DNA of 64,000 bases from Candolleomyces eurysporus (taxonomy: Eukaryota; Basidiomycota; Agaricomycetes; Agaricales; Psathyrellaceae): contig JANBPK010000754.1 in the NCBI GenBank assembly GCA_027579435.1, positions 1 through 64,000 on the forward strand, in the 5' to 3' direction. A model generated the notes under the pieces. The model worked only from the letters and a program-made list of their open reading frames with translations. It was not told where the DNA came from and made no database searches. A program made the position numbers and the translations under genes. Every line of letters starts with the position of its first letter. The stretch's first letter is position 1. Below, one piece after another: positions 1 to 64,000 of this stretch.

Positions 1-14
1 ATGGGAAGGTCGGC

Positions 15-465
15 GCCAAAGTCGTGCATCACTCCGGACAACAGCACGTCGCAATGTTGGGCGGCAACATCAGAGTCAGTGGTGCATTGGTGAGGGTGGG
101 ATTGCTTGTCGGGGGAAAAAGTAGTGCATTGACAGGAAGGTCAGGACTAAAGTAGTGCATCACTCTGGAGGACAACGGGACGGCACAATGCTGGGTGGCA
201 ACAACAGAGTCGGTGGTGCATTGGTGAGAGCGGGACAGCGTGATGTCGGGTGACTACATCAAAGTTGTGTTTTCGGTAGTGTATCACTCATCTTGGGAAG
301 GCGCGATATCGCTGGTGACAACATCAAAGCTGTGTTTTTAGTAGTGCATCACTCAGCCGAGGCACAACATGAGGCGCGATGTCGGTGGTGAAATCATCAG
401 AGTTGTGTTATCAATAGTGTAATCGGTAAGGAGGTGCGACGTCGGTGCATCAAAGTTGTGTAAAG
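15..465. repeat. degenerate minisatellite
   Basis: Imperfect tandem repeats built from the words GTAGTGCATCACTC, a GCGATGTCGG-like block and CATCAAAGTTGTGT or its variant CATCAGAGT. The first two copies are about 130 bp apart and contain GTCGGTGGTGCATTGGTGAG; later copies shorten to about 50-70 bp. No coding frame is convincing. Seen directly; the copy boundaries are approximate. Confidence 0.75.
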
Positions 466-1230
466 GTTGTGCAGGCTTGAAGTGGGGAGTGGTGTATAGA
501 GAGGTATCTGGTGCAATATATAATGGAGGAATATAGTATACTGTGAGTGAGGTACAATTGATGTGTTTCGTGCACCATGGGGGCACAACAATCAAAGTGT
601 ATTGTTGCACTAGCCCGGCTGGACCAGGTGCAGATCAGGCGTCAAAGTGGGCGGTTAGACTAGGACTAGGTACCGGTTTCTGATAAGACTGAGTTTGGAA
701 GTCAGATTGCAGGTTCGCCATTGACAGCGCTCTGCGGTCCTAGCCAAGCTCGTAGTGGACTCTTCACGAAGTACAACAACCGGATGGAGTAGCTCCATGA
801 AACGCACTCATATGGATAGCACGAACGTGGTACCCATGGTCGAGGATTGAAGGCAGATTTCAACGCCGAAGTCGGTTACGCTATTTTGACGATATCCAAG
901 GTGGTTCCAAAAGGTTCTGATTGTGCCAAACTTGTCTGGGCCAATGACTCTATGGTCGAGGACCTGTTAACATGCTCGTCTGAGTCACCCCATTGCGTCT
1001 GTGTGTCGAAAGTTCTGCATTCCGATGAGTTCGATTCAGCAACCCCGTCGGGCGACGTTCTCATGGTGGATCATTCATTCGACGGCACAAATTCATATAC
1101 AATTACACGTTTGGGAGCTCGGTTGACACTGTGTCTGGCTATATGGCTTTTCTCTTTCAACTTTGTCCACAGTCGCTAGTAGTACTACATTGATTCTCGC
1201 GGTTCCGCCTTCACATGGTACTTTTCAGGT
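466..1230. other. no supported gene
   Basis: An open frame at 847-1179 starts with TTG and shows no recognisable domain. Nothing else in this stretch is supported. It is the 3' flank of the minus-strand I66 inhibitor gene. Confidence 0.5.
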
Positions 1231-1811
1231 CTACTCACGTGGAAGAGGAGTGATAGTGAAAATGCCGCTCGGTAAATACTGGGGCGGAAGGCTTTTTGTA
1301 GCGGCAAGTGGTCCGACTGCAAGTTGCGACCATTCCTCGATATTGTCGACCCTCCACCCTTCACCACTATGAGGGAGAGTTATCCTATAGCGTTCCAAAG
1401 TCAGTATGCGCAAGTCGATTCAAAGCAAACCGTAGCTGACTGACGTATACACTGAATCTCCATGTTGGGGCTGATGATTGATCTTCCACTTGGTAAGAGT
1501 AGGAGGCTGCTGTATGTCCGCGTACAGAGCCTTGTTTTCCTCGATTGCAGAGCCCCCGAGATTTTCGAGCAGATACGTTCCGTCACTTTCAGGTTTAATT
1601 GTCCACTGATAGACCAGATGCATATAGGATGTTAGGGTTGATCGATAGAGAACGTCGTGGGACGTACGCGAGCCTGAGGTAGAAGGCCACCGCCGATGGG
1701 ATGGATAACGACTTGCTTTGGCAAGAGAGAGCGATCCTCATCAAGTTTGCGACCAACGGTAGCACCATTTTGCTTGCTCTCAATAATGTAGAGTCCTTCG
1801 GGGAGAGACAT
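1231..1811 (-). CDS. I66-family (cospin-like) serine protease inhibitor
   Basis: Three exons, 1811-1668, 1605-1445 and 1384-1231, join in frame to 152 residues. Intron 1 (62 nt) has GTACGT, CTAAC and CAG; intron 2 (60 nt) has GTCAGT, CTGAC and TAG. The protein begins MSLPEGLYII and contains VGRKLDEDRSLLPKQVV, then a W-x-I strand, YLLEN, KWKI and a C-terminal FTITPLP strand. This is the pattern and length I know for the fungal I66 beta-trefoil inhibitors of trypsin-like proteases, so a cytosolic protein acting against foreign or endogenous serine proteases is likely. There is no signal peptide. Met at 1811 was chosen over an in-frame ATG 36 nt upstream because the family starts directly with this strand. 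The frame is intact and the gene looks functional. The target protease cannot be predicted. Confidence 0.85.
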
Positions 1812-1868
1812 TGCTACTCGTGAGCGCAGGGAAGTTGCTCGGATCATGGGATGGGGCCAGTGTACTGG

Positions 1869-1876
1869 TTTAAATA
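1869..1876 (-). promoter_or_regulatory. TATA-like element of the I66 gene
   Basis: On the minus strand this reads TATTTAAA, about 60 nt upstream of the ATG at 1811. The spacing suits a fungal core promoter. Inferred from sequence only. Confidence 0.45.
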
Positions 1877-2009
1877 CTCTTGCCGCGCCCTAGAAGACGA
1901 CAATTGTCATTGAATCAAGTTCTCTTCGGTATCTCGTACACCAACGTTCGTCATTACGTTCGTCATTTACATGGAATGTATAGTCATGTCTCGCCTGACC
2001 AGGCAGCGT

Positions 2010-2185
2010 GACAAACCTGTGGCGAGTGGCCGATGCTGCGCACGGCAAGAGTCGAGGCATTTTGCATGGTTCTTGCCGTCCTCGTGTCTGCCCCTCCACC
2101 TCACCCTACACTCGCATCATTACTACTTCCATCCCCCTAAACGTCTCCCAGCCAGAGCCGAAGACACTGCCATGCTAGCAGTATT
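2010..2185 (+). repeat. dispersed repeat, copy 1
   Basis: About 170 bp, starting ACCTGTGGCGAGTGGCC and running through CGAGGCATTTTGCATGG to CCAGAGCCGAAGAC. It matches a second copy at about 8405-8560 along its length, and its first 48 bp match the reverse complement of the right end of the small element at 5002-5149. The open frame across it (1971-2435) is probably chance. Confidence 0.65.
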
Positions 2186-2779
2186 CCAAACCTCGAAAGG
2201 GGTAAGACTCATGGAAGTGCTATGCCTAGCTGAAGAAAATATCTTCTCATATCACGTTCTGCCACTTCTTCATAATTACGTCTTGCTTGCTCTATTCACA
2301 GTGGAGTCGAAGCTCTGGGAAGTCGCACACCATGTGGAGCGTGATCTTCTGCGGGAAGCCCCGAGACAAGGAAATACTAGTAGGTCCATCCTCGAGGTGA
2401 CCCATCGAACTCGATTCTCTGGCATTGAGTGGTAAACACCGTGCACGGCTTCAGTACCATCCGTTAGATTTAGAGCTATGGCAGCAATACGAATGGTATC
2501 GAAAGTGAAAAGGATACTCAGTTTCCCATCCAATATTGCGCCGCAAATACTTCTTTCCTTTGAGATTCAAAGTCTTCGTACTAGCTCTATATTCTCTCTA
2601 TCTTACATACTCTTAACTTCGACCTGCTGAGCTTTTAAAGCTTATGGGATCGGTTCTTGAATCCATTACTGAAGGCTGTGATCTCCTGAACCGTCAAGAT
2701 GCGCCAGGCGCACATGCGTCGCATACCATCATATAAGTTTGGTACGGCGGCCTAAATTCAGCATCGAATGGTTGAAATC
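2186..2779. other. no supported gene
   Basis: No conserved frame or repeat was recognised. It separates a dispersed repeat from a DUF6533 remnant. Confidence 0.4.
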
Positions 2780-3030
2780 GTGCAGGGAAATTCACCAAGT
2801 CCAAGAGCAGTGATGGGAATCTTGTCCTGGCCCTGGCCTTCAGACGAACCACGTAGGGACGCTGGGTGGTGAGTGAGAATTGTTGTTTCGTCGGAGTAGA
2901 GTGGTACTCAAAGCTGCTATTGAGGTGCCCTTACCGCCCAGTGCACTAGCTCACCGCTTGCCGCTTGACCTTCGGCCCATGACAGTAGATGGACACCATA
3001 CTTGCGCCAGATCTAGAGCGGGAATGACAT
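2780..3030 (-). pseudogene. remnant of DUF6533 gene 3' exon
   Basis: Similar in order and sequence to the last exon of the intact DUF6533 gene at 21235-21500 and to 9362-9680. Shared blocks include the stretch around TTGACCTTCGGCCCATGAC and the downstream GAGTGGTACTCAAAGCT. The reading frame is broken and no upstream exons are recognisable, so it is a decayed fragment. Confidence 0.5.
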
Positions 3031-4083
3031 ATTTCTATCAGAAATGCCGAAGGTATGGATCCTATCGGGAGATCTGCAGGCGTTCTGCAATCCTCAAGCT
3101 CATAAACGAGGAAAACCTCCAGGGAAAAATAACCTGTTGGCGCTCGGATCATGCCGCTTCAGCTCAGCGTGACAGTGTCGCGCTCTGTCACGCGTTCTCG
3201 TCGAACCCGACGCGTCGTTCCTCTCCGCCCATCACGATCACCGTGCCTCCCTCTGCACCCCTCTCATGGGCATACTCTCCTACAGCCTCTCTATCGATGA
3301 CACTCTTTTTTTCCTGGATTTGAATCCTTTCACAACGACGGCGACTGTCCCGGTGCTTCGTTCCAGGACTCCGCCTCCGCTCTTGCTCTTCAAACTCGTT
3401 GGCGCCACCCGCGGTTGCCAATGCCACAGAGTACAAGCCATCTCCTCGATATATCGCTTCGGACCGTCGCTTTACCCTAGGCGGGGCCGTCTATGAGCAC
3501 GGCAATGAGGTTAGATGTGGGGATGTGGGTAATCGTTGTCGCGGACAGTCGTTTGGGCGAGGTGAGTAACAAAAGCGATTGACCCAGTTCGTTCATTGGT
3601 GTTTGACTGCGGGAGAGAGGTTGAAGAATTGTACACGTCGCCCTTAGGAGCTGGCACTGGATTGATGAGACAAATTACATTTTTGCGAGAAATCGTAGCC
3701 GGCTAACTAATTGTGAACAGGCGTCAGATTTGCGGTTGGCAGCAGTTCTGTTGGAAATCTGCGTATCTGTGGCTGGCTTGCATATTTGCAGGTATTTTGT
3801 CCCATTTACGCAGTCGCCTACATACCTTGCATAAATCCTACCTGATGCGCTTGAATGTTATATCGGAACTGCATACTCGAGCCATGCTCAAAGTTTTGAG
3901 CCTTTTTTCTACCTTGGTTTACTAATACGATCTTTGTAAGGCAATTGAGATGCGAGCGCTGACATGACCACATTCCAAATACAATTCCGAATACCCTTGA
4001 CACAGGCGATGCATCATTAACCTTTCTATCAACACGTTCCGACAGTTGCTCTGGCAGGCCGTCTCAGGGTATTAGGGGAGGGT
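3031..4083. other. no supported gene
   Basis: Several short frames on both strands overlap at 3188-3496, but none has a recognisable motif or a clear intron pattern. Nothing can be called apart from the upstream region of the DUF6533 gene at its right end. Confidence 0.4.
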
Positions 4084-4090
4084 TATATAA
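4084..4090 (+). promoter_or_regulatory. TATA box of DUF6533 copy A
   Basis: TATATAA within GGGAGGGTTATATAAG, about 125 nt before the ATG. The same element and surroundings recur before copy B (11496-11502), which supports a real core promoter. Confidence 0.6.
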
Positions 4091-4208
4091 GGATGACCGT
4101 TCTTGATTGGGACCTGGTGCCACCTATCCTGTCCTATCCTATCTTATCCCCCTCCTAAGAGCAGGCTGCTCAGCGTTTTCAACACTCTTACTTCCAAGCT
4201 CAGAAAAT

Positions 4209-5225
4209 ATGAGCGGTGCTGAGCTATCCTTTTCGCAAGTACTCATAGAAGAGTATCAAGCGACACAGTTTGTTGCGGTGAGTCTGTTCTCAGCCCCGGT
4301 GCCTTTCTCAAATATTACAACTGTGACTTCCCTAACAGTACTTTGTCTGTCCGATTCAAATCAACGATACTAGAGGCAATTCTCAATATTCCTAATAATA
4401 GGCCGCTGCCAGCTGCGCCGTCGTGGTCAGTAACTTCAATCTCGACATTTCAAAGGACACATCATTCACATAGTACCCGTTAGGTCGCCGACTACTTGCA
4501 TACATTCCCTGATGAGGTAGACTCACTTCGCGCTCGATATATGTTTTAAAACGTAGGGCAAACCTTACTCTTTTAGGTCAGATTACTATGGCCAGCTCCT
4601 CTTAGCCTGCCTAAGGCGCTATTCTTTGTGGTACGATACCACGTTATTATCAACTGTGTCTTGGTTTTACTCTGTAAGTTCTTTCCATCTGAGCTAGCCT
4701 GGTTAGAGATTACAGGCAGCCTGACGATACCTTGGAGGTGCGAATACCGTAGACGTACCCGAACGCGATTGCAAGCGCCGATTCATTCATACCGCCGGTG
4801 GGCCGATTCGGATTCACTAAAACTTGAAGCCACTGATTTAACGTTGCTCCATAGTATCAACGATAACTGTGATAGTTCTCTCAGAAGGTCGGAATTCAAG
4901 TATTGTGTTGTTCGTCACCAACACATCCGTCTCCAGCTATACTATTCGTACGTTTGTACGGCTTCTCTGGGAGAGACNAAAAAAATGCTCGTTTTTTTGG
5001 TTCCGAGGCATTTTTGACTCGGGTACTACGGGGGGTCGATGCGTGCCAAGACGGTGCTTCCGGCATGTGCAGCCATCACTCCGGCCGCTGATTCCGGTCA
5101 AAAATGCCTCGGTACTTGCCGTGCGAAGCATCGGCCACTTCACACAGGTAATCTTTTTCATTGTCAGTCCACGGTCCCGCTTCGTAGCTTGTATTCCCTC
5201 ACGACAACCTCTCACAGGCAACCCT
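4209..5225 (+). pseudogene. DUF6533 membrane protein, copy A, disrupted
   Basis: Exons recognised: 4209-4277 (MSGAELSFSQV...), 4402-4425, 4484-4516 (VADYLHTFPDE), 4577-4673 (RLLWPAPLSLPKALFFVVRY), then SE|AILFVRLYGFSGRDKK after a GTCGGA...CTCCAG intron. The string PDEVRLLWPAPLSLPK and the later RLYGFSGRDKK are hallmarks I know from DUF6533 proteins, agaricomycete polytopic membrane proteins of unknown function. An N at 4978 sits in the GRDKK codons. Straight after the LVFL helix a hairpin element (5002-5149) interrupts the frame; homology resumes at ATCTTTTTCATTGTCAG and ends near 5225. The C-terminal half found in the other copies is missing, so this is a pseudogene. Confidence 0.75.
5002..5149. 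mobile_element. MITE-like hairpin element in DUF6533 copy A
   Basis: Perfect 16-bp inverted repeats CCGAGGCATTTTTGAC (5003-5018) and its complement (5097-5112), followed by a 37-bp tail shared with the dispersed repeats near 2010 and 8405. Compared with the uninterrupted paralogue at 20044, about 148 bp are inserted between TTTTTTTGGT and ATCTTTTTCATTGTC. GGT occurs on both sides (4999-5001, 5147-5149) and may be the target duplication. It has no coding capacity. Confidence 0.65.
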
Positions 5226-6040
5226 GTCACCTCTCATCATCGTGATCTTCGTAGTATCCAAGAATGATTTTCAAGAATTCCCTCGTTACCTCGTCTCTCT
5301 ATCTCTTCTTTCCTTTTCCTTTCCAGACATCAAACCCCGTCTACGCTGCCTTGCATGTACACCGACTTGGTTGGTAGTGAGCTTGGTACGAGCGTGTAGG
5401 CGTGGCGAACCCCAATCAATCAGATCGATATCGTCAGATCGAAGTCGAAGTCGAGGTTGATAAAGAGCATTTGAATGAGTCGAGCCGGACGTCCTCGTCC
5501 TCATCGTCAATGCTTAGTTTTTAGTGTACTTTTTTTCTTCCGAGTCTTATCGTCCTCTCTTGCCAGGGTGGACTCAAAGTGGTAGTTACTACGAATAATA
5601 AATTATCTAATGAGANTTTTTTTCTTTCTGGGTTCTGGTTTCTTGTGCTCTGTCGTGTCGTTCTTACTCTGCAGAGGGGCGAGTGCTTTCTGAGATGTTC
5701 ATGAGCGTGCATGCTGCTACTCTCTGGGCTCTTTCGCTGAATGAATCTCGCACTTGGATTGGTTTTTTGAATTCACTTTCGCCGCTCGGGTTTGTAGGCT
5801 GTGGAATCAGCGTCATGACAACTACCGACGAATAGTCCAAGACGACGAGGGAAAGGATATCTAAGCTTTCTGTGGTATATCCATTCCATATACATATGAC
5901 AAAAGGCTTTAGCTGTACAAGTGAAACAGTCAAGTCCCCATTGTCGCTACGTGGTACATACTAGAGAAAAGGCCGTATCGTGGTCGTGGCTGGGTTGGTA
6001 GAATGTTACATGCTGCTCTACCTATGTACTACGTCCATAT
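5226..6040. other. no supported gene
   Basis: Downstream of copy A and of the NACHT gene (convergent 3' ends). A minus-strand frame at 5664-5933 has no recognisable domain. An N lies at 5616 beside a T run. Nothing further is supported. Confidence 0.4.
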
Positions 6041-8289
6041 CTAAAGATCGTTCTGGCGGATGTAGTCTAAAATTGGCCGGATGTATGAGCTCCAACCCAA
6101 AGGCGGGTTCCATGGGCTCCACCTCTCCAAGTCAAGCCGAAGTTTGTTCAAAGCCTGAGTAACCTCGTCAGACTTCCGCCGGTTCGAATTTGTCGAGCGA
6201 TTGTAGAGCTTCTCTAAGTAGTGTTTCGAATTCAGTTTATTCGGGGGATATATTATCCCGAGTGGAGGTTGATTGTACGCATGGTCCACGGCTCGGTCTG
6301 TCGAAGAAAGAACATGCATAATGGCGTGCTGGGAAAGAGGGTCGGACTCCTTGAACAGATGCTCAAGCGAATCAACAAAGTTCGAGTTGAAAAGATTTGG
6401 AAGGGGATAGGAGAGGGAAGATGGACTAGTGCTAGGATAATCGGGGACCTTGTTGAAACAGGCTGCAAGGTCGATGGTTAGTAGCTTTTTGACCACTTTG
6501 AAATATTCGTCCTGGCGAAGCTGGACATCCTCTTTGATCGACCAGACAGCAACCCAGAGGGATTGAAAGAAGTGAATGGCAAACTGGAGGTGAGGTCCTT
6601 CTATCTCACTTTGGCTGTTAATGGTGGACATACACTCGAGACAATCCCATAGAAGTCGGCGACGTCCCTTCATCTTGTCGACGGCGAATTCCAGTGAGAG
6701 CATAGGATTCGTCAAGAATTCGACAAAGGAGGAGTGAACGAAATGCTTCAGGTCTGGACGGAGCCTGGATTCTAAGCTTTGGTCTGGGTCTGATACGAGT
6801 ATCGCATGGAGGCCACGAATGGCTCTGGCACCACAGCCTGCTGCTCGGTTAGCCAGAGAGTCAAAGATTGGGAGAGCCTCGGAGAGGCTATTGCCGTTGG
6901 GGAAATAGTCGCCTGTTACAATTATGTCCTCAAGGACCTCGACCATGAGCGAGCGATTGCTCTCTTGGCAAGATCGCATGATCTGCCTGTACAGCTCGTA
7001 AAGGGAGGAGAAAGGGGTGGAGTGTGCAAGGTCACGAATTGAGTCGGTTGGAGCGTCGAGGATGTCTTTGAGCCGTTTCCGCGGGTCGTCGTATGGGTTG
7101 TCGATGTGCCGGATAACGGTGGAAGCATAGAGCATGTGACCATTGGTCCTCCCAACGAAGCGCCGAACGATATATTCTCCAGGCCATTCCTTGTCCCCAA
7201 TGTCCGCTGCGATGCGAGAAAGCTCCGCATGTACATATTTCTCCACATCGTGCATGTGATCTCCAACCGCGTAGAGGTCCACTACCTGTACCAAATCCGT
7301 GAACGATCTCGACTCGATATGCCGCTTGATCCAGGCCTCCGGCCTGCTAAGGATCAGAAATGAGANGGGGGAGGCAATGTGACTGGAGGGAGTGAATGAG
7401 ATTGAGGATTCGGACTTGAACTTTCTCCTGGTCTTCGGCGTACTTCTTCTCCACCCGTGACTCTTGTGTCGAGTTGATACATTCATCGAGCCCGTCAATA
7501 ATAACCAATCGGCTTGGGATAGCTTTCAAGTCGCCTAAAGCCTTGAAAGGCTCGACGATCAGCTCAACTACTTGATCCTCCAGCGCTTTCTTGAGAACGA
7601 GTGGGTTTTGGCTTACCGCATTTGCGATATGCGGCTTGAGCTCAGGAATAGAAATTGCGAGTTGGCAAGCAATGGTGATAATGAGGCGCGCGGGATTGTT
7701 GCGCTCTGGGGATGTCCTCCAGAAGAAGAACGTGGCCCCGAGAAGAATGAAATCGAGGTCCATAGTTTCTTTAAACATCTTGGAGACAGTGCCGGCGATG
7801 GCAGTCTTGCCATACCCCGCTGGTGCATGAATCCACATGATTGGCTTTCCAGGACCTGCTTGATACCCATACCAATCTGTGATACGGACTATGACAGCCT
7901 CGCGAGTTCCAGGATGGCACAATGGAGGAGGGAATCGTTCATCGGAATCGTGCATCGCTCCTGTGGCCGAGTGATCGTAAAGAATTTGGAGGACTAGCAC
8001 ATCGAGGTTAGCAAATGGAACCTTCAGATCAGGAAAGGTGTTACGCACTGTCTACACCTGAGGCATAGTGGTTGACACCTCCTGCGATAGGAGCATTGAA
8101 GATGGGTGCCCGGCATCCCTGCTGAAAGAATATGGTTTGAGGGACAGGCAAAGGACTGTCTCTGGCAAGGTGGCTGTGGTTACGGGTTCCTCGATGACCT
8201 CGATGACCTTGGACGTCGCCGTCATCGGTCGTCGCAGGGGCAAGACGCTGAGGGTAGGGGTTGAACCTCGAGTTTGCACGGTTTGCCAT
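6041..8289 (-). CDS. NACHT-domain STAND NTPase
   Basis: Exon 1 is 8289-8049; a 55-nt intron (GTGCGT...CTAG, 8048-7994) leads into exon 2, 7993-6041. The N-terminal part ends FFQQGCRAPIFNAPIAGG, like the short glycine-rich segment before fungal NACHT domains. Then come CHPGTREA, Walker A HAPAGYGKTAIAG, Walker B RLVIIDGLDEC and a sensor-like FLILSRPE. The C-terminal 350 or so residues are helical, without visible WD40, ankyrin or TPR repeats. Such proteins are NLR-like ATPase switches often linked to non-self recognition and cell death in fungi; that role is inference here. The N at 7366, beside a G run, splits the gene into two frames (8048-7347 and 7498-6041); both sides of the break match one continuous NACHT, so I read it as an assembly or indel error, not two genes. 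Roughly 730 residues. Confidence 0.85.
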
Positions 8290-8404
8290 GGCAGTGGTAG
8301 AATGTGAAGGGGACTAGCAGCACTGCTGTCGATGGGACTTATGCTTCATACCTTTGCGGCTGTGAGGATAGCCCTCTCGGTGACCCCACCTTCGATGCAC
8401 TATT

Positions 8405-8785
8405 CAACCTGTGGCGAGTGGCCGATGCCGCGCACGGCAAGGGCCGAGGCATTTTGCATGGTTCTTGCCGTCCCCTTGTCTGCTCCTTTATCTCACTTTA
8501 CACTCGCGTCATTACTACCTCCATCTAACCTAAAGATCTCCCAGCTAGAGCCGAAGACAGCCGCAGGTCCATGCATGCAGTGCCTGGTACTGGTACAACA
8601 AAGAGAGGAAAGTGGCAGTTCAAAGCGACTGGCAACGGGTGATACCGAAATAACATGCCATGGTAACATGGCGGAGCTCCATCAAGCATGATGGACCTGT
8701 GCCGCCCTTTGTGCCGGTTACAAGGAGGAACGTGATCTTGGCCTTTTTGGACCCCCTTAAGTACCCTCGGCAAAAATGCCTCGGT
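8405..8785. repeat. dispersed repeat, copy 2, possibly a full MITE
   Basis: The left part (8405-8560) matches copy 1 at 2010-2185. CCGAGGCATTTT near 8441 is answered by the inverted word AAAAATGCCTCGG near 8770-8782, so an about 380-bp element with short inverted repeats is plausible. Non-coding. The exact ends are uncertain. Confidence 0.5.
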
Positions 8786-9169
8786 AATTGAGTAGTAGGT
8801 TGCGTTGTGAACTAAGGTGAAAAATGAAGTGAGTTGGATCAAAAAATTAGCTCCAAGTAGACATAAAGATTGAACACGACACCAATTGATAGATCTTTTT
8901 CTTCTCTTCTCCCCACTTGGGCGAGTAGATGTCGGTGCAAATTTCGAAGAGCTTCAGCTGATGGAATACTGGTATCCATAGATATCTATAAGATTTTGCA
9001 TAAGGGATCAGTTATTGTCTTCATCCCAGTTGACAACCATGTCCAGTATATGTTATAATATCACAATCATGTGTTCCAGAAGCAGAAGGGTTTGTTCATA
9101 TGCATGTAGAAGGCGGTAGGTATTGTTCAGGAAAGCGGCATACAAACGAACGTCAACCTGCTCCCGGGA
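8786..9169. other. no supported gene
   Basis: A+T-rich spacer with no convincing reading frame or repeat. Confidence 0.4.
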
Positions 9170-9300
9170 GAAATGCCCTACATGAGGAAGAGACGCTAGG
9201 TCCAACGTCCCGGAGAGACATCTCTTGCAATTCTCATCATCACCTAGTGAAGCAGACATAAGCAAGGGTAGCTGGAAATTGCAGCACACAATCGGATCCC
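9170..9300 (-). repeat. paralogous segment shared with 23580-23690
   Basis: On the minus strand it encodes CLSGTLDLAS followed by GHFSREQVDV and LYAAFLNN; the segment at 23580-23690 encodes a related but diverged version (RLSGTLDLAS). The shared DNA includes GTCCAACGTCCCGGAGAGAC. Possibly a decayed gene fragment; the family is not recognised. Confidence 0.5.
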
Positions 9301-9361
9301 TTTCTAACAGATATGAACGGAGACGGACGCGCCAGGCGCAGACTCATTCATACATGACACA

Positions 9362-9680
9362 CTATACTAAAACCCGAGTAGCGGAGCGGACCTCATGGTA
9401 AAAATCGCGGACGTACAGGGCGCTTCTCTTCACCAACTCCGCGAGTAGTGATGCGAGCATTGTCCCGGTCCTGGTCGGAAGACTAATCTCATGGAGACGA
9501 CCGGTGGTGATTGAAAGTTGTTGTGTTTCTTTGACCAGAAGTGGTACTCGAAAGTTCGAGTCCCATCGAGGTACCTTACCGCCCAGCCCGCTCACTTCAC
9601 GCTTGCTGCTTGACCTTTGGCCCACAACAGTAGGTGGGAGAGCATTCGGATAGAAACCATATTAGCGCCAGATCTGGAGC
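9362..9680 (-). pseudogene. remnant of DUF6533 gene 3' exon
   Basis: Matches the last exon of the DUF6533 gene at 21235-21500: TCATGGAGACGACCGG, GATTGAAAGTTGTTGTG and the part corresponding to the ILSTRMLLHL helix, here with in-frame stops. No 5' exons were found nearby. Confidence 0.55.
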
Positions 9681-11490
9681 GGGAATGGCATATTTCCATG
9701 AGAAATGCCTTGCCATTCTCAAGTCGAGGCCGAGAATAGATAGTGTATCAAATTTGATAAGATTAATTTGAGCTCCGACTGGCCAAGACATGCCACACGC
9801 ACGCACTTGAAGTGCGACCGCCATCATGTCGATGCCGGATGATAAGACGTAGCGAGTTACCACCTACTGCCTTATCACCCTTGGTACACTAGAATTGCTC
9901 TTTCCTAAGGTGCACTGGAACACGTATCCAAATCTATTACCCAGGAGAAACGAACATCAAGGCTGCCGGCTCAATCTCAGCTTCGGTTGTCGATTGTACC
10001 TGGTGCCAATACGCCAATGGGATGTCTTGCGGGACGTAGGACTCAAGCCCATGGTTTTGCTTGCAACCCGACTGGTCTTGAAATCAGGGCTATTAGACAT
10101 CCCGGAGTATCCGGCTTCGGAAGCACCAGGTCCAGAATCGGGCACTACGTCCGCGGCTCTGATTTCGGCAATGTCGACTCTATCGTTCTCAAGTTCCTCA
10201 GCTTGCTGCCAACGGTGCAATCGCTGCTTCTTCGGGCTGACAGTTACAACCCGTCTTGGGAATAGATAAACCAGGGATCCCTGGAATCAGCAAACCAGGA
10301 CATCCTAAGTGCGATATCCGGAGAATCAAACTACCTAGAAATCACAATACAGCTACAGAAGGTGAAGGGACATAATCGAATCTACGGAAACGAGAAGGCA
10401 GAGAGGCCCGCTGCAGCCGGAGCGAGGAAAAGTGATATCCGATGAATTAGACCTCACTAAAGGACATGAAGTAAAGAACACGGGACAGCTAGCTGCAATG
10501 TCCCAATTGCTGTTCTAGGAGAGTATCATGTTACAACGCCAAAGTGCCCCAGAGGGGGGGGAACCGAGAGGGGACTCGACCGGACCGTGAACCTACTCGA
10601 AGAGAACACGAGCGCTGAGCCACTAGCTGAGAAGGCGAACACTAACCGACGGAATCACAATCGGGAAGAGGCAGCGGATGTTCATCTGAGACAACATCTA
10701 TGGAGCCCACAAGGCCAGCGACGAGTGGGAGAACACCACCGTAGCAGAGCAGCTCATGCCCTCTGCTGAATGCGACCCCTCAACTGAATTAACCGAGCAC
10801 ATACCCATAGAGCGCCGGGCGTCAGTATGATTGTGTTCTGGCCTGACTGGCTGAAAAAGACAAGGGAGCAACTTTGCTCTTCCGGATCCTGGTCTCCGAA
10901 GTCAGTGTACTAGATCTGGCTAGTACGATGCAGCCGGCGAATCGGGAATGAGGGAAACCCTGCGAGGTTCCGCCCCAAAGGAAGCGGTGAGGGCAAAGCT
11001 AAGACTAACACATAACAAGAGACTGAGGTATGACCCTCACGAGCACCCCAACATACGGGAGGAAGGCATCGACACGGTGAAGATAGCATGGGAGAAAGCC
11101 ATGGAGAACCCAAATGATAGCGAAGCAGAGCTGTTGGCACACTGATTGACGAACATCATGATGGGAGTTTTCAGTGGGTATACCGGAATTTAAGCGCCTG
11201 GGAGGAACAGATAACCCACACAGATGCAACGTTAACAAACTTGGGGAAGCAAACCGACAGGCATACCTGAGGAGCCTCACACCAGGTCTCTAGGAGACTC
11301 GTGCGTAACGCCTTTTCTCCGGGTAGGGCCGCATAGACTATAAATTAACCTGGGCCAACCATCTAAACGACCTTGATTTCTCCGAGCGAGATCTCCTATA
11401 CAACACTGATTCGACACGGCAGAATTAACCTTTAGATCAACGCCGTGTTCCGGCAGTTTGCTTTGGCAGGACATCTCAGGTTAGCAAGGG
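9681..11490. other. no supported gene; unassigned, perhaps transposon-derived
   Basis: No intact gene. A 65-codon frame (10948-11145, KLRLTHNKRLRYDPHEHPNI) and a purine-rich region at 10300-10770 resemble eroded retroelement sequence, but I cannot name a family. A 14-bp palindrome CCAGGGATCCCTGG lies at 10271-10284. The right end is the upstream region of DUF6533 copy B. Confidence 0.35.
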
Positions 11491-11495
11491 AGGGT

Positions 11496-11502
11496 TATAT
11501 AA
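11496..11502 (+). promoter_or_regulatory. TATA box of DUF6533 copy B
   Basis: TATATAA in the same context as before copy A (AGGGTTATATAAG), about 105 nt upstream of the ATG at 11601. Confidence 0.6.
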
Positions 11503-11600
11503 GAATCACCGGTTCTGATTGGGACCTGGTGCCAACCTATCCTACCCCGCTTCTAACAGCAGGCTGCTCAGCGTTTTCAACATTCTCAATCCCAAAGAAT

Positions 11601-12355
11601 ATGAACGGTTCTGAGCAATCCATTCCACAAGGAACCATAGAAGCGTATCAAGCGACACAGTTCGTTGCGGTGGGTCAGTCTTCAGCCCCCTACCTTTCTC
11701 AAACCTTACAACTGCGACTTCCCCAACAGTACCTCGTCTGTCCAATAGTATTTTACGATGCTAGAGGCGATGCTCAATATTCCTAACAATAGGCTACCGC
11801 CAGCTGCGCGGTCGTGGTCAGTGATTTCAATCTAGGCATTTCAGGGGATTACCTTATTCACATAGCTCTCCTTAGGTCGCCGACTACTTGCATACATTCC
11901 CTGATGAGGTGGATTCATTTCGTATTTGATATATGCTGTAAGACTTTGAGGCAAGCCCTCCGTCTTCAGGTTAGATTACTATGGCCAGCTCCTCTTAGCC
12001 TGCCTAAGGTACTATTCTTCGTGGTACGATACCACGGTATTATCAATTGTGCCTTGGTGATACTCTGTAAGTTCTTTCCATCTAATTTAGCCTTAGCAAG
12101 AATTACAAGCAGTCTAACTGTACTTTGGAGGTGCGACTGATGTAGGCATATCCGAACTCGACTGCAAGCGACAACTCATTACTGCCGTCGGTGGGCTCTA
12201 ATTCGCCGAAACTTGAACCCACTTATCTGATGTTGCTTGATAGTTTCAACGGTGATCTTAACAAGTCTCTCAGAAGGTCGGAGTTCAAGTATCGTGGCGT
12301 TCATCACTGACATACCTGTCTCCAGGTATCCTATTCGTACGTTTGTACGGCTTCT
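11601..12355 (+). pseudogene. DUF6533 gene B/C, 5' half, split by a transposon
   Basis: Exons 11601-11669 (MNGSEQSIPQGTIEAYQATQ...), 11793-11816, 11876-11908 (VADYLHTFPDE) and 11970-12066 (VRLLWPAPLSLPKVLFFVVR), then after further introns SE|GILFVRLYGF, ending in codon bases TTC T at 12355. Introns are 50-125 nt with clear GT..AG. The gene stops exactly where the CACTA element begins. Its continuation, starting with the next codon bases, is at 20044 past the element. It is close in sequence and promoter to copy A. Confidence 0.8.
12353..12355. repeat. target-site duplication TCT, left
   Basis: TCT precedes the CACTA terminus and is repeated at 20041-20043 after the TAGTG terminus. A 3-bp duplication is normal for CACTA elements. 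Confidence 0.8.
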
Positions 12356-12378
12356 CACTAGGCACCCCGCGTCGGGTT
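12356..12378 (+). repeat. CACTA element left terminal inverted repeat
   Basis: A 23-bp terminus beginning CACTAGGCACCCC; it matches the complement of 20018-20040 except at positions 6 and 9. Confidence 0.85.
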
Positions 12379-12395
12379 AAAACAACCCGACGCGG
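12367..12395. repeat. perfect hairpin at the left transposon end
   Basis: CCGCGTCGGGTT, loop AAAAC, AACCCGACGCGG: 12-bp perfect arms partly overlapping the terminal repeat. Likely part of the sub-terminal binding-site array. Confidence 0.75.
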
Positions 12396-12990
12396 TCACC
12401 CGTCCAGCCGGTTTGCCAAACCTCGGCTGACTGGGACTGATAACCCGTCTGACTGGGTGCAGTCGGGTTATCTGTGACGGGGGAATGCCAAGGGACTTTC
12501 ACCCGATTTTTGTTACGAACAATCCGTCAGGGCCGGGTTGCCTAGCGGGTTGTTTTACCTTGTCTTGCGGGTTACATTCACAAGTAGATACGGGTGAGTT
12601 TAACCTATGATTCGGGCGCTTTTACCTTGATCTACAGGGTCAAGATTCCAGTGGAGGAGCGAGTAGGACTTCAAAAGCAACCGGATGACGGGTGAATTCA
12701 GCCCGCGGTACAGGCGGAATCAATTTGCGCTACGGGTGAAATTAAATCGATTTACGGTAGAATTAAGCCATGTTGTACAAGCGGTCAATCATTGAATAAT
12801 AGGTGATATAATTGTACCAATAGCTAGTCTGTTCAAAAGGAGGGGATAGAAGATCGGCGTCACGTTGAGGTATCGTCTTGAGGTCAAAGGAAATAGGTGT
12901 CGCGAGAGGGAAAAATAATAGATGTTGGGTGAACAAGGTCAGGATAGTGGGCGGTAGTTGAAGCGGGAATCTACGAGTAGGCTGGATGAC
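12396..12990. repeat. left sub-terminal region of the CACTA element
   Basis: Many CGGGTT/AACCCG words (for example ATAACCCGTCTGACTGGG, GCCGGGTTGCC, GCGGGTTG) up to about 12720, then non-coding A+T-richer sequence to the end of the accessory gene. No gene. Confidence 0.65.
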
Positions 12991-14764
12991 TTAGTTATCG
13001 TAGAAGCCAAGGGGAAGGACGTTGTACTTGCGACCGTGCATGGTGGGTCCAAATTGCTCTCCAACTCCGACCGAATTGGGGGGGTAAGTCACGTGCTCGT
13101 GTTGCCTGACAACATTTTCCAGGTAGACGTCTCCCGTCTCCTCTTCTTCACCAGCCTCGGGGTCGTCGTTCAGTTCTTGAGCCTCAGCTGCAGCAAACCG
13201 GTCTCCAACATTCGCACTGGTGGAAGCCTCGGGGAAAACAAAATTTGGGATGGTACTCAACGGCTTGTAGTGGGTAGATTGGGAGCGCAGTTGACGCATG
13301 TCGGTGGCCGCTGAAGGTGCGTTTCGAGGTTTCTTGGCTGGAGCGTTGACCTGAACGTCTTCAACAGATTGAGCGCTTGACTGCCTGCGCNTTTTTTCCT
13401 GCATAATGTTCAAGATTAGCGCTGATGAAACGGACAATATGATGGAACGAACCGTGGCCTGTCTTTGGATGCGGACTCATCGTGGTCTCGGGCACAGACC
13501 CAGAAACGGCTTCGGCAGATGAATCGTCACCCTCATCTGTACCAGCAGAGTCGTCGTTCTCTTGCTCTTCTTCAGAAGTGTTAGATTCGAGCTCGAACAC
13601 CACCTCCTTTCGCTTCTTGTACTTCCGAGCATTCCGAAGATTGTGCTTGATCATCTCGAGAATGGGCCAACCACCGGGGAAGCGTGCTTGGCAGAGATAG
13701 GGATGATCACGCCGTACCTGGAAAAGTGAGTTTTGATAGCATTACACAGAGATTCAAAGTACTGACCAAGTGAACGATATTTCTGATTTTGTCTGGATCC
13801 TGCAGCGAGAACCTCTTCTCTGTCGCTAGTTGAGCCTGGATAATACGCTTTCGAACCGTGGCCTAGGTGTACTGTAAGTAGATCACTCGTAGCATTAACA
13901 GTTGGACTATACCTGAATTTGATTATAGAACTGTTGATGCTGGGGAGTCTTGTCCAATCGCATAGCTTCAATCAATATAAAGCCTTTTTTGCGATTCCCA
14001 GCCTCGCCAGAGGGCCGCTCTAATTCTTCGATATCATCGTCCTCGCTGTGGAGAAGCTGCTGCTGTTGCGCTAGGAATAGAGGTGAGTCTTTATACCAGT
14101 TTCGAGAATCGTCAATCATACCTCTCATAGCCTCCAGCTCCCGTCGAAGCTGTTCGTTCTCAAACATCATCAATGCAACAGCGCGAGCCTGGCCGGTTGT
14201 CTCNAAAGCATTCCTCATGAGCAGCATCCACTTCTGCTGCTGCTATGGCTCGCTGTGCTGCAGCAGCGGCAGGATTCTGAGATGCANGGTGGGGCCTGGG
14301 GAGTGCTGGTGGGAGCGTGGGTGCTGGCAGATGGGGTGAAGGGGGCGGCAGGTGCAACCCGCCCATTAACAGCAGAAGGTGTCTTGCTCGTAGAANGGGC
14401 CTGCAGCTCTCAGAGTGCTCCCGCCTGCAGCAGGAACCTTCTTTTTTATGGAGGGCATCGCCTTGCTTGCTGAAGGAGCAGGTCCTTTCCTGGCGGCTGG
14501 ACCTGCAGCTGCCCTGCGTCAAGCTCAAACAGGAACACATTGGATTAACGGCGCACCTGCTCTGGCACCACTGCTCTTGGCAGTAGCATTTGCTCTGCCT
14601 TTCCCCTTGTTCTGTGGTGTTTGCCCAGCAAGCGTGCCTGCCGCTGTTCCGGGGGCGACCTGTGGAGGTAAAGCGGTCGGCTTGGAAGGAATCAGGCGAT
14701 TTGGTGGTGGTCGCGCCAGGTTCTGAGTGTTGGGGATACTGGAAACAAAGGCGGGTGGCGGCAT
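12991..14764 (-). CDS. CACTA accessory protein with coiled coil
   Basis: Second element gene, downstream of and co-oriented with the transposase (about 150 bp gap). It starts MPPPAFVSSIPNTQ with a long Pro/Ala/Gly-rich N-terminus. A helical segment (MMFENEQLRRELEAMRGMI) with a heptad pattern follows, then a Q-rich/acidic patch (QQQQ, DDDIEELE). After introns come a basic-acidic region (RKYKKRKEVVFE, then S/E/D-rich) and a C-terminus ending LGFYDN. N bases at 13391, 14204, 14287 and 14396 interrupt the frame, so the exon structure is only approximate. No catalytic motif is visible; a DNA-binding or regulatory role like the second gene of plant EnSpm elements is inference. Confidence 0.5.
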
Positions 14765-14914
14765 ATTGGATAATAGATGAATAGCGGTATGTGGCGGGAG
14801 AGAGGAAAGAGGCGGTTGACGATCGCGCGTTGATTTCTGGCGGGTTATTTGTACTCGTTATTTGGCAAATATATATGATTAGAGTCGTACTCAGGCTCAT
14901 TACAGAGAAATCTA

Positions 14915-17900
14915 TCATTCTTCATCGTCTTCATTGTTATCTACATCCTCAAAATAACCCCGAGATAATTTCCCGCTTCTATCAATTATCGCCCACCATC
15001 CATCCCAAGCAACTCGTCCAACAAGCGCTTTGATGCACGTTATGTCAACCAAATCAAGATGGGACATATTCCGGTAGTAATGAAAGTCGAGGTCTGCGTC
15101 TTTCAGTTCCACATCACATTTGTGAATGGCAGCTAAAAGCACAACTGTCGGAGTGCTGATGTTCAGGTCAGGTGCTGGAGGAAGTCGAATGAGGAAGATC
15201 TGGTAGAGCTGGCCAAAAAAGGTCGTCAACTGGAGATCAACAGGCTTGTTCCGGTACGCTGCATTTTGGTCAACCAGCAGCTCGTACTTAAGAAACATTA
15301 AACACAGATATGTTATATTTATGAAGTGATGAACTTACCCGTACATAGGTTGCATCCCGGGAATCTTGCGCAGTAATGTTGACAACGCCAGCAGCAACGA
15401 TTGTTTCTCCTGCTTCTGAGAATGTCTGGCGAAGTCGACCAAACACCTCAACAGATTCCTCGTGGAAATACTGCTGAATAGTCTGAGTATTGGAATTGAA
15501 TCTTGTAGCCAGCGCCGCAATTATCTTGTCGCGCATTCCTTGTGACAGTGATACATCTTTGTGGTGAGGTTTGAGAAGTGCGTACCCATCATCTAAATGT
15601 TTGACAAGGAATATGAGTTAGCCGAGCATGCGTGAAAATCAAGGGAATTGAAGCACGTACACTCAGGGCTTAGAGCACGTCCATCAAGGCATACATTTGA
15701 TGATTTAGGAGCCTTCAGCGTAAGCGTATCATGCAAGGCATACTGCCCCTTGATCTGATCGAGCTGTGCCATTGCAACGCAATATGCGTCCAGGTTTGCA
15801 AAAGGAAATCTTCGATTCTTGATGCACCGTCCAAGGAAGCCACAATAACGCTCCATTGGAAAGGCCCAATATGTCCAGACTGGGCCACACGCTTCAATGC
15901 TATCGGCAATGTGGAGTAGAGCATGAATAGTCACAGGACACGTGGAAATACGCTCGGGGTCATGACGATAGTACAGCCTATGCCATTCAACTTCTCAGTG
16001 AATGTTGAGCAATTTGGGATAGAATAAACATACCTTTCGTACTCAACAACCCAGTTTTGAAACCCAACTCTAAGTTTTTGAATTTCATCGCTGGTAATTG
16101 AAAACTGAAGGCAGATATTGAGGAGCTGGACGAGCTTGATAAAATGGTTGTAGTAGTCCAAATTAGAGAAGCGTCGCTGCAAAAGAATCGGCCCCAGGTA
16201 AAGAGCCCAGAATGACCAAGAGTCTGCAGTGCAGGCCATCGTATCATCGGCCACATTCCGTGGACGAGCGCCATAGGCACCAGGGATTGTTGAGCCGGAA
16301 CGGGCTGTTGCTTCTCCGATAGCCTCCCAAACTGAGCCTGACAAGACATAATCCTCCCCATCGTGATCGAGATCCTTGAAGGTTCCTGTCCAAAGGTGTA
16401 CGAGATTTTTGATGAGATTCTCGTAAATGAGGTGCATGAAATCGAAGGGGAAAGAGGTTGGAAAAAATAAAGAGGGGATGCAGGAGAGGAGTGGAATTCC
16501 CTTGACACCGCAGGCCTTTCCCAGCTCCTCGGCCTCCTGGTTGTTGCTCGCAAACTGAACAAGCCGAGCATGGTTCATGAACTGAGTGTGTGAGCGCAAT
16601 GGGAGATTGGCTGGGTCGTACCGAGAAATCCCTCGTCATGTGGTTCCATGAATAACATTCGGATGGTTGCAGCGATGCAGTGGGACATAATGAGTGGTTC
16701 CTCGGTGATTCGGGATGCGCACACCCTCAATGAGGCACATCCGACACAGAAAAATGCCGTTATGGCCCTTCATCTGCATGACCATTGAGATTGCAGGGTA
16801 ATCACCAAATCCGAGGATAGGGTAGGCTCGCAACTTGAAAAGCGCTGATGCTTCGCTGTCAAAGGTGGTAACGCCCATCGAAAGCTGGAGAAACTCTTGA
16901 ACCAGTGGATAGAGGAATGAATCCGAGTCCTTGGGCTTTTTGGGCCCAGGAATTACTCCAACGCAGAGGATTCGGCGCACAGCAAACCGGATATCANGGG
17001 GGGAGGTTGTAATTGAAAAGAATGATGGGCCAGCAAGTTTGTTTTCTTCGTTTGAAGGGGCAGAATCCGTCTGTCGAAATTCCAAGTGCTATGTCCCGTG
17101 GATCGTTGAAAAATGTGTGCGTGTATTGTTTTCCATCGACGTTGACAAAGGTTCCTTTCAGTGATTTGTAGTTGACTGAATCAAATACGTCTTCGATTGG
17201 GTGATCTTCGCCAGGTGGTCGATCTGTCGTTTCAAATTTGTGACGATACTGCATCTCCTCTTTGAGTTTTGGGTTCCGGAAATAAGCTTGAAGGCGGGGG
17301 ATCAGGGGGATATAGGTAAAGTGTTTGTGGGCCTGTTTCTGCGAGTTGTAGCGGCTGGTTCCACAGAATGGACAGGATTCGAGATTTGAGTAATCTGGGC
17401 CTGTATACGCCATGCAGGAGTTTGGACAGCAATCGTAAATAACCGGCTTGAAGCCAGCAAGATACTGGATTTTCGCTTTTGCAGCTTTATAAGTCCCAAG
17501 GTCGCTTTCAGGGAATGCGTAACGGAATTTGTCAAATGTTGCATCGGAGAGGTTGTCCTCCACCTTGAGAGAAAAGGCACGAAGTAGAGCAATGTCTTCG
17601 TCTGTCAAGAACCCTTCTAAATTTCCAACAGGTCTCATTAATGGAATGGTCAACCATCGGAGGGAAAAACATACCAAGATCACCCACGGAACGCTCAAAT
17701 TCCTCCCTCATATAATCCTCAGCCGTCCATGCATCCTCCTGACCCATACCCCAGCCCTCAGATCCCCAATCTCCATTGTCAAGGCCACTATCACCCCCAG
17801 CCTCAGAAACCTCATCATCGCTGTCAACCTCTTCAACCGTTGCTCTATGCCGATTTGACCACTCTTCAACAGTTGGGCTCGCCGGAAATGCTGGAGCATC

Positions 17901-18419
17901 GTTGCTCTCTATACCAAAATCCGCATCGGGAGGAGGGGGAGACACATTGGCATTCGCACCAGGAGCCACTCGACCCAGGTCCTCATTTGCATCGAGACCG
18001 ATTTCGACGTCTTCAGGGATAATGGGTGAGCCTTGGGGGGAGAGAAGCCGGGAGATTCCACGCATAACTCTTGATTTTAGGCTGCTTTTACTTGTAGCCT
18101 GAGAGCCTGAAAACCGGGAGGAAGCATGGGATACAGGTGAGGCCGATGGTGTGGTGACTTTAGCCAAGAGGTTCTGGAGAGTATTTTTTGATGCATCGAT
18201 GAGGTACCGGGTGGCCTGAGCAGCTCGTGCACGCATGGGTACATTTTGCCCTTTTGCATGCCGCCAAGCAGTCTGGCGGGAGACAAATGCATCACAGCAA
18301 GGGCAGTACACAGGTGGTTCAGGCGTCGCTTTGGCTTGCTTCGGTGTTTTCAAGTTGCGAGCTGGCCGGCCCACTTTTGGCAGATCGTTGGCTTTTCGCT
18401 TGCTCCGTGTTGCAGGCAT
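14915..18419 (-). pseudogene. CACTA/Plavaka-like transposase, broken
   Basis: Starts MPATRSKRKANDL at 18419, with a CxxC zinc-finger-like YCPCCDAFVSRQTAWRHAKG. An intron follows (GTATGT...TTTAG) into EGFLTDEDIALL and a second CxxC region (CCPNSCMAYT, SCPFCGTSRY). Then come PGPKKPKD, KGHNGIFLCRMC, SFPFDFMHLIYENLIKNL, a YYRHDPERIS junction after a GTATGT intron, HALLHIADSIEACGPVW and FPMERYCGFLGR, ending in an acidic tail with stop at 14915. These blocks are typical of the Transposase_21-type proteins of fungal CACTA/Plavaka elements. A TGA at 16636-16638 stands where the frame otherwise continues (HGTT*RGISRYDPANLPLR); CGA to TGA would be a single C-to-T change. N at 16997 breaks another exon. 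Confidence 0.8.
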
Positions 18420-18703
18420 AGTGATAAGGATGTGAATGGAGAGAAAAGCGAATATAATTGCAAGCTCGGGAGGTGCTGNAAAAAAATGAACAGAAAGAAG
18501 AAGAGAAGCTTGACGCCGTTTGGGAGGGGAAGCACAGCCACACAGCACCATCCTTCCGAGGCCGCAGGATTCTTTGTTCCTTTTATCTACCTTGACGCAG
18601 TAAAGCTTGATAATTGGTAATTGGATCTATTAAGGCCTCAACATAAAACACACTTAATACAATACTACAATATGAACAACACTCCGAGATCAATTACGAT
18701 GAC

Positions 18704-19396
18704 CTATATCTTCTGCAAGACAGACGCTCTAAGCGCAACAAGACCAACGTGCTTTGCGCTGAGGATCTTGATGGTCCCTTCCAGAGCTTCAATTTCGATA
18801 TTCAACTGTTGAATGAAATGCTCGGTTTGGGATTCGGAGATAACAGAGGGAGCACAAGAGAGAGTGGTAGTCGCAAACCCAGGTAGGCTTTCAGGCTCGG
18901 TTTGAGATTCGGAGACAGCTGAGGGAGCGCGAGAGAGTGAGGCAGTTGCAAATCCAGGTGGGTTTTCAGGCTCGGTTCGGGATTTGGAGACAACAGAGGG
19001 AGCGCGAGTGAGAGCGGCAGTCNAAAACTCGGGTAGGCTTTCGGGCTCGGTTTGGGATTCGGAAACAACAGAGCGAGCGCGAGAGGAGGCTTCCAAGGGG
19101 CCCATCAGCGTTTCTGCAACTTGCCATGGATAGGGCTGGCGCTGGGATAGTGGGCCATAGATGAACGTTGGACAGCTGTCGAGTGGCGTATACAGTTGAC
19201 CATCGAACGACTCCACTACTGGGCGAGGGGTGATAGATCGTGAGCGGTGTCGATACCGGTCGCACTGGTACGGATGGAATGGAGTGGAGTGGCGCAAGTA
19301 AGGGCCTGCTTGGGTGTTAGGCTCAAGCCCCAAAGGGGGCTCGAGCTCGAGCTCACTGGGATCTGAGGTTGGAACGTAGCAAGTTGATGAGGGCAT
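18704..19396 (-). CDS. CACTA element ORF with 25-residue tandem repeats
   Basis: Upstream of the transposase on the same strand. From MPSSTCYVPTSDPSELELEP it runs through a Pro/Ser-rich region, then about three and a half copies of a 25-residue repeat of the form APSVVSESQTEPESLPGF. It ends in a predicted coiled coil (QLNIEIEALEGTIKILSAK). N at 19023 lies within a repeat. The start is uncertain, since an upstream exon may be spliced on (acceptor TTTTATTACAG near 19411). The family is not recognised. Repeat plus coiled coil suggests a multivalent binding or scaffold protein. Confidence 0.5.
   Translation of the reverse strand: MPSSTCYVPTSDPSELELEPPLGLEPNTQAGPYLRHSTPFHPYQCDRYRHRSRSITPRPVVESFDGQLYTPLDSCPTFIYGPLSQRQPYPWQVAETLMGPLEASSRARSVVSESQTEPESLPEFXTAALTRAPSVVSKSRTEPENPPGFATASLSRAPSAVSESQTEPESLPGFATTTLSCAPSVISESQTEHFIQQLNIEIEALEGTIKILSAKHVGLVALRASVLQKI
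18822..19095. repeat. 75-bp coding tandem repeat
   Basis: Units start near 18847, 18922, 18997 and 19072 with GAGGGAGCGCGAGAG-like words and contain AGGCTTTCAGGCTCGGTTTG. Period exactly 75 bp (25 codons), so copy changes keep the frame. Confidence 0.8.
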
Positions 19397-20017
19397 TGGG
19401 AACTGATAATCTCTTCTGTAATAAAAGGTGAGTGAGTTGGGATGCAAATATCAAGTGTGGTGCTCACCGTGACTGGCCGGCACCCCAAGTCAAGGGTTCA
19501 CAAAACACTAAAATCAATGCCAGCTACGCTGGTGGATAGGCACGAGTGAGAAGGCTTCGCTGGCACATCAGCAACCCCTGGTAGGGAGTCGAACGTCAGT
19601 ACCAGCTTTGCATTCACTACCGAGGTGAGGAGGATGAGAGTGGTGCTCAGGAAACCTGCAACCGTGCGAGATTCAACGTGCATCGCTCCCCAACAAGAAC
19701 TGACGTCATCATATCGCCCGCCGAAATTGTTCGTCAAATTCCGGCTGCGCTGCTGCAGTGTGCTCGTCAAGAATAGTCCATTTCAAAGTTGATCTTTGGC
19801 AGTAAGCTTGGGATGCATTGGCGTCTGTTTTGGGGACATAATTATCCACCCGTTGTCACAGGGAAAATACCCCGTCAGTCCAGTAACCCGTTTCCCCATA
19901 CAACAAAACCCCGTCTCCTAACAGGAAAATTCAACCCGGCCGATAAACCGCCATTTATTTTTAGATTCACCAGCTGTGAGCCGCCGAACGGGTTGAATCC
20001 GTCGCACGGGTTAGAAC
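19397..20017. repeat. right sub-terminal region of the CACTA element
   Basis: From 19850 it is rich in AACCCG/CGGGTT words (AGTAACCCGTTTCCCC, TTCAACCCGGCC, GCACGGGTTAGAAC), mirroring the left end. A minus-strand frame starting with ATG at 19683 (MHVESRTVAGFLSTTLILL) could be a first exon of the repeat protein, but this is not established. Confidence 0.55.
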
Positions 20018-20040
20018 AACCCGACGCGGGGCGCGTAGTG
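20018..20040 (-). repeat. CACTA element right terminal inverted repeat
   Basis: Ends GCGCGTAGTG; complement of the left 23 bp with two mismatches. Confidence 0.85.
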
Positions 20041-20043
20041 TCT
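20041..20043. repeat. target-site duplication TCT, right
   Basis: Repeats 12353-12355. Removing the element plus one TCT rejoins GGC TTC TGT GGG AGG GAC in the frame of the DUF6533 gene. Confidence 0.8.
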
Positions 20044-20972
20044 GTGGGAGGGACAAACGAATGCTTGTTTTTTTGGTATTCGTTTTCATTGTCAGTGCAA
20101 GGTCCGGCTTCGTGACTTGACTTGACTCACAACAGCTTCTCGCAGGCAACAAATGCTGGGGTCTTTGCAGTTCTAGCCAAGTTCTTCGAAACTATGCTGT
20201 GTACGTGGTCCGCGTGAATTGGTGTACTTTCAGACTCAGACACTGAATCTGCTGTTGGCTAGACATTGACCTTCCGTTTCCTAACTCACGGTGCATGCCT
20301 GTTTACGCAGATCACCGCCTGTTTGGAGGAATATTCGCATTCTTGCTGGCCAACATCACTGGTGAGCGTTATCTATTCGTTCGACCCAGCACTGACCTGA
20401 GCATGGGTCCTTTACAAAGTTGGAATGCTTGGAATGTTGTACATCACGCACCGCAAGCATAACTTGCTTCGCAGAAGCTCCTTGCTGATTGCTTTCTATC
20501 GCGATGGGATCGGTTATTTCGTCTGTGTGTCGGGTGAGTGTAATCAGTCTATCTACGCCGGTCTGTGTCTCTGACATAAAGAGACTTTCTGTAGCTGTTG
20601 CACTCGCGAATCTTGTGATCAACTATTTAATACAGGTAGGGGATTTCCGTCTTCAGCGAGTTGGCCCACATACTAATAGTAATGATTTGTGGCAGCCGGG
20701 CTACCAGTTCATCCTTTCATAGTATGTCTCCACCTTACCCATTCTATGCTTCCACACGCCCCATTTCTTTCAACTGCTCACGAGGTTCCAGCCCCGAAGC
20801 CGGCCTTCATGCCATTTTTGCTACCCGGATGTTGCTTCACCTCCGGTCTATTGCAGAACACGAACATCGCCGAGGTCTTGTCCAGGTGGGCAATGATACT
20901 TGGGGTGTGGATGACACATATAATTCGTCAAGTCAAGAAATTCGATCTTTGTCTGCCATTCAGTTCGCATAG
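20044..20972 (+). pseudogene. DUF6533 gene B/C, 3' half
   Basis: Opens in mid-gene with the codons for CGRDKRMLVFLVFVFIVS, directly continuing RLYGF from 12355. Later exons encode the pattern seen in the intact copy: DHRLFGGIFAFLLANIT, MLYITHRKHNLLRRSS followed by LLIAFYRDGIGYFVCVS, then LANLVINYL and AIFATRMLLHLRSIAE, with stop at 20972. These are the last membrane helices and C-terminal tail of a DUF6533 protein. Without the transposon the two halves would make one gene; with it the product ends after the first third or so of the helices. Confidence 0.8.
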
Positions 20973-21234
20973 GAGGCCAATCAAATATCAATCAACAAAA
21001 GCACCTGCGAGTTTCCAACTCAAAGACCGAGTGTCCCAATCCCGCACACCTCAGCAGAGTCGTTGGGCGGTGGTTTGATTCCAAAAGTGCCATGCAAAAG
21101 GATTCTATAAATCCCTACGGCTTCTTGTTCGTTAGGTACCGACAGAGACTAACGCAGGCGCTTACATATACATATATTACATATTGAATAATAATCCTGC
21201 CAGTGTGATGGAGTAGAGTTCGAATTGATTCTCC

Positions 21235-23010
21235 TCACCAACTCCGCATATAATCTCGTCCTTGGCCAGGTCTGCAGACTAATTTCATGGGGACGCCCGG
21301 CTGTAATTGAAAGTTGCTGTGTTCGTTCGAGTAGGAGTGATACTCAAAAGCTCCAAGCGTTGAGGCGTCCTGACGGCCCAACGCGCTAGCTTCACCGCTT
21401 GCCACTTGACTTTCAGCCCATGACCGTAGGTGGAGGAGCATTCGGGTGGAGAGGATTGCATGAATATATGCTTCAGGCCTGGCAGACAGTGGTTCATCAG
21501 TCGGCCGACCGGAATTGATCACGTAGTGTGGTACGTGAAAGCTACGCACTGCACAAGGAGGAGTTTCAAAGGGGCGTTCTAGAGGGCGAATAGAAACAGA
21601 AAGTTACGAGCGAGGACGAGACAATACTGAGGTAATAACGAACCTTGGTTCCCAAAATCACGCCGACGTTGGCACAAGCCAAGGCTGTGACGGGCGATTC
21701 AGCATTTCTTCGTCAGATGCGACGACTGAAGCGACTCACCAGACAAACAGACAAAGTACACGAGCCCATCCCGATAAATTATGGATATCAAACTTGACGT
21801 CCTGAGGTCTCGGTACTTTCGAAACATGATATACAGCATGGAAAGCATGATGGCTGTAATATCAAAATCGATGGAAATCACCACACGGTTCAACAAAGGG
21901 ATGGGTAGACACTAACCGGTGACACTACAAAGCAAGAGCGAGAAGACTATCCCCAGGAGAGTCATGTTTGCACCCGCCGGTATGCAGCCAACGTTGCGCA
22001 TCGGAAGGTCTACGACTGTGACAAACCAGAGATGGGTTACACTCGGCCCCTCGGAACGAGAATAGATCGACGACGGTGCTTGACGTACATTTAACACTCT
22101 GTAGCCACCGCGCGAAGACAACGAGCTCGGAAACGTGAATGCCCTGAAATCGAACATGACGTTAGTACTTCCTCCGGCCAGAAGATGAGCAAATATGACA
22201 CTGACAATGAATTGGAACAGTAAAAATGCAAGTAGTTTCTTGTCCTTTCCAGAGAAGGCGTACACCCGGATAAGCAAAATGGCTGGACGCGTTCATGAGG
22301 TAAGTCAATGAATATAAACGCCTTGAGCTCTTGGACACACTTTCGGACGCAATGACTGTGAGTTTCGTTGATACTGCAAAGAGGGATTCACGTCGTCAGC
22401 AAGATCTTTTACATTCCTGTCGAAAGGATGAACTCGCTAGCGACACGATTAAAGGCGGTATGGCACTGGGAAGCCGAGAGATTCGTTGGTAGGGTATCTG
22501 TAGAAGGCTTTATAATCAAAGGAATGTGTTGACAGCCGCAAGGATGCACTTACAAGTCATCGCGAACACTCCGTGAACGAGAATGTGGTAGCGGAGTGCG
22601 AAGAAAAGGACTTTGGGCAGGCTTATTGGTGTTGGCCACATCAGACGAACCTGTAAATAGAGGCGATAGTCAAAACTGGGTCGTCATGACAAGGAGCTAC
22701 ACACGCTCTACCTCGTCAGGGAAGGTGTGCACGAAGTCAGCAATCTAAGCAAAATTGATTGAGTTTCCCGAACTCCAATCGTTGGGGGTTCAAAGGCCTT
22801 ACAACGAGCGCGAAGCCGCCAACTCCCTGGCATCGTATCAGTAAAGATGGTAGTTTTATGGCTTTTGAACACGCACCAGATACTATTGTAGCCCAAGCTC
22901 AGCTCAGATGTCCCCTGGATGGGTCAAAAACGAAGACTCACGGTCACATATCGAGTCGAAGTATACGCTCCAACAATAGTGTTGTAGATGACCTCTTGGG
23001 GTGTGGCCAT
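21235..23010 (-). CDS. DUF6533 membrane protein, copy D, probably intact
   Basis: Exon 1 starts at 23010 (MATPQEVIYNTIVGAYTSTR), followed by GVGGFALV, IADFVHTFPDE and VRLMWPTPISLPKVLFFALR, each bounded by GT..AG. Next come CHTAFNRVASEF, a long exon with ILLIRVYAFSGKDKKLLAFL to LLGIVFSLLLCSVT, an exon with AIMLSMLYIMFRKYRDL and SSLISIIYRDGLVYFVCLS, and a last exon with HAILSTRMLLHLRSWAE ending near 21235. The order matches the split and broken copies, and no in-frame stop was found in the exons I could place, so this is the best candidate for a working gene of the cluster. The protein has about seven membrane helices and unknown function. Confidence 0.75.
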
Positions 23011-24735
23011 GCCTCTAACTGCACAGTTTCAAGGCTACGGAAAGGACTCGACGAGCACGAGAGCCGATGCTCGCTGGTAGCGTAGATTGGCGAAATCGAG
23101 GAGAGAGGAGGACAAGGAAACGAACTGAGAGGGAAAAAGCGACCCGGTGTTCCGGGCTATCGCGAATGCGAGAACCGCATCACACATGGTGAATGCACGA
23201 TCAATAAATGGAAGCAAAATGGAGCGGTTCCCGAACCCCTGTGCGGAGGCGGCCGAGTATGCGTGGAAACCGGGCGTTGCTTGTGCTTGTATCCATAACG
23301 GGTGGTCTAGCTACCAAATATAGGACGATGTCCCGCACGCTCAGGGGGCCATTGAATGCCGGTCACCATTATCAACAAAGGCACCGAGTTGTGGCGCCCA
23401 GACCGTGTGTCTGTGTGTATAACTTTCCAAGGTTGGCGGGCCAAGCCAAAAAGAGAGGGACCCATGGAAAAACCTATCTCGCGCCCTCTGGAAGGGCGAG
23501 CAGGGACGCCGCCGTCGCTACTGCGAGCACTGGTGATGCAGTTTGTCTGAATCATTTGGGAAAGCAACATAAAAATGATTGCCAACCTGCCCCCGTGAGA
23601 AGGGATTTGTGTAAGATGAGATGCCAGGTCCAACGTCCCGGAGAGACGTTCCTTGCTATTCCCATGGGTGAACCCCACTGATCTCAGGGGCCACCGCGAT
23701 GATGGCGTGCAAGCGCAACTCAGCCTTGTTCACGCTCTGCAATTGACCAGAGGTGAGGTACTCCAAGCGGCGGCTAGTGCGTGTAGTCTACGCTATTCAA
23801 CCCCATGACCGGCTGTCGCTAATCACCCCTCATGAAGGCGCGAAATAGGCTTTCCATGCTGAAATACGCGGTGATCGTGATTGTCTGGGCGCTGGCTTGG
23901 ATATGGATGTCAACTGGGATGAAGACAATCACCGGTCCCGTATGTTAAATATTTTGTTGATATCCATTCAAGAAGAAGACCAGAGTACCATCGGTTGAAG
24001 CTCTCCAAGGTTTGCATAGGCAGACGCTCGCCCTCGTGGGAGGAGAAGAAGATCTATCAAATTCAAGCTCCTGTGGCGGCAGCGAAGGCTAGAGCTTTCT
24101 TTGATTGGCAACAAAGGTTCAAGCGGTATCAGTTTAACGTTATATGTCTACTCGGAGCTCAATTTTCAATATAACTCACTTCATTCTCACCTGAGTTGTC
24201 AAAAAAAAAAAAACTTGTAAATTGATGCCAGTGGTCTCAATGTCTACTGCCACAATGTATCGTCGAGGCTCGAGCTTTCGATTTCCTTGTCCGAACATGT
24301 ACTTAATGATTGAATAGCCAAAGTCAACACAAGCCTTGACTGGATCAAAGAATCCGAGCCATGAGGCATGATATTCGGGTCGCCTGGAGTTTTATCTCTT
24401 CGTCTTTGATGAAGGCTATCCATTGAGGTTCCAACAATGACGGCGTCCCGCTCATACCAAACAACTCTATTGGGAGCCTTCGCCTGCTCTGCCTGCTGCG
24501 TCCCGCTCTTCTCCCGCAGCGGGTATGGCCAGTGCGGAAACATGGTGATGGGCGCTCGGTCTTGAGCCTAGCAATCCAAGTATTTAACAGCATTTACTTT
24601 GAGTAGTGATCAACCTCTCCCTTCCATCCGCGTTCGGTGATCGAAGACCTTGGAAGGTTCTGTGATTGAAGATGAATGGTATACATAACAAGCACGAATT
24701 ACACAATGCCCCCCGTTTTCTGTCTCCCTCCTACA
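23011..24735. other. no supported gene
   Basis: Upstream of DUF6533 copy D and of the P450. A frame at 23208-23681 lacks any motif. A minus-strand ATG frame (24543-24244) is unrecognised. A run of 12 A is at about 24200. The only homology noted is the paralogous segment at 23580-23690. Confidence 0.4.
23580..23690 (-). repeat. paralogous segment shared with 9170-9300
   Basis: Shares CCAACGTCCCGGAGAGAC and the minus-strand reading LSGTLDLAS with 9170-9300. Not recognised as a known family. Confidence 0.5.
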
Positions 24736-26825
24736 ATGTGGGACTCTTTCATCGCCCTCTCCCTTGGAATTGGGTTCGTCTTGTTTGCGAGGACCATCGT
24801 CGTCCGCCGAAAGCGAAATCCTCGTGGGCTGCCTTTACCACCTGGTCCCAAGGGCTTACCTCTGCTCGGCAATGTATTCCAGCTCCCGCAAGCTAAACCA
24901 TGGGAAGGGTACCAAAAACTCTGCCAAGGATATGGTATAACAGCCCTCTATCATACTCGATCAGCACTGCTGACTTCAAGTTGCTGTTCTGTAGGGGACA
25001 TGATCTATCTAACAGCTCTGGGCAGTGAAATTCTCGTTCTTGGTTCTCACCGACGTGCTGTCGATCTATTGGACAAGCGGTCTGCAAATTACTCAGATCG
25101 CCCGGCCTCCCCTATATTTGAAATGTAGGTGAGGCTACTATCTAGTTGGCAACTACGACTGATTTGCTGTCGCTTTGGTTATCGAATTACTGCTAGGACG
25201 GACTTAGGCTGGAGCTTTGCTCTTATGCGATATGGTACCAGGTGGAGAGAGCACAGTCGCGCTTTCCATAAGTATTTTACCCCCACCGCCGTGCAGCAGT
25301 TCCACCCGATTATGTACGAAGAGACTAAGGCATACCTGCGCAAGGTCAATTCGCATCCCAATGACATCTTCGAGGATACGCAGTTGTATGTTACACACAT
25401 CTTCACGAACTGAAGGGTGTTATCTGACCATGGCGGAAAACCCAGGTTGTTTGGCGCGGAAATCATCCGTGTTGCTTATGGGTTCGATGACCATCGACAA
25501 AACGAAACACTGATTGACGATGCAATGACCCTGATTTCACGCTTTGCCGATGCCACCCTTCCAGGCAGATATCTTGTGGGCTTTTTTCCAGCCCTGAGGC
25601 ACATCCCATCCTGGTTTCCAGGCGCTGGTTTTAAAAAGGATCTCGAAGACTTATCTCGTATCAGTTTCAAGACTTTGTATCCATCATTCGAAGGGGCGAA
25701 ATCCAATTTTGTAAGAATTTCCACTGTTTTCTATAAACGGTTCCCAGCCCCCTCACGAGTCGCAACGCACATCCATATTCAGATAAAAGGAGGGAATGGG
25801 AGCCATCCTAGCATTGCTGTTGACCTTATCAGCAGTCTACCTGAAGAAAGTGACCCAAATTATACAGCCCTAGAGACCGTAGCACGTAACGTGTCTGGCG
25901 CAGCTTTTATCGGTAGGTAACAGAGCTTGAGACTTCACTATGTTTAAATTTGCTCCGCTTATGACCGATCCGTAGCTGGCGCGGAGACGACTGGTAACTC
26001 TGGAGTAGCCCTCCTATACGCTCTCGCGAGCTATCCAGAGGTCCAGGCCAAGGCTCAAGCCGAGATCGACGCCGTCGTGGGCTCAAATCGGTTGCCACTT
26101 ATAACGGACCGCGAAAACCTACCATACGTACATGCTTTTGTCAAAGAAGTCAGCCGGTGGCACACTGTTCTTCCTATTGGTGGGCCCTCTCATTGGAGTC
26201 GAGAATCCGTTCATTTATTTGATACTTTGTTCGCAGGTGTGCCTCACTGTAACTCCGAAGACGACGAGTATGATGGATATTTCATTCCGAAAGGAACCGT
26301 CATCTTCCAAAACAACTGGTGAGTAATAGCTACGACTATCCAAATCATCTAAAGCCAAGCGTCCAAAGGGCCATGATGCATGATCCGGATGTTTTCGAAA
26401 ATCCTTTTGATTTTATCCCAGAGCGGTATATCAAGGACGGCAAGATAGACCTTTCTGTCCCCGATGCCAGCCGTGCTGCGTTTGGACATGGCCGTCGGTA
26501 AGCCATGACTTTGCCTGCCTGAAGACGCGTATTGAAGGGACGCGATATTAGAATTTGCCCTGGACGTCATTTTAGTAACGACGCGCTGTTCCTCTTGGCG
26601 GCATCTCTTCTCGTGACTCATACTCTCACGGCTCCCAAGGATGAGAAAGGGAACGTAGCTCCAATGAAGCTCAACGAATCTCAGAATCAAGTAGTCAGGT
26701 AACGCAGCTCAAATTTATACGACTTGAGGGAGCTAAACAGACTTTTCGCGCTCCTGTACAGCAAACCCCTCCTGTTCAAGTGCGAGGTTACTTTGAGGCC
26801 GGGACGTAAACACCTGCTGGAATGA
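24736..26825 (+). CDS. cytochrome P450 (class E, fungal microsomal)
   Basis: Many exons with 50-75-nt introns give one continuous protein of about 500 residues. It starts MWDSFIALSLGIGFVLFAR, a membrane anchor, then the proline-rich hinge LPLPPGPKGLPLLGN. The I-helix is AGAETTGNSG (25977 on), the ExxR motif is EVSR in KEVSRWHTVLPIG, PERY lies in FDFIPERYIKDG, and the haem loop is FGHGRRICPGRHF with the cysteine ligand. The last intron (26699-26761, ends TACAG) restores a normal C-terminus, SKPLLFKCEVTLRPGRKH, ending at 26825. ATGs at 24676 and 24706 are in frame but only add residues before the anchor. An ER-anchored monooxygenase needing a P450 reductase; the substrate is unknown. It converges on the PUF6 gene, and no biosynthetic cluster partner is adjacent. 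Confidence 0.85.
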
Positions 26826-27015
26826 AAAGGTTTCAAGTTCTCGTAGTCACTTTGCACTGGACTGGTAATTTGTAACATGCACGTACCAACTTCAAGAATG
26901 TTACCTTATGGCTCAGCGTCCTACGACCACTAAGAACTCATTCTCTTGACTCGGGTTATGTACGTTAGCATACGCAGTTTCGTGTATTTAGAAAATCGAG
27001 CATCTCGTATGGCTC

Positions 27016-29303
27016 CTACAATGCACTCAATTTCTCCAACAACACACTCTTCCCCCTCGCTTCCCCACTCTCAATGATCTTCCTCATACCTTTGTCAAAC
27101 CACGCCTTCAACGTCCGTCTCGCCTCCTTCACCTCATCACCACCCCTTACAACTGCCTCACACAACTCTGCAACCACGAAAGTCCCATTCCTCTCACCCT
27201 TGGTGCAAACCGCAGTGACCACCTCTTTCCCGACGGTATCCACAAACCGTACAGCGAATTTCGCAGTATCCCAATTCCCCACTTCCGCTGTGTCGATAGA
27301 CTCAGTTTTTCGGTTAAAGTGGCCTCCCTGTAGGAGTGTCTTGTACAGCCGGGATGTATGTGCGAGGTCCATGGGGTGTGGGTCGGTGTCGGATGGATAA
27401 GGCTTCGATATCGCTTCAAGCAGAGTTGAGATGGCGTCCGACTTGGATTCCCAGCCTTCAGCGTATAGCATCACTTCGCCCACGACTAAACTCGCCCCTG
27501 GATCTCTGACGAGGACTCCTCCCCTCTCTTTTATCCAGTCGACTAGGCCCTCGCTGGCTGCTTTCCGGACCTCGCTCTCTCGGCTGCCGCTATCCTTTTT
27601 GGAAGTCTTGAACGGATAGAGTCGGTTTCGGATAGGGAGGCAATTTGAGCGGGGGTAAAGTGTCGACGCGAGCGAGGGATAAGAGTGATCGCCTGCCTTG
27701 GACTGTCGTGTACAGTCTTGGAGCGGCGTCGACGATTTCGGAGACGAGAGATTTGGAGAGCAGTTTCGTGTCGCTATATGAAACCGGAGATTAGCACACA
27801 AGAGTCAGGCAATTTGGGTAACTCAACACTCACTCGGTAACATCGAGAGCCGTGAATAACACATTCTGAGCCTCGTCGTCCAAACACATTCGCTCGATGT
27901 GAGGCTTGAGGACTTTGAGAATCTGTTTCCGGTCTTTGGCGGTGCCGTATGCGAGGAATTCACGTACGACTTTGCTTCCATCCTTGGTGTGGACCATCTC
28001 GGCGAGAACGTCCTGGCAGCTGTACGCAGACAGACACAGTCAGTCGGAGATATGTGGAGACCAGGGAATGGAAACATACGTTTCGAACATCTCCCGACGC
28101 AGTTTCTCTTGCTCTGCTTCCTCAGGTAGGCCACTAAGTGCGTTTAAGTACTCCCAGAGGGCTCGGTGGACGATTGCATGGGTGATAGCACCCTTGTCTG
28201 GGTTATTGAATCTATGAGAATTCAGTCAGTGAACGTTCATTTTCTTGAACACAAGAACGTACATCTTGGTGAGATTCTCCTTCAACGACGAGAGAACCCT
28301 CCGTTTCCGCTCCACATCGACGCCTTCGAGGATCCCAGCCAGTCCTTTCTTCACTTTCTCCTTCTCTTCGTTGCTACCGGTTGTCAGAGTGAAAAGGGTT
28401 GCCTCCTTGCCATAGAACTCGCGCAGGAGGATCGAACGTTCGTACGCGTTTGCGTAGAGCTCGAAAGCGTCTGCGAGGACGGAGGTTGCCTCGCGATGTA
28501 AGAGCAGCCGGAGGACTTGGGGTTGGAATTCGAGGAGCATGAATTGACGATGGGTAGGGCAGAAGCGGATGAGTTTTGTTACAAGGAACTGTACGAGCAG
28601 TCAATACTCTCATGAAAGAGTAAGAATAGGAGCTGGCTCACCTTGGAATATTTATTCTGCGCCAACTCCCTGAATTTACCCTTCAGCTCTGAGGCAACCT
28701 CGTCCCTCTCCTTCTGCCCACCATATTTCACGATCGTCTGGACGATTCGACTTGCATCATGTTTGAAGACGATATCCATGACTTTTCCTCTGATAACAGA
28801 CATGAGGTCCTTGACGTGCTTCTGGCGTTCAGCTGTGGGTATGTTTTTTGCGCGAGCGAGAGACCAGACTCGTTTGGCTTCTACTAGCAAATCTGAGTGT
28901 GTTTTAGCTGCTTTTTGCTACTCATATAAGGCTTTTTGAGCTTTATGTGACTCCTTTGCGGCGACATGGATTCCCTTCAATACATTAAGACGCGAAGAGT
29001 AACAGAAGACGTACCGTTAGGATTTTTGACCTGACCAGTTGATGGTGCAGACTCTGTGTCTCCGTCCTCCATCTCAACGTCCGACCACTCGTCCTCATCA
29101 TCGTCAGGCTCTGGTGCATCTCCATCTGAGTCGCTATGGCTGCTTTCGGTATCCAGAACGGCAGTCACAGGCCGACTTCGCTTTTTCTCCGTCGACTTTG
29201 TTGCACCATTGCTTTCTGGGTGCGGTTTTTTGGATTTTGAAGCTACCTGTTTTCCCTCGTCTTCGAACTTGCGCTTCTGCACTGCTTTTGAGGGTTTGAC
29301 CAT
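27016..29303 (-). CDS. PUF6: PUF6/PUM3-like RNA-binding protein, best-preserved copy but with lesions
   Basis: Starts MVKPSKAVQKRKFEDEG with a Lys-rich then Asp/Glu-rich N-terminus, followed by Puf-like repeats (GKVMDIVFKHDASRIVQTIV, VREFLAYGTAKDRKQ) and a C-terminal CPL region ending ARGKSVLLEKLSAL. In yeast, PUF6 acts in 60S ribosome assembly and mRNA repression in the nucleolus. Five or six exons read well. Two places do not. A TAG at 28918-28920 lies inside what is coding in the copy at 58 kb, and the CCGCAAAG exon has lost its AG acceptor; a GCAG acceptor just past the TAG would keep frame. Near 27607-27667, 11 bases are missing relative to the copies; a 61-nt GT..AG segment there could be spliced out in frame. 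So this is a working gene with altered splicing or a young pseudogene. Divergent from IES6. Confidence 0.7.
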
Positions 29304-29479
29304 GATTTTGGAAGGTCCACCCGAGTCTACAGTGGAGGAGGAGGTGGGACGAGAACGAGGAGGATAAGGATATGTCTGCCTGAGATTTCGCAAACGGTTT
29401 GCGATCAATTTGATGGGTCAAAATATAGAATCTTGTTCACACGGTTGCCATATCCCACTGACGGCTTTCCTGGGCGAGC

Positions 29480-30371
29480 GAGCGTTCGTTTGACGATGTC
29501 GACTCTTTCACCGTATCCACACTAGAAGATAGTACGCATGTGGGTGTAGAAATATCTGGGTATAAATGCTGAAGATATACTCACGAGCTTCATAGGCCGC
29601 CGAAAGGCGGGAACAAGAGGAAAGGGCCCTCAGATGGTGCAGCAACGCCCCAAGGACCGGTGGGTTTATTATCGGCATCGTTGGACGAGATATCTGACAT
29701 ATGGCCGTGTTTTCAGTCTCTAGCTGAGCAGCTATCATATCTCCATTACCCCAGGCCATTCAAGAATCCCTACTACAACAAGAATGTCAACAGACGAGCT
29801 AAGAATCTCAAGACTGTTTTGGGGCAAGAACGCGAGAGGGACAGGCTGAAGAGGGAGGCGTTGAGAAAGTCCAAGGCCGAAAAGGCTGCTATGGGCATGA
29901 TGGACGTTGATGGAGACGACGAAGAGGAAGAGCCTAATTGTACGATTTCGCCCATTCGTTATGCACAAGCCAGTCCTAATATTCCGTTTGATTTGTTTAG
30001 ACTCGTCTATCGAGGCGCCTCCCTCTGTCTGGCCTCCACGGCACTACTGTGATATTACAGGACTAGAAGTGGGTGTTACCCCGTCCTCATGTCAAATCTT
30101 ACTCATGCACGCAATTTGAAGGCGCCATATACTGATCCCGCAACTGGTCTGCGCTATCATGACAAGAGCGTCTACGAGATCATTCAAGGATTAGTGGGTA
30201 GCCAATTATGTCTTCATATCCCGCGCTTACTGACGTATTGCTGCTACTAGAGTCCGAGCATGGTGAAAGATTACCTTTCAGGTCAGTGGTTATCCTATCT
30301 CTGGAGCATTTCCTGTGACCTTACTCTGCATCGATTCTCCAGCGCGGGGTGTGAATTCCATCGTAAAATAG
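29480..30371 (+). CDS. IES6: INO80 complex subunit IES6/INO80C-like (YL1 C-terminal domain)
   Basis: Exons encode RSFDDVDSFTVSTLED|RPPKGGNKRKGPSDG, RPFKNPYYNKNVNRRAKNLK followed by TVLGQERERDR, an acidic MDVDGDDEEEEP, SSIEAPPSVWPPRHYCDITG, APYTDPATGLRYHDKSVYE and SPSMVKDYLSARGVNSIVK with stop at 30371. The last three blocks are the YL1 C-terminal domain of INO80C/IES6, which with ARP5 activates the INO80 chromatin remodeller. The splice sites (for example GTACGATT...TTTAG, GTGGGT...GAAG, GTCAGT...CCAG) fit exactly. No in-frame ATG precedes the first exon: the frame upstream meets a TGA, and ATG 29497 is out of frame. The start may therefore be lost or in an unseen exon. Confidence 0.75.
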
Positions 30372-30642
30372 TATGCATGGATATCTGCCATTGAAACATT
30401 CATCCAGTTTAGACGACCTCACTTCATTTCGGGTGTTTGAGTGCCAGTGATTCGGCGGTGAAATAAAGCTCCCTTTCTCTGTACCTTCTGTCTTCACGAT
30501 ATCACCGCGCAGTAATTTAAACGGGTAGGAAACTTAAGTGCGACACAGATTGGGGACACGTTCTGAACCTTGTCCTTATCCTTAAGTAGTCCCCGCGTAT
30601 CTCCTCCCCTCCCCCTCCATACTTTGCTTTAGCAAAGACGGA

Positions 30643-33600
30643 ATGCCAGAGGACGCCTTACCACCTGCCTGGCAACTGCCCATTGAAACATTGTCACTCG
30701 AGACCTTTCTTCAAATCATATCAATAGATCCGCCACCCTTGAACCTCATCCAGACGTACAGGGCTCGTTGGCCATCCTTGCAGCCGCTTCGAAGGCATCC
30801 CCACCGGAGGGCGAGAAAAGCCGAGAACTTGAAGCTACTAATATTGAATTGTAAGTCAGGTTCAGCCAACCAAACAGGATCGGAGGCTCACAAAGAATAC
30901 GGCAGGGAATCCTGTCTCGAAGGTGTACATCTGATCATGAACGTCTATACTATCACCCATGGCTGACTCCACGCCTAGGTGTCGTTCTTGACATTGAATC
31001 AAGCTTGAACACCGAGATTGACGGATTGGACCTTGCCTTGGTGATCTTTGGCACACCTGATGCCAGTCGAGGCCACCGTACACCTCCGGTGAAGGAGTCG
31101 AAATTGAGGTGGATAGCCGAGTCCGTCGTTTCGCTGTATGTCATTCTACTATGGCACCACCACATACGACCACGAACACCCGATTTACCCTGACAGGCCA
31201 GAGATGATACCTGACTTGACGATTGTCTTATCGAGCGAGAGCGTTGGAGATGTGGGATTTGTTTCGTTCACTGGAACGGAGCTCATGAAGGTGAAGTCCT
31301 TCAATATCACTAGTAAGGAGTTGGATAGCTCGCCTCGTATTCACACTCGCTAATTCTTATTGACAGACTCGATCGCTGTGAGCAGGTACATCGCCGTCGA
31401 TGGCGCGGGTGACGCAACCCAAGTGTCACTGTCGTTCGCCGTCTGGCCCCGGGTCGTCAAAGCTGAAGTGCTCCACCACGGACTCCCATCCCTCTTCAAG
31501 ATTATGCCAGCCAAGAAGGTACCGGTGGACGGGCGCGAACTGTACTCCGCGGAACTCAAGCCTGCCATGACGATGGGAGACACCGAAATCATAGTTCAAC
31601 CTGCCCCTCCACTCGACAGCGCGCTCGGGGACAGTATCACCATTGGGCTCATTCTGAAGGTCAGCAAATTGGAAGCTGAGCTTGTCCATGGGGCCGAAAA
31701 CTCGGAGATTTCTCGTCTGGACGACCTAATCACCTCTCAAATTACGAAGAATCAGGATCTTGCCCAGGATATCCTTCTCAGCACGACACTCGCTGTGTTA
31801 GCGTCCACAGTTACCACCGGTCCTCACGAGCCATCACGCCCATTTGTTTTGTGTAGGGTTGGGAAAGCATTTGTCAACATCTGGAAGAGGACCCGGCAAT
31901 TGCAGCACCTTAATCAGGCAGTGGACAATCTCCAGGAAGGGGTAGCCACGCTCTCTAGTGAGCCTCGCGCTTGGATGCTGTCTTCGCTGTCTTCCACCCT
32001 GATAATTTGCTACAAGCTCCTCAACAATCGCGCCGACCTTTATGGGGCCATATCAATTCTCCGGAAGGAACTGAAGATAAAGGAAACAGCTCGAGACGCC
32101 GCGAAGCTCCTGTGTCTGCTGTTCCAACATTTGTTTAAGATTTCCACAGACCTCTCCTGGCTCCGAGTCGTTGAGGCGGTAAATACCGCCCAACTGGGGC
32201 TGAAGTCAAGTACAGCCGACCCACGCTCCCTTTTCGACGCACTGGAAGGGGTCTCAAGAGCTATTTCGAAACTCTCACCTCATCTTAATACCGACAAGTC
32301 GAAGCTTCTACAGGACTAGCGACTTCAATTTGGGAACAATATACGAAACCCGATTCAAGCAATCGTGTCAACTTCAGGATATTCAGAACGCCATCGTCTC
32401 TTTCCAAAAGGCTTTGGAGCACTGCACGCCGGACCGAGCTGTATATCCGAGCATCTTCGGTGCCATCGGAGAGGCATTTCGGCTGCAATGGACCGTTACT
32501 GACAAGATGTCCGACCCAGAGGAGGCAATCCGTCATGGGGAGAAGGCGCTCGCGCTCGTGTCCAGCTCGGACGACAGGAAACGATCGGCATATATGTCCG
32601 CCCTTGGAAAACCATACGCAGCCCTCCTAACCACCTCCCCTACAATGGAAGTCCCCATCTAGATCGCGCCATTGGTTTGTTTTCTTCAGCCGCGTTAGAA
32701 ACAGCCCATACCCCGCATTCTCGCCTTGTTGATGCAGCGATATGGGCCCAACTTGAATTACATCGCCCCACCCTATCACCCGATTCACTATTAGAGGCCT
32801 TCGCCACAACCGTCAATCTCGTCACCGTTGTTGCGGGGATGGAATACACCGTAAAGCGTCGCTACGACTACCTATCCAAACGCTCCCACCGGGTTTTGAC
32901 TGCTGCTACGGCAGCGATCAGCGTCGGTCGATTTGACAAGGCGCTGGAATGGCTTGAGCAGGGACGGGGTCTTGTCTGGACTCAACTGCACGGCCTTCGC
33001 ACCCCTTTGGAGGCGTTGCGCAGCTGCAATCCTCAGCTGGCTGAGGCATATCAAGATGTGTCGAGAAGGCTGGAATCCGCTGGTGTCCAGGGGATGATGT
33101 CACCGCCAGAACGCCTCAAGATGTCCCTCGAGCAAAGAATGTCGTTGAACGAACAAACCGCAGCACACATCAAAGCGGCAAGAGAGCATGAAGATCTGCT
33201 GAAGACTATTCGGTCAACCGTCCCTGGATTCGAGAACTTCCTTCTGCCGCGACCATCCGCTGCCTGGTTCGACCACCTCCCAGATTCTGGGCCGGTGGTT
33301 GTCATCAGCGTCCACGACGATCTGTGTAGTGCCCTTGTTCTTATGGCGGGTACCGACGCGCCACTTCACATTCCCCTTCCAGACTTCTCGCTCACGCAGG
33401 CGGAGGCGCTGCGTGACCTTATGCAAACTTCTCTCGATGCATGGGGCCTCCGCGTGCGCGGAGATGGGGTCAACGAATCCGAGTCGTCCAATGACCGAGC
33501 GATCAAACCTGCGTCTGCATCACGCAAGGTCCCTATTATCGCCTCACCTATCGAGACCGCCTTGCGCCAGCTGTGGGTAAATGTCGTCAAGCCCATACTC

Positions 33601-34488
33601 AAGAAGCTGGGACTATCGGTGAGTACAGCTTATGTCCTTTCCTTCGGCCCGATAACTTGAATATGATTCCAGAAATGTGGAGATGCCCGGCCTAGGATTT
33701 GGTGGTGCCCCACAGGCCCGTTGACGTTCCTACCTTTGCATGCAGCGGGTGTATATCGTGGACCGAATGCGGAAGCGCTTTCAGACTACGCTGTCTCGTC
33801 CTATATTCCTACAGTCGCTGCCCTCGCTGAGCGTCTGGAAAGCCCTCGAAGTATTCCTGCAGACGGATTAGGGCTCATGATGGTCTGTGTGGCGGGTACA
33901 GGACGATCTCACATCCCAGGGACGCTGAAGGAGATCAACTGCGTTAATGAGAAAATCAAAGACTCCGATATCCGAACTTCGAGAGTGGAAGAGAAGGAGG
34001 CGACTATCAAAGCTGTGTTGGAAGGTATTGAGAGATGCAGCTGCGTTCACTTTGCCTGCCATGGCGTTCAGAATGCGGAAGAACCTTTACGCAGTGCTTT
34101 TCTGCTTGGTGACGGTAGGCTCGAACTGTCCACAATCATCAAGTCGAACCTGAAGTCGGCGGACTTGGCTTTCTTGTCAGCTTGCCAGACGAGTACGGGC
34201 GACCCAAAGCTGAGCGAAGAAGCTACACATCTTGCAGCTGGCATGCTCGCAGCGGGGTATCGAGGCGTGGTGGGGACGATGTGGCCTATCCAGGACCGGT
34301 ATGCGCCAGAAGTTGCCGACGATTTTTACAAGAATCTTTTAGCTTATGGTGCAGATGGGCGGAAGACAATCGACGGAGCACGCGCGGCGTACGCCCTTGA
34401 TTACGCTGTAAAGAGGTTGCGAGACAAGATTGGTGTTTCCGAGGCAGCGCTACTGTCTTGGCTTCCTTATGTTCATTTTGGTCTCTGA
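30643..34488 (+). CDS. TPR-CHAT protease-like protein
   Basis: Exon 1 from ATG 30643 (MPEDALPPAWQLPIETLSLE) splices at 30850 to VVLDIESSLNTEIDGLDLAL, a C2-like beta region. A long helical TPR-like middle follows (LQDIQNAIVSFQKALEHC, EEAIRHGEKALAL, ALEWLEQGRGLVW), then a C-terminal CHAT domain with the catalytic pair in VHFACHG (His) and FLSACQT (Cys), ending WLPYVHFGL. CHAT domains are caspase-like peptidases, and in fungi they often accompany cell-death or recognition proteins. Two frame breaks are visible: near 32320 (KLLQD* then FNLGTIYETRF) and near 32610-32665 (a 1-nt shift before HLDRAIGLFSSAALE). Without them the gene is complete, about 1,100 residues; given the N problems elsewhere, sequence error is possible. 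Confidence 0.75.
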
Positions 34489-35228
34489 TTTTCAATTTCA
34501 ACCTTGTTCTGCGTTATAGGTGCGATAGATTTCTGAATCAACATAATGACGAGAAACTGTGGGGCCAAATAGCGGGCAGCTTTGCTCTCTGTTGAGTTGA
34601 GCTACGCGATGCCCAACCCGATCGCGTCTGGAAGGATTGAAGGTCGAGCACCTTGTCAGCCCGGTAGTTGAAAACCATCGGTTGCCCACTTCGAGTTGTG
34701 TGCATGAATAAATAATGCAAACGTGTGATTCTACAATGCATGGATTACTCAAGAACTACTCGACAGACATATCCTTCTGACTCTCTCACTATTATACTTC
34801 GTTCATTACGAGCCACAAAGACAAAACAAAAAAGTCTCTCACCATTGCTCTAGGATATTTCATTCGAGCCTACAGGGATCATCCGTACAATTACCGTCTC
34901 TTTGTGAAGCACAATCACAGCATCAGGTGGAGAATGACGAGGATCTGGCGACCAACTGGCGACATATCCGCCTCGAGACATGGCTGGGAGATTTGGGTTT
35001 AATAGATTTGACCTAGCAGTTCTGAACCACCGTAATAATGAGCGTACATATTAGAACAGATTTACGACTGTGAAGTTCCTAATTAGATTTGCAGTTCCTG
35101 CTGCTCGCTGGGGTAAATAATTGTATTACATGATCGTACAGTATGAGGTTCACTCGGGGCCTTCGATGCACCTCGGGCATACGGTTCTCAATCCTACAAA
35201 GCCACGAACACCATCCATGCGCTCCCGC
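34489..35228. other. spacer; left border of the duplicated array
   Basis: 34489-34969 has no recognisable feature. From about 34972 (TCGAGACATGGCTGGGAGATTTGGG) to 35228 the sequence matches the spacer that follows each plus-strand membrane gene (40505, 47705, 53775, 62335 on). The array therefore begins inside the 3' flank of a plus-strand membrane gene that is absent here; the CHAT gene occupies its place. Confidence 0.65.
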
Positions 35229-37154
35229 TCAATATTCTCCACTTCTCAGCTTTCGGGAAGTGGTGGGTTCAATAAACACATTGACGAACCCCACAAACAG
35301 AAACGCAGTCCCTCCCGCCAAACAAACGCCGCCAATCCAAGCATTTTTCATTGGTTCTACGTCTGAGGCCACCAACTCGATGACATTGTACGCACCCCTG
35401 CCTCGACCGAATACGCTACTGTTGCAGTAGCACGTGTCAAAGAAGTTACCGAATTGGAAGAGGCAAATGGCGAGGATCCAGAGCGCATTAAAGGTTGCGA
35501 CAAGTTTGGCTAGACGCCGCAGGAAGATGGCGAAGTGCCGGGCGATGGACAGGCGCAAGGGATAGGAGCGTCCTGCATGGTATCGCTGGAGATTCAAAAG
35601 CCTGCTTCCAGTGTAGGCTGATGATGGTGAAGACGTAGCCACGTAGTGCACGAGGAGGCTTGAAATGAGGAGAAGGTGCCAGACGATGGTCGAGAGAGCA
35701 CCGAACAATAGGTATGATGCTGAACGACAGCCTAAACCTGCAGAGCGATGCGTGAGCCCTTCAGTGTTGACTAAAAGGAGGAAGGTAAAAGAGTACTGCT
35801 CACCCGTGGTTGGTGTATAATATACAACTATGAAGGCTGCGCCAACCGTGCCCCATTGAAGCATGAACGCCAAAGCCGAGGCTATAGCAATCCTCGAGGA
35901 AACGTTCGGGCCCCACTTGCTCCTGAAGTCGGCGTGTCGATAATGGGGATCAAACTGGCAATACCTAGCCACTTGCGACACATTCCCCACCCTATTCCTG
36001 TCATGCGGCTTCGACCAAGAATCCCCAATTCTATCGCTCATAGTAATCCATCCAATCATAGGATCCACCGAATCATGGTGATGATAGCGCTCGGACACGA
36101 CCCTAAACGTCTCGGACACCTTTTCCACCGCCTGAACCCACGGCAAGAAGCGTGCATAATTATAGATAGGCGCCGTAACCATCTCATCGCATCTCAGTAC
36201 TTCATCCTCTTCTCCGGAGGCGAGGTAAATAGCCCTCTCCTCCGTAAGCTCCTTGGCCAACACAGGGTGCGTATCCGTCGCTGCATACGCGATCTCATTT
36301 GCCTTCTTTACCGCACTCCTCACCCTGTCCTCGTCGCATTTCGGCGAAATCTGCAACCAGCCAATGACGATGGGGAGGAGCCATAGCCAAAGCGAGCCTA
36401 CACCCTGACCATCGGGGTTGAAATCCGAGGCCAAGTCGCCCGTAAACGAGTTCGTGACGATGAAGATGAACGCAATGACGACCCATGCAATGGATGTGAC
36501 AGTTGAAATAGACCACGTGTGGTGGTAGGCCAGCCATTCAATTAACTCCTTCCACCACGGATCGTTCTGGGGAAGGACGATCAACGAGGCGAACAGTGCC
36601 CCTTCGTTCGTAATTCGAAGAGGTGCTTGTTGTAGACTGCTGAGGACACGAATGGCGTTCTGTTTGTTGGGGTATTTGTGCTTCGAGAAATGTCGAGTAA
36701 TCCACCTTCCATTGAGTACGGTAAGTGCGAGCGAGTACGCTGCAAGCATCGGCGAACCGACGGTTAGAACAACAGACTCGAGGTTCTCGAGCCTATCCGT
36801 CGGTCCAAAGGGGAGCTGCGAAACCAGCGCAAGCCATGGTAGAAGCCACGAACTGAATTGTTGAGAGAATTTTGGCCAGTGGAATGGTTCTTTCCCTGAG
36901 CCGCACGCCTTGACGCACAGGTCATAGGTGACCCCGGTGGCTTGTGTGACATCTTCTAGTATGTTTCCATAGTTGTCGGTTGCGCCTATCTTGCCTGTAC
37001 CAACGGTGCCATTTTTAACGCTTTTGAGGCAGGCGTCGAAGCTTGTGGCATGGCTGGTGACATGCAGAGATGAGAGGATAGCGAAGAACAGCAACCTAGA
37101 CCCTGCTCCGAGTAAGAACCAAACTCGATCAAGGGGAAGGAAACACTTACACAT
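35229..37154 (-). CDS. polytopic membrane protein, array copy 1
   Basis: The 4-nt first exon ATGT (37154-37151) is followed by intron GTAAGT...GAGCAG to 37103, exon 2 37102-35804, a 66-nt intron (35803-35738, GTGAGC...CTGCAG) and exon 3 to 35229. Both introns are multiples of three without stops, so the unspliced frame also stays open. Spliced length is 603 residues: signal peptide or anchor (LLFFAILSSLHVTSHA), a Cys-containing GTGKIGATDNYGN...TGVTYDLCVKACGSG domain, then about eight membrane helices (among them FSSWLLPWLALVSQLPFG, SIAWVVIAFIF, LWLWLLPIVIGWL, GALSTIVWHLLLISSLLVHY, VCLAGGTAFLFVGFVNVF). CYCNSSVFGRG precedes the last. I know related proteins only as uncharacterised agaricomycete proteins. 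One extra T near the end changes the C-terminus from PPLPES-type to TTSRKLRSGEY. Confidence 0.8.
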   Translation of the reverse strand: MCKCFLPLDRVWFLLGAGSRLLFFAILSSLHVTSHATSFDACLKSVKNGTVGTGKIGATDNYGNILEDVTQATGVTYDLCVKACGSGKEPFHWPKFSQQFSSWLLPWLALVSQLPFGPTDRLENLESVVLTVGSPMLAAYSLALTVLNGRWITRHFSKHKYPNKQNAIRVLSSLQQAPLRITNEGALFASLIVLPQNDPWWKELIEWLAYHHTWSISTVTSIAWVVIAFIFIVTNSFTGDLASDFNPDGQGVGSLWLWLLPIVIGWLQISPKCDEDRVRSAVKKANEIAYAATDTHPVLAKELTEERAIYLASGEEDEVLRCDEMVTAPIYNYARFLPWVQAVEKVSETFRVVSERYHHHDSVDPMIGWITMSDRIGDSWSKPHDRNRVGNVSQVARYCQFDPHYRHADFRSKWGPNVSSRIAIASALAFMLQWGTVGAAFIVVYYTPTTGEQYSFTFLLLVNTEGLTHRSAGLGCRSASYLLFGALSTIVWHLLLISSLLVHYVATSSPSSAYTGSRLLNLQRYHAGRSYPLRLSIARHFAIFLRRLAKLVATFNALWILAICLFQFGNFFDTCYCNSSVFGRGRGAYNVIELVASDVEPMKNAWIGGVCLAGGTAFLFVGFVNVFIEPTTSRKLRSGEY

Positions 37155-37512
37155 GCAGGGGGAAGTTTAGTAGGTAGCAAGAGTCAATGAAGGGTTGAAC
37201 GACGCTTTTAGGACCGAAGAAGTGCTGTGAAGTCGTTCTTCGATTCCCAGGGGCAGCGGGATCGGAGTACGTCTTACCCAAAATATGAAGCGATCTAACG
37301 GTGGAGGGACAACCCCTATTGACGTTAGCTTCACAGCAGTCCTTCCGATAAGGACCACGCGCCGTTAGATGCTCAGTCCCGGAAATGTCAAATAAAGAAA
37401 TGGTATTGAATCATCAAGGGCGTGGATCACTAAGGGTGTAATGGAGAGAAGGTAAGTCTACAAGGAGAGCAAGAACCAGAAAAAAGGGAGCTGAAACGCA
37501 CACACAGCATGT
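37155..37512 (-). promoter_or_regulatory. upstream region of copy 1
   Basis: Shared with the other minus-strand copies: a GACGCTTTTAGGACCGAAG module next to the gene and one copy of the AATGTCAAATAAAGAAATGG module near 37386, present three times upstream of copies 4 and 5. It also contains GTTAGCTTCACAGCAGTCC, conserved in all units. No clear TATA box. Confidence 0.5.
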
Positions 37513-38160
37513 CTACAGGACGGCGCTCACAGCTTGAGTCACATCAGACGGGGAGGTCATCAACCTCTTGAGCATGACCACGCCAGCTTCCATACAATCG
37601 TTGAAGGAAGATGACCAGGCCCACTCCCAGTTGTTCTTCACAGCTTCCCCGAGCTGCTTTAAGACCTGCTGCTGCTCAGCCTGAGACGTGCACTTCGCAA
37701 TCCGATTCTTGAACTCTATTCGTATAGAACGATCCATTAAGGTGGGCAAACTTCGACTGCGAAAGGCCTTCTTCGAACGGCATCATACGAGGACAAGACC
37801 TTGGGAATGTCACGAACGGTGACAGATGGTTTCGAAAGCAACGTAGCGAGGAAATAGGCATCCTAAATTCAATCGTGGTGTCAGATGCCAAGAAAACGAA
37901 GGAAGGTTCACGGGTTGTGTGAGTACTTGATGCCTCACCTTAATGCCTTGACCAGGGCCCGATCCTTGAACCATGGCATGCGCCTGTAACAGATTCACCA
38001 CTCCGAAGGCAACAGTTATGGTGACTGACGGCATCACCAACAAATGCAATGCCATCCACAGTGTAAGAGTCTAAGGGAGTATGAATGGCGGCGCATCAAT
38101 GAAAAGATGCAGAGGGAGTGACGCCGTACCTGGGGCCATGCCTGGACGGACGGTTCGGAA
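37513..38160 (-). pseudogene. flavin monooxygenase 3' fragment, unit 1
   Basis: After splicing (GTCAGT...TTACAG and GTGAGG...TTTAG) the minus strand reads GDA|AHAMV, QGSGPGQGIK|DAYFLATLLSKP and KVLSSYDAVRR, ending VTQAVSAVL at 37513. This is the GD motif and C-terminal region of salicylate hydroxylase-like FAD monooxygenases (FAD_binding_3 type). It lacks the N-terminal FAD-binding half, loses HQ of the HQGSGAGQG motif and has a stop after RRRPFAVEVCPP. A promoterless 3' fragment. Confidence 0.7.
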
Positions 38161-39480
38161 GCCTTCGCTTGCTGCCTTTCGTACTTCGCTCTCTCGACTG
38201 CTGTTATCCTCTTTGGAGGTTTTGGCGCGGATAGAATCGGTTTCGGATAGGGAGGCGATCTGAGCGGGAGTAAAGTGTTGTCGGGAGCGAGGGATGACGA
38301 TGCATGAGAGTGAATGCCTGCCTTGGACGTCGTGTGCAGTTATAGAGCGGCGTCGACGATTTCGGAGACTAAGGATTTGGAAGGGGGTTTCGTGTCGCTG
38401 TAAGGAAGAATTCGTGGATTAGCACACCAGGAGACAACTTGAACGGTTTAAATCTCACTCGGTAACGTCGAGAGCCGTGAATAAGACGTTCTAGCCCTCA
38501 TCGAAACACATTCGTCCGATGTGGGGTTTGAGGACTTTGAGAATTAATTTCCGGTCTTGGACGGTACCGTATGCGAGGAACTCGATCTTTGGTGTGGACC
38601 ATCTCGGCGAGAACGTCCTGGCATCTGTACACACATGCACGTCAGTCAGGGAGATATAGGAGCTAGGTAATGATAACTTACATTTCGAAAGTCTCTCGAC
38701 GCAGTTTCTCTTGCTCTGCTTCGTCGGGTAGACCGCTGAGTGCGTTCAAGTGCTCCCAAGCGCCCGGTGGACCACTGCATAGGTGATAGCGCCCTTGTCA
38801 GGTTATCGAATATGTGAGAATTCAGTCTTTGAACGTTCACTTTCCCGAGCACGGAAGCGTACACAGTGGTGAGATTCTCCTTAAATGGAGAAAGAACCCC
38901 GTTTCCGTTCGACGTCAACGCCTTCAAGGATTCCAACCAGTTCTTTCTTCGCTTTCTCCTTCTCCTCATTGCTGCCGGTTTCCAGAGTGAAAAGGGCTGC
39001 CCCTTTTCCAAAGAACTCGCGCAGGAGGATCGAACGTTCGTACGCATTTGCGTAGAGCTCGAATTTTAACCTGACCAGTTGATGGTGCAGACTATGTCTC
39101 CGTCCTCCATCTCAACGTCCGACCACTCGTCCTCATCATAGTCAGGCTCTGATGCATCTCCATCTGAGTCGCTATGGCTGCTTTCGGTATCCAGAACAGC
39201 AGTCACAGGCCGACTTCGCATTTTCTCCGTCGATTTTGTTGCATCATTGCTTTCTAGCTGCGGTTATTTGGATTTTGAAGCTACTTGTTTTCCCTTGTCT
39301 TTGAACTTGCGCTTCTGCCCTGTTTTTGAGGGGTTAACCATGATTTTGAAAGGGCCACCTGGGTAGTGGAGGAGGAGCCAGGACGAGAACAAGGAGGATA
39401 AGGATATGTCTGCCTGAGATTTCGCAAACGGTTTGCGATCAATTTGATGGGTCAAAAATAGAATCTTGTTCACACGGTTG
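38161..39480 (-). pseudogene. truncated PUF6 copy, unit 1
   Basis: Begins at the codons equivalent to KAASEG of PUF6 (27547) and runs toward the N-terminus, with frameshifts throughout. At 39060/39061 it jumps from the middle exon directly to the Asp/Glu-rich N-terminal region, deleting the exon with TAERQKHVKDLM. It keeps the ancestral reading HFTPAQIASLSETDSIRAK, which the 27-kb gene has lost. Confidence 0.75.
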
Positions 39481-39902
39481 CCATATCCCACTGACGGCTT
39501 GACAGGTTAAGCGGTCTCGAGGGCTATTTCGAAACTTTTCGTGCTGATGCTCCCTGGTCTCTGACGTTACTTGTTGATCCAATATCAATCAAACAAGGAG
39601 ACCATTGTTTTTCGAGCCCGATGGGCGGTTAGGAGGTCCATCGCCTATGGGCGCATCTCTATCGCTGAATTCTGTTGACTGAATGTCGACTGAAAACCAC
39701 AGATGTCCCCGGTTTGTTCGGGTCGTGAGCCAACGATCCGGAATTTGCTATACCTTCTCCTGAGCTTGGTTATGATGTCCCTTAACAGCGATGATGCAGT
39801 GGCGAGCGATGGGGCAACTTCATCCGCTACAGAACACACACACGAACGCCCCTATCATGCTTCGAAGGGTCTAAAGCTCAGTTGGCAACATACCCCTTCA
39901 GC
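39481..39902. other. remnant spacer before a plus-strand membrane gene
   Basis: The IES6 copy present in the other units is missing. The rest (39535-39900) is diverged upstream sequence of the plus-strand membrane genes (compare 45345-45690). Confidence 0.5.
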
Positions 39903-39912
39903 CCTATAAATA
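39903..39912 (+). promoter_or_regulatory. TATA-like box, plus-strand membrane gene
   Basis: CCTATAAATA followed by CCTGCTGG, 63 nt before ATG 39966; conserved at 45691 and 60303. Confidence 0.6.
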
Positions 39913-39965
39913 CCTGCTGGAAAACCCCATGCTAGATACGTTTTCACCATTTAACGGTTCGCGCG

Positions 39966-40483
39966 ATGCGTAAGTACTGTTTCCTCCTCACACCGAGTTG
40001 ATCCTTACCAGCTCCACCATGGTTTGGCTGATGCTCCTCGCTTCAAGTTTCCTAACGCACTACGTTTCGACTTCACGATATCATCAAAGCAAGCCTCCCA
40101 GACGATCCAAAGCAACCCATAAACGCTCTTGTCAGCAGATCGTTTCAAGCTCACATTGGTACTCAGTCCCTCGACAACTCGCCATAGCCCTCCGGCGTCT
40201 CGCTAAACTTGAACTCCTCGCGACATTCAACGCTATCTGGATTGTGGTCACCTGTGTCTTCCAATTCGGAAGCTTCTTTGACCGGTGTTACTGCAACAGC
40301 AACGTTTTTGGCAGAGAGAATTCTGCATTCAATGTTATTCAACTGACGTCGGAAGATGTGTCCCCAATGAAGAATGCTTGGATTCGAGGGGTTTGTTTGG
40401 CGGGTAGGACAGCAATTGTATTCGTAGGCTTTGTTAATGTGTTTATCAATCTGCCGCTTCCCGACTCGGAGGAGAGAGGCTAG
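39966..40483 (+). pseudogene. membrane protein deletion derivative, plus strand
   Basis: Promoter, ATGC first exon (39966-39969) and GTAAGT donor are kept, but the intron (to CTTACCAG, 40010) then runs straight into CTCCACCATGGTTTGGCTG, deleting about 1.4 kb of exon 2 and intron 2. Splicing at that AG would be out of frame. An internal ATG (40019) gives a 154-residue C-terminal piece with the last three helices, CYCNSNVFGRE and a duplicated LELLAT insertion relative to LAKLLAT. Probably non-functional. Confidence 0.8.
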
Positions 40484-40771
40484 AGAGCGGTACTTTCTTT
40501 ACTCTGGGTCGAGACATGGCTGGGAGATTTGGGTTTTACAGATTATGGAGACTGTAATGAGCATACCTGTTAGAACAGATTTGCGACTGTGAAGTTCCTA
40601 ATTACATTCGCAGTTCCTGCTGCTTGCCGCGATAAATAACTGTATTACATGATCGTGCGGTATAAGGTTCGCTCGGTGACTTCCATGCACCTTGGACATA
40701 CGGTTCTCAATCCTACAAAGCCACGAACATAATCCATGCGCTCCTACTCAATTGTCTCCGCTTCTCAGCTT
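40484..40771. other. convergent-pair spacer, 288 bp
   Basis: Conserved between every plus/minus membrane-gene pair and containing GAACAGATTTGCGACTGTG and ATTACATGATCGT. Probably overlapping 3' UTRs. Confidence 0.6.
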
Positions 40772-42543
40772 TCAGGAAGTGGTGGGTTTAATAAACACAT
40801 TGACGAACCCCACAAACAGAAACGCAGTCCCTCCCGCCAAACAAACGCCGCCAATCCAAGCATTCTTCATCGGTTCTACATTTGAGGCCACCAACTTGAT
40901 GACATTGTATGCACCCCTGCCTCGACCGAATACGCTACTGTTGCAGTAGCACCTGTCAAAGAAGTTGCCGAATTGGAAGAGGCAAGCGGCGAGGATCCAG
41001 AGGGCATTAACGGTTGCGAGAAGTTTGGCTAGACGCCGCAGGAAGATGGCGAAGTGCCGGGCGATGGACAGGCGCAAGGGATAGGAGTGTCCTCCATGGT
41101 ATCGCGGGGCAGTCGGAGGCTCGATTTGAGTGCAGGCTGATGATGGTGAAGACGTAGCAACGTAGTGCACCAGGAGGCTTGAAATGAGGAGAAGGAGCCA
41201 GACGATGGTCGAGAGAGCGCCGAACAAGAGGTATGATGCTGAACGGCAGCCTAAGCCTGTAGGGCGGTGTATGAGCCCTTCAGTATTGAATAAAAGGAGG
41301 AAGGTAAAAGAGTCCTGCTCACCCGTGGTTGGTGTATAATATACAACTATGAAGGCTGCGCCAACCGTGCCCCATTGAAGCATGAACGCCAAAGCCGAGG
41401 CTATTGCAATCCTTGAGACCACGTTAGAACCCCACCTGCTCGTGGAGGCGGTGTGTGGAGAATGTGCAACCACTTGTGAAACACTCTCCACCCCAAACGT
41501 CTTGGACACCTTTTCCACCACCTGAACCCACGGCAAGAACCGTGCATAATTATAGATAGGCGCCGTAACCATCTCATCGCATCTCAATACTTCATCCTCT
41601 TCTCCAGAGGCGAGGTAAATAGCCCTCTCCTCCGTGACGAACACACCGTGCGTACTATTTGTCGCTTCATACGCGATCTTATTCGCCCTGTCTACCGCAC
41701 TTCTCACCCTGTCCTCGTCGCATTTCGGTGAAATCTGCAACCAACCAATGACGATGGGGAGGAGCCATAGCCAAAGCGAGCCTACACCCTTACCATCGGG
41801 ATTGAAGTTAAAATCCGAGGCCAAGTCGCCCGTAAACGAGTGCGTGATGGTGAAGATGTACGCAATCACGACCCATGCAATGGATGTGACAGCTGAAATG
41901 GACCACGTGTGGGGGAACGCCAGCCATTCGATCAACTCCCTCCACCATGCATCGTTCTGGGGAAGGACGATCAACGAGGCGAGTAGAGCCCCCTCGTTCG
42001 TAACTCGAAGAGGTACTTGTTGTAGACTGCGGAGGACACGAATGGCGTTCTGGATGTTGGGGTACTTGTACTTCGAGAAATGTCGAGTAATCCACCTTCC
42101 ATAGAGTACGGTAAGTGAGAGCGAGTACGCTGCCAGCATCGGCGAACCAACGGTTAGAACAACGGACTCGAGGTTCTCGAGCCTATCCTTCGGTCCAAAA
42201 GGGAGTTGCGAAACCAGCGCAAGCCATGGTAGAAGCCACGAGCTGAATTGTTGAGAGAACTGTGGCCAGCGGAATGGTTCTTGCCCTGAGCCGCACGCTT
42301 TGACGCACAGGTCATAGGTGACCCCGGTGGCTTGTGCGACGTCTTCTAGTATGTTTCCGTAGCTATCGGTTGCGCCTATCTTGCCTGTACCAAAGGTGCC
42401 ATTTTTCACGCTTTCGAGGCAGACGTCGAAGTTTGTGGCATGGCTGGTGACATACAGAGATGAGAGAATAGCAAAGAACAGCGACTTGGACCCTGTTCCA
42501 AGTAAGAACCAACTCGATCAAGGGGACGAAAGCACTTACGCAT
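40772..42543 (-). CDS. polytopic membrane protein, array copy 2
   Basis: ATGC first exon 42543-42540, then GTAAGT...GGAACAG into RSKSLFFAILSSLYVTSHAT. Same domain order as copy 1, with CLESVKNGTFGTGKIGATD, YDLCVKACGSGQEPF, eight helices and CYCNSSVFGRGRG. A deletion of about 40 residues removes the loop between KVSKTFG and SQVV, including the W-x-KPHDRNRVG segment, but keeps the frame. Intron 2 (GTGAGC...CTACAG region near 41273-41323) is also open when read through. C-terminus KPTTS followed by the remaining tail. Likely still translatable. Confidence 0.75.
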
Positions 42544-42811
42544 GCTAGGGAGGTTTAGTAGGTAGCAAGAGTCATTGAAGGGTTGAACGACGCTTTTAAG
42601 CTGACCCCAAGTTCATTTCCTGAAGTTAGCTTCACAGCAGCCCTTTCGATAAAGACCACGCGCCGTTAGACGCTCAGCCGCTGAGATATTGAATTAAGAG
42701 ATGGTATTGAATCATTAAAGACGCATGGCGATGGTGGCACGGAAAGACAAGGAAATTCTACAAGGAGCACCAAAACCAGAAGATAGGGGAGCTGAAACGC
42801 ATACAGCATGT
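42544..42811 (-). promoter_or_regulatory. upstream region of copy 2
   Basis: Shorter than in the other units: one AGATGGTATTGAATCATTAA module and the AGTTAGCTTCACAGCAGCCC block. Confidence 0.45.
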
Positions 42812-43392
42812 CTACAGGACGGTGCTGACAGCTTTAGTTACATCAGACGGCGAGGTAATCAGCCTCACGCACAACCATCCCAGCTTCCATACAGCCGTTG
42901 AAGGAAGATGACCAGGCCCACTCCCAGTTGCTCTTCACGGCTTCGCCGAGCCCGAAACGCGCGCTTCGCGACCCGATTCTTGAACTCCGGATGATTCATC
43001 GTGTAGAACGATCCATTAAGGTAGGACCAGCGGCAAACTTCGACTGCAAAGGGCCTTCTTGAACGGCATCATACACGGACAAGGCCCTGGGAATGTCACG
43101 AACGGTGACAGATGGATTTGAAAGTAGCGCAGAGAGGAAATAGGCATCCCAAAGTCAATCGTGGTGTCAGATGCCAAGAAAACAAAGGGAGGTTCCTGGG
43201 TTGTACTTGATGCCTTACCTCAATGCTCTGACCAGCGCCCGATCCTTGATGCCATCCGCAGTGTAAGAGTCCAAGGGTTCAATGTTATAAATAGCGCATC
43301 GGTGACTGATAATTATTTACCTTGTTATGTATAAGGGAATGCAGAGGGAGTGACGCCATACCCGGGGCCATGCCTGGACGGCCGGTTCCTAG
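42812..43392 (-). pseudogene. flavin monooxygenase 3' fragment, unit 2
   Basis: Same fragment as unit 1. The AHAMVPHQGSG exon has lost most of its sequence (CGATCCTTGATGCCATCCGCAG joins directly). CKRAFRA-type and RRPFAVEVC blocks remain with frameshifts. Confidence 0.65.
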
Positions 43393-44660
43393 GCCTTCGC
43401 TTGCTGCTTTTCGTACTTCGCTCTCTCGACTGCTGTTATCCTTTCTGGAGGTTTTGGCGCGAAACCGGTTTCAGATAGGGAGGCAATTTGGGCGGGAGTA
43501 AAGCGCTATCGAGAGCGAGGGATGACGAGGTATAAGAGTGAACGCCTGCCTTGGACTGTCGTGTACAGTTTTAGTCAACGATTTCGGAGACCAAGGATTT
43601 GGAAGGGAGTTTCGTGTCGCTGTAAGGAAGAATTCGTGCTTTAGCATTCTAGGAGACAACTTGAACGTTTTAAATCTCACTCAGTAATGCCGAGAGCCGT
43701 GAATAAGACGTTCTGGGCCTCGTCGAAACACATTCGTTCGATGTGGGGTTTGAGAACTTTGAGAATCTGTTTCCAGTCTTTGGCGGTACCGTATGCGAGG
43801 AATTCGCGTACGACTCTGCTTCCATCTTGGGTGTGGACCATCTCGGCGAGACCCATCTGTACATACATGCACGTCAGTCGGGGAGATACAGGAACTAGGT
43901 GATGATAATTTACAGTTCGAAAATGTCCCGAAGCAGAGTCTCTTGCTCTGCTTCGTCGGGTAGACCGCTGAGTGCATTCAAGCACTCCCAAAGTGCTTGG
44001 TGGACGATTGCATGGGTGATACACCCCTTGTCGGGATATTGAATCTGTGAGAATTCGGTCATTGAACGCTCACTTTCTTGAGCACGGGTGACATTCTCCT
44101 TAAATGAAAAAAGAACCCCGTTTCCGCTCGACGTCAATGCCTTCAAGGATCCTAACCAGTCCTTTCTTCGCTTTCTCCCTCTCCTCGTTGCTGCCGGTTG
44201 CCAGAGTGAAAAGGGTTGCCCCCTTGAGCTTGCGCAGGAGGATCAAGTGCTCATACGCGTTAGCCTAGAGCTCGGAAGCGTCTGCGAAGACAGAGGTTGC
44301 TTCGCGGTGTAACCGGAGGACTTGGGGTTGGAATTCGAGGAGCATGGATTGACGATAGGTAGGGCAAAGCAGATGAGGTTTGTTACAAGGAACTGTACGA
44401 GCAGTCAATACCCGCATAAAGAGTAAGAATAGGACCTAGCTCACCTTGGAATATTTATTCTGCACCAACTCCCTAAATTTACCCTTCAGCTCTGAGGCAA
44501 CCTCGTCCCTCTCCTGGTCACCGTATTTCACGATCGTCTGGACAATTCGATTTGCATTGTGTTTGAAGACGATGTCCTTGACGTGCTTCTGGCGTTCAGC
44601 TGTGGGAGTGGAGGAGGAGCTGGGACGAGAACGAGGAGGATAATGGTTTGCGATCAATTT
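43393..44660 (-). pseudogene. truncated PUF6 copy, unit 2
   Basis: Starts at the shared KAASEG junction. Exons for LYLVIPRSR, MVHTQDGSRVVREFLAYG, LFTALGITE and FRELVQNKYSKVS are recognisable. A TAG interrupts the CPL part (SR*RFTPAQ), the LMSVIRGKV segment is deleted, and the N-terminal charged region is missing. Confidence 0.75.
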
Positions 44661-45110
44661 GATGGGTCAAAATATAGAATCTTGTTCACACGGCTGCCTA
44701 TCCCACTGGCAGGTTGAGCAAACGTTCGTTTGACGATGTCGACTCTTTCACCGTATCCACACTAGAAGATATCATTCATGTGAGTATAGTGTACCTGGGC
44801 ATAAATACTGAAGATATACTAACGAGCTCTATAGGCCCCCGAAAGGCGGAAACAAGAAGAAAGGGCCCTCAGATGGTGCACCAACACCCCAAGGACCGGT
44901 GGGTTTGTAATTGGCTCGTTGGACGAGATATCCGATATCTGATCCTTTTTCCAGTCTCTAGCTGAGCAGCTATCATATTTCCATTAACTCAGGCCATTCA
45001 AGAACCCCTACTACAACAAGAATGTCAACAGACGAGCTAAGAATCTCAGGACCGTTCTGGGGTAGGAACGGGAAAATGATAGGCTGAAGAGGAAGGCTCG
45101 TCGTAGCCTT
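44661..45110 (+). pseudogene. IES6 copy, unit 2
   Basis: Contains SKRSFDDVDSFTVSTLED, a diverged PPKGGNKKKGPSDG exon and NPYYNKNVNRRAKNLRTVLG, then stops (GGGGTAGGAACG). The YL1 domain exons are absent. Confidence 0.7.
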
Positions 45111-45690
45111 TTACTTTACGCGAAGCTGCAGGGTCACCGGTCACCAGCGCACTAAGGCCTCACAGAGAGGCTTTCACTGCTCAACAAGCACCCTGATCTT
45201 GACGTACCTTTCGGTCATTCTTTGCATTCTTGGGCTGCTTCTGGCTGTATTTCTCATGTAGGCGACGTGTGAGTCGTTCGAATACATTGTTAAAGCTTTC
45301 ACGTATTGACCGGTCTGTTAATATAGACCATTTATCGTTTTTTCGTGCTGATGCTCCCCAGTCTTCTCGATGTCTCTTGTTGATCCCAATCTCAACGGAA
45401 CACGGAAATTGTTTCGGGTACCTCTTTCCCATCGAGCTGTCAGTCCGATAGATGCGTATGGGGGCATCTCCAATCTTGTTAACTAGCAACGACAGATGTT
45501 TTCGGTTGTCCAGGTTGTGAGGCAACGATATGGCATTCATTATACTTTCAGCCGAGCCTGGTTGCGATGTCCTTTCACAGCTATTATGCGGTGCCGAATA
45601 GAGGGCAGCTTCATCTGCTGAAGAGTAAGACACAAACACCCCAATCACGATTCGAAGGATGGAATGCTTGGTTGACAGCACCCCCTCATC
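45111..45690 (+). other. conserved upstream region of a plus-strand membrane gene
   Basis: Shared with 53440-53700 and 59830-60300: GCGAAGCTGCAGGGTCA, CACAGAGAGGCTTTCA, CCTGATCTTGACGTAC. A 166-codon minus-strand frame (45681-45181) is not preserved in the other copies, so I treat it as chance. Confidence 0.55.
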
Positions 45691-45700
45691 CCTATAACTA
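45691..45700 (+). promoter_or_regulatory. TATA-like box, plus-strand membrane gene
   Basis: CCTATAACTA then CCTGCTGGAG, 56 nt before ATG 45747. Confidence 0.6.
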
Positions 45701-45746
45701 CCTGCTGGAGGCCCTCCTGCTAGGTACAGTTTTCACCATTCGCACA

Positions 45747-47684
45747 ATGCGTAAGTAATATCACCTCCTCACATCGAGCTGATCCTTATTAGACAGAGCA
45801 CAGGTTACAAGTTTCTGGCCTTCGTCGTCATATCGCTATCCATTTCCGGTCTCAATGCAGCAGATGTCGATTTTACCAAATGCCTCGAACGAGTCCGAAA
45901 TGGTGAGGCTGGTACAGGCAAGATTGGCGCGACCGACAACCACGGGAACGTACTAGAAGACGTCAGGAAAGCCACCGGTCTGACCTACGGACTGTGTGTC
46001 AGGGAGTGCGGTTCGGGGCAGCAGCCTTTCCAGTGGACAATATTCTCTCAACAATTCAGCTCATGGCTTCTGCCATGGCTTGCGCTGGTTTCACAGCTCC
46101 CTTTTGGACCCAAGGACAGACTCGATAACCTCGAGTCTGTGCTTCTCACCGTCGGTTCGCCGATGCTTGCAGCCTATTCACTCGCCCTTACCGTGCTCAA
46201 CGGCCGGTGGATCGCTCGAAGATTCTCGAAGCACAATTACCCCAACATTCGGAACGCGGTTCGGGTACTCAGCAGCCTACAGCAAGCACCTCTCCGAGTG
46301 ACCAACGAAGACGCTCTCCTCGCCTCATTGATTGTCCTCCCACATAATGACGAATGGTGGAGAGAGCTGATTGAATGGCTGGCCTATCCTCACACGTGGT
46401 CCATCTCCGCAGTCACATCCATCGCATGGGTCGTCACCGCATACATCTTCACCGTCATCGACTCATTCATGGGAGACCTCACCACGACAATCAACGCCCA
46501 CGGCCAAGGCAGTGTGGGCTCACTCTGGCTATGGCTCCTCCCCATTGTCATTGGGTGGCTTCAGCTGTCACCCAAATGCGACGAGGTCAGGGTGCGCAGT
46601 GCCGTCGAGAGGGCGAACAAGATTGCCTACGTCGCAACGGATACCCANTCCTGTCTTGGTCCAGGAGCATAGTACGGAGCAGAGGGCGATCTACCTAGCT
46701 TTTAGCGAAGGTGATGAAGACGATGATGTGCTTCGCCGCGATGAGAGGGTGACAGCACCCATATACAACTACGCTCGATTTCTACCATGGGTGCAGGCAG
46801 TGGAGAAGGTATCGAAGACCTTCGAAGTCGTGTCAGGTCGTTATCGTCGACATGAATCTGTTGACCCTGATATTACATGGCTGACAACGGCTGATAGAGG
46901 CACTGGCCATTGGTCGAAGCCTCACGAACGGAACAGGATGGGTAGTGCATCCCAAGTGGCGAGATACTGCCTTAGTCCCGCAGGTGGTACCACCGCTAAA
47001 AGCAGATGGGGACCTGACATCTTCTCCCGGATTGCTATAGCCTCGGCTCTGGCATTTCTACTGCAATGGGGGACAGTAGGTGCAGCGTTTTCATCTGTGT
47101 ACCTCACTCCCACTACAGGTGAGTCGGTATCTACCCTCATCTATGTCTCAGTTCTAACGAGTTTTGAAATGGTAGGTTTAGGCTGCCGGTCAGCTTCATA
47201 CCTCTTATATGGGGCACTCTCCACCATGGTTTGGATGATGCTTCTCGCTTCAAGTTTCCTAACGCACTATGTTTCAACTTCACGATATCATCGGAGCAAG
47301 CCTCCCAGACGATCTAAAGGAACCCGTAGCCGCTCTTGTCAGCGGATCTTTTCAAGCTCGCATTGGTACTCAGTCCCTCGACAACTCGCCATAGCCCTCC
47401 GGCGTCTCGCTAAACTCCTCGCGGCATTCAACACTATCTGGATCATAGTCACCTGTGTCTTCCAATTCGGAAGCTTCTTTGACCGGTGTTACTGCAACAG
47501 CAGCGTTTTTGGCAGAGGGAGATATGCATTCAATGTTATTAAACTGATGTCGGAAGATGTGCCCCCAATGAAGAATGCTTGGATTCGAGGGGTTTGTTTG
47601 GCAGGTGGGACAGCAGCTTTATTCGTAGGGTTTGTTAATGTGTTTATCGATCCGCCGCTTCCTGACTCGGAGGAGAGGGGCTAG
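45747..47684 (+). CDS. polytopic membrane protein, array copy 3 (plus)
   Basis: ATGC (45747-45750), a 53-nt intron to 45803, exon 2 from 45804 (RYKFLAFVVISLSISGLNA), a 57-nt intron 47119-47175 (GTGAGTC...GGTAG) and exon 3 to 47684. The protein resembles the minus-strand genes but forms a second subfamily: CLERVRNGEAGTGKIGATD, LTYGLCVRECGSGQQPF, an acidic EGDEDDDVLRRDERV loop and an ending FIDPPLPDSEERG. An N at 46648 with one surplus base (ACCCANTCC against ACCCACCC in the 60-kb copy) shifts the frame; upstream and downstream frames are otherwise intact, so it is probably a full gene of about 607 residues. Confidence 0.75.
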
Positions 47685-47980
47685 AGCACGGTACTTTCTT
47701 TACTCTAGATCGAGACATGGTCTGGAGATTGATTTGGGTTTTATAGATTATAGATTATAGACTATAATGAACAAATCTATTAGAACAGATTTACGAATTT
47801 GAGGTCCCTGATTACATTTGCAGTTCATGCTGCTCGCTGCGGCAAATAATTATATTACACGATCATACGATATAAGGTATAAGTTGCCTCGGTGCCTTCT
47901 CTGCACCTCAGCCATACGGTTCTCAATCCCACAAAGCCACGAACGTAACCAATGTGCACCCGCTCAATAGTCTCCACCTT
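47685..47980. other. convergent-pair spacer, 296 bp
   Basis: Same spacer as 40484-40771, with a duplicated ATAGATTATAGATTATAG stretch. Confidence 0.6.
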
Positions 47981-49885
47981 TCAGCTTTCGGGAAGTGGTG
48001 GGTTGATAAACACATTAACAAACCCCACAAACAAAAACGCTGTCCCTCCCGCCAAACAAACGCCGCCAACCCATGCATGCCTCATCGGTCCTATGACCAC
48101 CAACTTTATGACATTGTACGCACCCCTGCCTCGACCGAATACGCTACTATTGCAATAGCACCTGTCAAAGAAGTTGCTGAATTGAAAGAGGCAAGCGGTG
48201 AGAATCCAGAGCGCATTAATAGTTGCGAGAAGTTTGGCTAGACGCCGCAGGAAGATGGCAAAGTGCCGGGCGATGGACAGGTGCAAGGGATAGGAGCGTC
48301 CTCCATCGTATCGCTGGAGATTCAGAGACCTAGTTTCAGTGTAGGTTAATGATGGTGAAGAAGTAGCAACGTAGTGCACGAGGAGACTTGAGACGAGGAG
48401 AAGGAGCCAGACGATGGTCGAGAGAGCGCCGAACAAGAGGTATGACGCTGAACGGCAGCCTAACCCTGCAGAGCGATGTATGGATCGTCAGCATCGACTG
48501 ATAGGAAGTAAAAGAGTGCTGCTCACCTGTGGTTGGTGTATAATATACAACTATGAAGGCTGCGCCAACCGTGCCCCATTGAAGCATGAACGCCAAAGCC
48601 GAGGCTATAGCAATCCTGGAGAAAACGTTAGGACCCCACCTGCTCCTGAAGGCGGTGTGTTGATAATGGGGATCAAACTCGCAATACATAGCCACTTGCG
48701 ACACATTCCCCACCCTATTCCTGTCATGCGGCTTCGACCCAAAATCCCCAATTCTATCGCCCATAGTGATCCATCCAATCATAGGATCCACTGAATCATG
48801 GTGATGATAACGCTCCGAAGCCACCCTAAACGTCTCGCACACCTTCTCCACCGCCTGTACCCACGGCAAGAACCGTGCATAATTATAGATAGGTGCCGTA
48901 ACCCTCTCATCGCGTCTCAATGTATCGTCAACCTCATCCTCTTCTCCAGAGGCAAGGTGAATCGCCCTCTCCTCCGTAAGCTCCTCGACGAGCACAGGGT
49001 GCGTATCCGTCGCTACATACGCGATCTTATTCGCCCTCTCCACCGCACTCCTCACCCTCTCCTCGTCGCATTTCGGTGAAATCTGCAACCAACCAATGAC
49101 GATAGGGAGGAGCCATAGCCAAAGCGAGCCTACACCCTGCCCATTGGCGTTAATAGCCTCGGCCATGTCGCCTGTAAACGAGTCGATGACGGTGAAGATG
49201 TACGCAATAACGACCCATGCAATAGATGTGACAGCTGAGATGGACCACGTGTGGGGGTACGCCAGCCATTCTATCAGCTCCCTCCACCACGGATCGTTCT
49301 GGGGAAGGACAATCAACGAGGCGAGCAGAGCCCCCTCGTTCGTAATTCGAAGAGGTGCTTGTTGTAGACTGCTGAGGACACGGATGGCGTTCCGGATGTT
49401 GGGGTAATTGTGCTTCGAGAAACGTCGAGCGATCCATCTCCCATTGAGCACGGTAAGTGCGAGCGAGTACGCTGCCAGCATCGGCGAACCGACGGTTAGA
49501 ACAACGGACTCGAGGTTCTCGAGCTTATCTTTCGGCCCAAAAGGGAGCTGCGAAACCAGCGCAAGCCATGGCAGAAGCCACGAGCTGAATTGTTGAGAGA
49601 ATATTGTCCACTGGAATGGTTGTTGGCCTGAGCTGCACGCCTTGACACACAGGTCATAGGTGACCCCGGTGGCTTGTGTGACGTCTTCTAGTACGTTTCC
49701 GTAATTATCTGTTGCGCCTATCTTGCCTATACCAAAGGTGCCATTTTTAACGCTTTCGAGGCAGACGTCGAAGTTCGTAGCATAGCTGGTGACATGCAGA
49801 GATGAGAAAATAGTGAAGAACAGCAGCCTAGACCCTGCTCCGAGTAAGAACCAAACTCGATCAAGAGACGAAAACACTTACGCAT
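47981..49885 (-). CDS. polytopic membrane protein, array copy 4
   Basis: ATGC 49885-49882, GTAAGTG...GAGCAG intron, then RSRLLFFTIFSSLHVTSYAT. Intron 2 lies near 48470-48530; it is not open in frame here, which confirms it is spliced. Full set of helices and CYCNSSVFGRGRGAYN, with a short deletion after KLVV (IGPMRHAWVGGVCLAGG) and end PPLPES. The segment GQQPFQWTIFSQQFSS and PFGPKDKLENL is that of the plus-strand subfamily, pointing to gene conversion between subfamilies. Confidence 0.8.
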
Positions 49886-50420
49886 GCTGGGGAAGAGTAG
49901 TAGGTAGGAAGAGTCATCGAAGGGTTGAACGACGCCCTTAAGACCGAGGAAGTGCTGTGAGGTCCTCCTTCGAGTCCCATGTGCAGCAGGATCGGAATGC
50001 GTCTTCAAGAGTCATTGAAAGGTGAAAATGCTGTGAGCCCGCTCTTCCATTCCCAGGCGCAGGATCAGAAAGCGTCTTATCTGAAGTTCGGAGCAATCTA
50101 TCTGTGGAGGAACAACCTGTATTGACGTTAGCTTCACAGCAGTCCTTGCTTGACAACAATTACACACCGTGAGGCACTTATTCGCTGAAATGTCAAATGA
50201 AAAAATGGTAGGGAATTTCCAAGGCATGAAGACGTTGAAATGTCAAATAAAAAAAACGGTGTTGAATCATTAATGGCCTGGAGACGCTGAAACGTCAAAT
50301 CAAAAGATGGTATGAAATCATTAAAGACGTCATAGCGACTCAGAGGGTGTAACAGAAAGAGAAGGAATGACTACAAGGAGAGCAAGTGCCAGAAGATAAG
50401 GGAGCTTCCACGCACACAGC
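49886..50420 (-). promoter_or_regulatory. upstream region of copy 4 with tandem modules
   Basis: Two copies of an about 75-bp module (GTGCTGTGAGGTC...GCAGCAGGATCGGAATGCGTCTT, 49935-50075) and three copies of an about 50-bp module (TGAAATGTCAAATGAAAAAA..., 50185-50330). Copies 1 and 2 have one of each. Confidence 0.6.
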
Positions 50421-51055
50421 ATGTCTTTGAGCATTACCATGCCAGCTTCCATACAATCGTTGAAGATGACCAGGCCCACTCCCAGTTGTTCTTCACAGCT
50501 TCCCCAAGCTGCCTCAAGACCTGCTCCTGCTCAGCCTGAGACGTGCACTTCGCGGTCCGATTCTTGAGCTCCGGGTGATTCATCGTGTAGAACGACCCAT
50601 TAGGGTGGGACCGACGGCAAACTTCGACTGCAAAGGGCCTTTGAACGGCATCATACACGAACAATACCTTGGGATGTCACGAACGGTGACGGACGGATTC
50701 GAAAGCAACGTAGCAAGGAAAAGGGATCCTAAAGTCAATCATGGGCCAGATGCCAAGAAAATGAACGCAGGTTCACAGGTTGTGTGAGTACTTGATGCTT
50801 TACCTCGATGCCTTGACCAGCGCCCGATCCTTGATGAGGGACCATGGCATGCGCTTGCAACAGATTCATCATTCCGAGGGCAACAATTATGGTGACTGAC
50901 GGCACCACCAACAAATGCGATGCCATCCGCAGTGTAAGAGTGCAACGGCTCAATGGTATGGATGGCGTGTCGATGAACTGATGTTCATTATGTATAAAAT
51001 GATGCAGCGGGAGTGACGCCATACCTGGAGCCATGCCTGGACGAACGGTTCGTAA
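50421..51055 (-). pseudogene. flavin monooxygenase 3' fragment, unit 3
   Basis: Best copy of AHAMVPHQGSGAGQGIE and of RRSHPNGSFYTMNHPELK, but the last 16 or so codons (MTSPSDVTQAVSAVL in unit 1) are deleted and the GD motif reads GGA. Confidence 0.7.
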
Positions 51056-52700
51056 GCCTTCGCTTGCTGCTTTTCGTACTTCGCTCTCTGGACTGCTGTT
51101 GTCCCTTTTGGAAGTTTTGGTGCGGATAGAATCGGTTCCGGATAGGGAGGCGATCTGGGCGGGAGTAAAGTGTTGTCGAGAGCGAGGGATGACAAGGTAT
51201 AGAGTAAGCGCCTGTCTTGGACTGTCATGTTCAGTTTTAGAGCGGCGTCGACAATTACGGAGACTAAGGATTTGGAATGGAGTTTTGTGTCACTGTAAGG
51301 AAGAATTCGTGGATTAACATACTAGGAGACAACTTGGACGATTTAAATCTTACTCGGTAACGTCGAGAACCATGGATAACGTTCTGGGCCCCGTCGAAAC
51401 ACATTTGCTCGATGTGGAGTTTGAGGACTTTGAGAATCTGTTTCCGGTCTTTGGCGGTACCGTCTGCGAGGAATTCGCGTACGACTCTGCTTCCACCTTT
51501 GGTGTGGACTATCTCGGCGAGACCGTCCTGGCATCTGTACACACATGGACGTCAGTCAGGGAGATCTAGGAGCTAGGTAATAATGAAAACGTACATTTCG
51601 AAAATCTCTAGACGCAGTTTCTCTTGCTCTGCTTCGTCGGGTAGACCGCTGAATGCGTTCAAGCACTCCCAAAGCGCTCGGTGGACAATTGCATGGGTGA
51701 TGGCACCCTTGTCAGGTGATTGAATCTGTAAAAATTGAGTCATTGACGTTCACTTTCTTGAGCACGGAAGCGTACATCGTAGTGAGAATTTCCTTGATTG
51801 AAGGAAGAACGCCGTTTCCGCTCGATGTCAATGCCTTCAAGGAACCCAACCAGTCCTTGCTTCGCTTCTCCTTCTCCTCGTCGCTGCCGGTTGCCGGAGT
51901 GACAAGGGTTGCCTCCTTGCAATAAACTCGCGCAGGAGTATCGAACGTTTGTACGCGTTTGCATAGAGCTCGAAAGCGTCTGCGAGGACGGAGGCTGCCT
52001 CGTAATGCAGGAGTAACCGAGGACTTTAGGTTCGAATTTGAGGAGCATGGATCGATGATGGGTAGGGCAGAAGCGGATGAGCTTTGTTACAAGGAACTGT
52101 ACAAGTAGTTAATATTTGTATGAAAGAGTAAAAAAAAGGATCTAGCTCACCTTGGAATACTTATTCTGCACTAACTAAATTTGCCCTTGAGCTCCGGGGC
52201 CACCTCGTTCCTATCCTTCTTCCCCCCATATTTCACGATTGTCTGGACAATTCGACTTGCATCGTGTTTGAAGACGAAGTCCTTGACTTTTCCTCTGATA
52301 ACAGACATGAGGTCCTTGACGTGCTTCTGGCGTTCAGCTGTGGGTATGTTTTTGCACGAGCGAGAGACCAGACTCGTTTGGCTTCTAATAGCAAATCTGA
52401 GTGTGGGTTCTCTGCTTTTAGTTGCTCATATGATATCCAGAACAGCAGTTACAGGCCGACTTCGCCTTTTCTCCGTCGATTTTGCGGTACCATTGCTTTC
52501 CAGGTGTGGGTTCTTGAGGCTAGTTGTTTTCCCTTGTCTTCGAGCTTACGCCTCGGCCTTATTTTCTAGCGGTTGGCCATGCTGTCAAAAGGTCCACCCG
52601 AGCCTACAGTGGAGGAGGAGCTAGGACGAGAACGAGGAGGATAAGGACATCTCGAGGACATCTCTCCCTGTTTGCAAACGGTTTGCGATCAATTTGATGG
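51056..52700 (-). pseudogene. truncated PUF6 copy, unit 3
   Basis: Same junction. Retains most exons with frameshifts, from EPDSIRTKTSK through VHTKGGSRVVREFLADGTAK to the start region. The Asp-rich linker has been lost. Confidence 0.75.
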
Positions 52701-52744
52701 GTTTGGAATCTTGTTCGCACGGCTGCCAGATCGTAGGGTGGTGT

Positions 52745-53255
52745 TCGTTTTGACGAGGTCGACTCTTTCACGTTTCACTGTATCCACACTAAAAGATATT
52801 ATTCATGTGATGATAGTAATACCTGGGAGTAAATACTGGAGATATAATAGCAAGCTCTATAGGGCATTGCAAGGCGGAAACAAGAGGAAATAGATGGTGC
52901 AGCAACACCCCAAGGACCGGTGGGTCTGTAATTGGCATCGTTGGACGAGATATCTGATATCTGATCATGTTCCCAGTCCCTAGCTGAGCAACTATCATCT
53001 CCACTACTCCAGGCCATTCAAGAACCCCTACTACAATAAGAATGTCCACAGACGAGCTAAGAATCTCAGGACCGTTCTGGCCCGGGGTAGGAACGGGAAA
53101 AGGATAGGCTGAAGTGGGAGGCATTAAGAAAGTCCGAACCCAATAAGGTTGCTATCGGAATGATGGACGTCGATGGAGATGATGAAGGGGAAGAACCTAA
53201 TTGTATGATCTCGCCCATTCGTGATGCACAAGCCAGTCCTAATATTCCGTTTGAT
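52745..53255 (+). pseudogene. IES6 copy, unit 3
   Basis: Recognisable STLEDI, NPYYNKNVHRRAKNLRTVL and GMMDVDGDDEGEEPN; the YL1 exons are lost and the sequence jumps to GGGTATCTGTACGGACC. Confidence 0.7.
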
Positions 53256-53718
53256 TGGGTATCTGTACGGACCATCTCCATTTCTCGAATTCACAGTACT
53301 TCCCTCTGACATGACCTTTACGGATAATCAGTGGTAAGGGAGGGAGGTGTGCGCCGCTAGTTTAGTTGAAAACGCCAATTTAGGTGGGATGATTCCAGGT
53401 AGCCAGTGCAGATTGACGTGCTTGCAGCTGAGGCTGATGGAAACGCCATAGCCTTTTATTTTACGCGAAGCTGCAGGGTCACCGGTTACCAACGCACTAA
53501 GGCCTAAGGCCTCACAGAGAGGCTTTCATCGCCCGACAGTCACCCTGATCTTGACGTACTTTGAATGTTTCGGGCAATCTTTCAGGCATTTTTTGCACTC
53601 TTGGGCCGCTACAGCTGTATCTCTCGTACAGCCGACGGGTAGGCTATTTGAATACATTGTGAAATCTTTCGCGTATTGACTAGTCTGTTAATATAACAGC
53701 CGCTTCTCTGCCACTTAA
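53256..53718. other. conserved spacer, no gene
   Basis: Matches 59640-60110 (upstream region of the plus-strand membrane gene), ending near CTTCTCTGCCACTTAATG. Confidence 0.55.
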
Positions 53719-53765
53719 TGTTTTATATCAATCCGCCGCTTCCTGACTCAGAGGAGAGGGGCTAG
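53719..53765 (+). pseudogene. 3' remnant of a plus-strand membrane gene
   Basis: Only the codons for INPPLPDSEERG and the stop remain (CCGCCGCTTCCTGACTCAG...). Promoter and gene body are deleted, but position and the 289-bp spacer to the next minus gene are preserved. Confidence 0.75.
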
Positions 53766-54054
53766 ATCACGGTACTCTCCTTACTCAGATCGAGACATGG
53801 TTTGGAGATTGATTTGGGTTTTATATATTATAGATTATAGATTACAATGAGCGAACCTATTAGAACAGATTTCCGAATTTGAGGTCCCTAATCACATTTG
53901 CAGTTCCTGCTGCTTGCTGCGGCAAATACTTATATTACACGATCATAAGATACAAGGTTCACTCGGTGCCTTCCATGCACCTCGGCCATACGGTTCTCAA
54001 TCCCACAAAGCCACGAACGTAATTGATGTGCGCCCGCTCAATAGTCTCCACTTT
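53766..54054. other. convergent-pair spacer, 289 bp
   Basis: Same spacer as in the other units, intact although its plus-strand gene is nearly gone. Confidence 0.6.
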
Positions 54055-55950
54055 TCAACTTTTGGGAAGTGGTGGGTCAATAAACACATTAACAAACCCA
54101 ACAAACAGAAACGCAGCCCCTCCCGCCAAACAAACGCCGCCAATCCAAGCATTCTTCATCGGCCCTGTGTCTAAGGCCTGTAGATCTATGATATTGTACG
54201 CACCACTACCTCGACCAAATACGCTACTGTTGCAGTAGCACCTTTCAAAGAAGTTGCCAAATTGGAAAAGGCAAGTAGTGAGGATCCAGAGGGCATTAAA
54301 AGCTGCGAGAAGTTTGGCTAGACGCCGCAGGGAAATGGCGAAGTGCCGGGTGATGTACAGGTGCAAGGGATACGAGCGTCCTCCATAGTATTGCTGGAGG
54401 TTCAGAGGCTTGATTTGAGTGTAGTGCACGAGGAGGCTTGAAATGAGGAGAAGGAGCCATACGATGGTTGAGAGTGCACCGAACAAGAGGTATGACGCTG
54501 AACGGCAGCCCAAACCTGCAAAGCAATGTAAGAGCCATTCAGTATTGACAAAAAGGAGGAAGGTAAAAGAGTACTGCTCACCTGTGGTTGGTGTAAAATA
54601 TACAGCTATAAAGGCTGCGCCAACCGTGCCCCACTGAAGCATAAACGCCAAAGTCGAGGCTATTGCAATCCTTGAGAAAACGTGAGGACCCCACCTGCTT
54701 CTGAAGGCAGTGTGCCTATTATGAGGATCAAACTGGCAGTACCAAGCCACTTGCGACACACTCCCCACCCTATTCCTGTTATGCGGCTTAGACCAATGAC
54801 CCCCGATTCTATCCTCCATATTGATCCACCCAATCGTAGGATCCACGGACTCATGATGATAATGACGCTCCGACACCACCCCAAACATTTTGGACACCTT
54901 CTCCACTGCCTGGACCCACGGCAAAAACCGCGCATAATTATAGATAGGCGCCGTAACCCTCTCGTCGCGTCTCAATGCATCGTCAACCTCATCCTCTTCT
55001 CCAAAGGCAAGGTGAATAGCCCTCTGCTCTGTAAGCTCCTTGACTGGTACAGGGTACCTAGCCGTTGCTGCATAAGCGATCGTATTCGCCCTCTCTACCG
55101 CACTCCTCACCCTGTCCTCGTCGCATTTCGGTGAAATCTGCAACCAACCAATGACAATGGGGAGGAGCCACAGCCAAAGCGAGCCTACACCCTGACCATT
55201 GGCGTTCATGGCCTCGGCCAAGTCGGCCCTGTCGCCCGCAAACGAGTCGATGACGGTGAAGACGTACGCGATAACGACCCATGCGATGGATGCCACAGCT
55301 GAAATGGACCACGTATGGGGGTACGCCAACCATTCAACCAGCTCCCTCCACCACGGATCGTTCTGGGGAAGGACGATCAACGAGGCGAGCAGAGCCCCCT
55401 CGTTCGTAACTCGAAGCGGTGCTTGTTGTAGACTGCTGAGGACACTAATGGCGTTCTGGATGTTGGGATAATTGTGCTTCGAGAAACGTCGAGCGATCCA
55501 TCTCCCATTGAGCACGGTAAGTGCGAGCGAGTACGCTGCCAGCATCGGCGAACCGATGGTTAGAGCAACGGACTCGAGGTTCTCGAGCCTATCCTTCGGT
55601 CCAAAAGGGAGCTGCGAAACCAGCGCAAGCCATGGCAGAAGCCACGAGCTGAATTTTTGAGAGAATAGCTTCCACTGGAATGGTTCTTGCCCTGGGTCGC
55701 ACGCTTTGACGCACAGGTCGTAGGTGACTCCGGTGGCTTGTGCGACGTCTTCTAGTACGTTTCCGTCTCCATCGGTTGCACCGATCTTGCCTGTACCATG
55801 TTTGCCATTTTTAACTTCTTCGAGGCAGCCGTCGAGGTGTGTGGCATGGCTGGTGACATGCAGAGATGAGAGAACAGCGAAGAACAGCAACCTCGACCCT
55901 GCTCCAAGTAAGAACCAGACTTAATCAAAGGGACGAAAACACTTACGCAT
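54055..55950 (-). CDS. polytopic membrane protein, array copy 5
   Basis: ATGC 55950-55947, GTAAGTG...GAGCAG intron, then RSRLLFFAVLSSLHVTSHAT and CLEEVKNGKHGTGKIGATDG. All helices present. Relative to copy 1 it lacks ten residues after LLVHY (VATSSPSSAY). The LAEAMNANGQGVGS loop and the CYCNSSVFGRGSG motif are intact, end PPLPKS. Both introns can be read through in frame. Apparently functional. Confidence 0.8.
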
Positions 55951-56461
55951 GCTGAGGAAGTTGAATAGGTAGCAAGAGTCATTCAAGGGTTGAACGACGC
56001 TTTTAAGACCGAGGGGGTGCTGTGAGGCCGTCCTTCGATTCCTAGGCGCAGCAGGATCGGAATGCTTCTTCCAGATTCATTAAACGGTGAATGCAGATTG
56101 AGGGAGTGCTGCGAGGTCGTTCTTCGATTCCCTGGAGCAGGATTGGAATGCGTCTTACCCAAAGTTCGCACCAATCCATCTGTGGAGGAACAACCCGTAT
56201 TGATGTTAGCTTCACAGCAGTCCTTGCTTGATAAGAATCACATGTCGTGAGGCGCTCGGTCACTGAAATGTCCAATGAAAAAATGGTATGGAATCATCAA
56301 ACGCATGAAGTCGTTGGAATGTCCGATGAAAAAAGGTATTGAATCATTAAAGGCGGGGAGACGCTGGAGAGTCGGATTAAAAAATGGTTTTAAAAATCAT
56401 TGTAGATGTCATAGCGACTCGGGGAGTGTAACAAAGTAGAGCTGAAATGCACACAGCATGT
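55951..56461 (-). promoter_or_regulatory. upstream region of copy 5 with tandem modules
   Basis: Two copies of the 75-bp module (55985-56160) and three of the 50-bp module (56255-56410), as upstream of copy 4. Confidence 0.6.
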
Positions 56462-57186
56462 CTACAGGACGGCGCTGAGACCATGAGTTATATCAGACGG
56501 GAAGTCAACCGTCCCTCGAGCGTGACCCCGCCAGCTTCCATACAATCGTTGAAGGAAGATGACCAGGCCCACTCCCAGTTGTTCTTCACGGCTTCCCCGA
56601 GCTGCTCCAAGACCTGCTCCTGCGCAGCCCGAAACGCACACTTCGCGATCCGATTCATGTGCCCCGGATGATTCATCGTGTGGAACGATCCATTGAGGTG
56701 GGGCTGACGGCAAATTTCGACTGCAAAGGGCCTTGGAACGGCATCATATACTGACAAGACCTTGGGGATGTCACGAGCGGTGACAGACGGATTCGAAAGC
56801 AACGTAGCGAGGAAATAGGCATCCTAAAGTCAATCGTGGTGTCAGGTGCCAAGAAAATAAAGGAAGGTTCACGGGTTGTGTGAGTACTTGATGCCTCACC
56901 TCAATGCTTTGACCAACACCCGATCCTTGATGAGGGACCATAGCAGGCGCCTGTGACAAATTCACCACTCCGAGGACAGCAATTATGTTGACTGACGGCA
57001 CCACCAACAAATGCAATGCAATCCGCAGTGGAAGAGTGCGTGCAATGCCATCCGCAGTGTAAGAGTGCAAGGGCTCAATGGTATGAATGGCGCATCGATG
57101 AACTGATAATCATTTACCCTGTTATGTATAAGAAGCAGAGGGAGTGACGCCATACCTGGAGCCATGCCTGGATGGACGGTTCGTAA
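56462..57186 (-). pseudogene. flavin monooxygenase 3' fragment, unit 4
   Basis: Longest fragment: AMVPHQGSGVGQSIE, DIPKVLSVYDAVPRPFAVEI and NNWEWAWSSSFNDCMEAGG, with frameshift near the end. A 32-bp stretch around GCAATGCCATCCGCAGTG is duplicated at 57020-57065. Confidence 0.7.
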
Positions 57187-58740
57187 GCCTTCCCTTGCTG
57201 CTTTTCGTACTTCGCCCTCTCGACTGCTGCTATCCTTTTTGGAGGTTTTGGCGCGGATAGAATCAGTTTCGGATATGGAGGCGATTTGGGCAGGAGTAAA
57301 GCGTTGCCGAGAGCGAGGGATGAAGAGGTATAAGAATGAGTGCCTGCCTTGGACTGTCGTGTACAGTTTTAGAGCGGCGTCGTCGATATCGGAGACTAAG
57401 GATTTGGAAGGGAGTTTCGTGTCCTTTAAGGATTAACAGACTAGGAGACAGCTTGGACGGTTTGATTCTCACTCGGTAATGTCGAGAGCCGTGAATAGAA
57501 TAACACGTCCTGGACACATTCACTCGATGTGGAGTTTGAGGAATTCGAGAATCTGTTCCGGTCTTTGGCAGTACTATATGCGAGGAATTTGTGCACGACC
57601 CTGCTTCCATCTTTGGTGTGGACCATATCGGCGAGAACGTCCTGGCATCTGTACACACATACACGTCAGCAGGGAGATATAGGGACCAGGTAATGGTAAC
57701 GCACATTTTGAAAATCTCTCGATGCAGACCGCTGGGTGGGTTCAAGTACTCCAAAAGTGCTCGGTGGACGATTGCATGGGTAATAGTTGCCTGAATGAAA
57801 AGGGTTGCCTCCCTGCCATAGAACTCGCGCAGAAGGATCGAATGTTCGTATGCGTTTGCGTAGAGCTCGAGAGCGTCTGCAAGGACAGAGGTTGCCTCGC
57901 AATGTAGGAGTTACCGTAGAACTTTGGGTTTGAATTCGAGCGGCATGGATCGACGATGGGTAGGGCAGAAGCGGATGAGCTTTGTTACAAGGAACTGTAC
58001 GAGCAGTCAATATTCGTATGAAAGAGTAAAAACAAGATCTAGCTCACCTTGGAATATTTGTTCCGCGCCAACTCCCTAAATTTGCTCTTGAGCTTCGAGG
58101 CCACCTCGTTGCTATCCTTCCGCCCACCATATTTCACGATCATCTGAATGATTGAATTCGCATCGTGTTTGAAGACAATATCCTTGACCTTCCCTCTGAT
58201 AACAGACATGAGGTCCGTGACGTGCTTCTGGCGTTCAGCTGTGGGTATGCTTTTTGCGCGAGCGAGAGACCGGACTCGTTTGGCTTCTAATAGCAAATCT
58301 GAGTGTAGTTTCGCTGCTCTTCGTTGCTCATACAAGGATTTTTGAGCTTTATGTGACTCCTTTGCGGCTATTTAAAGCCATTACAATACATCTGAGATAC
58401 GTAGAGTTAATAGACAACGTACCATCAGGATTTGAAACCTGACCGGTTGTCGGTGTTGACTCTATGCCTCCATCCTCCATCTCAACGCCCGAACACACGT
58501 CTTCATCATCGTCACGCTCCAATGCATCTCTCTCAGAGTTTCTAAAGCTGCTTTCGGTATCCAGAACAGCAGTTACAGGCCGACTTCGCTTTTTCTCCGT
58601 CGATTTTGCGGTACCATTGCTTTTCAGGTGCGGTTTTTTTTTTTTGATTTAGGAGAAGTCAGGACGAGAACAAGGAGGATAGCTTGGACATGTCTCCAGC
58701 GAGATTTCGCAAACCGTTTGCGATCAATTTGATGGGCAGT
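57187..58740 (-). pseudogene. truncated PUF6 copy, unit 4
   Basis: Same junction. Keeps in-frame YLFIPRSRQRFTPAQIA and SKKDSSSRE. Also keeps the exon starting after TTTAAATAG: AKESHKAQKSLYEQRRAAKL, which lacks the TAG seen at 28918. Deletions elsewhere, for example between the NPDKG and LFTL exons. Confidence 0.75.
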
Positions 58741-58789
58741 CTTGTTCGCACGGTTGCCATCCATTCACGGCTCTAGAGGGCAGGGGTGA

Positions 58790-59627
58790 CGATGTCGACT
58801 CTTCCACTGTATCCACATTAGAAGATCTTTCATGTGAGTATAGTAATACCTGGGCATAAATACTGAAGATATACTAAAGAGCTCTATAGGCCACCGAAAG
58901 GCGGAAACATGGTGCAGCAACGCTCTAAGGACCGGTGGGTTTATAATTGGCATCGTTGGACGAACTATCTGACATATGACCATGTTCTCAGTCTCCAGCC
59001 GAGCAGCTATATGTCTCCATTACCCCGGGCCATTCAAGAACCTCTACTACAACAAGAAGGTCAACAGACGAGCTAAGAATCTCAAGAGCGTTCTGGGGCA
59101 GAACAGGAAAAGGATAGGCTGAAGAGGTAGGCATTAAGAATGTCCAAAGCCAAAAAGGCTGCTATGGGAATGATAGGCGTCGATGGAGACGATGAAGATG
59201 AAGAACCTAATTGTACGATCTCGCCCATTCGTTATGCACAAGCCAGTCCTAATGTCCTGTTTGATTTGTTTAGACTCGTCTATCGAGGCGCCTCCCTCTG
59301 TCTGGCCTCCACGGCACTACTGCGAGTTTACGGGACTAGGGGTGACATCATTCAAGTCATACTCATTCACGCGTCTCAAAGGCACTGTGCACTGACCCTG
59401 CAACTGGTCTACGCTACCACAAGAGTGTTTACGAGATCATTCAGGGATTGGTGAGTGGCTATTTTCCCTCCATCGCCTCGCGTAGGCTGACGTATCGCTG
59501 TTATTAGAGTCCAAGCATGGTGAAAGATTACCTATCAGGTTGGTAGTTGGACCTGTCACAAAGATTTTCAGACTCTCACTTGCAAGCCTTTCCATTAGCC
59601 CGTGGTGTCAATCCGATCGTGAAATAG
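58790..59627 (+). pseudogene. IES6 copy, unit 4 (longest)
   Basis: Runs to the stop (RGVNPIVK*, 59625-59627) and keeps SSIEAPPSVWPPRHYCEFTG and SPSMVKDYLSG. It has a TAG in place of EA (LKR*ALRMSKAKK), a broken second exon and a frameshift at the TDPATGLRY exon. Confidence 0.75.
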
Positions 59628-60302
59628 AATGGATCATGGTTGGGTATCCGTACGGATACCATCTCCATTTCTCGAATTTACAGTACTTCCCTCTGACATG
59701 ACCTTGACAGATAATCAATGGTAAGGCGGGGAGGTGTGCACCGCTATTTTAGTTGAAAACGCCAATTTAGGTGGGATGATTCCAGGTAGCCAGTACAGAT
59801 TGACGTGGTTGCAGCTGAGGTTGATGGAAACGCCATAGCCTTTTATTCCACGCGAAGCTGCAGGGTCATCGATCACCAGCGCACTAAGGCCTAAGGCCTC
59901 ACAGAGAGGCTTTCACCGCCCGACAGGCACCCTGATCTTGACGTACTTTGAATGTTTCGGGCAATCTTCCAGGCATTTTTTGCGCTCTTGGGCCGCAGCA
60001 GTTGTATCTCTCGTACAGCCGACGGGTAGGCTATTTGAATACATTGTCAAAGCTTTCGCGTATTGACCAGTCTGTTAATATAACAGCCGAATCTCTGCCA
60101 CTGTACTTCGTTGACTAAAATCAACAGATGTTTTTGGGTTGTTCAGGTTGTGAGGCAACGATATGGAATTCGTTACGCTTTCCCTGAGCCTGGTTTGACG
60201 TCCTTTCACAGCTTTTATGCGGTGCTGAACGACAGGCGCAGCTTCATCTGCTGAAGAGCAAGATTCGAAGGATAGAATACTCAGTTAACAGCACCTCTCA
60301 TC
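59628..60302. other. conserved upstream region of a plus-strand membrane gene
   Basis: No gene. Starts with an 18-bp perfect palindrome (59643-59660). Shares blocks with 45111-45690 and 53256-53718. Confidence 0.55.
59643..59660. repeat. 18-bp perfect palindrome
   Basis: GGTATCCGTACGGATACC, just past the IES6 duplicate's stop. The unit 3 counterpart (about 53257, GGTATCTGTACGGACC) is decayed. Confidence 0.7.
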
Positions 60303-60312
60303 CCTATAACTA
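60303..60312 (+). promoter_or_regulatory. TATA-like box, plus-strand membrane gene
   Basis: CCTATAACTA then CCTGCTGGAG, 56 nt before ATG 60359, as for copy 3. Confidence 0.6.
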
Positions 60313-60358
60313 CCTGCTGGAGGGCCTCCTGCTAGGTACGCGTTTCACCATTTGCACG

Positions 60359-62289
60359 ATGCGTAAGTAATGCTACCTCCTCACGTTAAGTTGATCCTTA
60401 CCAGACTAAACATAGATTACAGGTTTCTGGCCTTCGTCGTCATATCCCTATCTATTTCCGGTCTGAATGCTACAGATTTTACTAAATGCCTCGAACGAGT
60501 CCGAAACGGAGAGGCTGGTACAGGCAAAATTGGCGCGACCGACAACCACGGGAACGTATTAGAAGATATCGGAAAAGCCACCGGTCTGACCTACGGACTG
60601 TGCGTCAGGGAATGCGGTTCGGGGCAGCAGCCTTTCCAGTGGACGATATTCTCTCAACAATTCAGCTCGTGGCTTCTGCCATGGCTTGCGCTGGTTTCAC
60701 AGCTTCCCTTTGGACCCAAGGACAAGCTCGATAACCTCGAGTCTGTGCTTCTCACCGTTGGTTCACCGATGCTGGCAGCCTATTCACTCGCCCTTACCGT
60801 GCTCAACGGCCGGTGGATCGCTCGACGATTCTCGAAGCACAATTACCCCAACATTCGGAACGCGGTTCGGGTACTCAGCAGCCTACAGCAAGCACCTCTC
60901 CGAGTGACCAACGAAGACGCTCTCCTCGCCTCATTGATTGTCCTTCCACATAATGACGAATGGTGGAGAGAGCTGATCGAATGGCTGGCCTATCCACATA
61001 CGTGGTCCATCTCCGCCGTCACATCCATCGCATGGGTCGTCACCGCGTACATCTTCACTGTCATCGACTCATTCATGGGAGACCTCACCACAACAATCAA
61101 CTCCCACGGCCAAGGCAGTGTGGGCTCGCTCTGGATATGGCTCCTCCCCATTGTCATTGGGTGGCTTCAGCTGTCACCCAAATGCGACGAGGTCAGGGTG
61201 CGCAGTGCCGTCGAGAGGGCGAACAAGATCGCCCACGTCGCGACGGATACCCACCCGGTTTTGGTCCAGGAGCATAGTACGGAGCAGAGGGCGATCTACC
61301 TAGCTTTTAGCGAAGGTGATGAAGACGACGATGTGCTTCGCCGTGATGAGAGGGTGACAGCACCCATATACAACTACGCTCGATTCTTATCATGGGTGCA
61401 GGCGGTGGAGAGGGTATCGAGGACCTTTGAAGTTGTGTCAGGTCATTATCGCCGCCACGAATCTGTTGACCCTGATATTACTTGGGTGACAACGGCTGAT
61501 AGAAGTAGTGGCCATTGGTCGAAGCCTCACGAACGAAACAGGGTGGGTAGTGCGTCTCAAGTGGCGAAATACTGCCTTAGTCCTGCAGGTGGTACCACCA
61601 CTAGAAGCAGATGGGGACCTGATATCTTCTCCCGGATTGCTATAGCCTCGGCATTGGCATTTCTACTGCAATGGGGGACAGTAGGTGCAGCATTTTCATC
61701 TGTATACCTCACTCCGACTACAGGTGAGTCAATATCCACTCTTGTCTATGTTTCAGCACTGATGGGTTGGACAATGACAGGTCTAGGCTGCCGGTCAGCC
61801 TCATATCTCTTATACGGGGCACTCTCCACCATCATCTGGCTGATGCTTCTCGCCTCAAGTTTTCTAACGCACTACGTCTCGACTTCACAGTATCATCGAA
61901 CTAAGTCTCCCAGACGATCTAAAGGAACCCGTAGCCGCTCCTGTCACCAAATCTTTTCGAGCTCACATCGGTACTCAGTCCCTCGACAACTCGCCATCGG
62001 TCTTCGGCGTCTAGCAAAGCTCCTTGCGACACTCAACGCTATCTGGATCATAGTCACCTGCGTCTTCCAATTCGGAAGCTTCTTTGATCGGTGTTACTGC
62101 AACAGCAGCGTTTTCGGTAGAGGGAAATCTGCGTTCAATGTTATCAAACTGACGCCGGAAGATGTACCCCCGATGAAGAATGCTTGGATCCGAGGGGTTT
62201 GTTTGGCCGGAGGGACAGCAGTTTTATTCGTAGGGTTTGTTAATGTGTTTATCGATCCGCCGCTTCCTGACTCAGAGGAGAGAGGCTAG
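60359..62289 (+). CDS. polytopic membrane protein, array copy 6 (plus, intact)
   Basis: ATGC (60359-60362), 53-nt intron GTAAGT...CATAG to 60415, exon 2 60416-61723, 57-nt intron 61724-61780 (GTGAGTC...GACAG), exon 3 to 62289: 606 residues with no break, the reference copy. Signal or anchor YRFLAFVVISLSISGLNA, Cys domain CLERVRNGEAGTGKIGATD to LCVRECGSGQQPF, eight predicted helices, acidic loop EGDEDDDVLRRDE, motif CYCNSSVFGRGKSAFNV before the last helix, tail PPLPDSEERG. Residues between helices 4 and 5 form a long hydrophilic domain with APIYNYARFL and WSKPHERNRVG. Function unknown; a secretory-pathway or plasma-membrane location is inferred from the signal peptide. Very close to copy 3. 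Confidence 0.85.
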
Positions 62290-62577
62290 AGAGCGGTACT
62301 TTCTTTACTGTAATAAAAAAAGAAATTTTTGTAGATCGAGACATGATTTGGAGATTGAGTCAGGTTTTATAGATTATAATGGGTGTACCTATTAGTACAG
62401 AATTGCGACTGTGAGGTCCCTAATTACACTCGCAGTTCGCTGCGGCGAATAACTATATTACATGATCATACGATATAAGGTTCACTCGGTGCCTTCCATG
62501 CACCTCGACCATACGGTTCTCAATCCCACAGAGCCACGAACGTAATCAACGTGCGCCCGCTCAATAGTCTTCACCTT
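62290..62577. other. convergent-pair spacer, 288 bp
   Basis: As in the other pairs, with a local insertion TAATAAAAAAAGAAATTTTTG near 62311. Confidence 0.6.
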
Positions 62578-64000
62578 TCAGCTTTCGGGAAGTGGCGGGT
62601 CAATAAACACATTAACGAACCCCACAAACAGAAACGCAGTCCCTCCCGCCAAACAAACACCGCCAACCCAAGCATTCTTCATCGGCCCTGTGTTTAAGGC
62701 TTCCCAATTTATGATATTGTACGCACCACTGCCTCGACCGAATACGCTACTGTTGCAGTAGCACCTGTCAAAGAAGTTGCCGAATTGGAAGAGGCAAGCG
62801 GTGAGGATCCAGAGTGCATTGACAGTTGCGACAAGTTTGGCTAGACGCCGCAGGAAGATGGCCAAGTGCCGGGCGATGGACAGGTGCAAGGGATACGAGC
62901 GTCCTCCATGGTATCGCTGGAGATTCAGGGGCCTGATTCCAGTATAGGCTGATGATGGTGAAGACGTAGCAACGTAGTGCACCAGGAGGCTTGAAATGAG
63001 GAGAAGGAGCCAGACGATGGTCGAGAGAGCGCCGAACAAGAGGTATGATGCTGAACGACAGCCTAAACCTGCAGGGCAATGCGTGAGCCCTTCGATAATG
63101 ACTCAAAGTAGGAAGGAAAAAAGCCGTGCTCACCCGTGGTTGGTGTAAAATATACAACTATAAAGGCTGCGCCAACCGTGCCCCATTGAAGCATGAACGC
63201 CAAAGCCGAGGCTATAGCAATCCTCGAGAAAACGTTCGGGCCCCACTTACTCCTGAAGTCGGCGTGTCGATAATGGGGATCAAACTGGCAATACCTAGCC
63301 ACTTGCGACACATTCCCTACCCTATTCCTGTCATGCGGCTTCGACAAAGAATCCCCGATTCTATCGCCCATAGTGATCCATCCAATCATAGGATCCACCG
63401 AATCATGGTAATGGTAACGCTCCGACACCACCCCAAACGTCTCGGACACCTTTTCCACAGCCTGGACCCAGGGTAAGAAGCGTGCATAATTATAGATAGG
63501 CGCCGTAACCCCCTCATCACGTCTCAACGTATGGTCAACCTCATCCTCTTCTCCAAAGGCGAGGTGAATCGCCCTCTCCTCCGTAAGCTCCTTGACCAAC
63601 ACAGGGTGCGCATCCGTCGCTGCATACGCGATCTTATTTGCTTTCTCCACCGCACTCCTCACCCTCTCCTCGTCGCATTTCGGTGAAATCTGCAACCAAC
63701 CAATGACGATAGGGAGGAGCCATAGCCAAAGCGAGCCTACACCCTGCCCATTGGCGTTAATAGCCTCGGCCAAGTCGCCCGTAAACGAGTCGATGACGGT
63801 GAAGATGTACGCAATCACGACCCATGCAATGGATGTGACAGCTGAAATGGACCACGTGTGGGGGTACGCCAGCCATTCGATCAGCTCCTTCCACCACGGA
63901 TCGTTCTGGGGAAGGACGATCAACGAGGCGAGCAGAGCCCCCTCGTTCGTAACTCGGAGAGGTGCTTGTTGTAGACTGCTGAGGACACGAATGGCGTTCT
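62578..64000 (-). CDS. polytopic membrane protein, array copy 7, cut by window end
   Basis: Minus-strand subfamily member whose 5' part lies beyond 64000. Visible from SLQQAPLRVTNEGALLASLI through the helices to PPLPES at 62578. The second intron (about 63066-63135, GTGAGCAC...CTGCAG) contains a stop in frame and is clearly spliced. No break in the exons seen. Confidence 0.8.

Follow-up and report, generated by a model that had tools for sequence, protein, structure and literature searches.

A tandem gene amplification can leave a repeated segment in which one gene is kept functional while its neighbours are incomplete or decayed. A locus on contig C1033 of the Candolleomyces eurysporus assembly resembles this pattern, with its repeated segment, one kept gene and decayed neighbours, and raises the question of whether selection has maintained the kept gene, which encodes a membrane protein (M), and in what respect. 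The window analysed here is a stretch of 64,000 nucleotides at the start of this contig.

Self-comparison of the region from 34.97 to 64.0 kb reveals five minus-strand and three plus-strand M copies, 67–94% identical to each other, with spacers between them that are about 73–93% alike, four of which carry a common junction. The tandem array originally predicted at 34972..64000 is thus confirmed, and it is larger than proposed: five head-to-tail units run from about 27 to 67 kb. The predicted start at 34972 omits a PUF6–IES6–CHAT block at 27–34.5 kb, and at the other end the array passes the end of the window, the start of M7 lying at 64,492 and repeat similarity stopping at about 65,580 within an FMO gene. 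The array edges run into the parental genes: the left PUF6 is full-length (though broken), and the right FMO continues beyond the breakpoint. The prediction that every unit has the same five-part order stands for the general order only, as spacer 1 is without IES6, a CHAT gene replaces the plus-strand copy, M(+), in unit 1, and unit 4 is without M(+). The nine M slots, five M(-) and four M(+), and the CHAT gene are as follows.

31354..34488, plus strand: CHAT-domain gene in the M(+) position (PF12770; matches on C1016 and C628)
35229..37154, minus strand: M1, complete, 3 exons, 603–604 aa (splice model)
40012..40480, plus strand: M(+) slot of unit 2, reduced to a 3' fragment (self-comparison, alignment)
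40772..42543, minus strand: M2, complete at 552 aa, a predicted loop being 37 residues shorter through an in-frame deletion (splice model)
45747..47684, plus strand: M3, 608 aa and complete apart from a single ambiguous base, the N at 46,648 (splice model)
47981..49885, minus strand: M4, complete, 598–599 aa (splice model)
53715..53716, plus strand: M(+) slot of unit 4, deleted (53252–53715 matches 59637–60102; from 53715 on, the sequence matches 62240 on)
54055..55950, minus strand: M5, complete, 593–594 aa (splice model)
60359..62289, plus strand: M6, complete, 606 aa (splice model)
62578..64000, minus strand: M7, complete, 600 aa, its start at 64,492 outside the window on C1033 (splice model)

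The CHAT domain itself occupies 33667–34488, and by position the frames upstream of it appear to belong to the same gene.

As predicted, seven of the nine slots retain long frames: seven hold complete two-intron genes, one of which is broken only by an N. The five M(-) genes (M1, M2, M4, M5 and M7) have complete spliced frames of 552–604 aa; among the M(+) slots, M6 is complete, M3 is complete once the N, which adds a base, is removed, and the other two are a fragment and a deletion. M(-) frames were judged from spliced models, and global alignment to M6 was used for the M(+)-type copies and for in-frame gaps only. The introns are also shared as predicted. All seven genes begin with a start exon of 4 nt (ATGC, but ATGT in M1), followed by an intron 1 of 44–53 nt, with a 3-nt ambiguity at its acceptor in M1, M4 and M5, and an intron 2 of 57–66 nt. 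The deposited C. eurysporus models P0005, P0006 and P0010, all labelled partial, begin with the same residues as our splice model; P0005 and P0010 read into intron 2. The expected in-frame indels are present as well: M2 has lost 111 bp, or 37 residues (about 40 had been proposed), and M5 is without ten linker residues that M1 and M7 have. The N in M3 aside, we count 0 frameshifts in 12,489 bases of M coding sequence, and the seven copies keep 108–113 of the 113 family-conserved columns (those at least 95% conserved among 91 other homologues).

The other genes of the array are as follows.

27016..29303, minus strand: left-end PUF6 gene (CPL domain), full length, broken (PF08144 match at 27016–27804; lesions against the C1016 gene)
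29726..30281, plus strand: left-end IES6-like gene (YL1_C domain; PF08265, E 3.8e-16)
37320..38156, minus strand: spacer 1 FMO 3' half, broken by 3 frameshifts (lesion count)
38154..38163 (about 38,156–38,161), minus strand: PUF6::FMO junction, copy 1 (alignment)
38161..39500, minus strand: spacer 1 truncated PUF6 copy, broken by 6 frameshifts and 3 stops (self-comparison, lesion count)
42621..45097, strand not specified: spacer 2, holding broken copies of FMO (3' half), PUF6 (truncated) and IES6 (partial), with the junction near 43,389 (alignment, lesion count)
50026..53256, strand not specified: spacer 3, holding broken copies of FMO (3' half), PUF6 (truncated) and IES6 (partial), with the junction near 51,052 (alignment, lesion count)
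56105..59548, strand not specified: spacer 4, holding broken copies of FMO (3' half), PUF6 (truncated) and IES6 (3 of 4 exons), with the junction near 57,183 (alignment, lesion count)
About 64.9–67 kb, beyond the window on C1033: right-end FMO gene, 3' half open (reading of C1033)

The label FMO, for monooxygenase-like, is tentative, resting on a FAD_binding_3 match (E 0.0014) below the curated cut-off. Within the array the predicted damage is universal: PUF6 is broken in 4/4 copies, FMO in 4/4 (once through a single frameshift), and IES6 is lost or broken in 4/4, the spacer 2 copy by stops only; a search of spacer 1 for IES6 exons found none. At the left end, the IES6-like gene is open across the four exons examined (its first exon or exons lie outside the model), and PUF6 has 3 frameshifts and 1 stop relative to the C1016 gene, its counterparts on C1016 and C628 reading open.

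The alignment places the fusion of PUF6 to FMO at the identical position in 4/4 internal spacers, and the same junction occurs on three further contigs, C570, C407 and C18, which indicates that one founding duplication seeded the array. This duplication cut PUF6 and FMO, and their array copies were therefore dead at birth. Because the founding junction truncated both genes, their decay needs no explanation, and only part of the contrast between intact and decayed genes calls for selection. IES6, which was probably copied whole, is the only fair control for decay against the M genes, and it is short, with 4 frameshifts and 4 stops in 683 aligned bases.

We next consider age and constraint together. 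The dS of M(-) pairs (0.16–0.34) is close to that of PUF6 copy pairs (0.20–0.26), indicating that M and PUF6 copies are of similar age. An AU test rejects a single clade of C. eurysporus sequences for both M(-) (p 0.024) and M(+) (p 0.0002); the duplications are older than the split between C. eurysporus and C. aberdarensis. By NG86, dN/dS is 0.25–0.48 for M(-) pairs, 0.11 for the M(+) pair and 0.13–0.15 between plus and minus copies; by maximum likelihood (ML) it is 0.42 for pooled M(-), 0.15 for M(+) and 0.69 for pooled passengers. Values for the M genes are thus not near 1, except for M2 against its C407 counterpart (0.60 by NG86, 0.70 by ML), where the ML value is indistinguishable from 1. 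The passengers give 0.41–0.60 for PUF6 pairs and 0.25–0.59 for FMO pairs by NG86, and the only IES6 pair with enough codons, 67, has an ML omega of 1.70, also indistinguishable from 1. Since passenger dN/dS is also below 1, the M(-) contrast is smaller than it appears, while constraint on M(+), at 0.11–0.15, is clear. The contrast between M and passengers, offered originally as evidence of selection, is weakened by the cutting of PUF6 and FMO and by the passenger ratios. Together, the intact frames, introns and family-conserved residues and the dN/dS below 1 support the conclusion that the M copies are under purifying selection, as had been proposed.

We consider the following history likely as a whole, namely a single founding duplication, later amplification and the keeping of M alone by purifying selection. 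A segment that begins within PUF6, spans IES6 and a convergent M(+)/M(-) pair and ends within FMO would have been duplicated once in tandem, and the illegitimate junction would have joined the two truncated genes, PUF6 and FMO. Five units joined by four copies of this junction may then have arisen by unequal crossing-over. In such an array the internal PUF6 and FMO copies would be non-functional from the start, with FMO uncut at the right edge and PUF6, broken since, full-length at the left. IES6, probably copied whole, would have been redundant and then decayed, and purifying selection, acting since before the split of C. eurysporus from C. aberdarensis, would have preserved the M genes alone. 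The most likely gain would be dosage or subfunction, with a conserved polytopic membrane protein made in greater amount or in specialised forms, and not hypervariable recognition. Junction identity, intact frames, lesions, dN/dS and age are observed directly; unequal crossing-over, a dosage benefit and any biochemical role are what we infer. Counted against this history are the M2/C407 value of 0.70, the passenger dN/dS below 1, the discordant flanks on other contigs, the loss of M(+) in 2/4 slots, an insertion that interrupts the M3 counterpart on C18, and the M(+) sequences of a second locus (C468, C125 twice and C1016), which carry a stop or frameshift in 4/4 cases. With two slots lost and these lesions present, the results do not demonstrate selection for copy number as such, one of the forms of selection originally suggested.

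The other suggested form was diversity, with the array making variants of a recognition or defence receptor, which we regard as improbable. Nonsynonymous-site differences among M(-) copies amount to 5–11%, and a count of amino-acid differences by region puts most predicted TM helices below the loops in variability. Fungal recognition and cell-death genes include NLR, CHAT protease and gasdermin systems (PMC10197012; PMC12881547), and, like such loci, the array has a CHAT frame adjoining M1 and a NACHT frame 27 kb away. Unlike them, the M protein shows no diversifying selection and has its CHAT neighbour at one array end only. Amino-acid variation in the loops is only mildly higher; no M pair tested reaches a dN/dS of 1, and the ratio falls to 0.11 within the array; and family-conserved residues are retained, so that neither overall pairwise dN/dS nor the conserved columns give a sign of recognition-type diversification. 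Identity of about 48–62% across distant genera is also slow for a fast-evolving receptor.

Neutral retention, with the M copies intact only because there has been too little time for decay, seems to us just as improbable. Constraint is weak between M1 and M2 (0.46 by NG86, 0.57 by ML) as well as in the M2/C407 pair, and the second-locus copies are decaying. However, equally old copies of IES6, PUF6 and FMO are without exception broken. The passengers carry 45 frameshifts in 6,879 aligned bases, a rate that does not come from independent events as some indels are common to several units; at this rate about 82 M frameshifts would be expected (events partly shared), and none is observed beyond the N.

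Tandem paralogues commonly undergo gene conversion, and a single functional master copy could in this way keep the others intact. This is very unlikely here: M(-) dS reaches 0.16–0.34 on long separate branches, the C. eurysporus copies are not monophyletic, and spacers of the same units were not rescued. Least likely of all is an assembly artefact, for although the assembly has 65.9 Mb in 1,296 contigs and parts of the array have different flanks on C570, C407, C18, C628 and C1016, the units differ by about 6–27% with indels of their own, the array contains a single N (46,648; the next, at 66,438, is in the right-end FMO gene), and the junction is present on four contigs.

The favoured history leaves the kept protein to be placed. 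The M family spans the Agaricomycetes and consists of uncharacterised polytopic membrane proteins; M6 is 48–62% identical to 27 other homologues, and the sequences align over their full length, with Cys, Trp and Gly columns conserved. Homologues such as Laccaria amethystina K443DRAFT_682732 (P0011) and Hypsizygus marmoreus Hypma_013864, and others from Sparassis, Serpula and Jaapia, share the full-length likeness and the Cys and Trp positions; they are known from protein sequence, and the array setting was read for C. eurysporus. Searches of Pfam with two window M copies returned no family up to E 0.1, and at the looser limit of E 1, 29 family members together matched seven families, none of them through more than one member; such single matches, CTF_NFI (E 0.0029) and TrbC among them, were treated as chance. 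UniRef labels of single homologues (Autophagy-related, MARVEL, Solute carrier) are mutually inconsistent and were set aside. No sequence relative was found in the PDB, the Foldseek and VIA lists hold scattered, unrelated membrane and helical proteins, and literature searches, with subscription journals mostly outside coverage, found no paper on the family or the array; what they brought up on the species concerned taxonomy, enzymes and genomes. Consecutive tags VNI00_000139/000140 are family members in Paramarasmius, and several Mycena, Galerina, Cyathus and Laccaria matches come from equal-sized source contigs.

Among known amplifications, the HMA4 cluster of Arabidopsis halleri is reported to consist of tandem copies with ectopic gene conversion (PMC3749932). 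The present array differs from such examples in that its kept gene is without an assigned function, its paralogues are old (dS 0.16–0.34) and a convergent pair was amplified.

The locus offers a natural comparison: equally old genes share a tandem segment whose breakpoints are known, and for each gene the cause of its fate (truncation at the outset, redundancy or retention) can be told apart. A second point of interest is the Agaricomycete membrane-protein family itself, which is large and strongly conserved, has a first exon of 4 nt and is without a model in the domain libraries searched. A bolder reading, less likely than not, is that this family recurs as local clusters elsewhere and that the copy number of a mushroom-wide membrane protein, for which no clear fold match in the PDB was found, may be the selected trait; if so, the array would be a natural amplification with the M protein as its only working cargo.

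The window is positions 1-64,000 of contig C1033, which is 147,115 bases long and belongs to an assembly of 65.9 Mb in 1,296 contigs. The repeats occupy the window from 34.97 kb to its end by self-comparison, and extend to about 65,580 in the further DNA of the contig. On the plus strand, the left end reads PUF6(-), IES6(+), a CHAT gene(+) and M1(-), M being the uncharacterised membrane-protein family; next come four repeats of a set made up of a spacer (the FMO 3' half, PUF6 and IES6), M(+) and M(-), and the right end is an FMO(-) that continues beyond the window. The names PUF6 and IES6 are based on CPL and YL1_C domain matches; that of FMO is tentative, its FAD_binding_3 match (E 0.0014) being under the cut-off. 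M(-) is complete in all five units (M1, M2, M4, M5 and M7). M(+) is intact in unit 5 (M6) and, bar one N, in unit 3 (M3); unit 2 has a fragment of it, and in unit 4 it is deleted. The protein database lists two of the window's M genes, each as a partial hypothetical protein from Candolleomyces eurysporus. The CHAT-domain gene (window 31354-34488) fills the place of M(+) in other units and has the same neighbours on contig C1016. Other features of the window are:

7347-8051, minus strand, NPHP3_N/NACHT-type frame (NPHP3_N E 8.4e-19; NACHT slightly under its cut-off)
15931-18626, long frames that by eye look like transposon-derived proteins (two frames scanned, no Pfam match)

Four other contigs match parts of C1033 at 93-99% identity:

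C570, matches C1033 36.1-40.1 kb
C407, matches C1033 40.1-48.0 kb
C18, matches C1033 45.9-53.3 kb
C628, matches C1033 62.6-70.8 kb

Together they resemble a fragmented second haplotype, but each passes into different sequence beyond its match. The assembly is not simply diploid, since a complete second copy is lacking for the two parts of C1033 tested (10-12 kb and 77-78.5 kb). On C18 the M3 counterpart is split by a 1,845-bp insertion (3895-5739) with a near-perfect 8-bp flanking repeat, seen by eye, numerous short internal repeats and no Pfam match in the single frame scanned. On C628 the PUF6 is open, and the PUF6-IES6-CHAT block (C628 8221-21157) is reversed with respect to M7 when set against C1033, with an additional PUF6 3' piece at 11219-11534; this arrangement is either an inversion or a misassembly. 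C1016 holds PUF6-IES6-CHAT plus a truncated M1, and array sequence was not found in the 9 kb past it. A zf-RVT (reverse-transcriptase associated) frame lies at C570 4190-4972, near the end of the array match at 4015.

Unless a 4-nt first exon (ATGC, but ATGT in M1) is recognised, the start codon of M is apparently absent in most copies. Intron 1 (44-53 nt, starting GTAAGT) then leads to exon 2, and intron 2 (57-66 nt) has a common codon position in all seven copies. Under this splicing M1, M2, M4, M5, M6 and M7 are stop-free at 552-606 aa, and the sole break in M3 is an assembly N at 46,648 that adds one base. The N-terminal residues of five deposited genus models (P0001, P0004, P0005, P0006 and P0010) match, thus supporting the splice model.

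The original prediction proposed selection on the membrane genes, and purifying selection is well supported. Apart from the N in M3, the seven copies have no frameshift in 12,489 coding bases, and each keeps at least 108 of the 113 alignment columns with 95% or higher conservation among 91 other homologues (all 113 in M3 and M6). By NG86, dN/dS is 0.25-0.48 among M(-) copies (ten pairs), 0.11 for M3-M6 and 0.13-0.15 between plus and minus types. Passenger pairs give 0.41-0.60 (PUF6) and 0.25-0.59 (FMO), which counts against the constraint reading; since these are also below 1, the neutral value for NG86 here is not 1. A codon model fitting transition bias gave 0.69 for pooled passengers, 0.42 for pooled M(-) and 0.15 for M(+), the likelihood differences of pooled pairs being descriptive only, as pairs have branches in common. 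M2 shows the weakest constraint in this model (0.49-0.59 versus M4, M5 and M7; 0.57 versus M1), and is the exception when compared with its C407 counterpart (0.70; omega = 1 not rejected, 2dlnL 2.2).

Decay of the passengers had also been taken as a sign of selection on M. They carry 45 frameshifting indels in 6,879 aligned coding bases (PUF6 30, FMO 11, IES6 4) and 13 stops (PUF6 9, IES6 4); these counts are lower bounds owing to local alignment, and the indels, partly common to several units, are not independent events. In all four internal spacers PUF6 ends at one common codon (window 27,543-27,547 of the left-end gene) and FMO begins at one common place (C1033 65,580-65,584), with few shared bases at most by eye, and the identical junction recurs on C570, C407 and C18. 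The array was therefore founded by one event, so every internal PUF6 and FMO copy was cut short at birth, and their decay is uninformative about selection on their neighbour. The fair control is IES6, which lies wholly inside the two breakpoints: spacers 1-4 retain 0, 1, 1 and 3 of four exons examined, with 4 frameshifts and 4 stops in 683 aligned bases. The parental-looking left-end PUF6 (window 27016-29303) is broken as well, with 3 frameshifts and 1 stop; open PUF6 genes occur on C1016 and C628.

A second locus, a dispersed derivative of the array cassette, has M(+) followed by an 80-200 bp M(-) remnant on C1016 (230.7-233.4 kb) and twice on C125; an FMO fragment comes next on C1016 and behind the first of the C125 copies. 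All four of its M(+) genes (C468, C125 twice, C1016) bear lesions, so M copies are not retained everywhere. Three share a TGA at one codon (C125 5915-7826 and 12950-14857, C468 2881-4788), and this nonsense change therefore looks older than their separation; the C1016 gene has a one-base deletion and a stop. The first C125 copy has an extra one-base insertion and contains one N, and the C468 gene, 94.6% identical to the second, looks like its counterpart.

In the tree, the split of M(-) and M(+) clades is older than that of Candolleomyces species. C. efflorescens P0008 falls within the M(-) clade, and P0012 (apparently C. aberdarensis) clusters with M1 and M2 and has M1's distinctive C terminus. 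A single clade of C. eurysporus copies was rejected for both M(-) (AU p 0.024) and M(+) (AU p 0.0002). P0016 (plus type, C. aberdarensis) and P0001 (minus type) apparently share one 20,126-base contig, suggesting, without proving, that the pair is adjacent there too.

Regarding the proposal of selection for copy number or diversity, number is plausible but unproven and diversity is not supported. The array is a tandem segmental amplification, ordinary as a type of event and unusually clear in its history, and its sole maintained gene is an orphan yet strongly conserved membrane protein.
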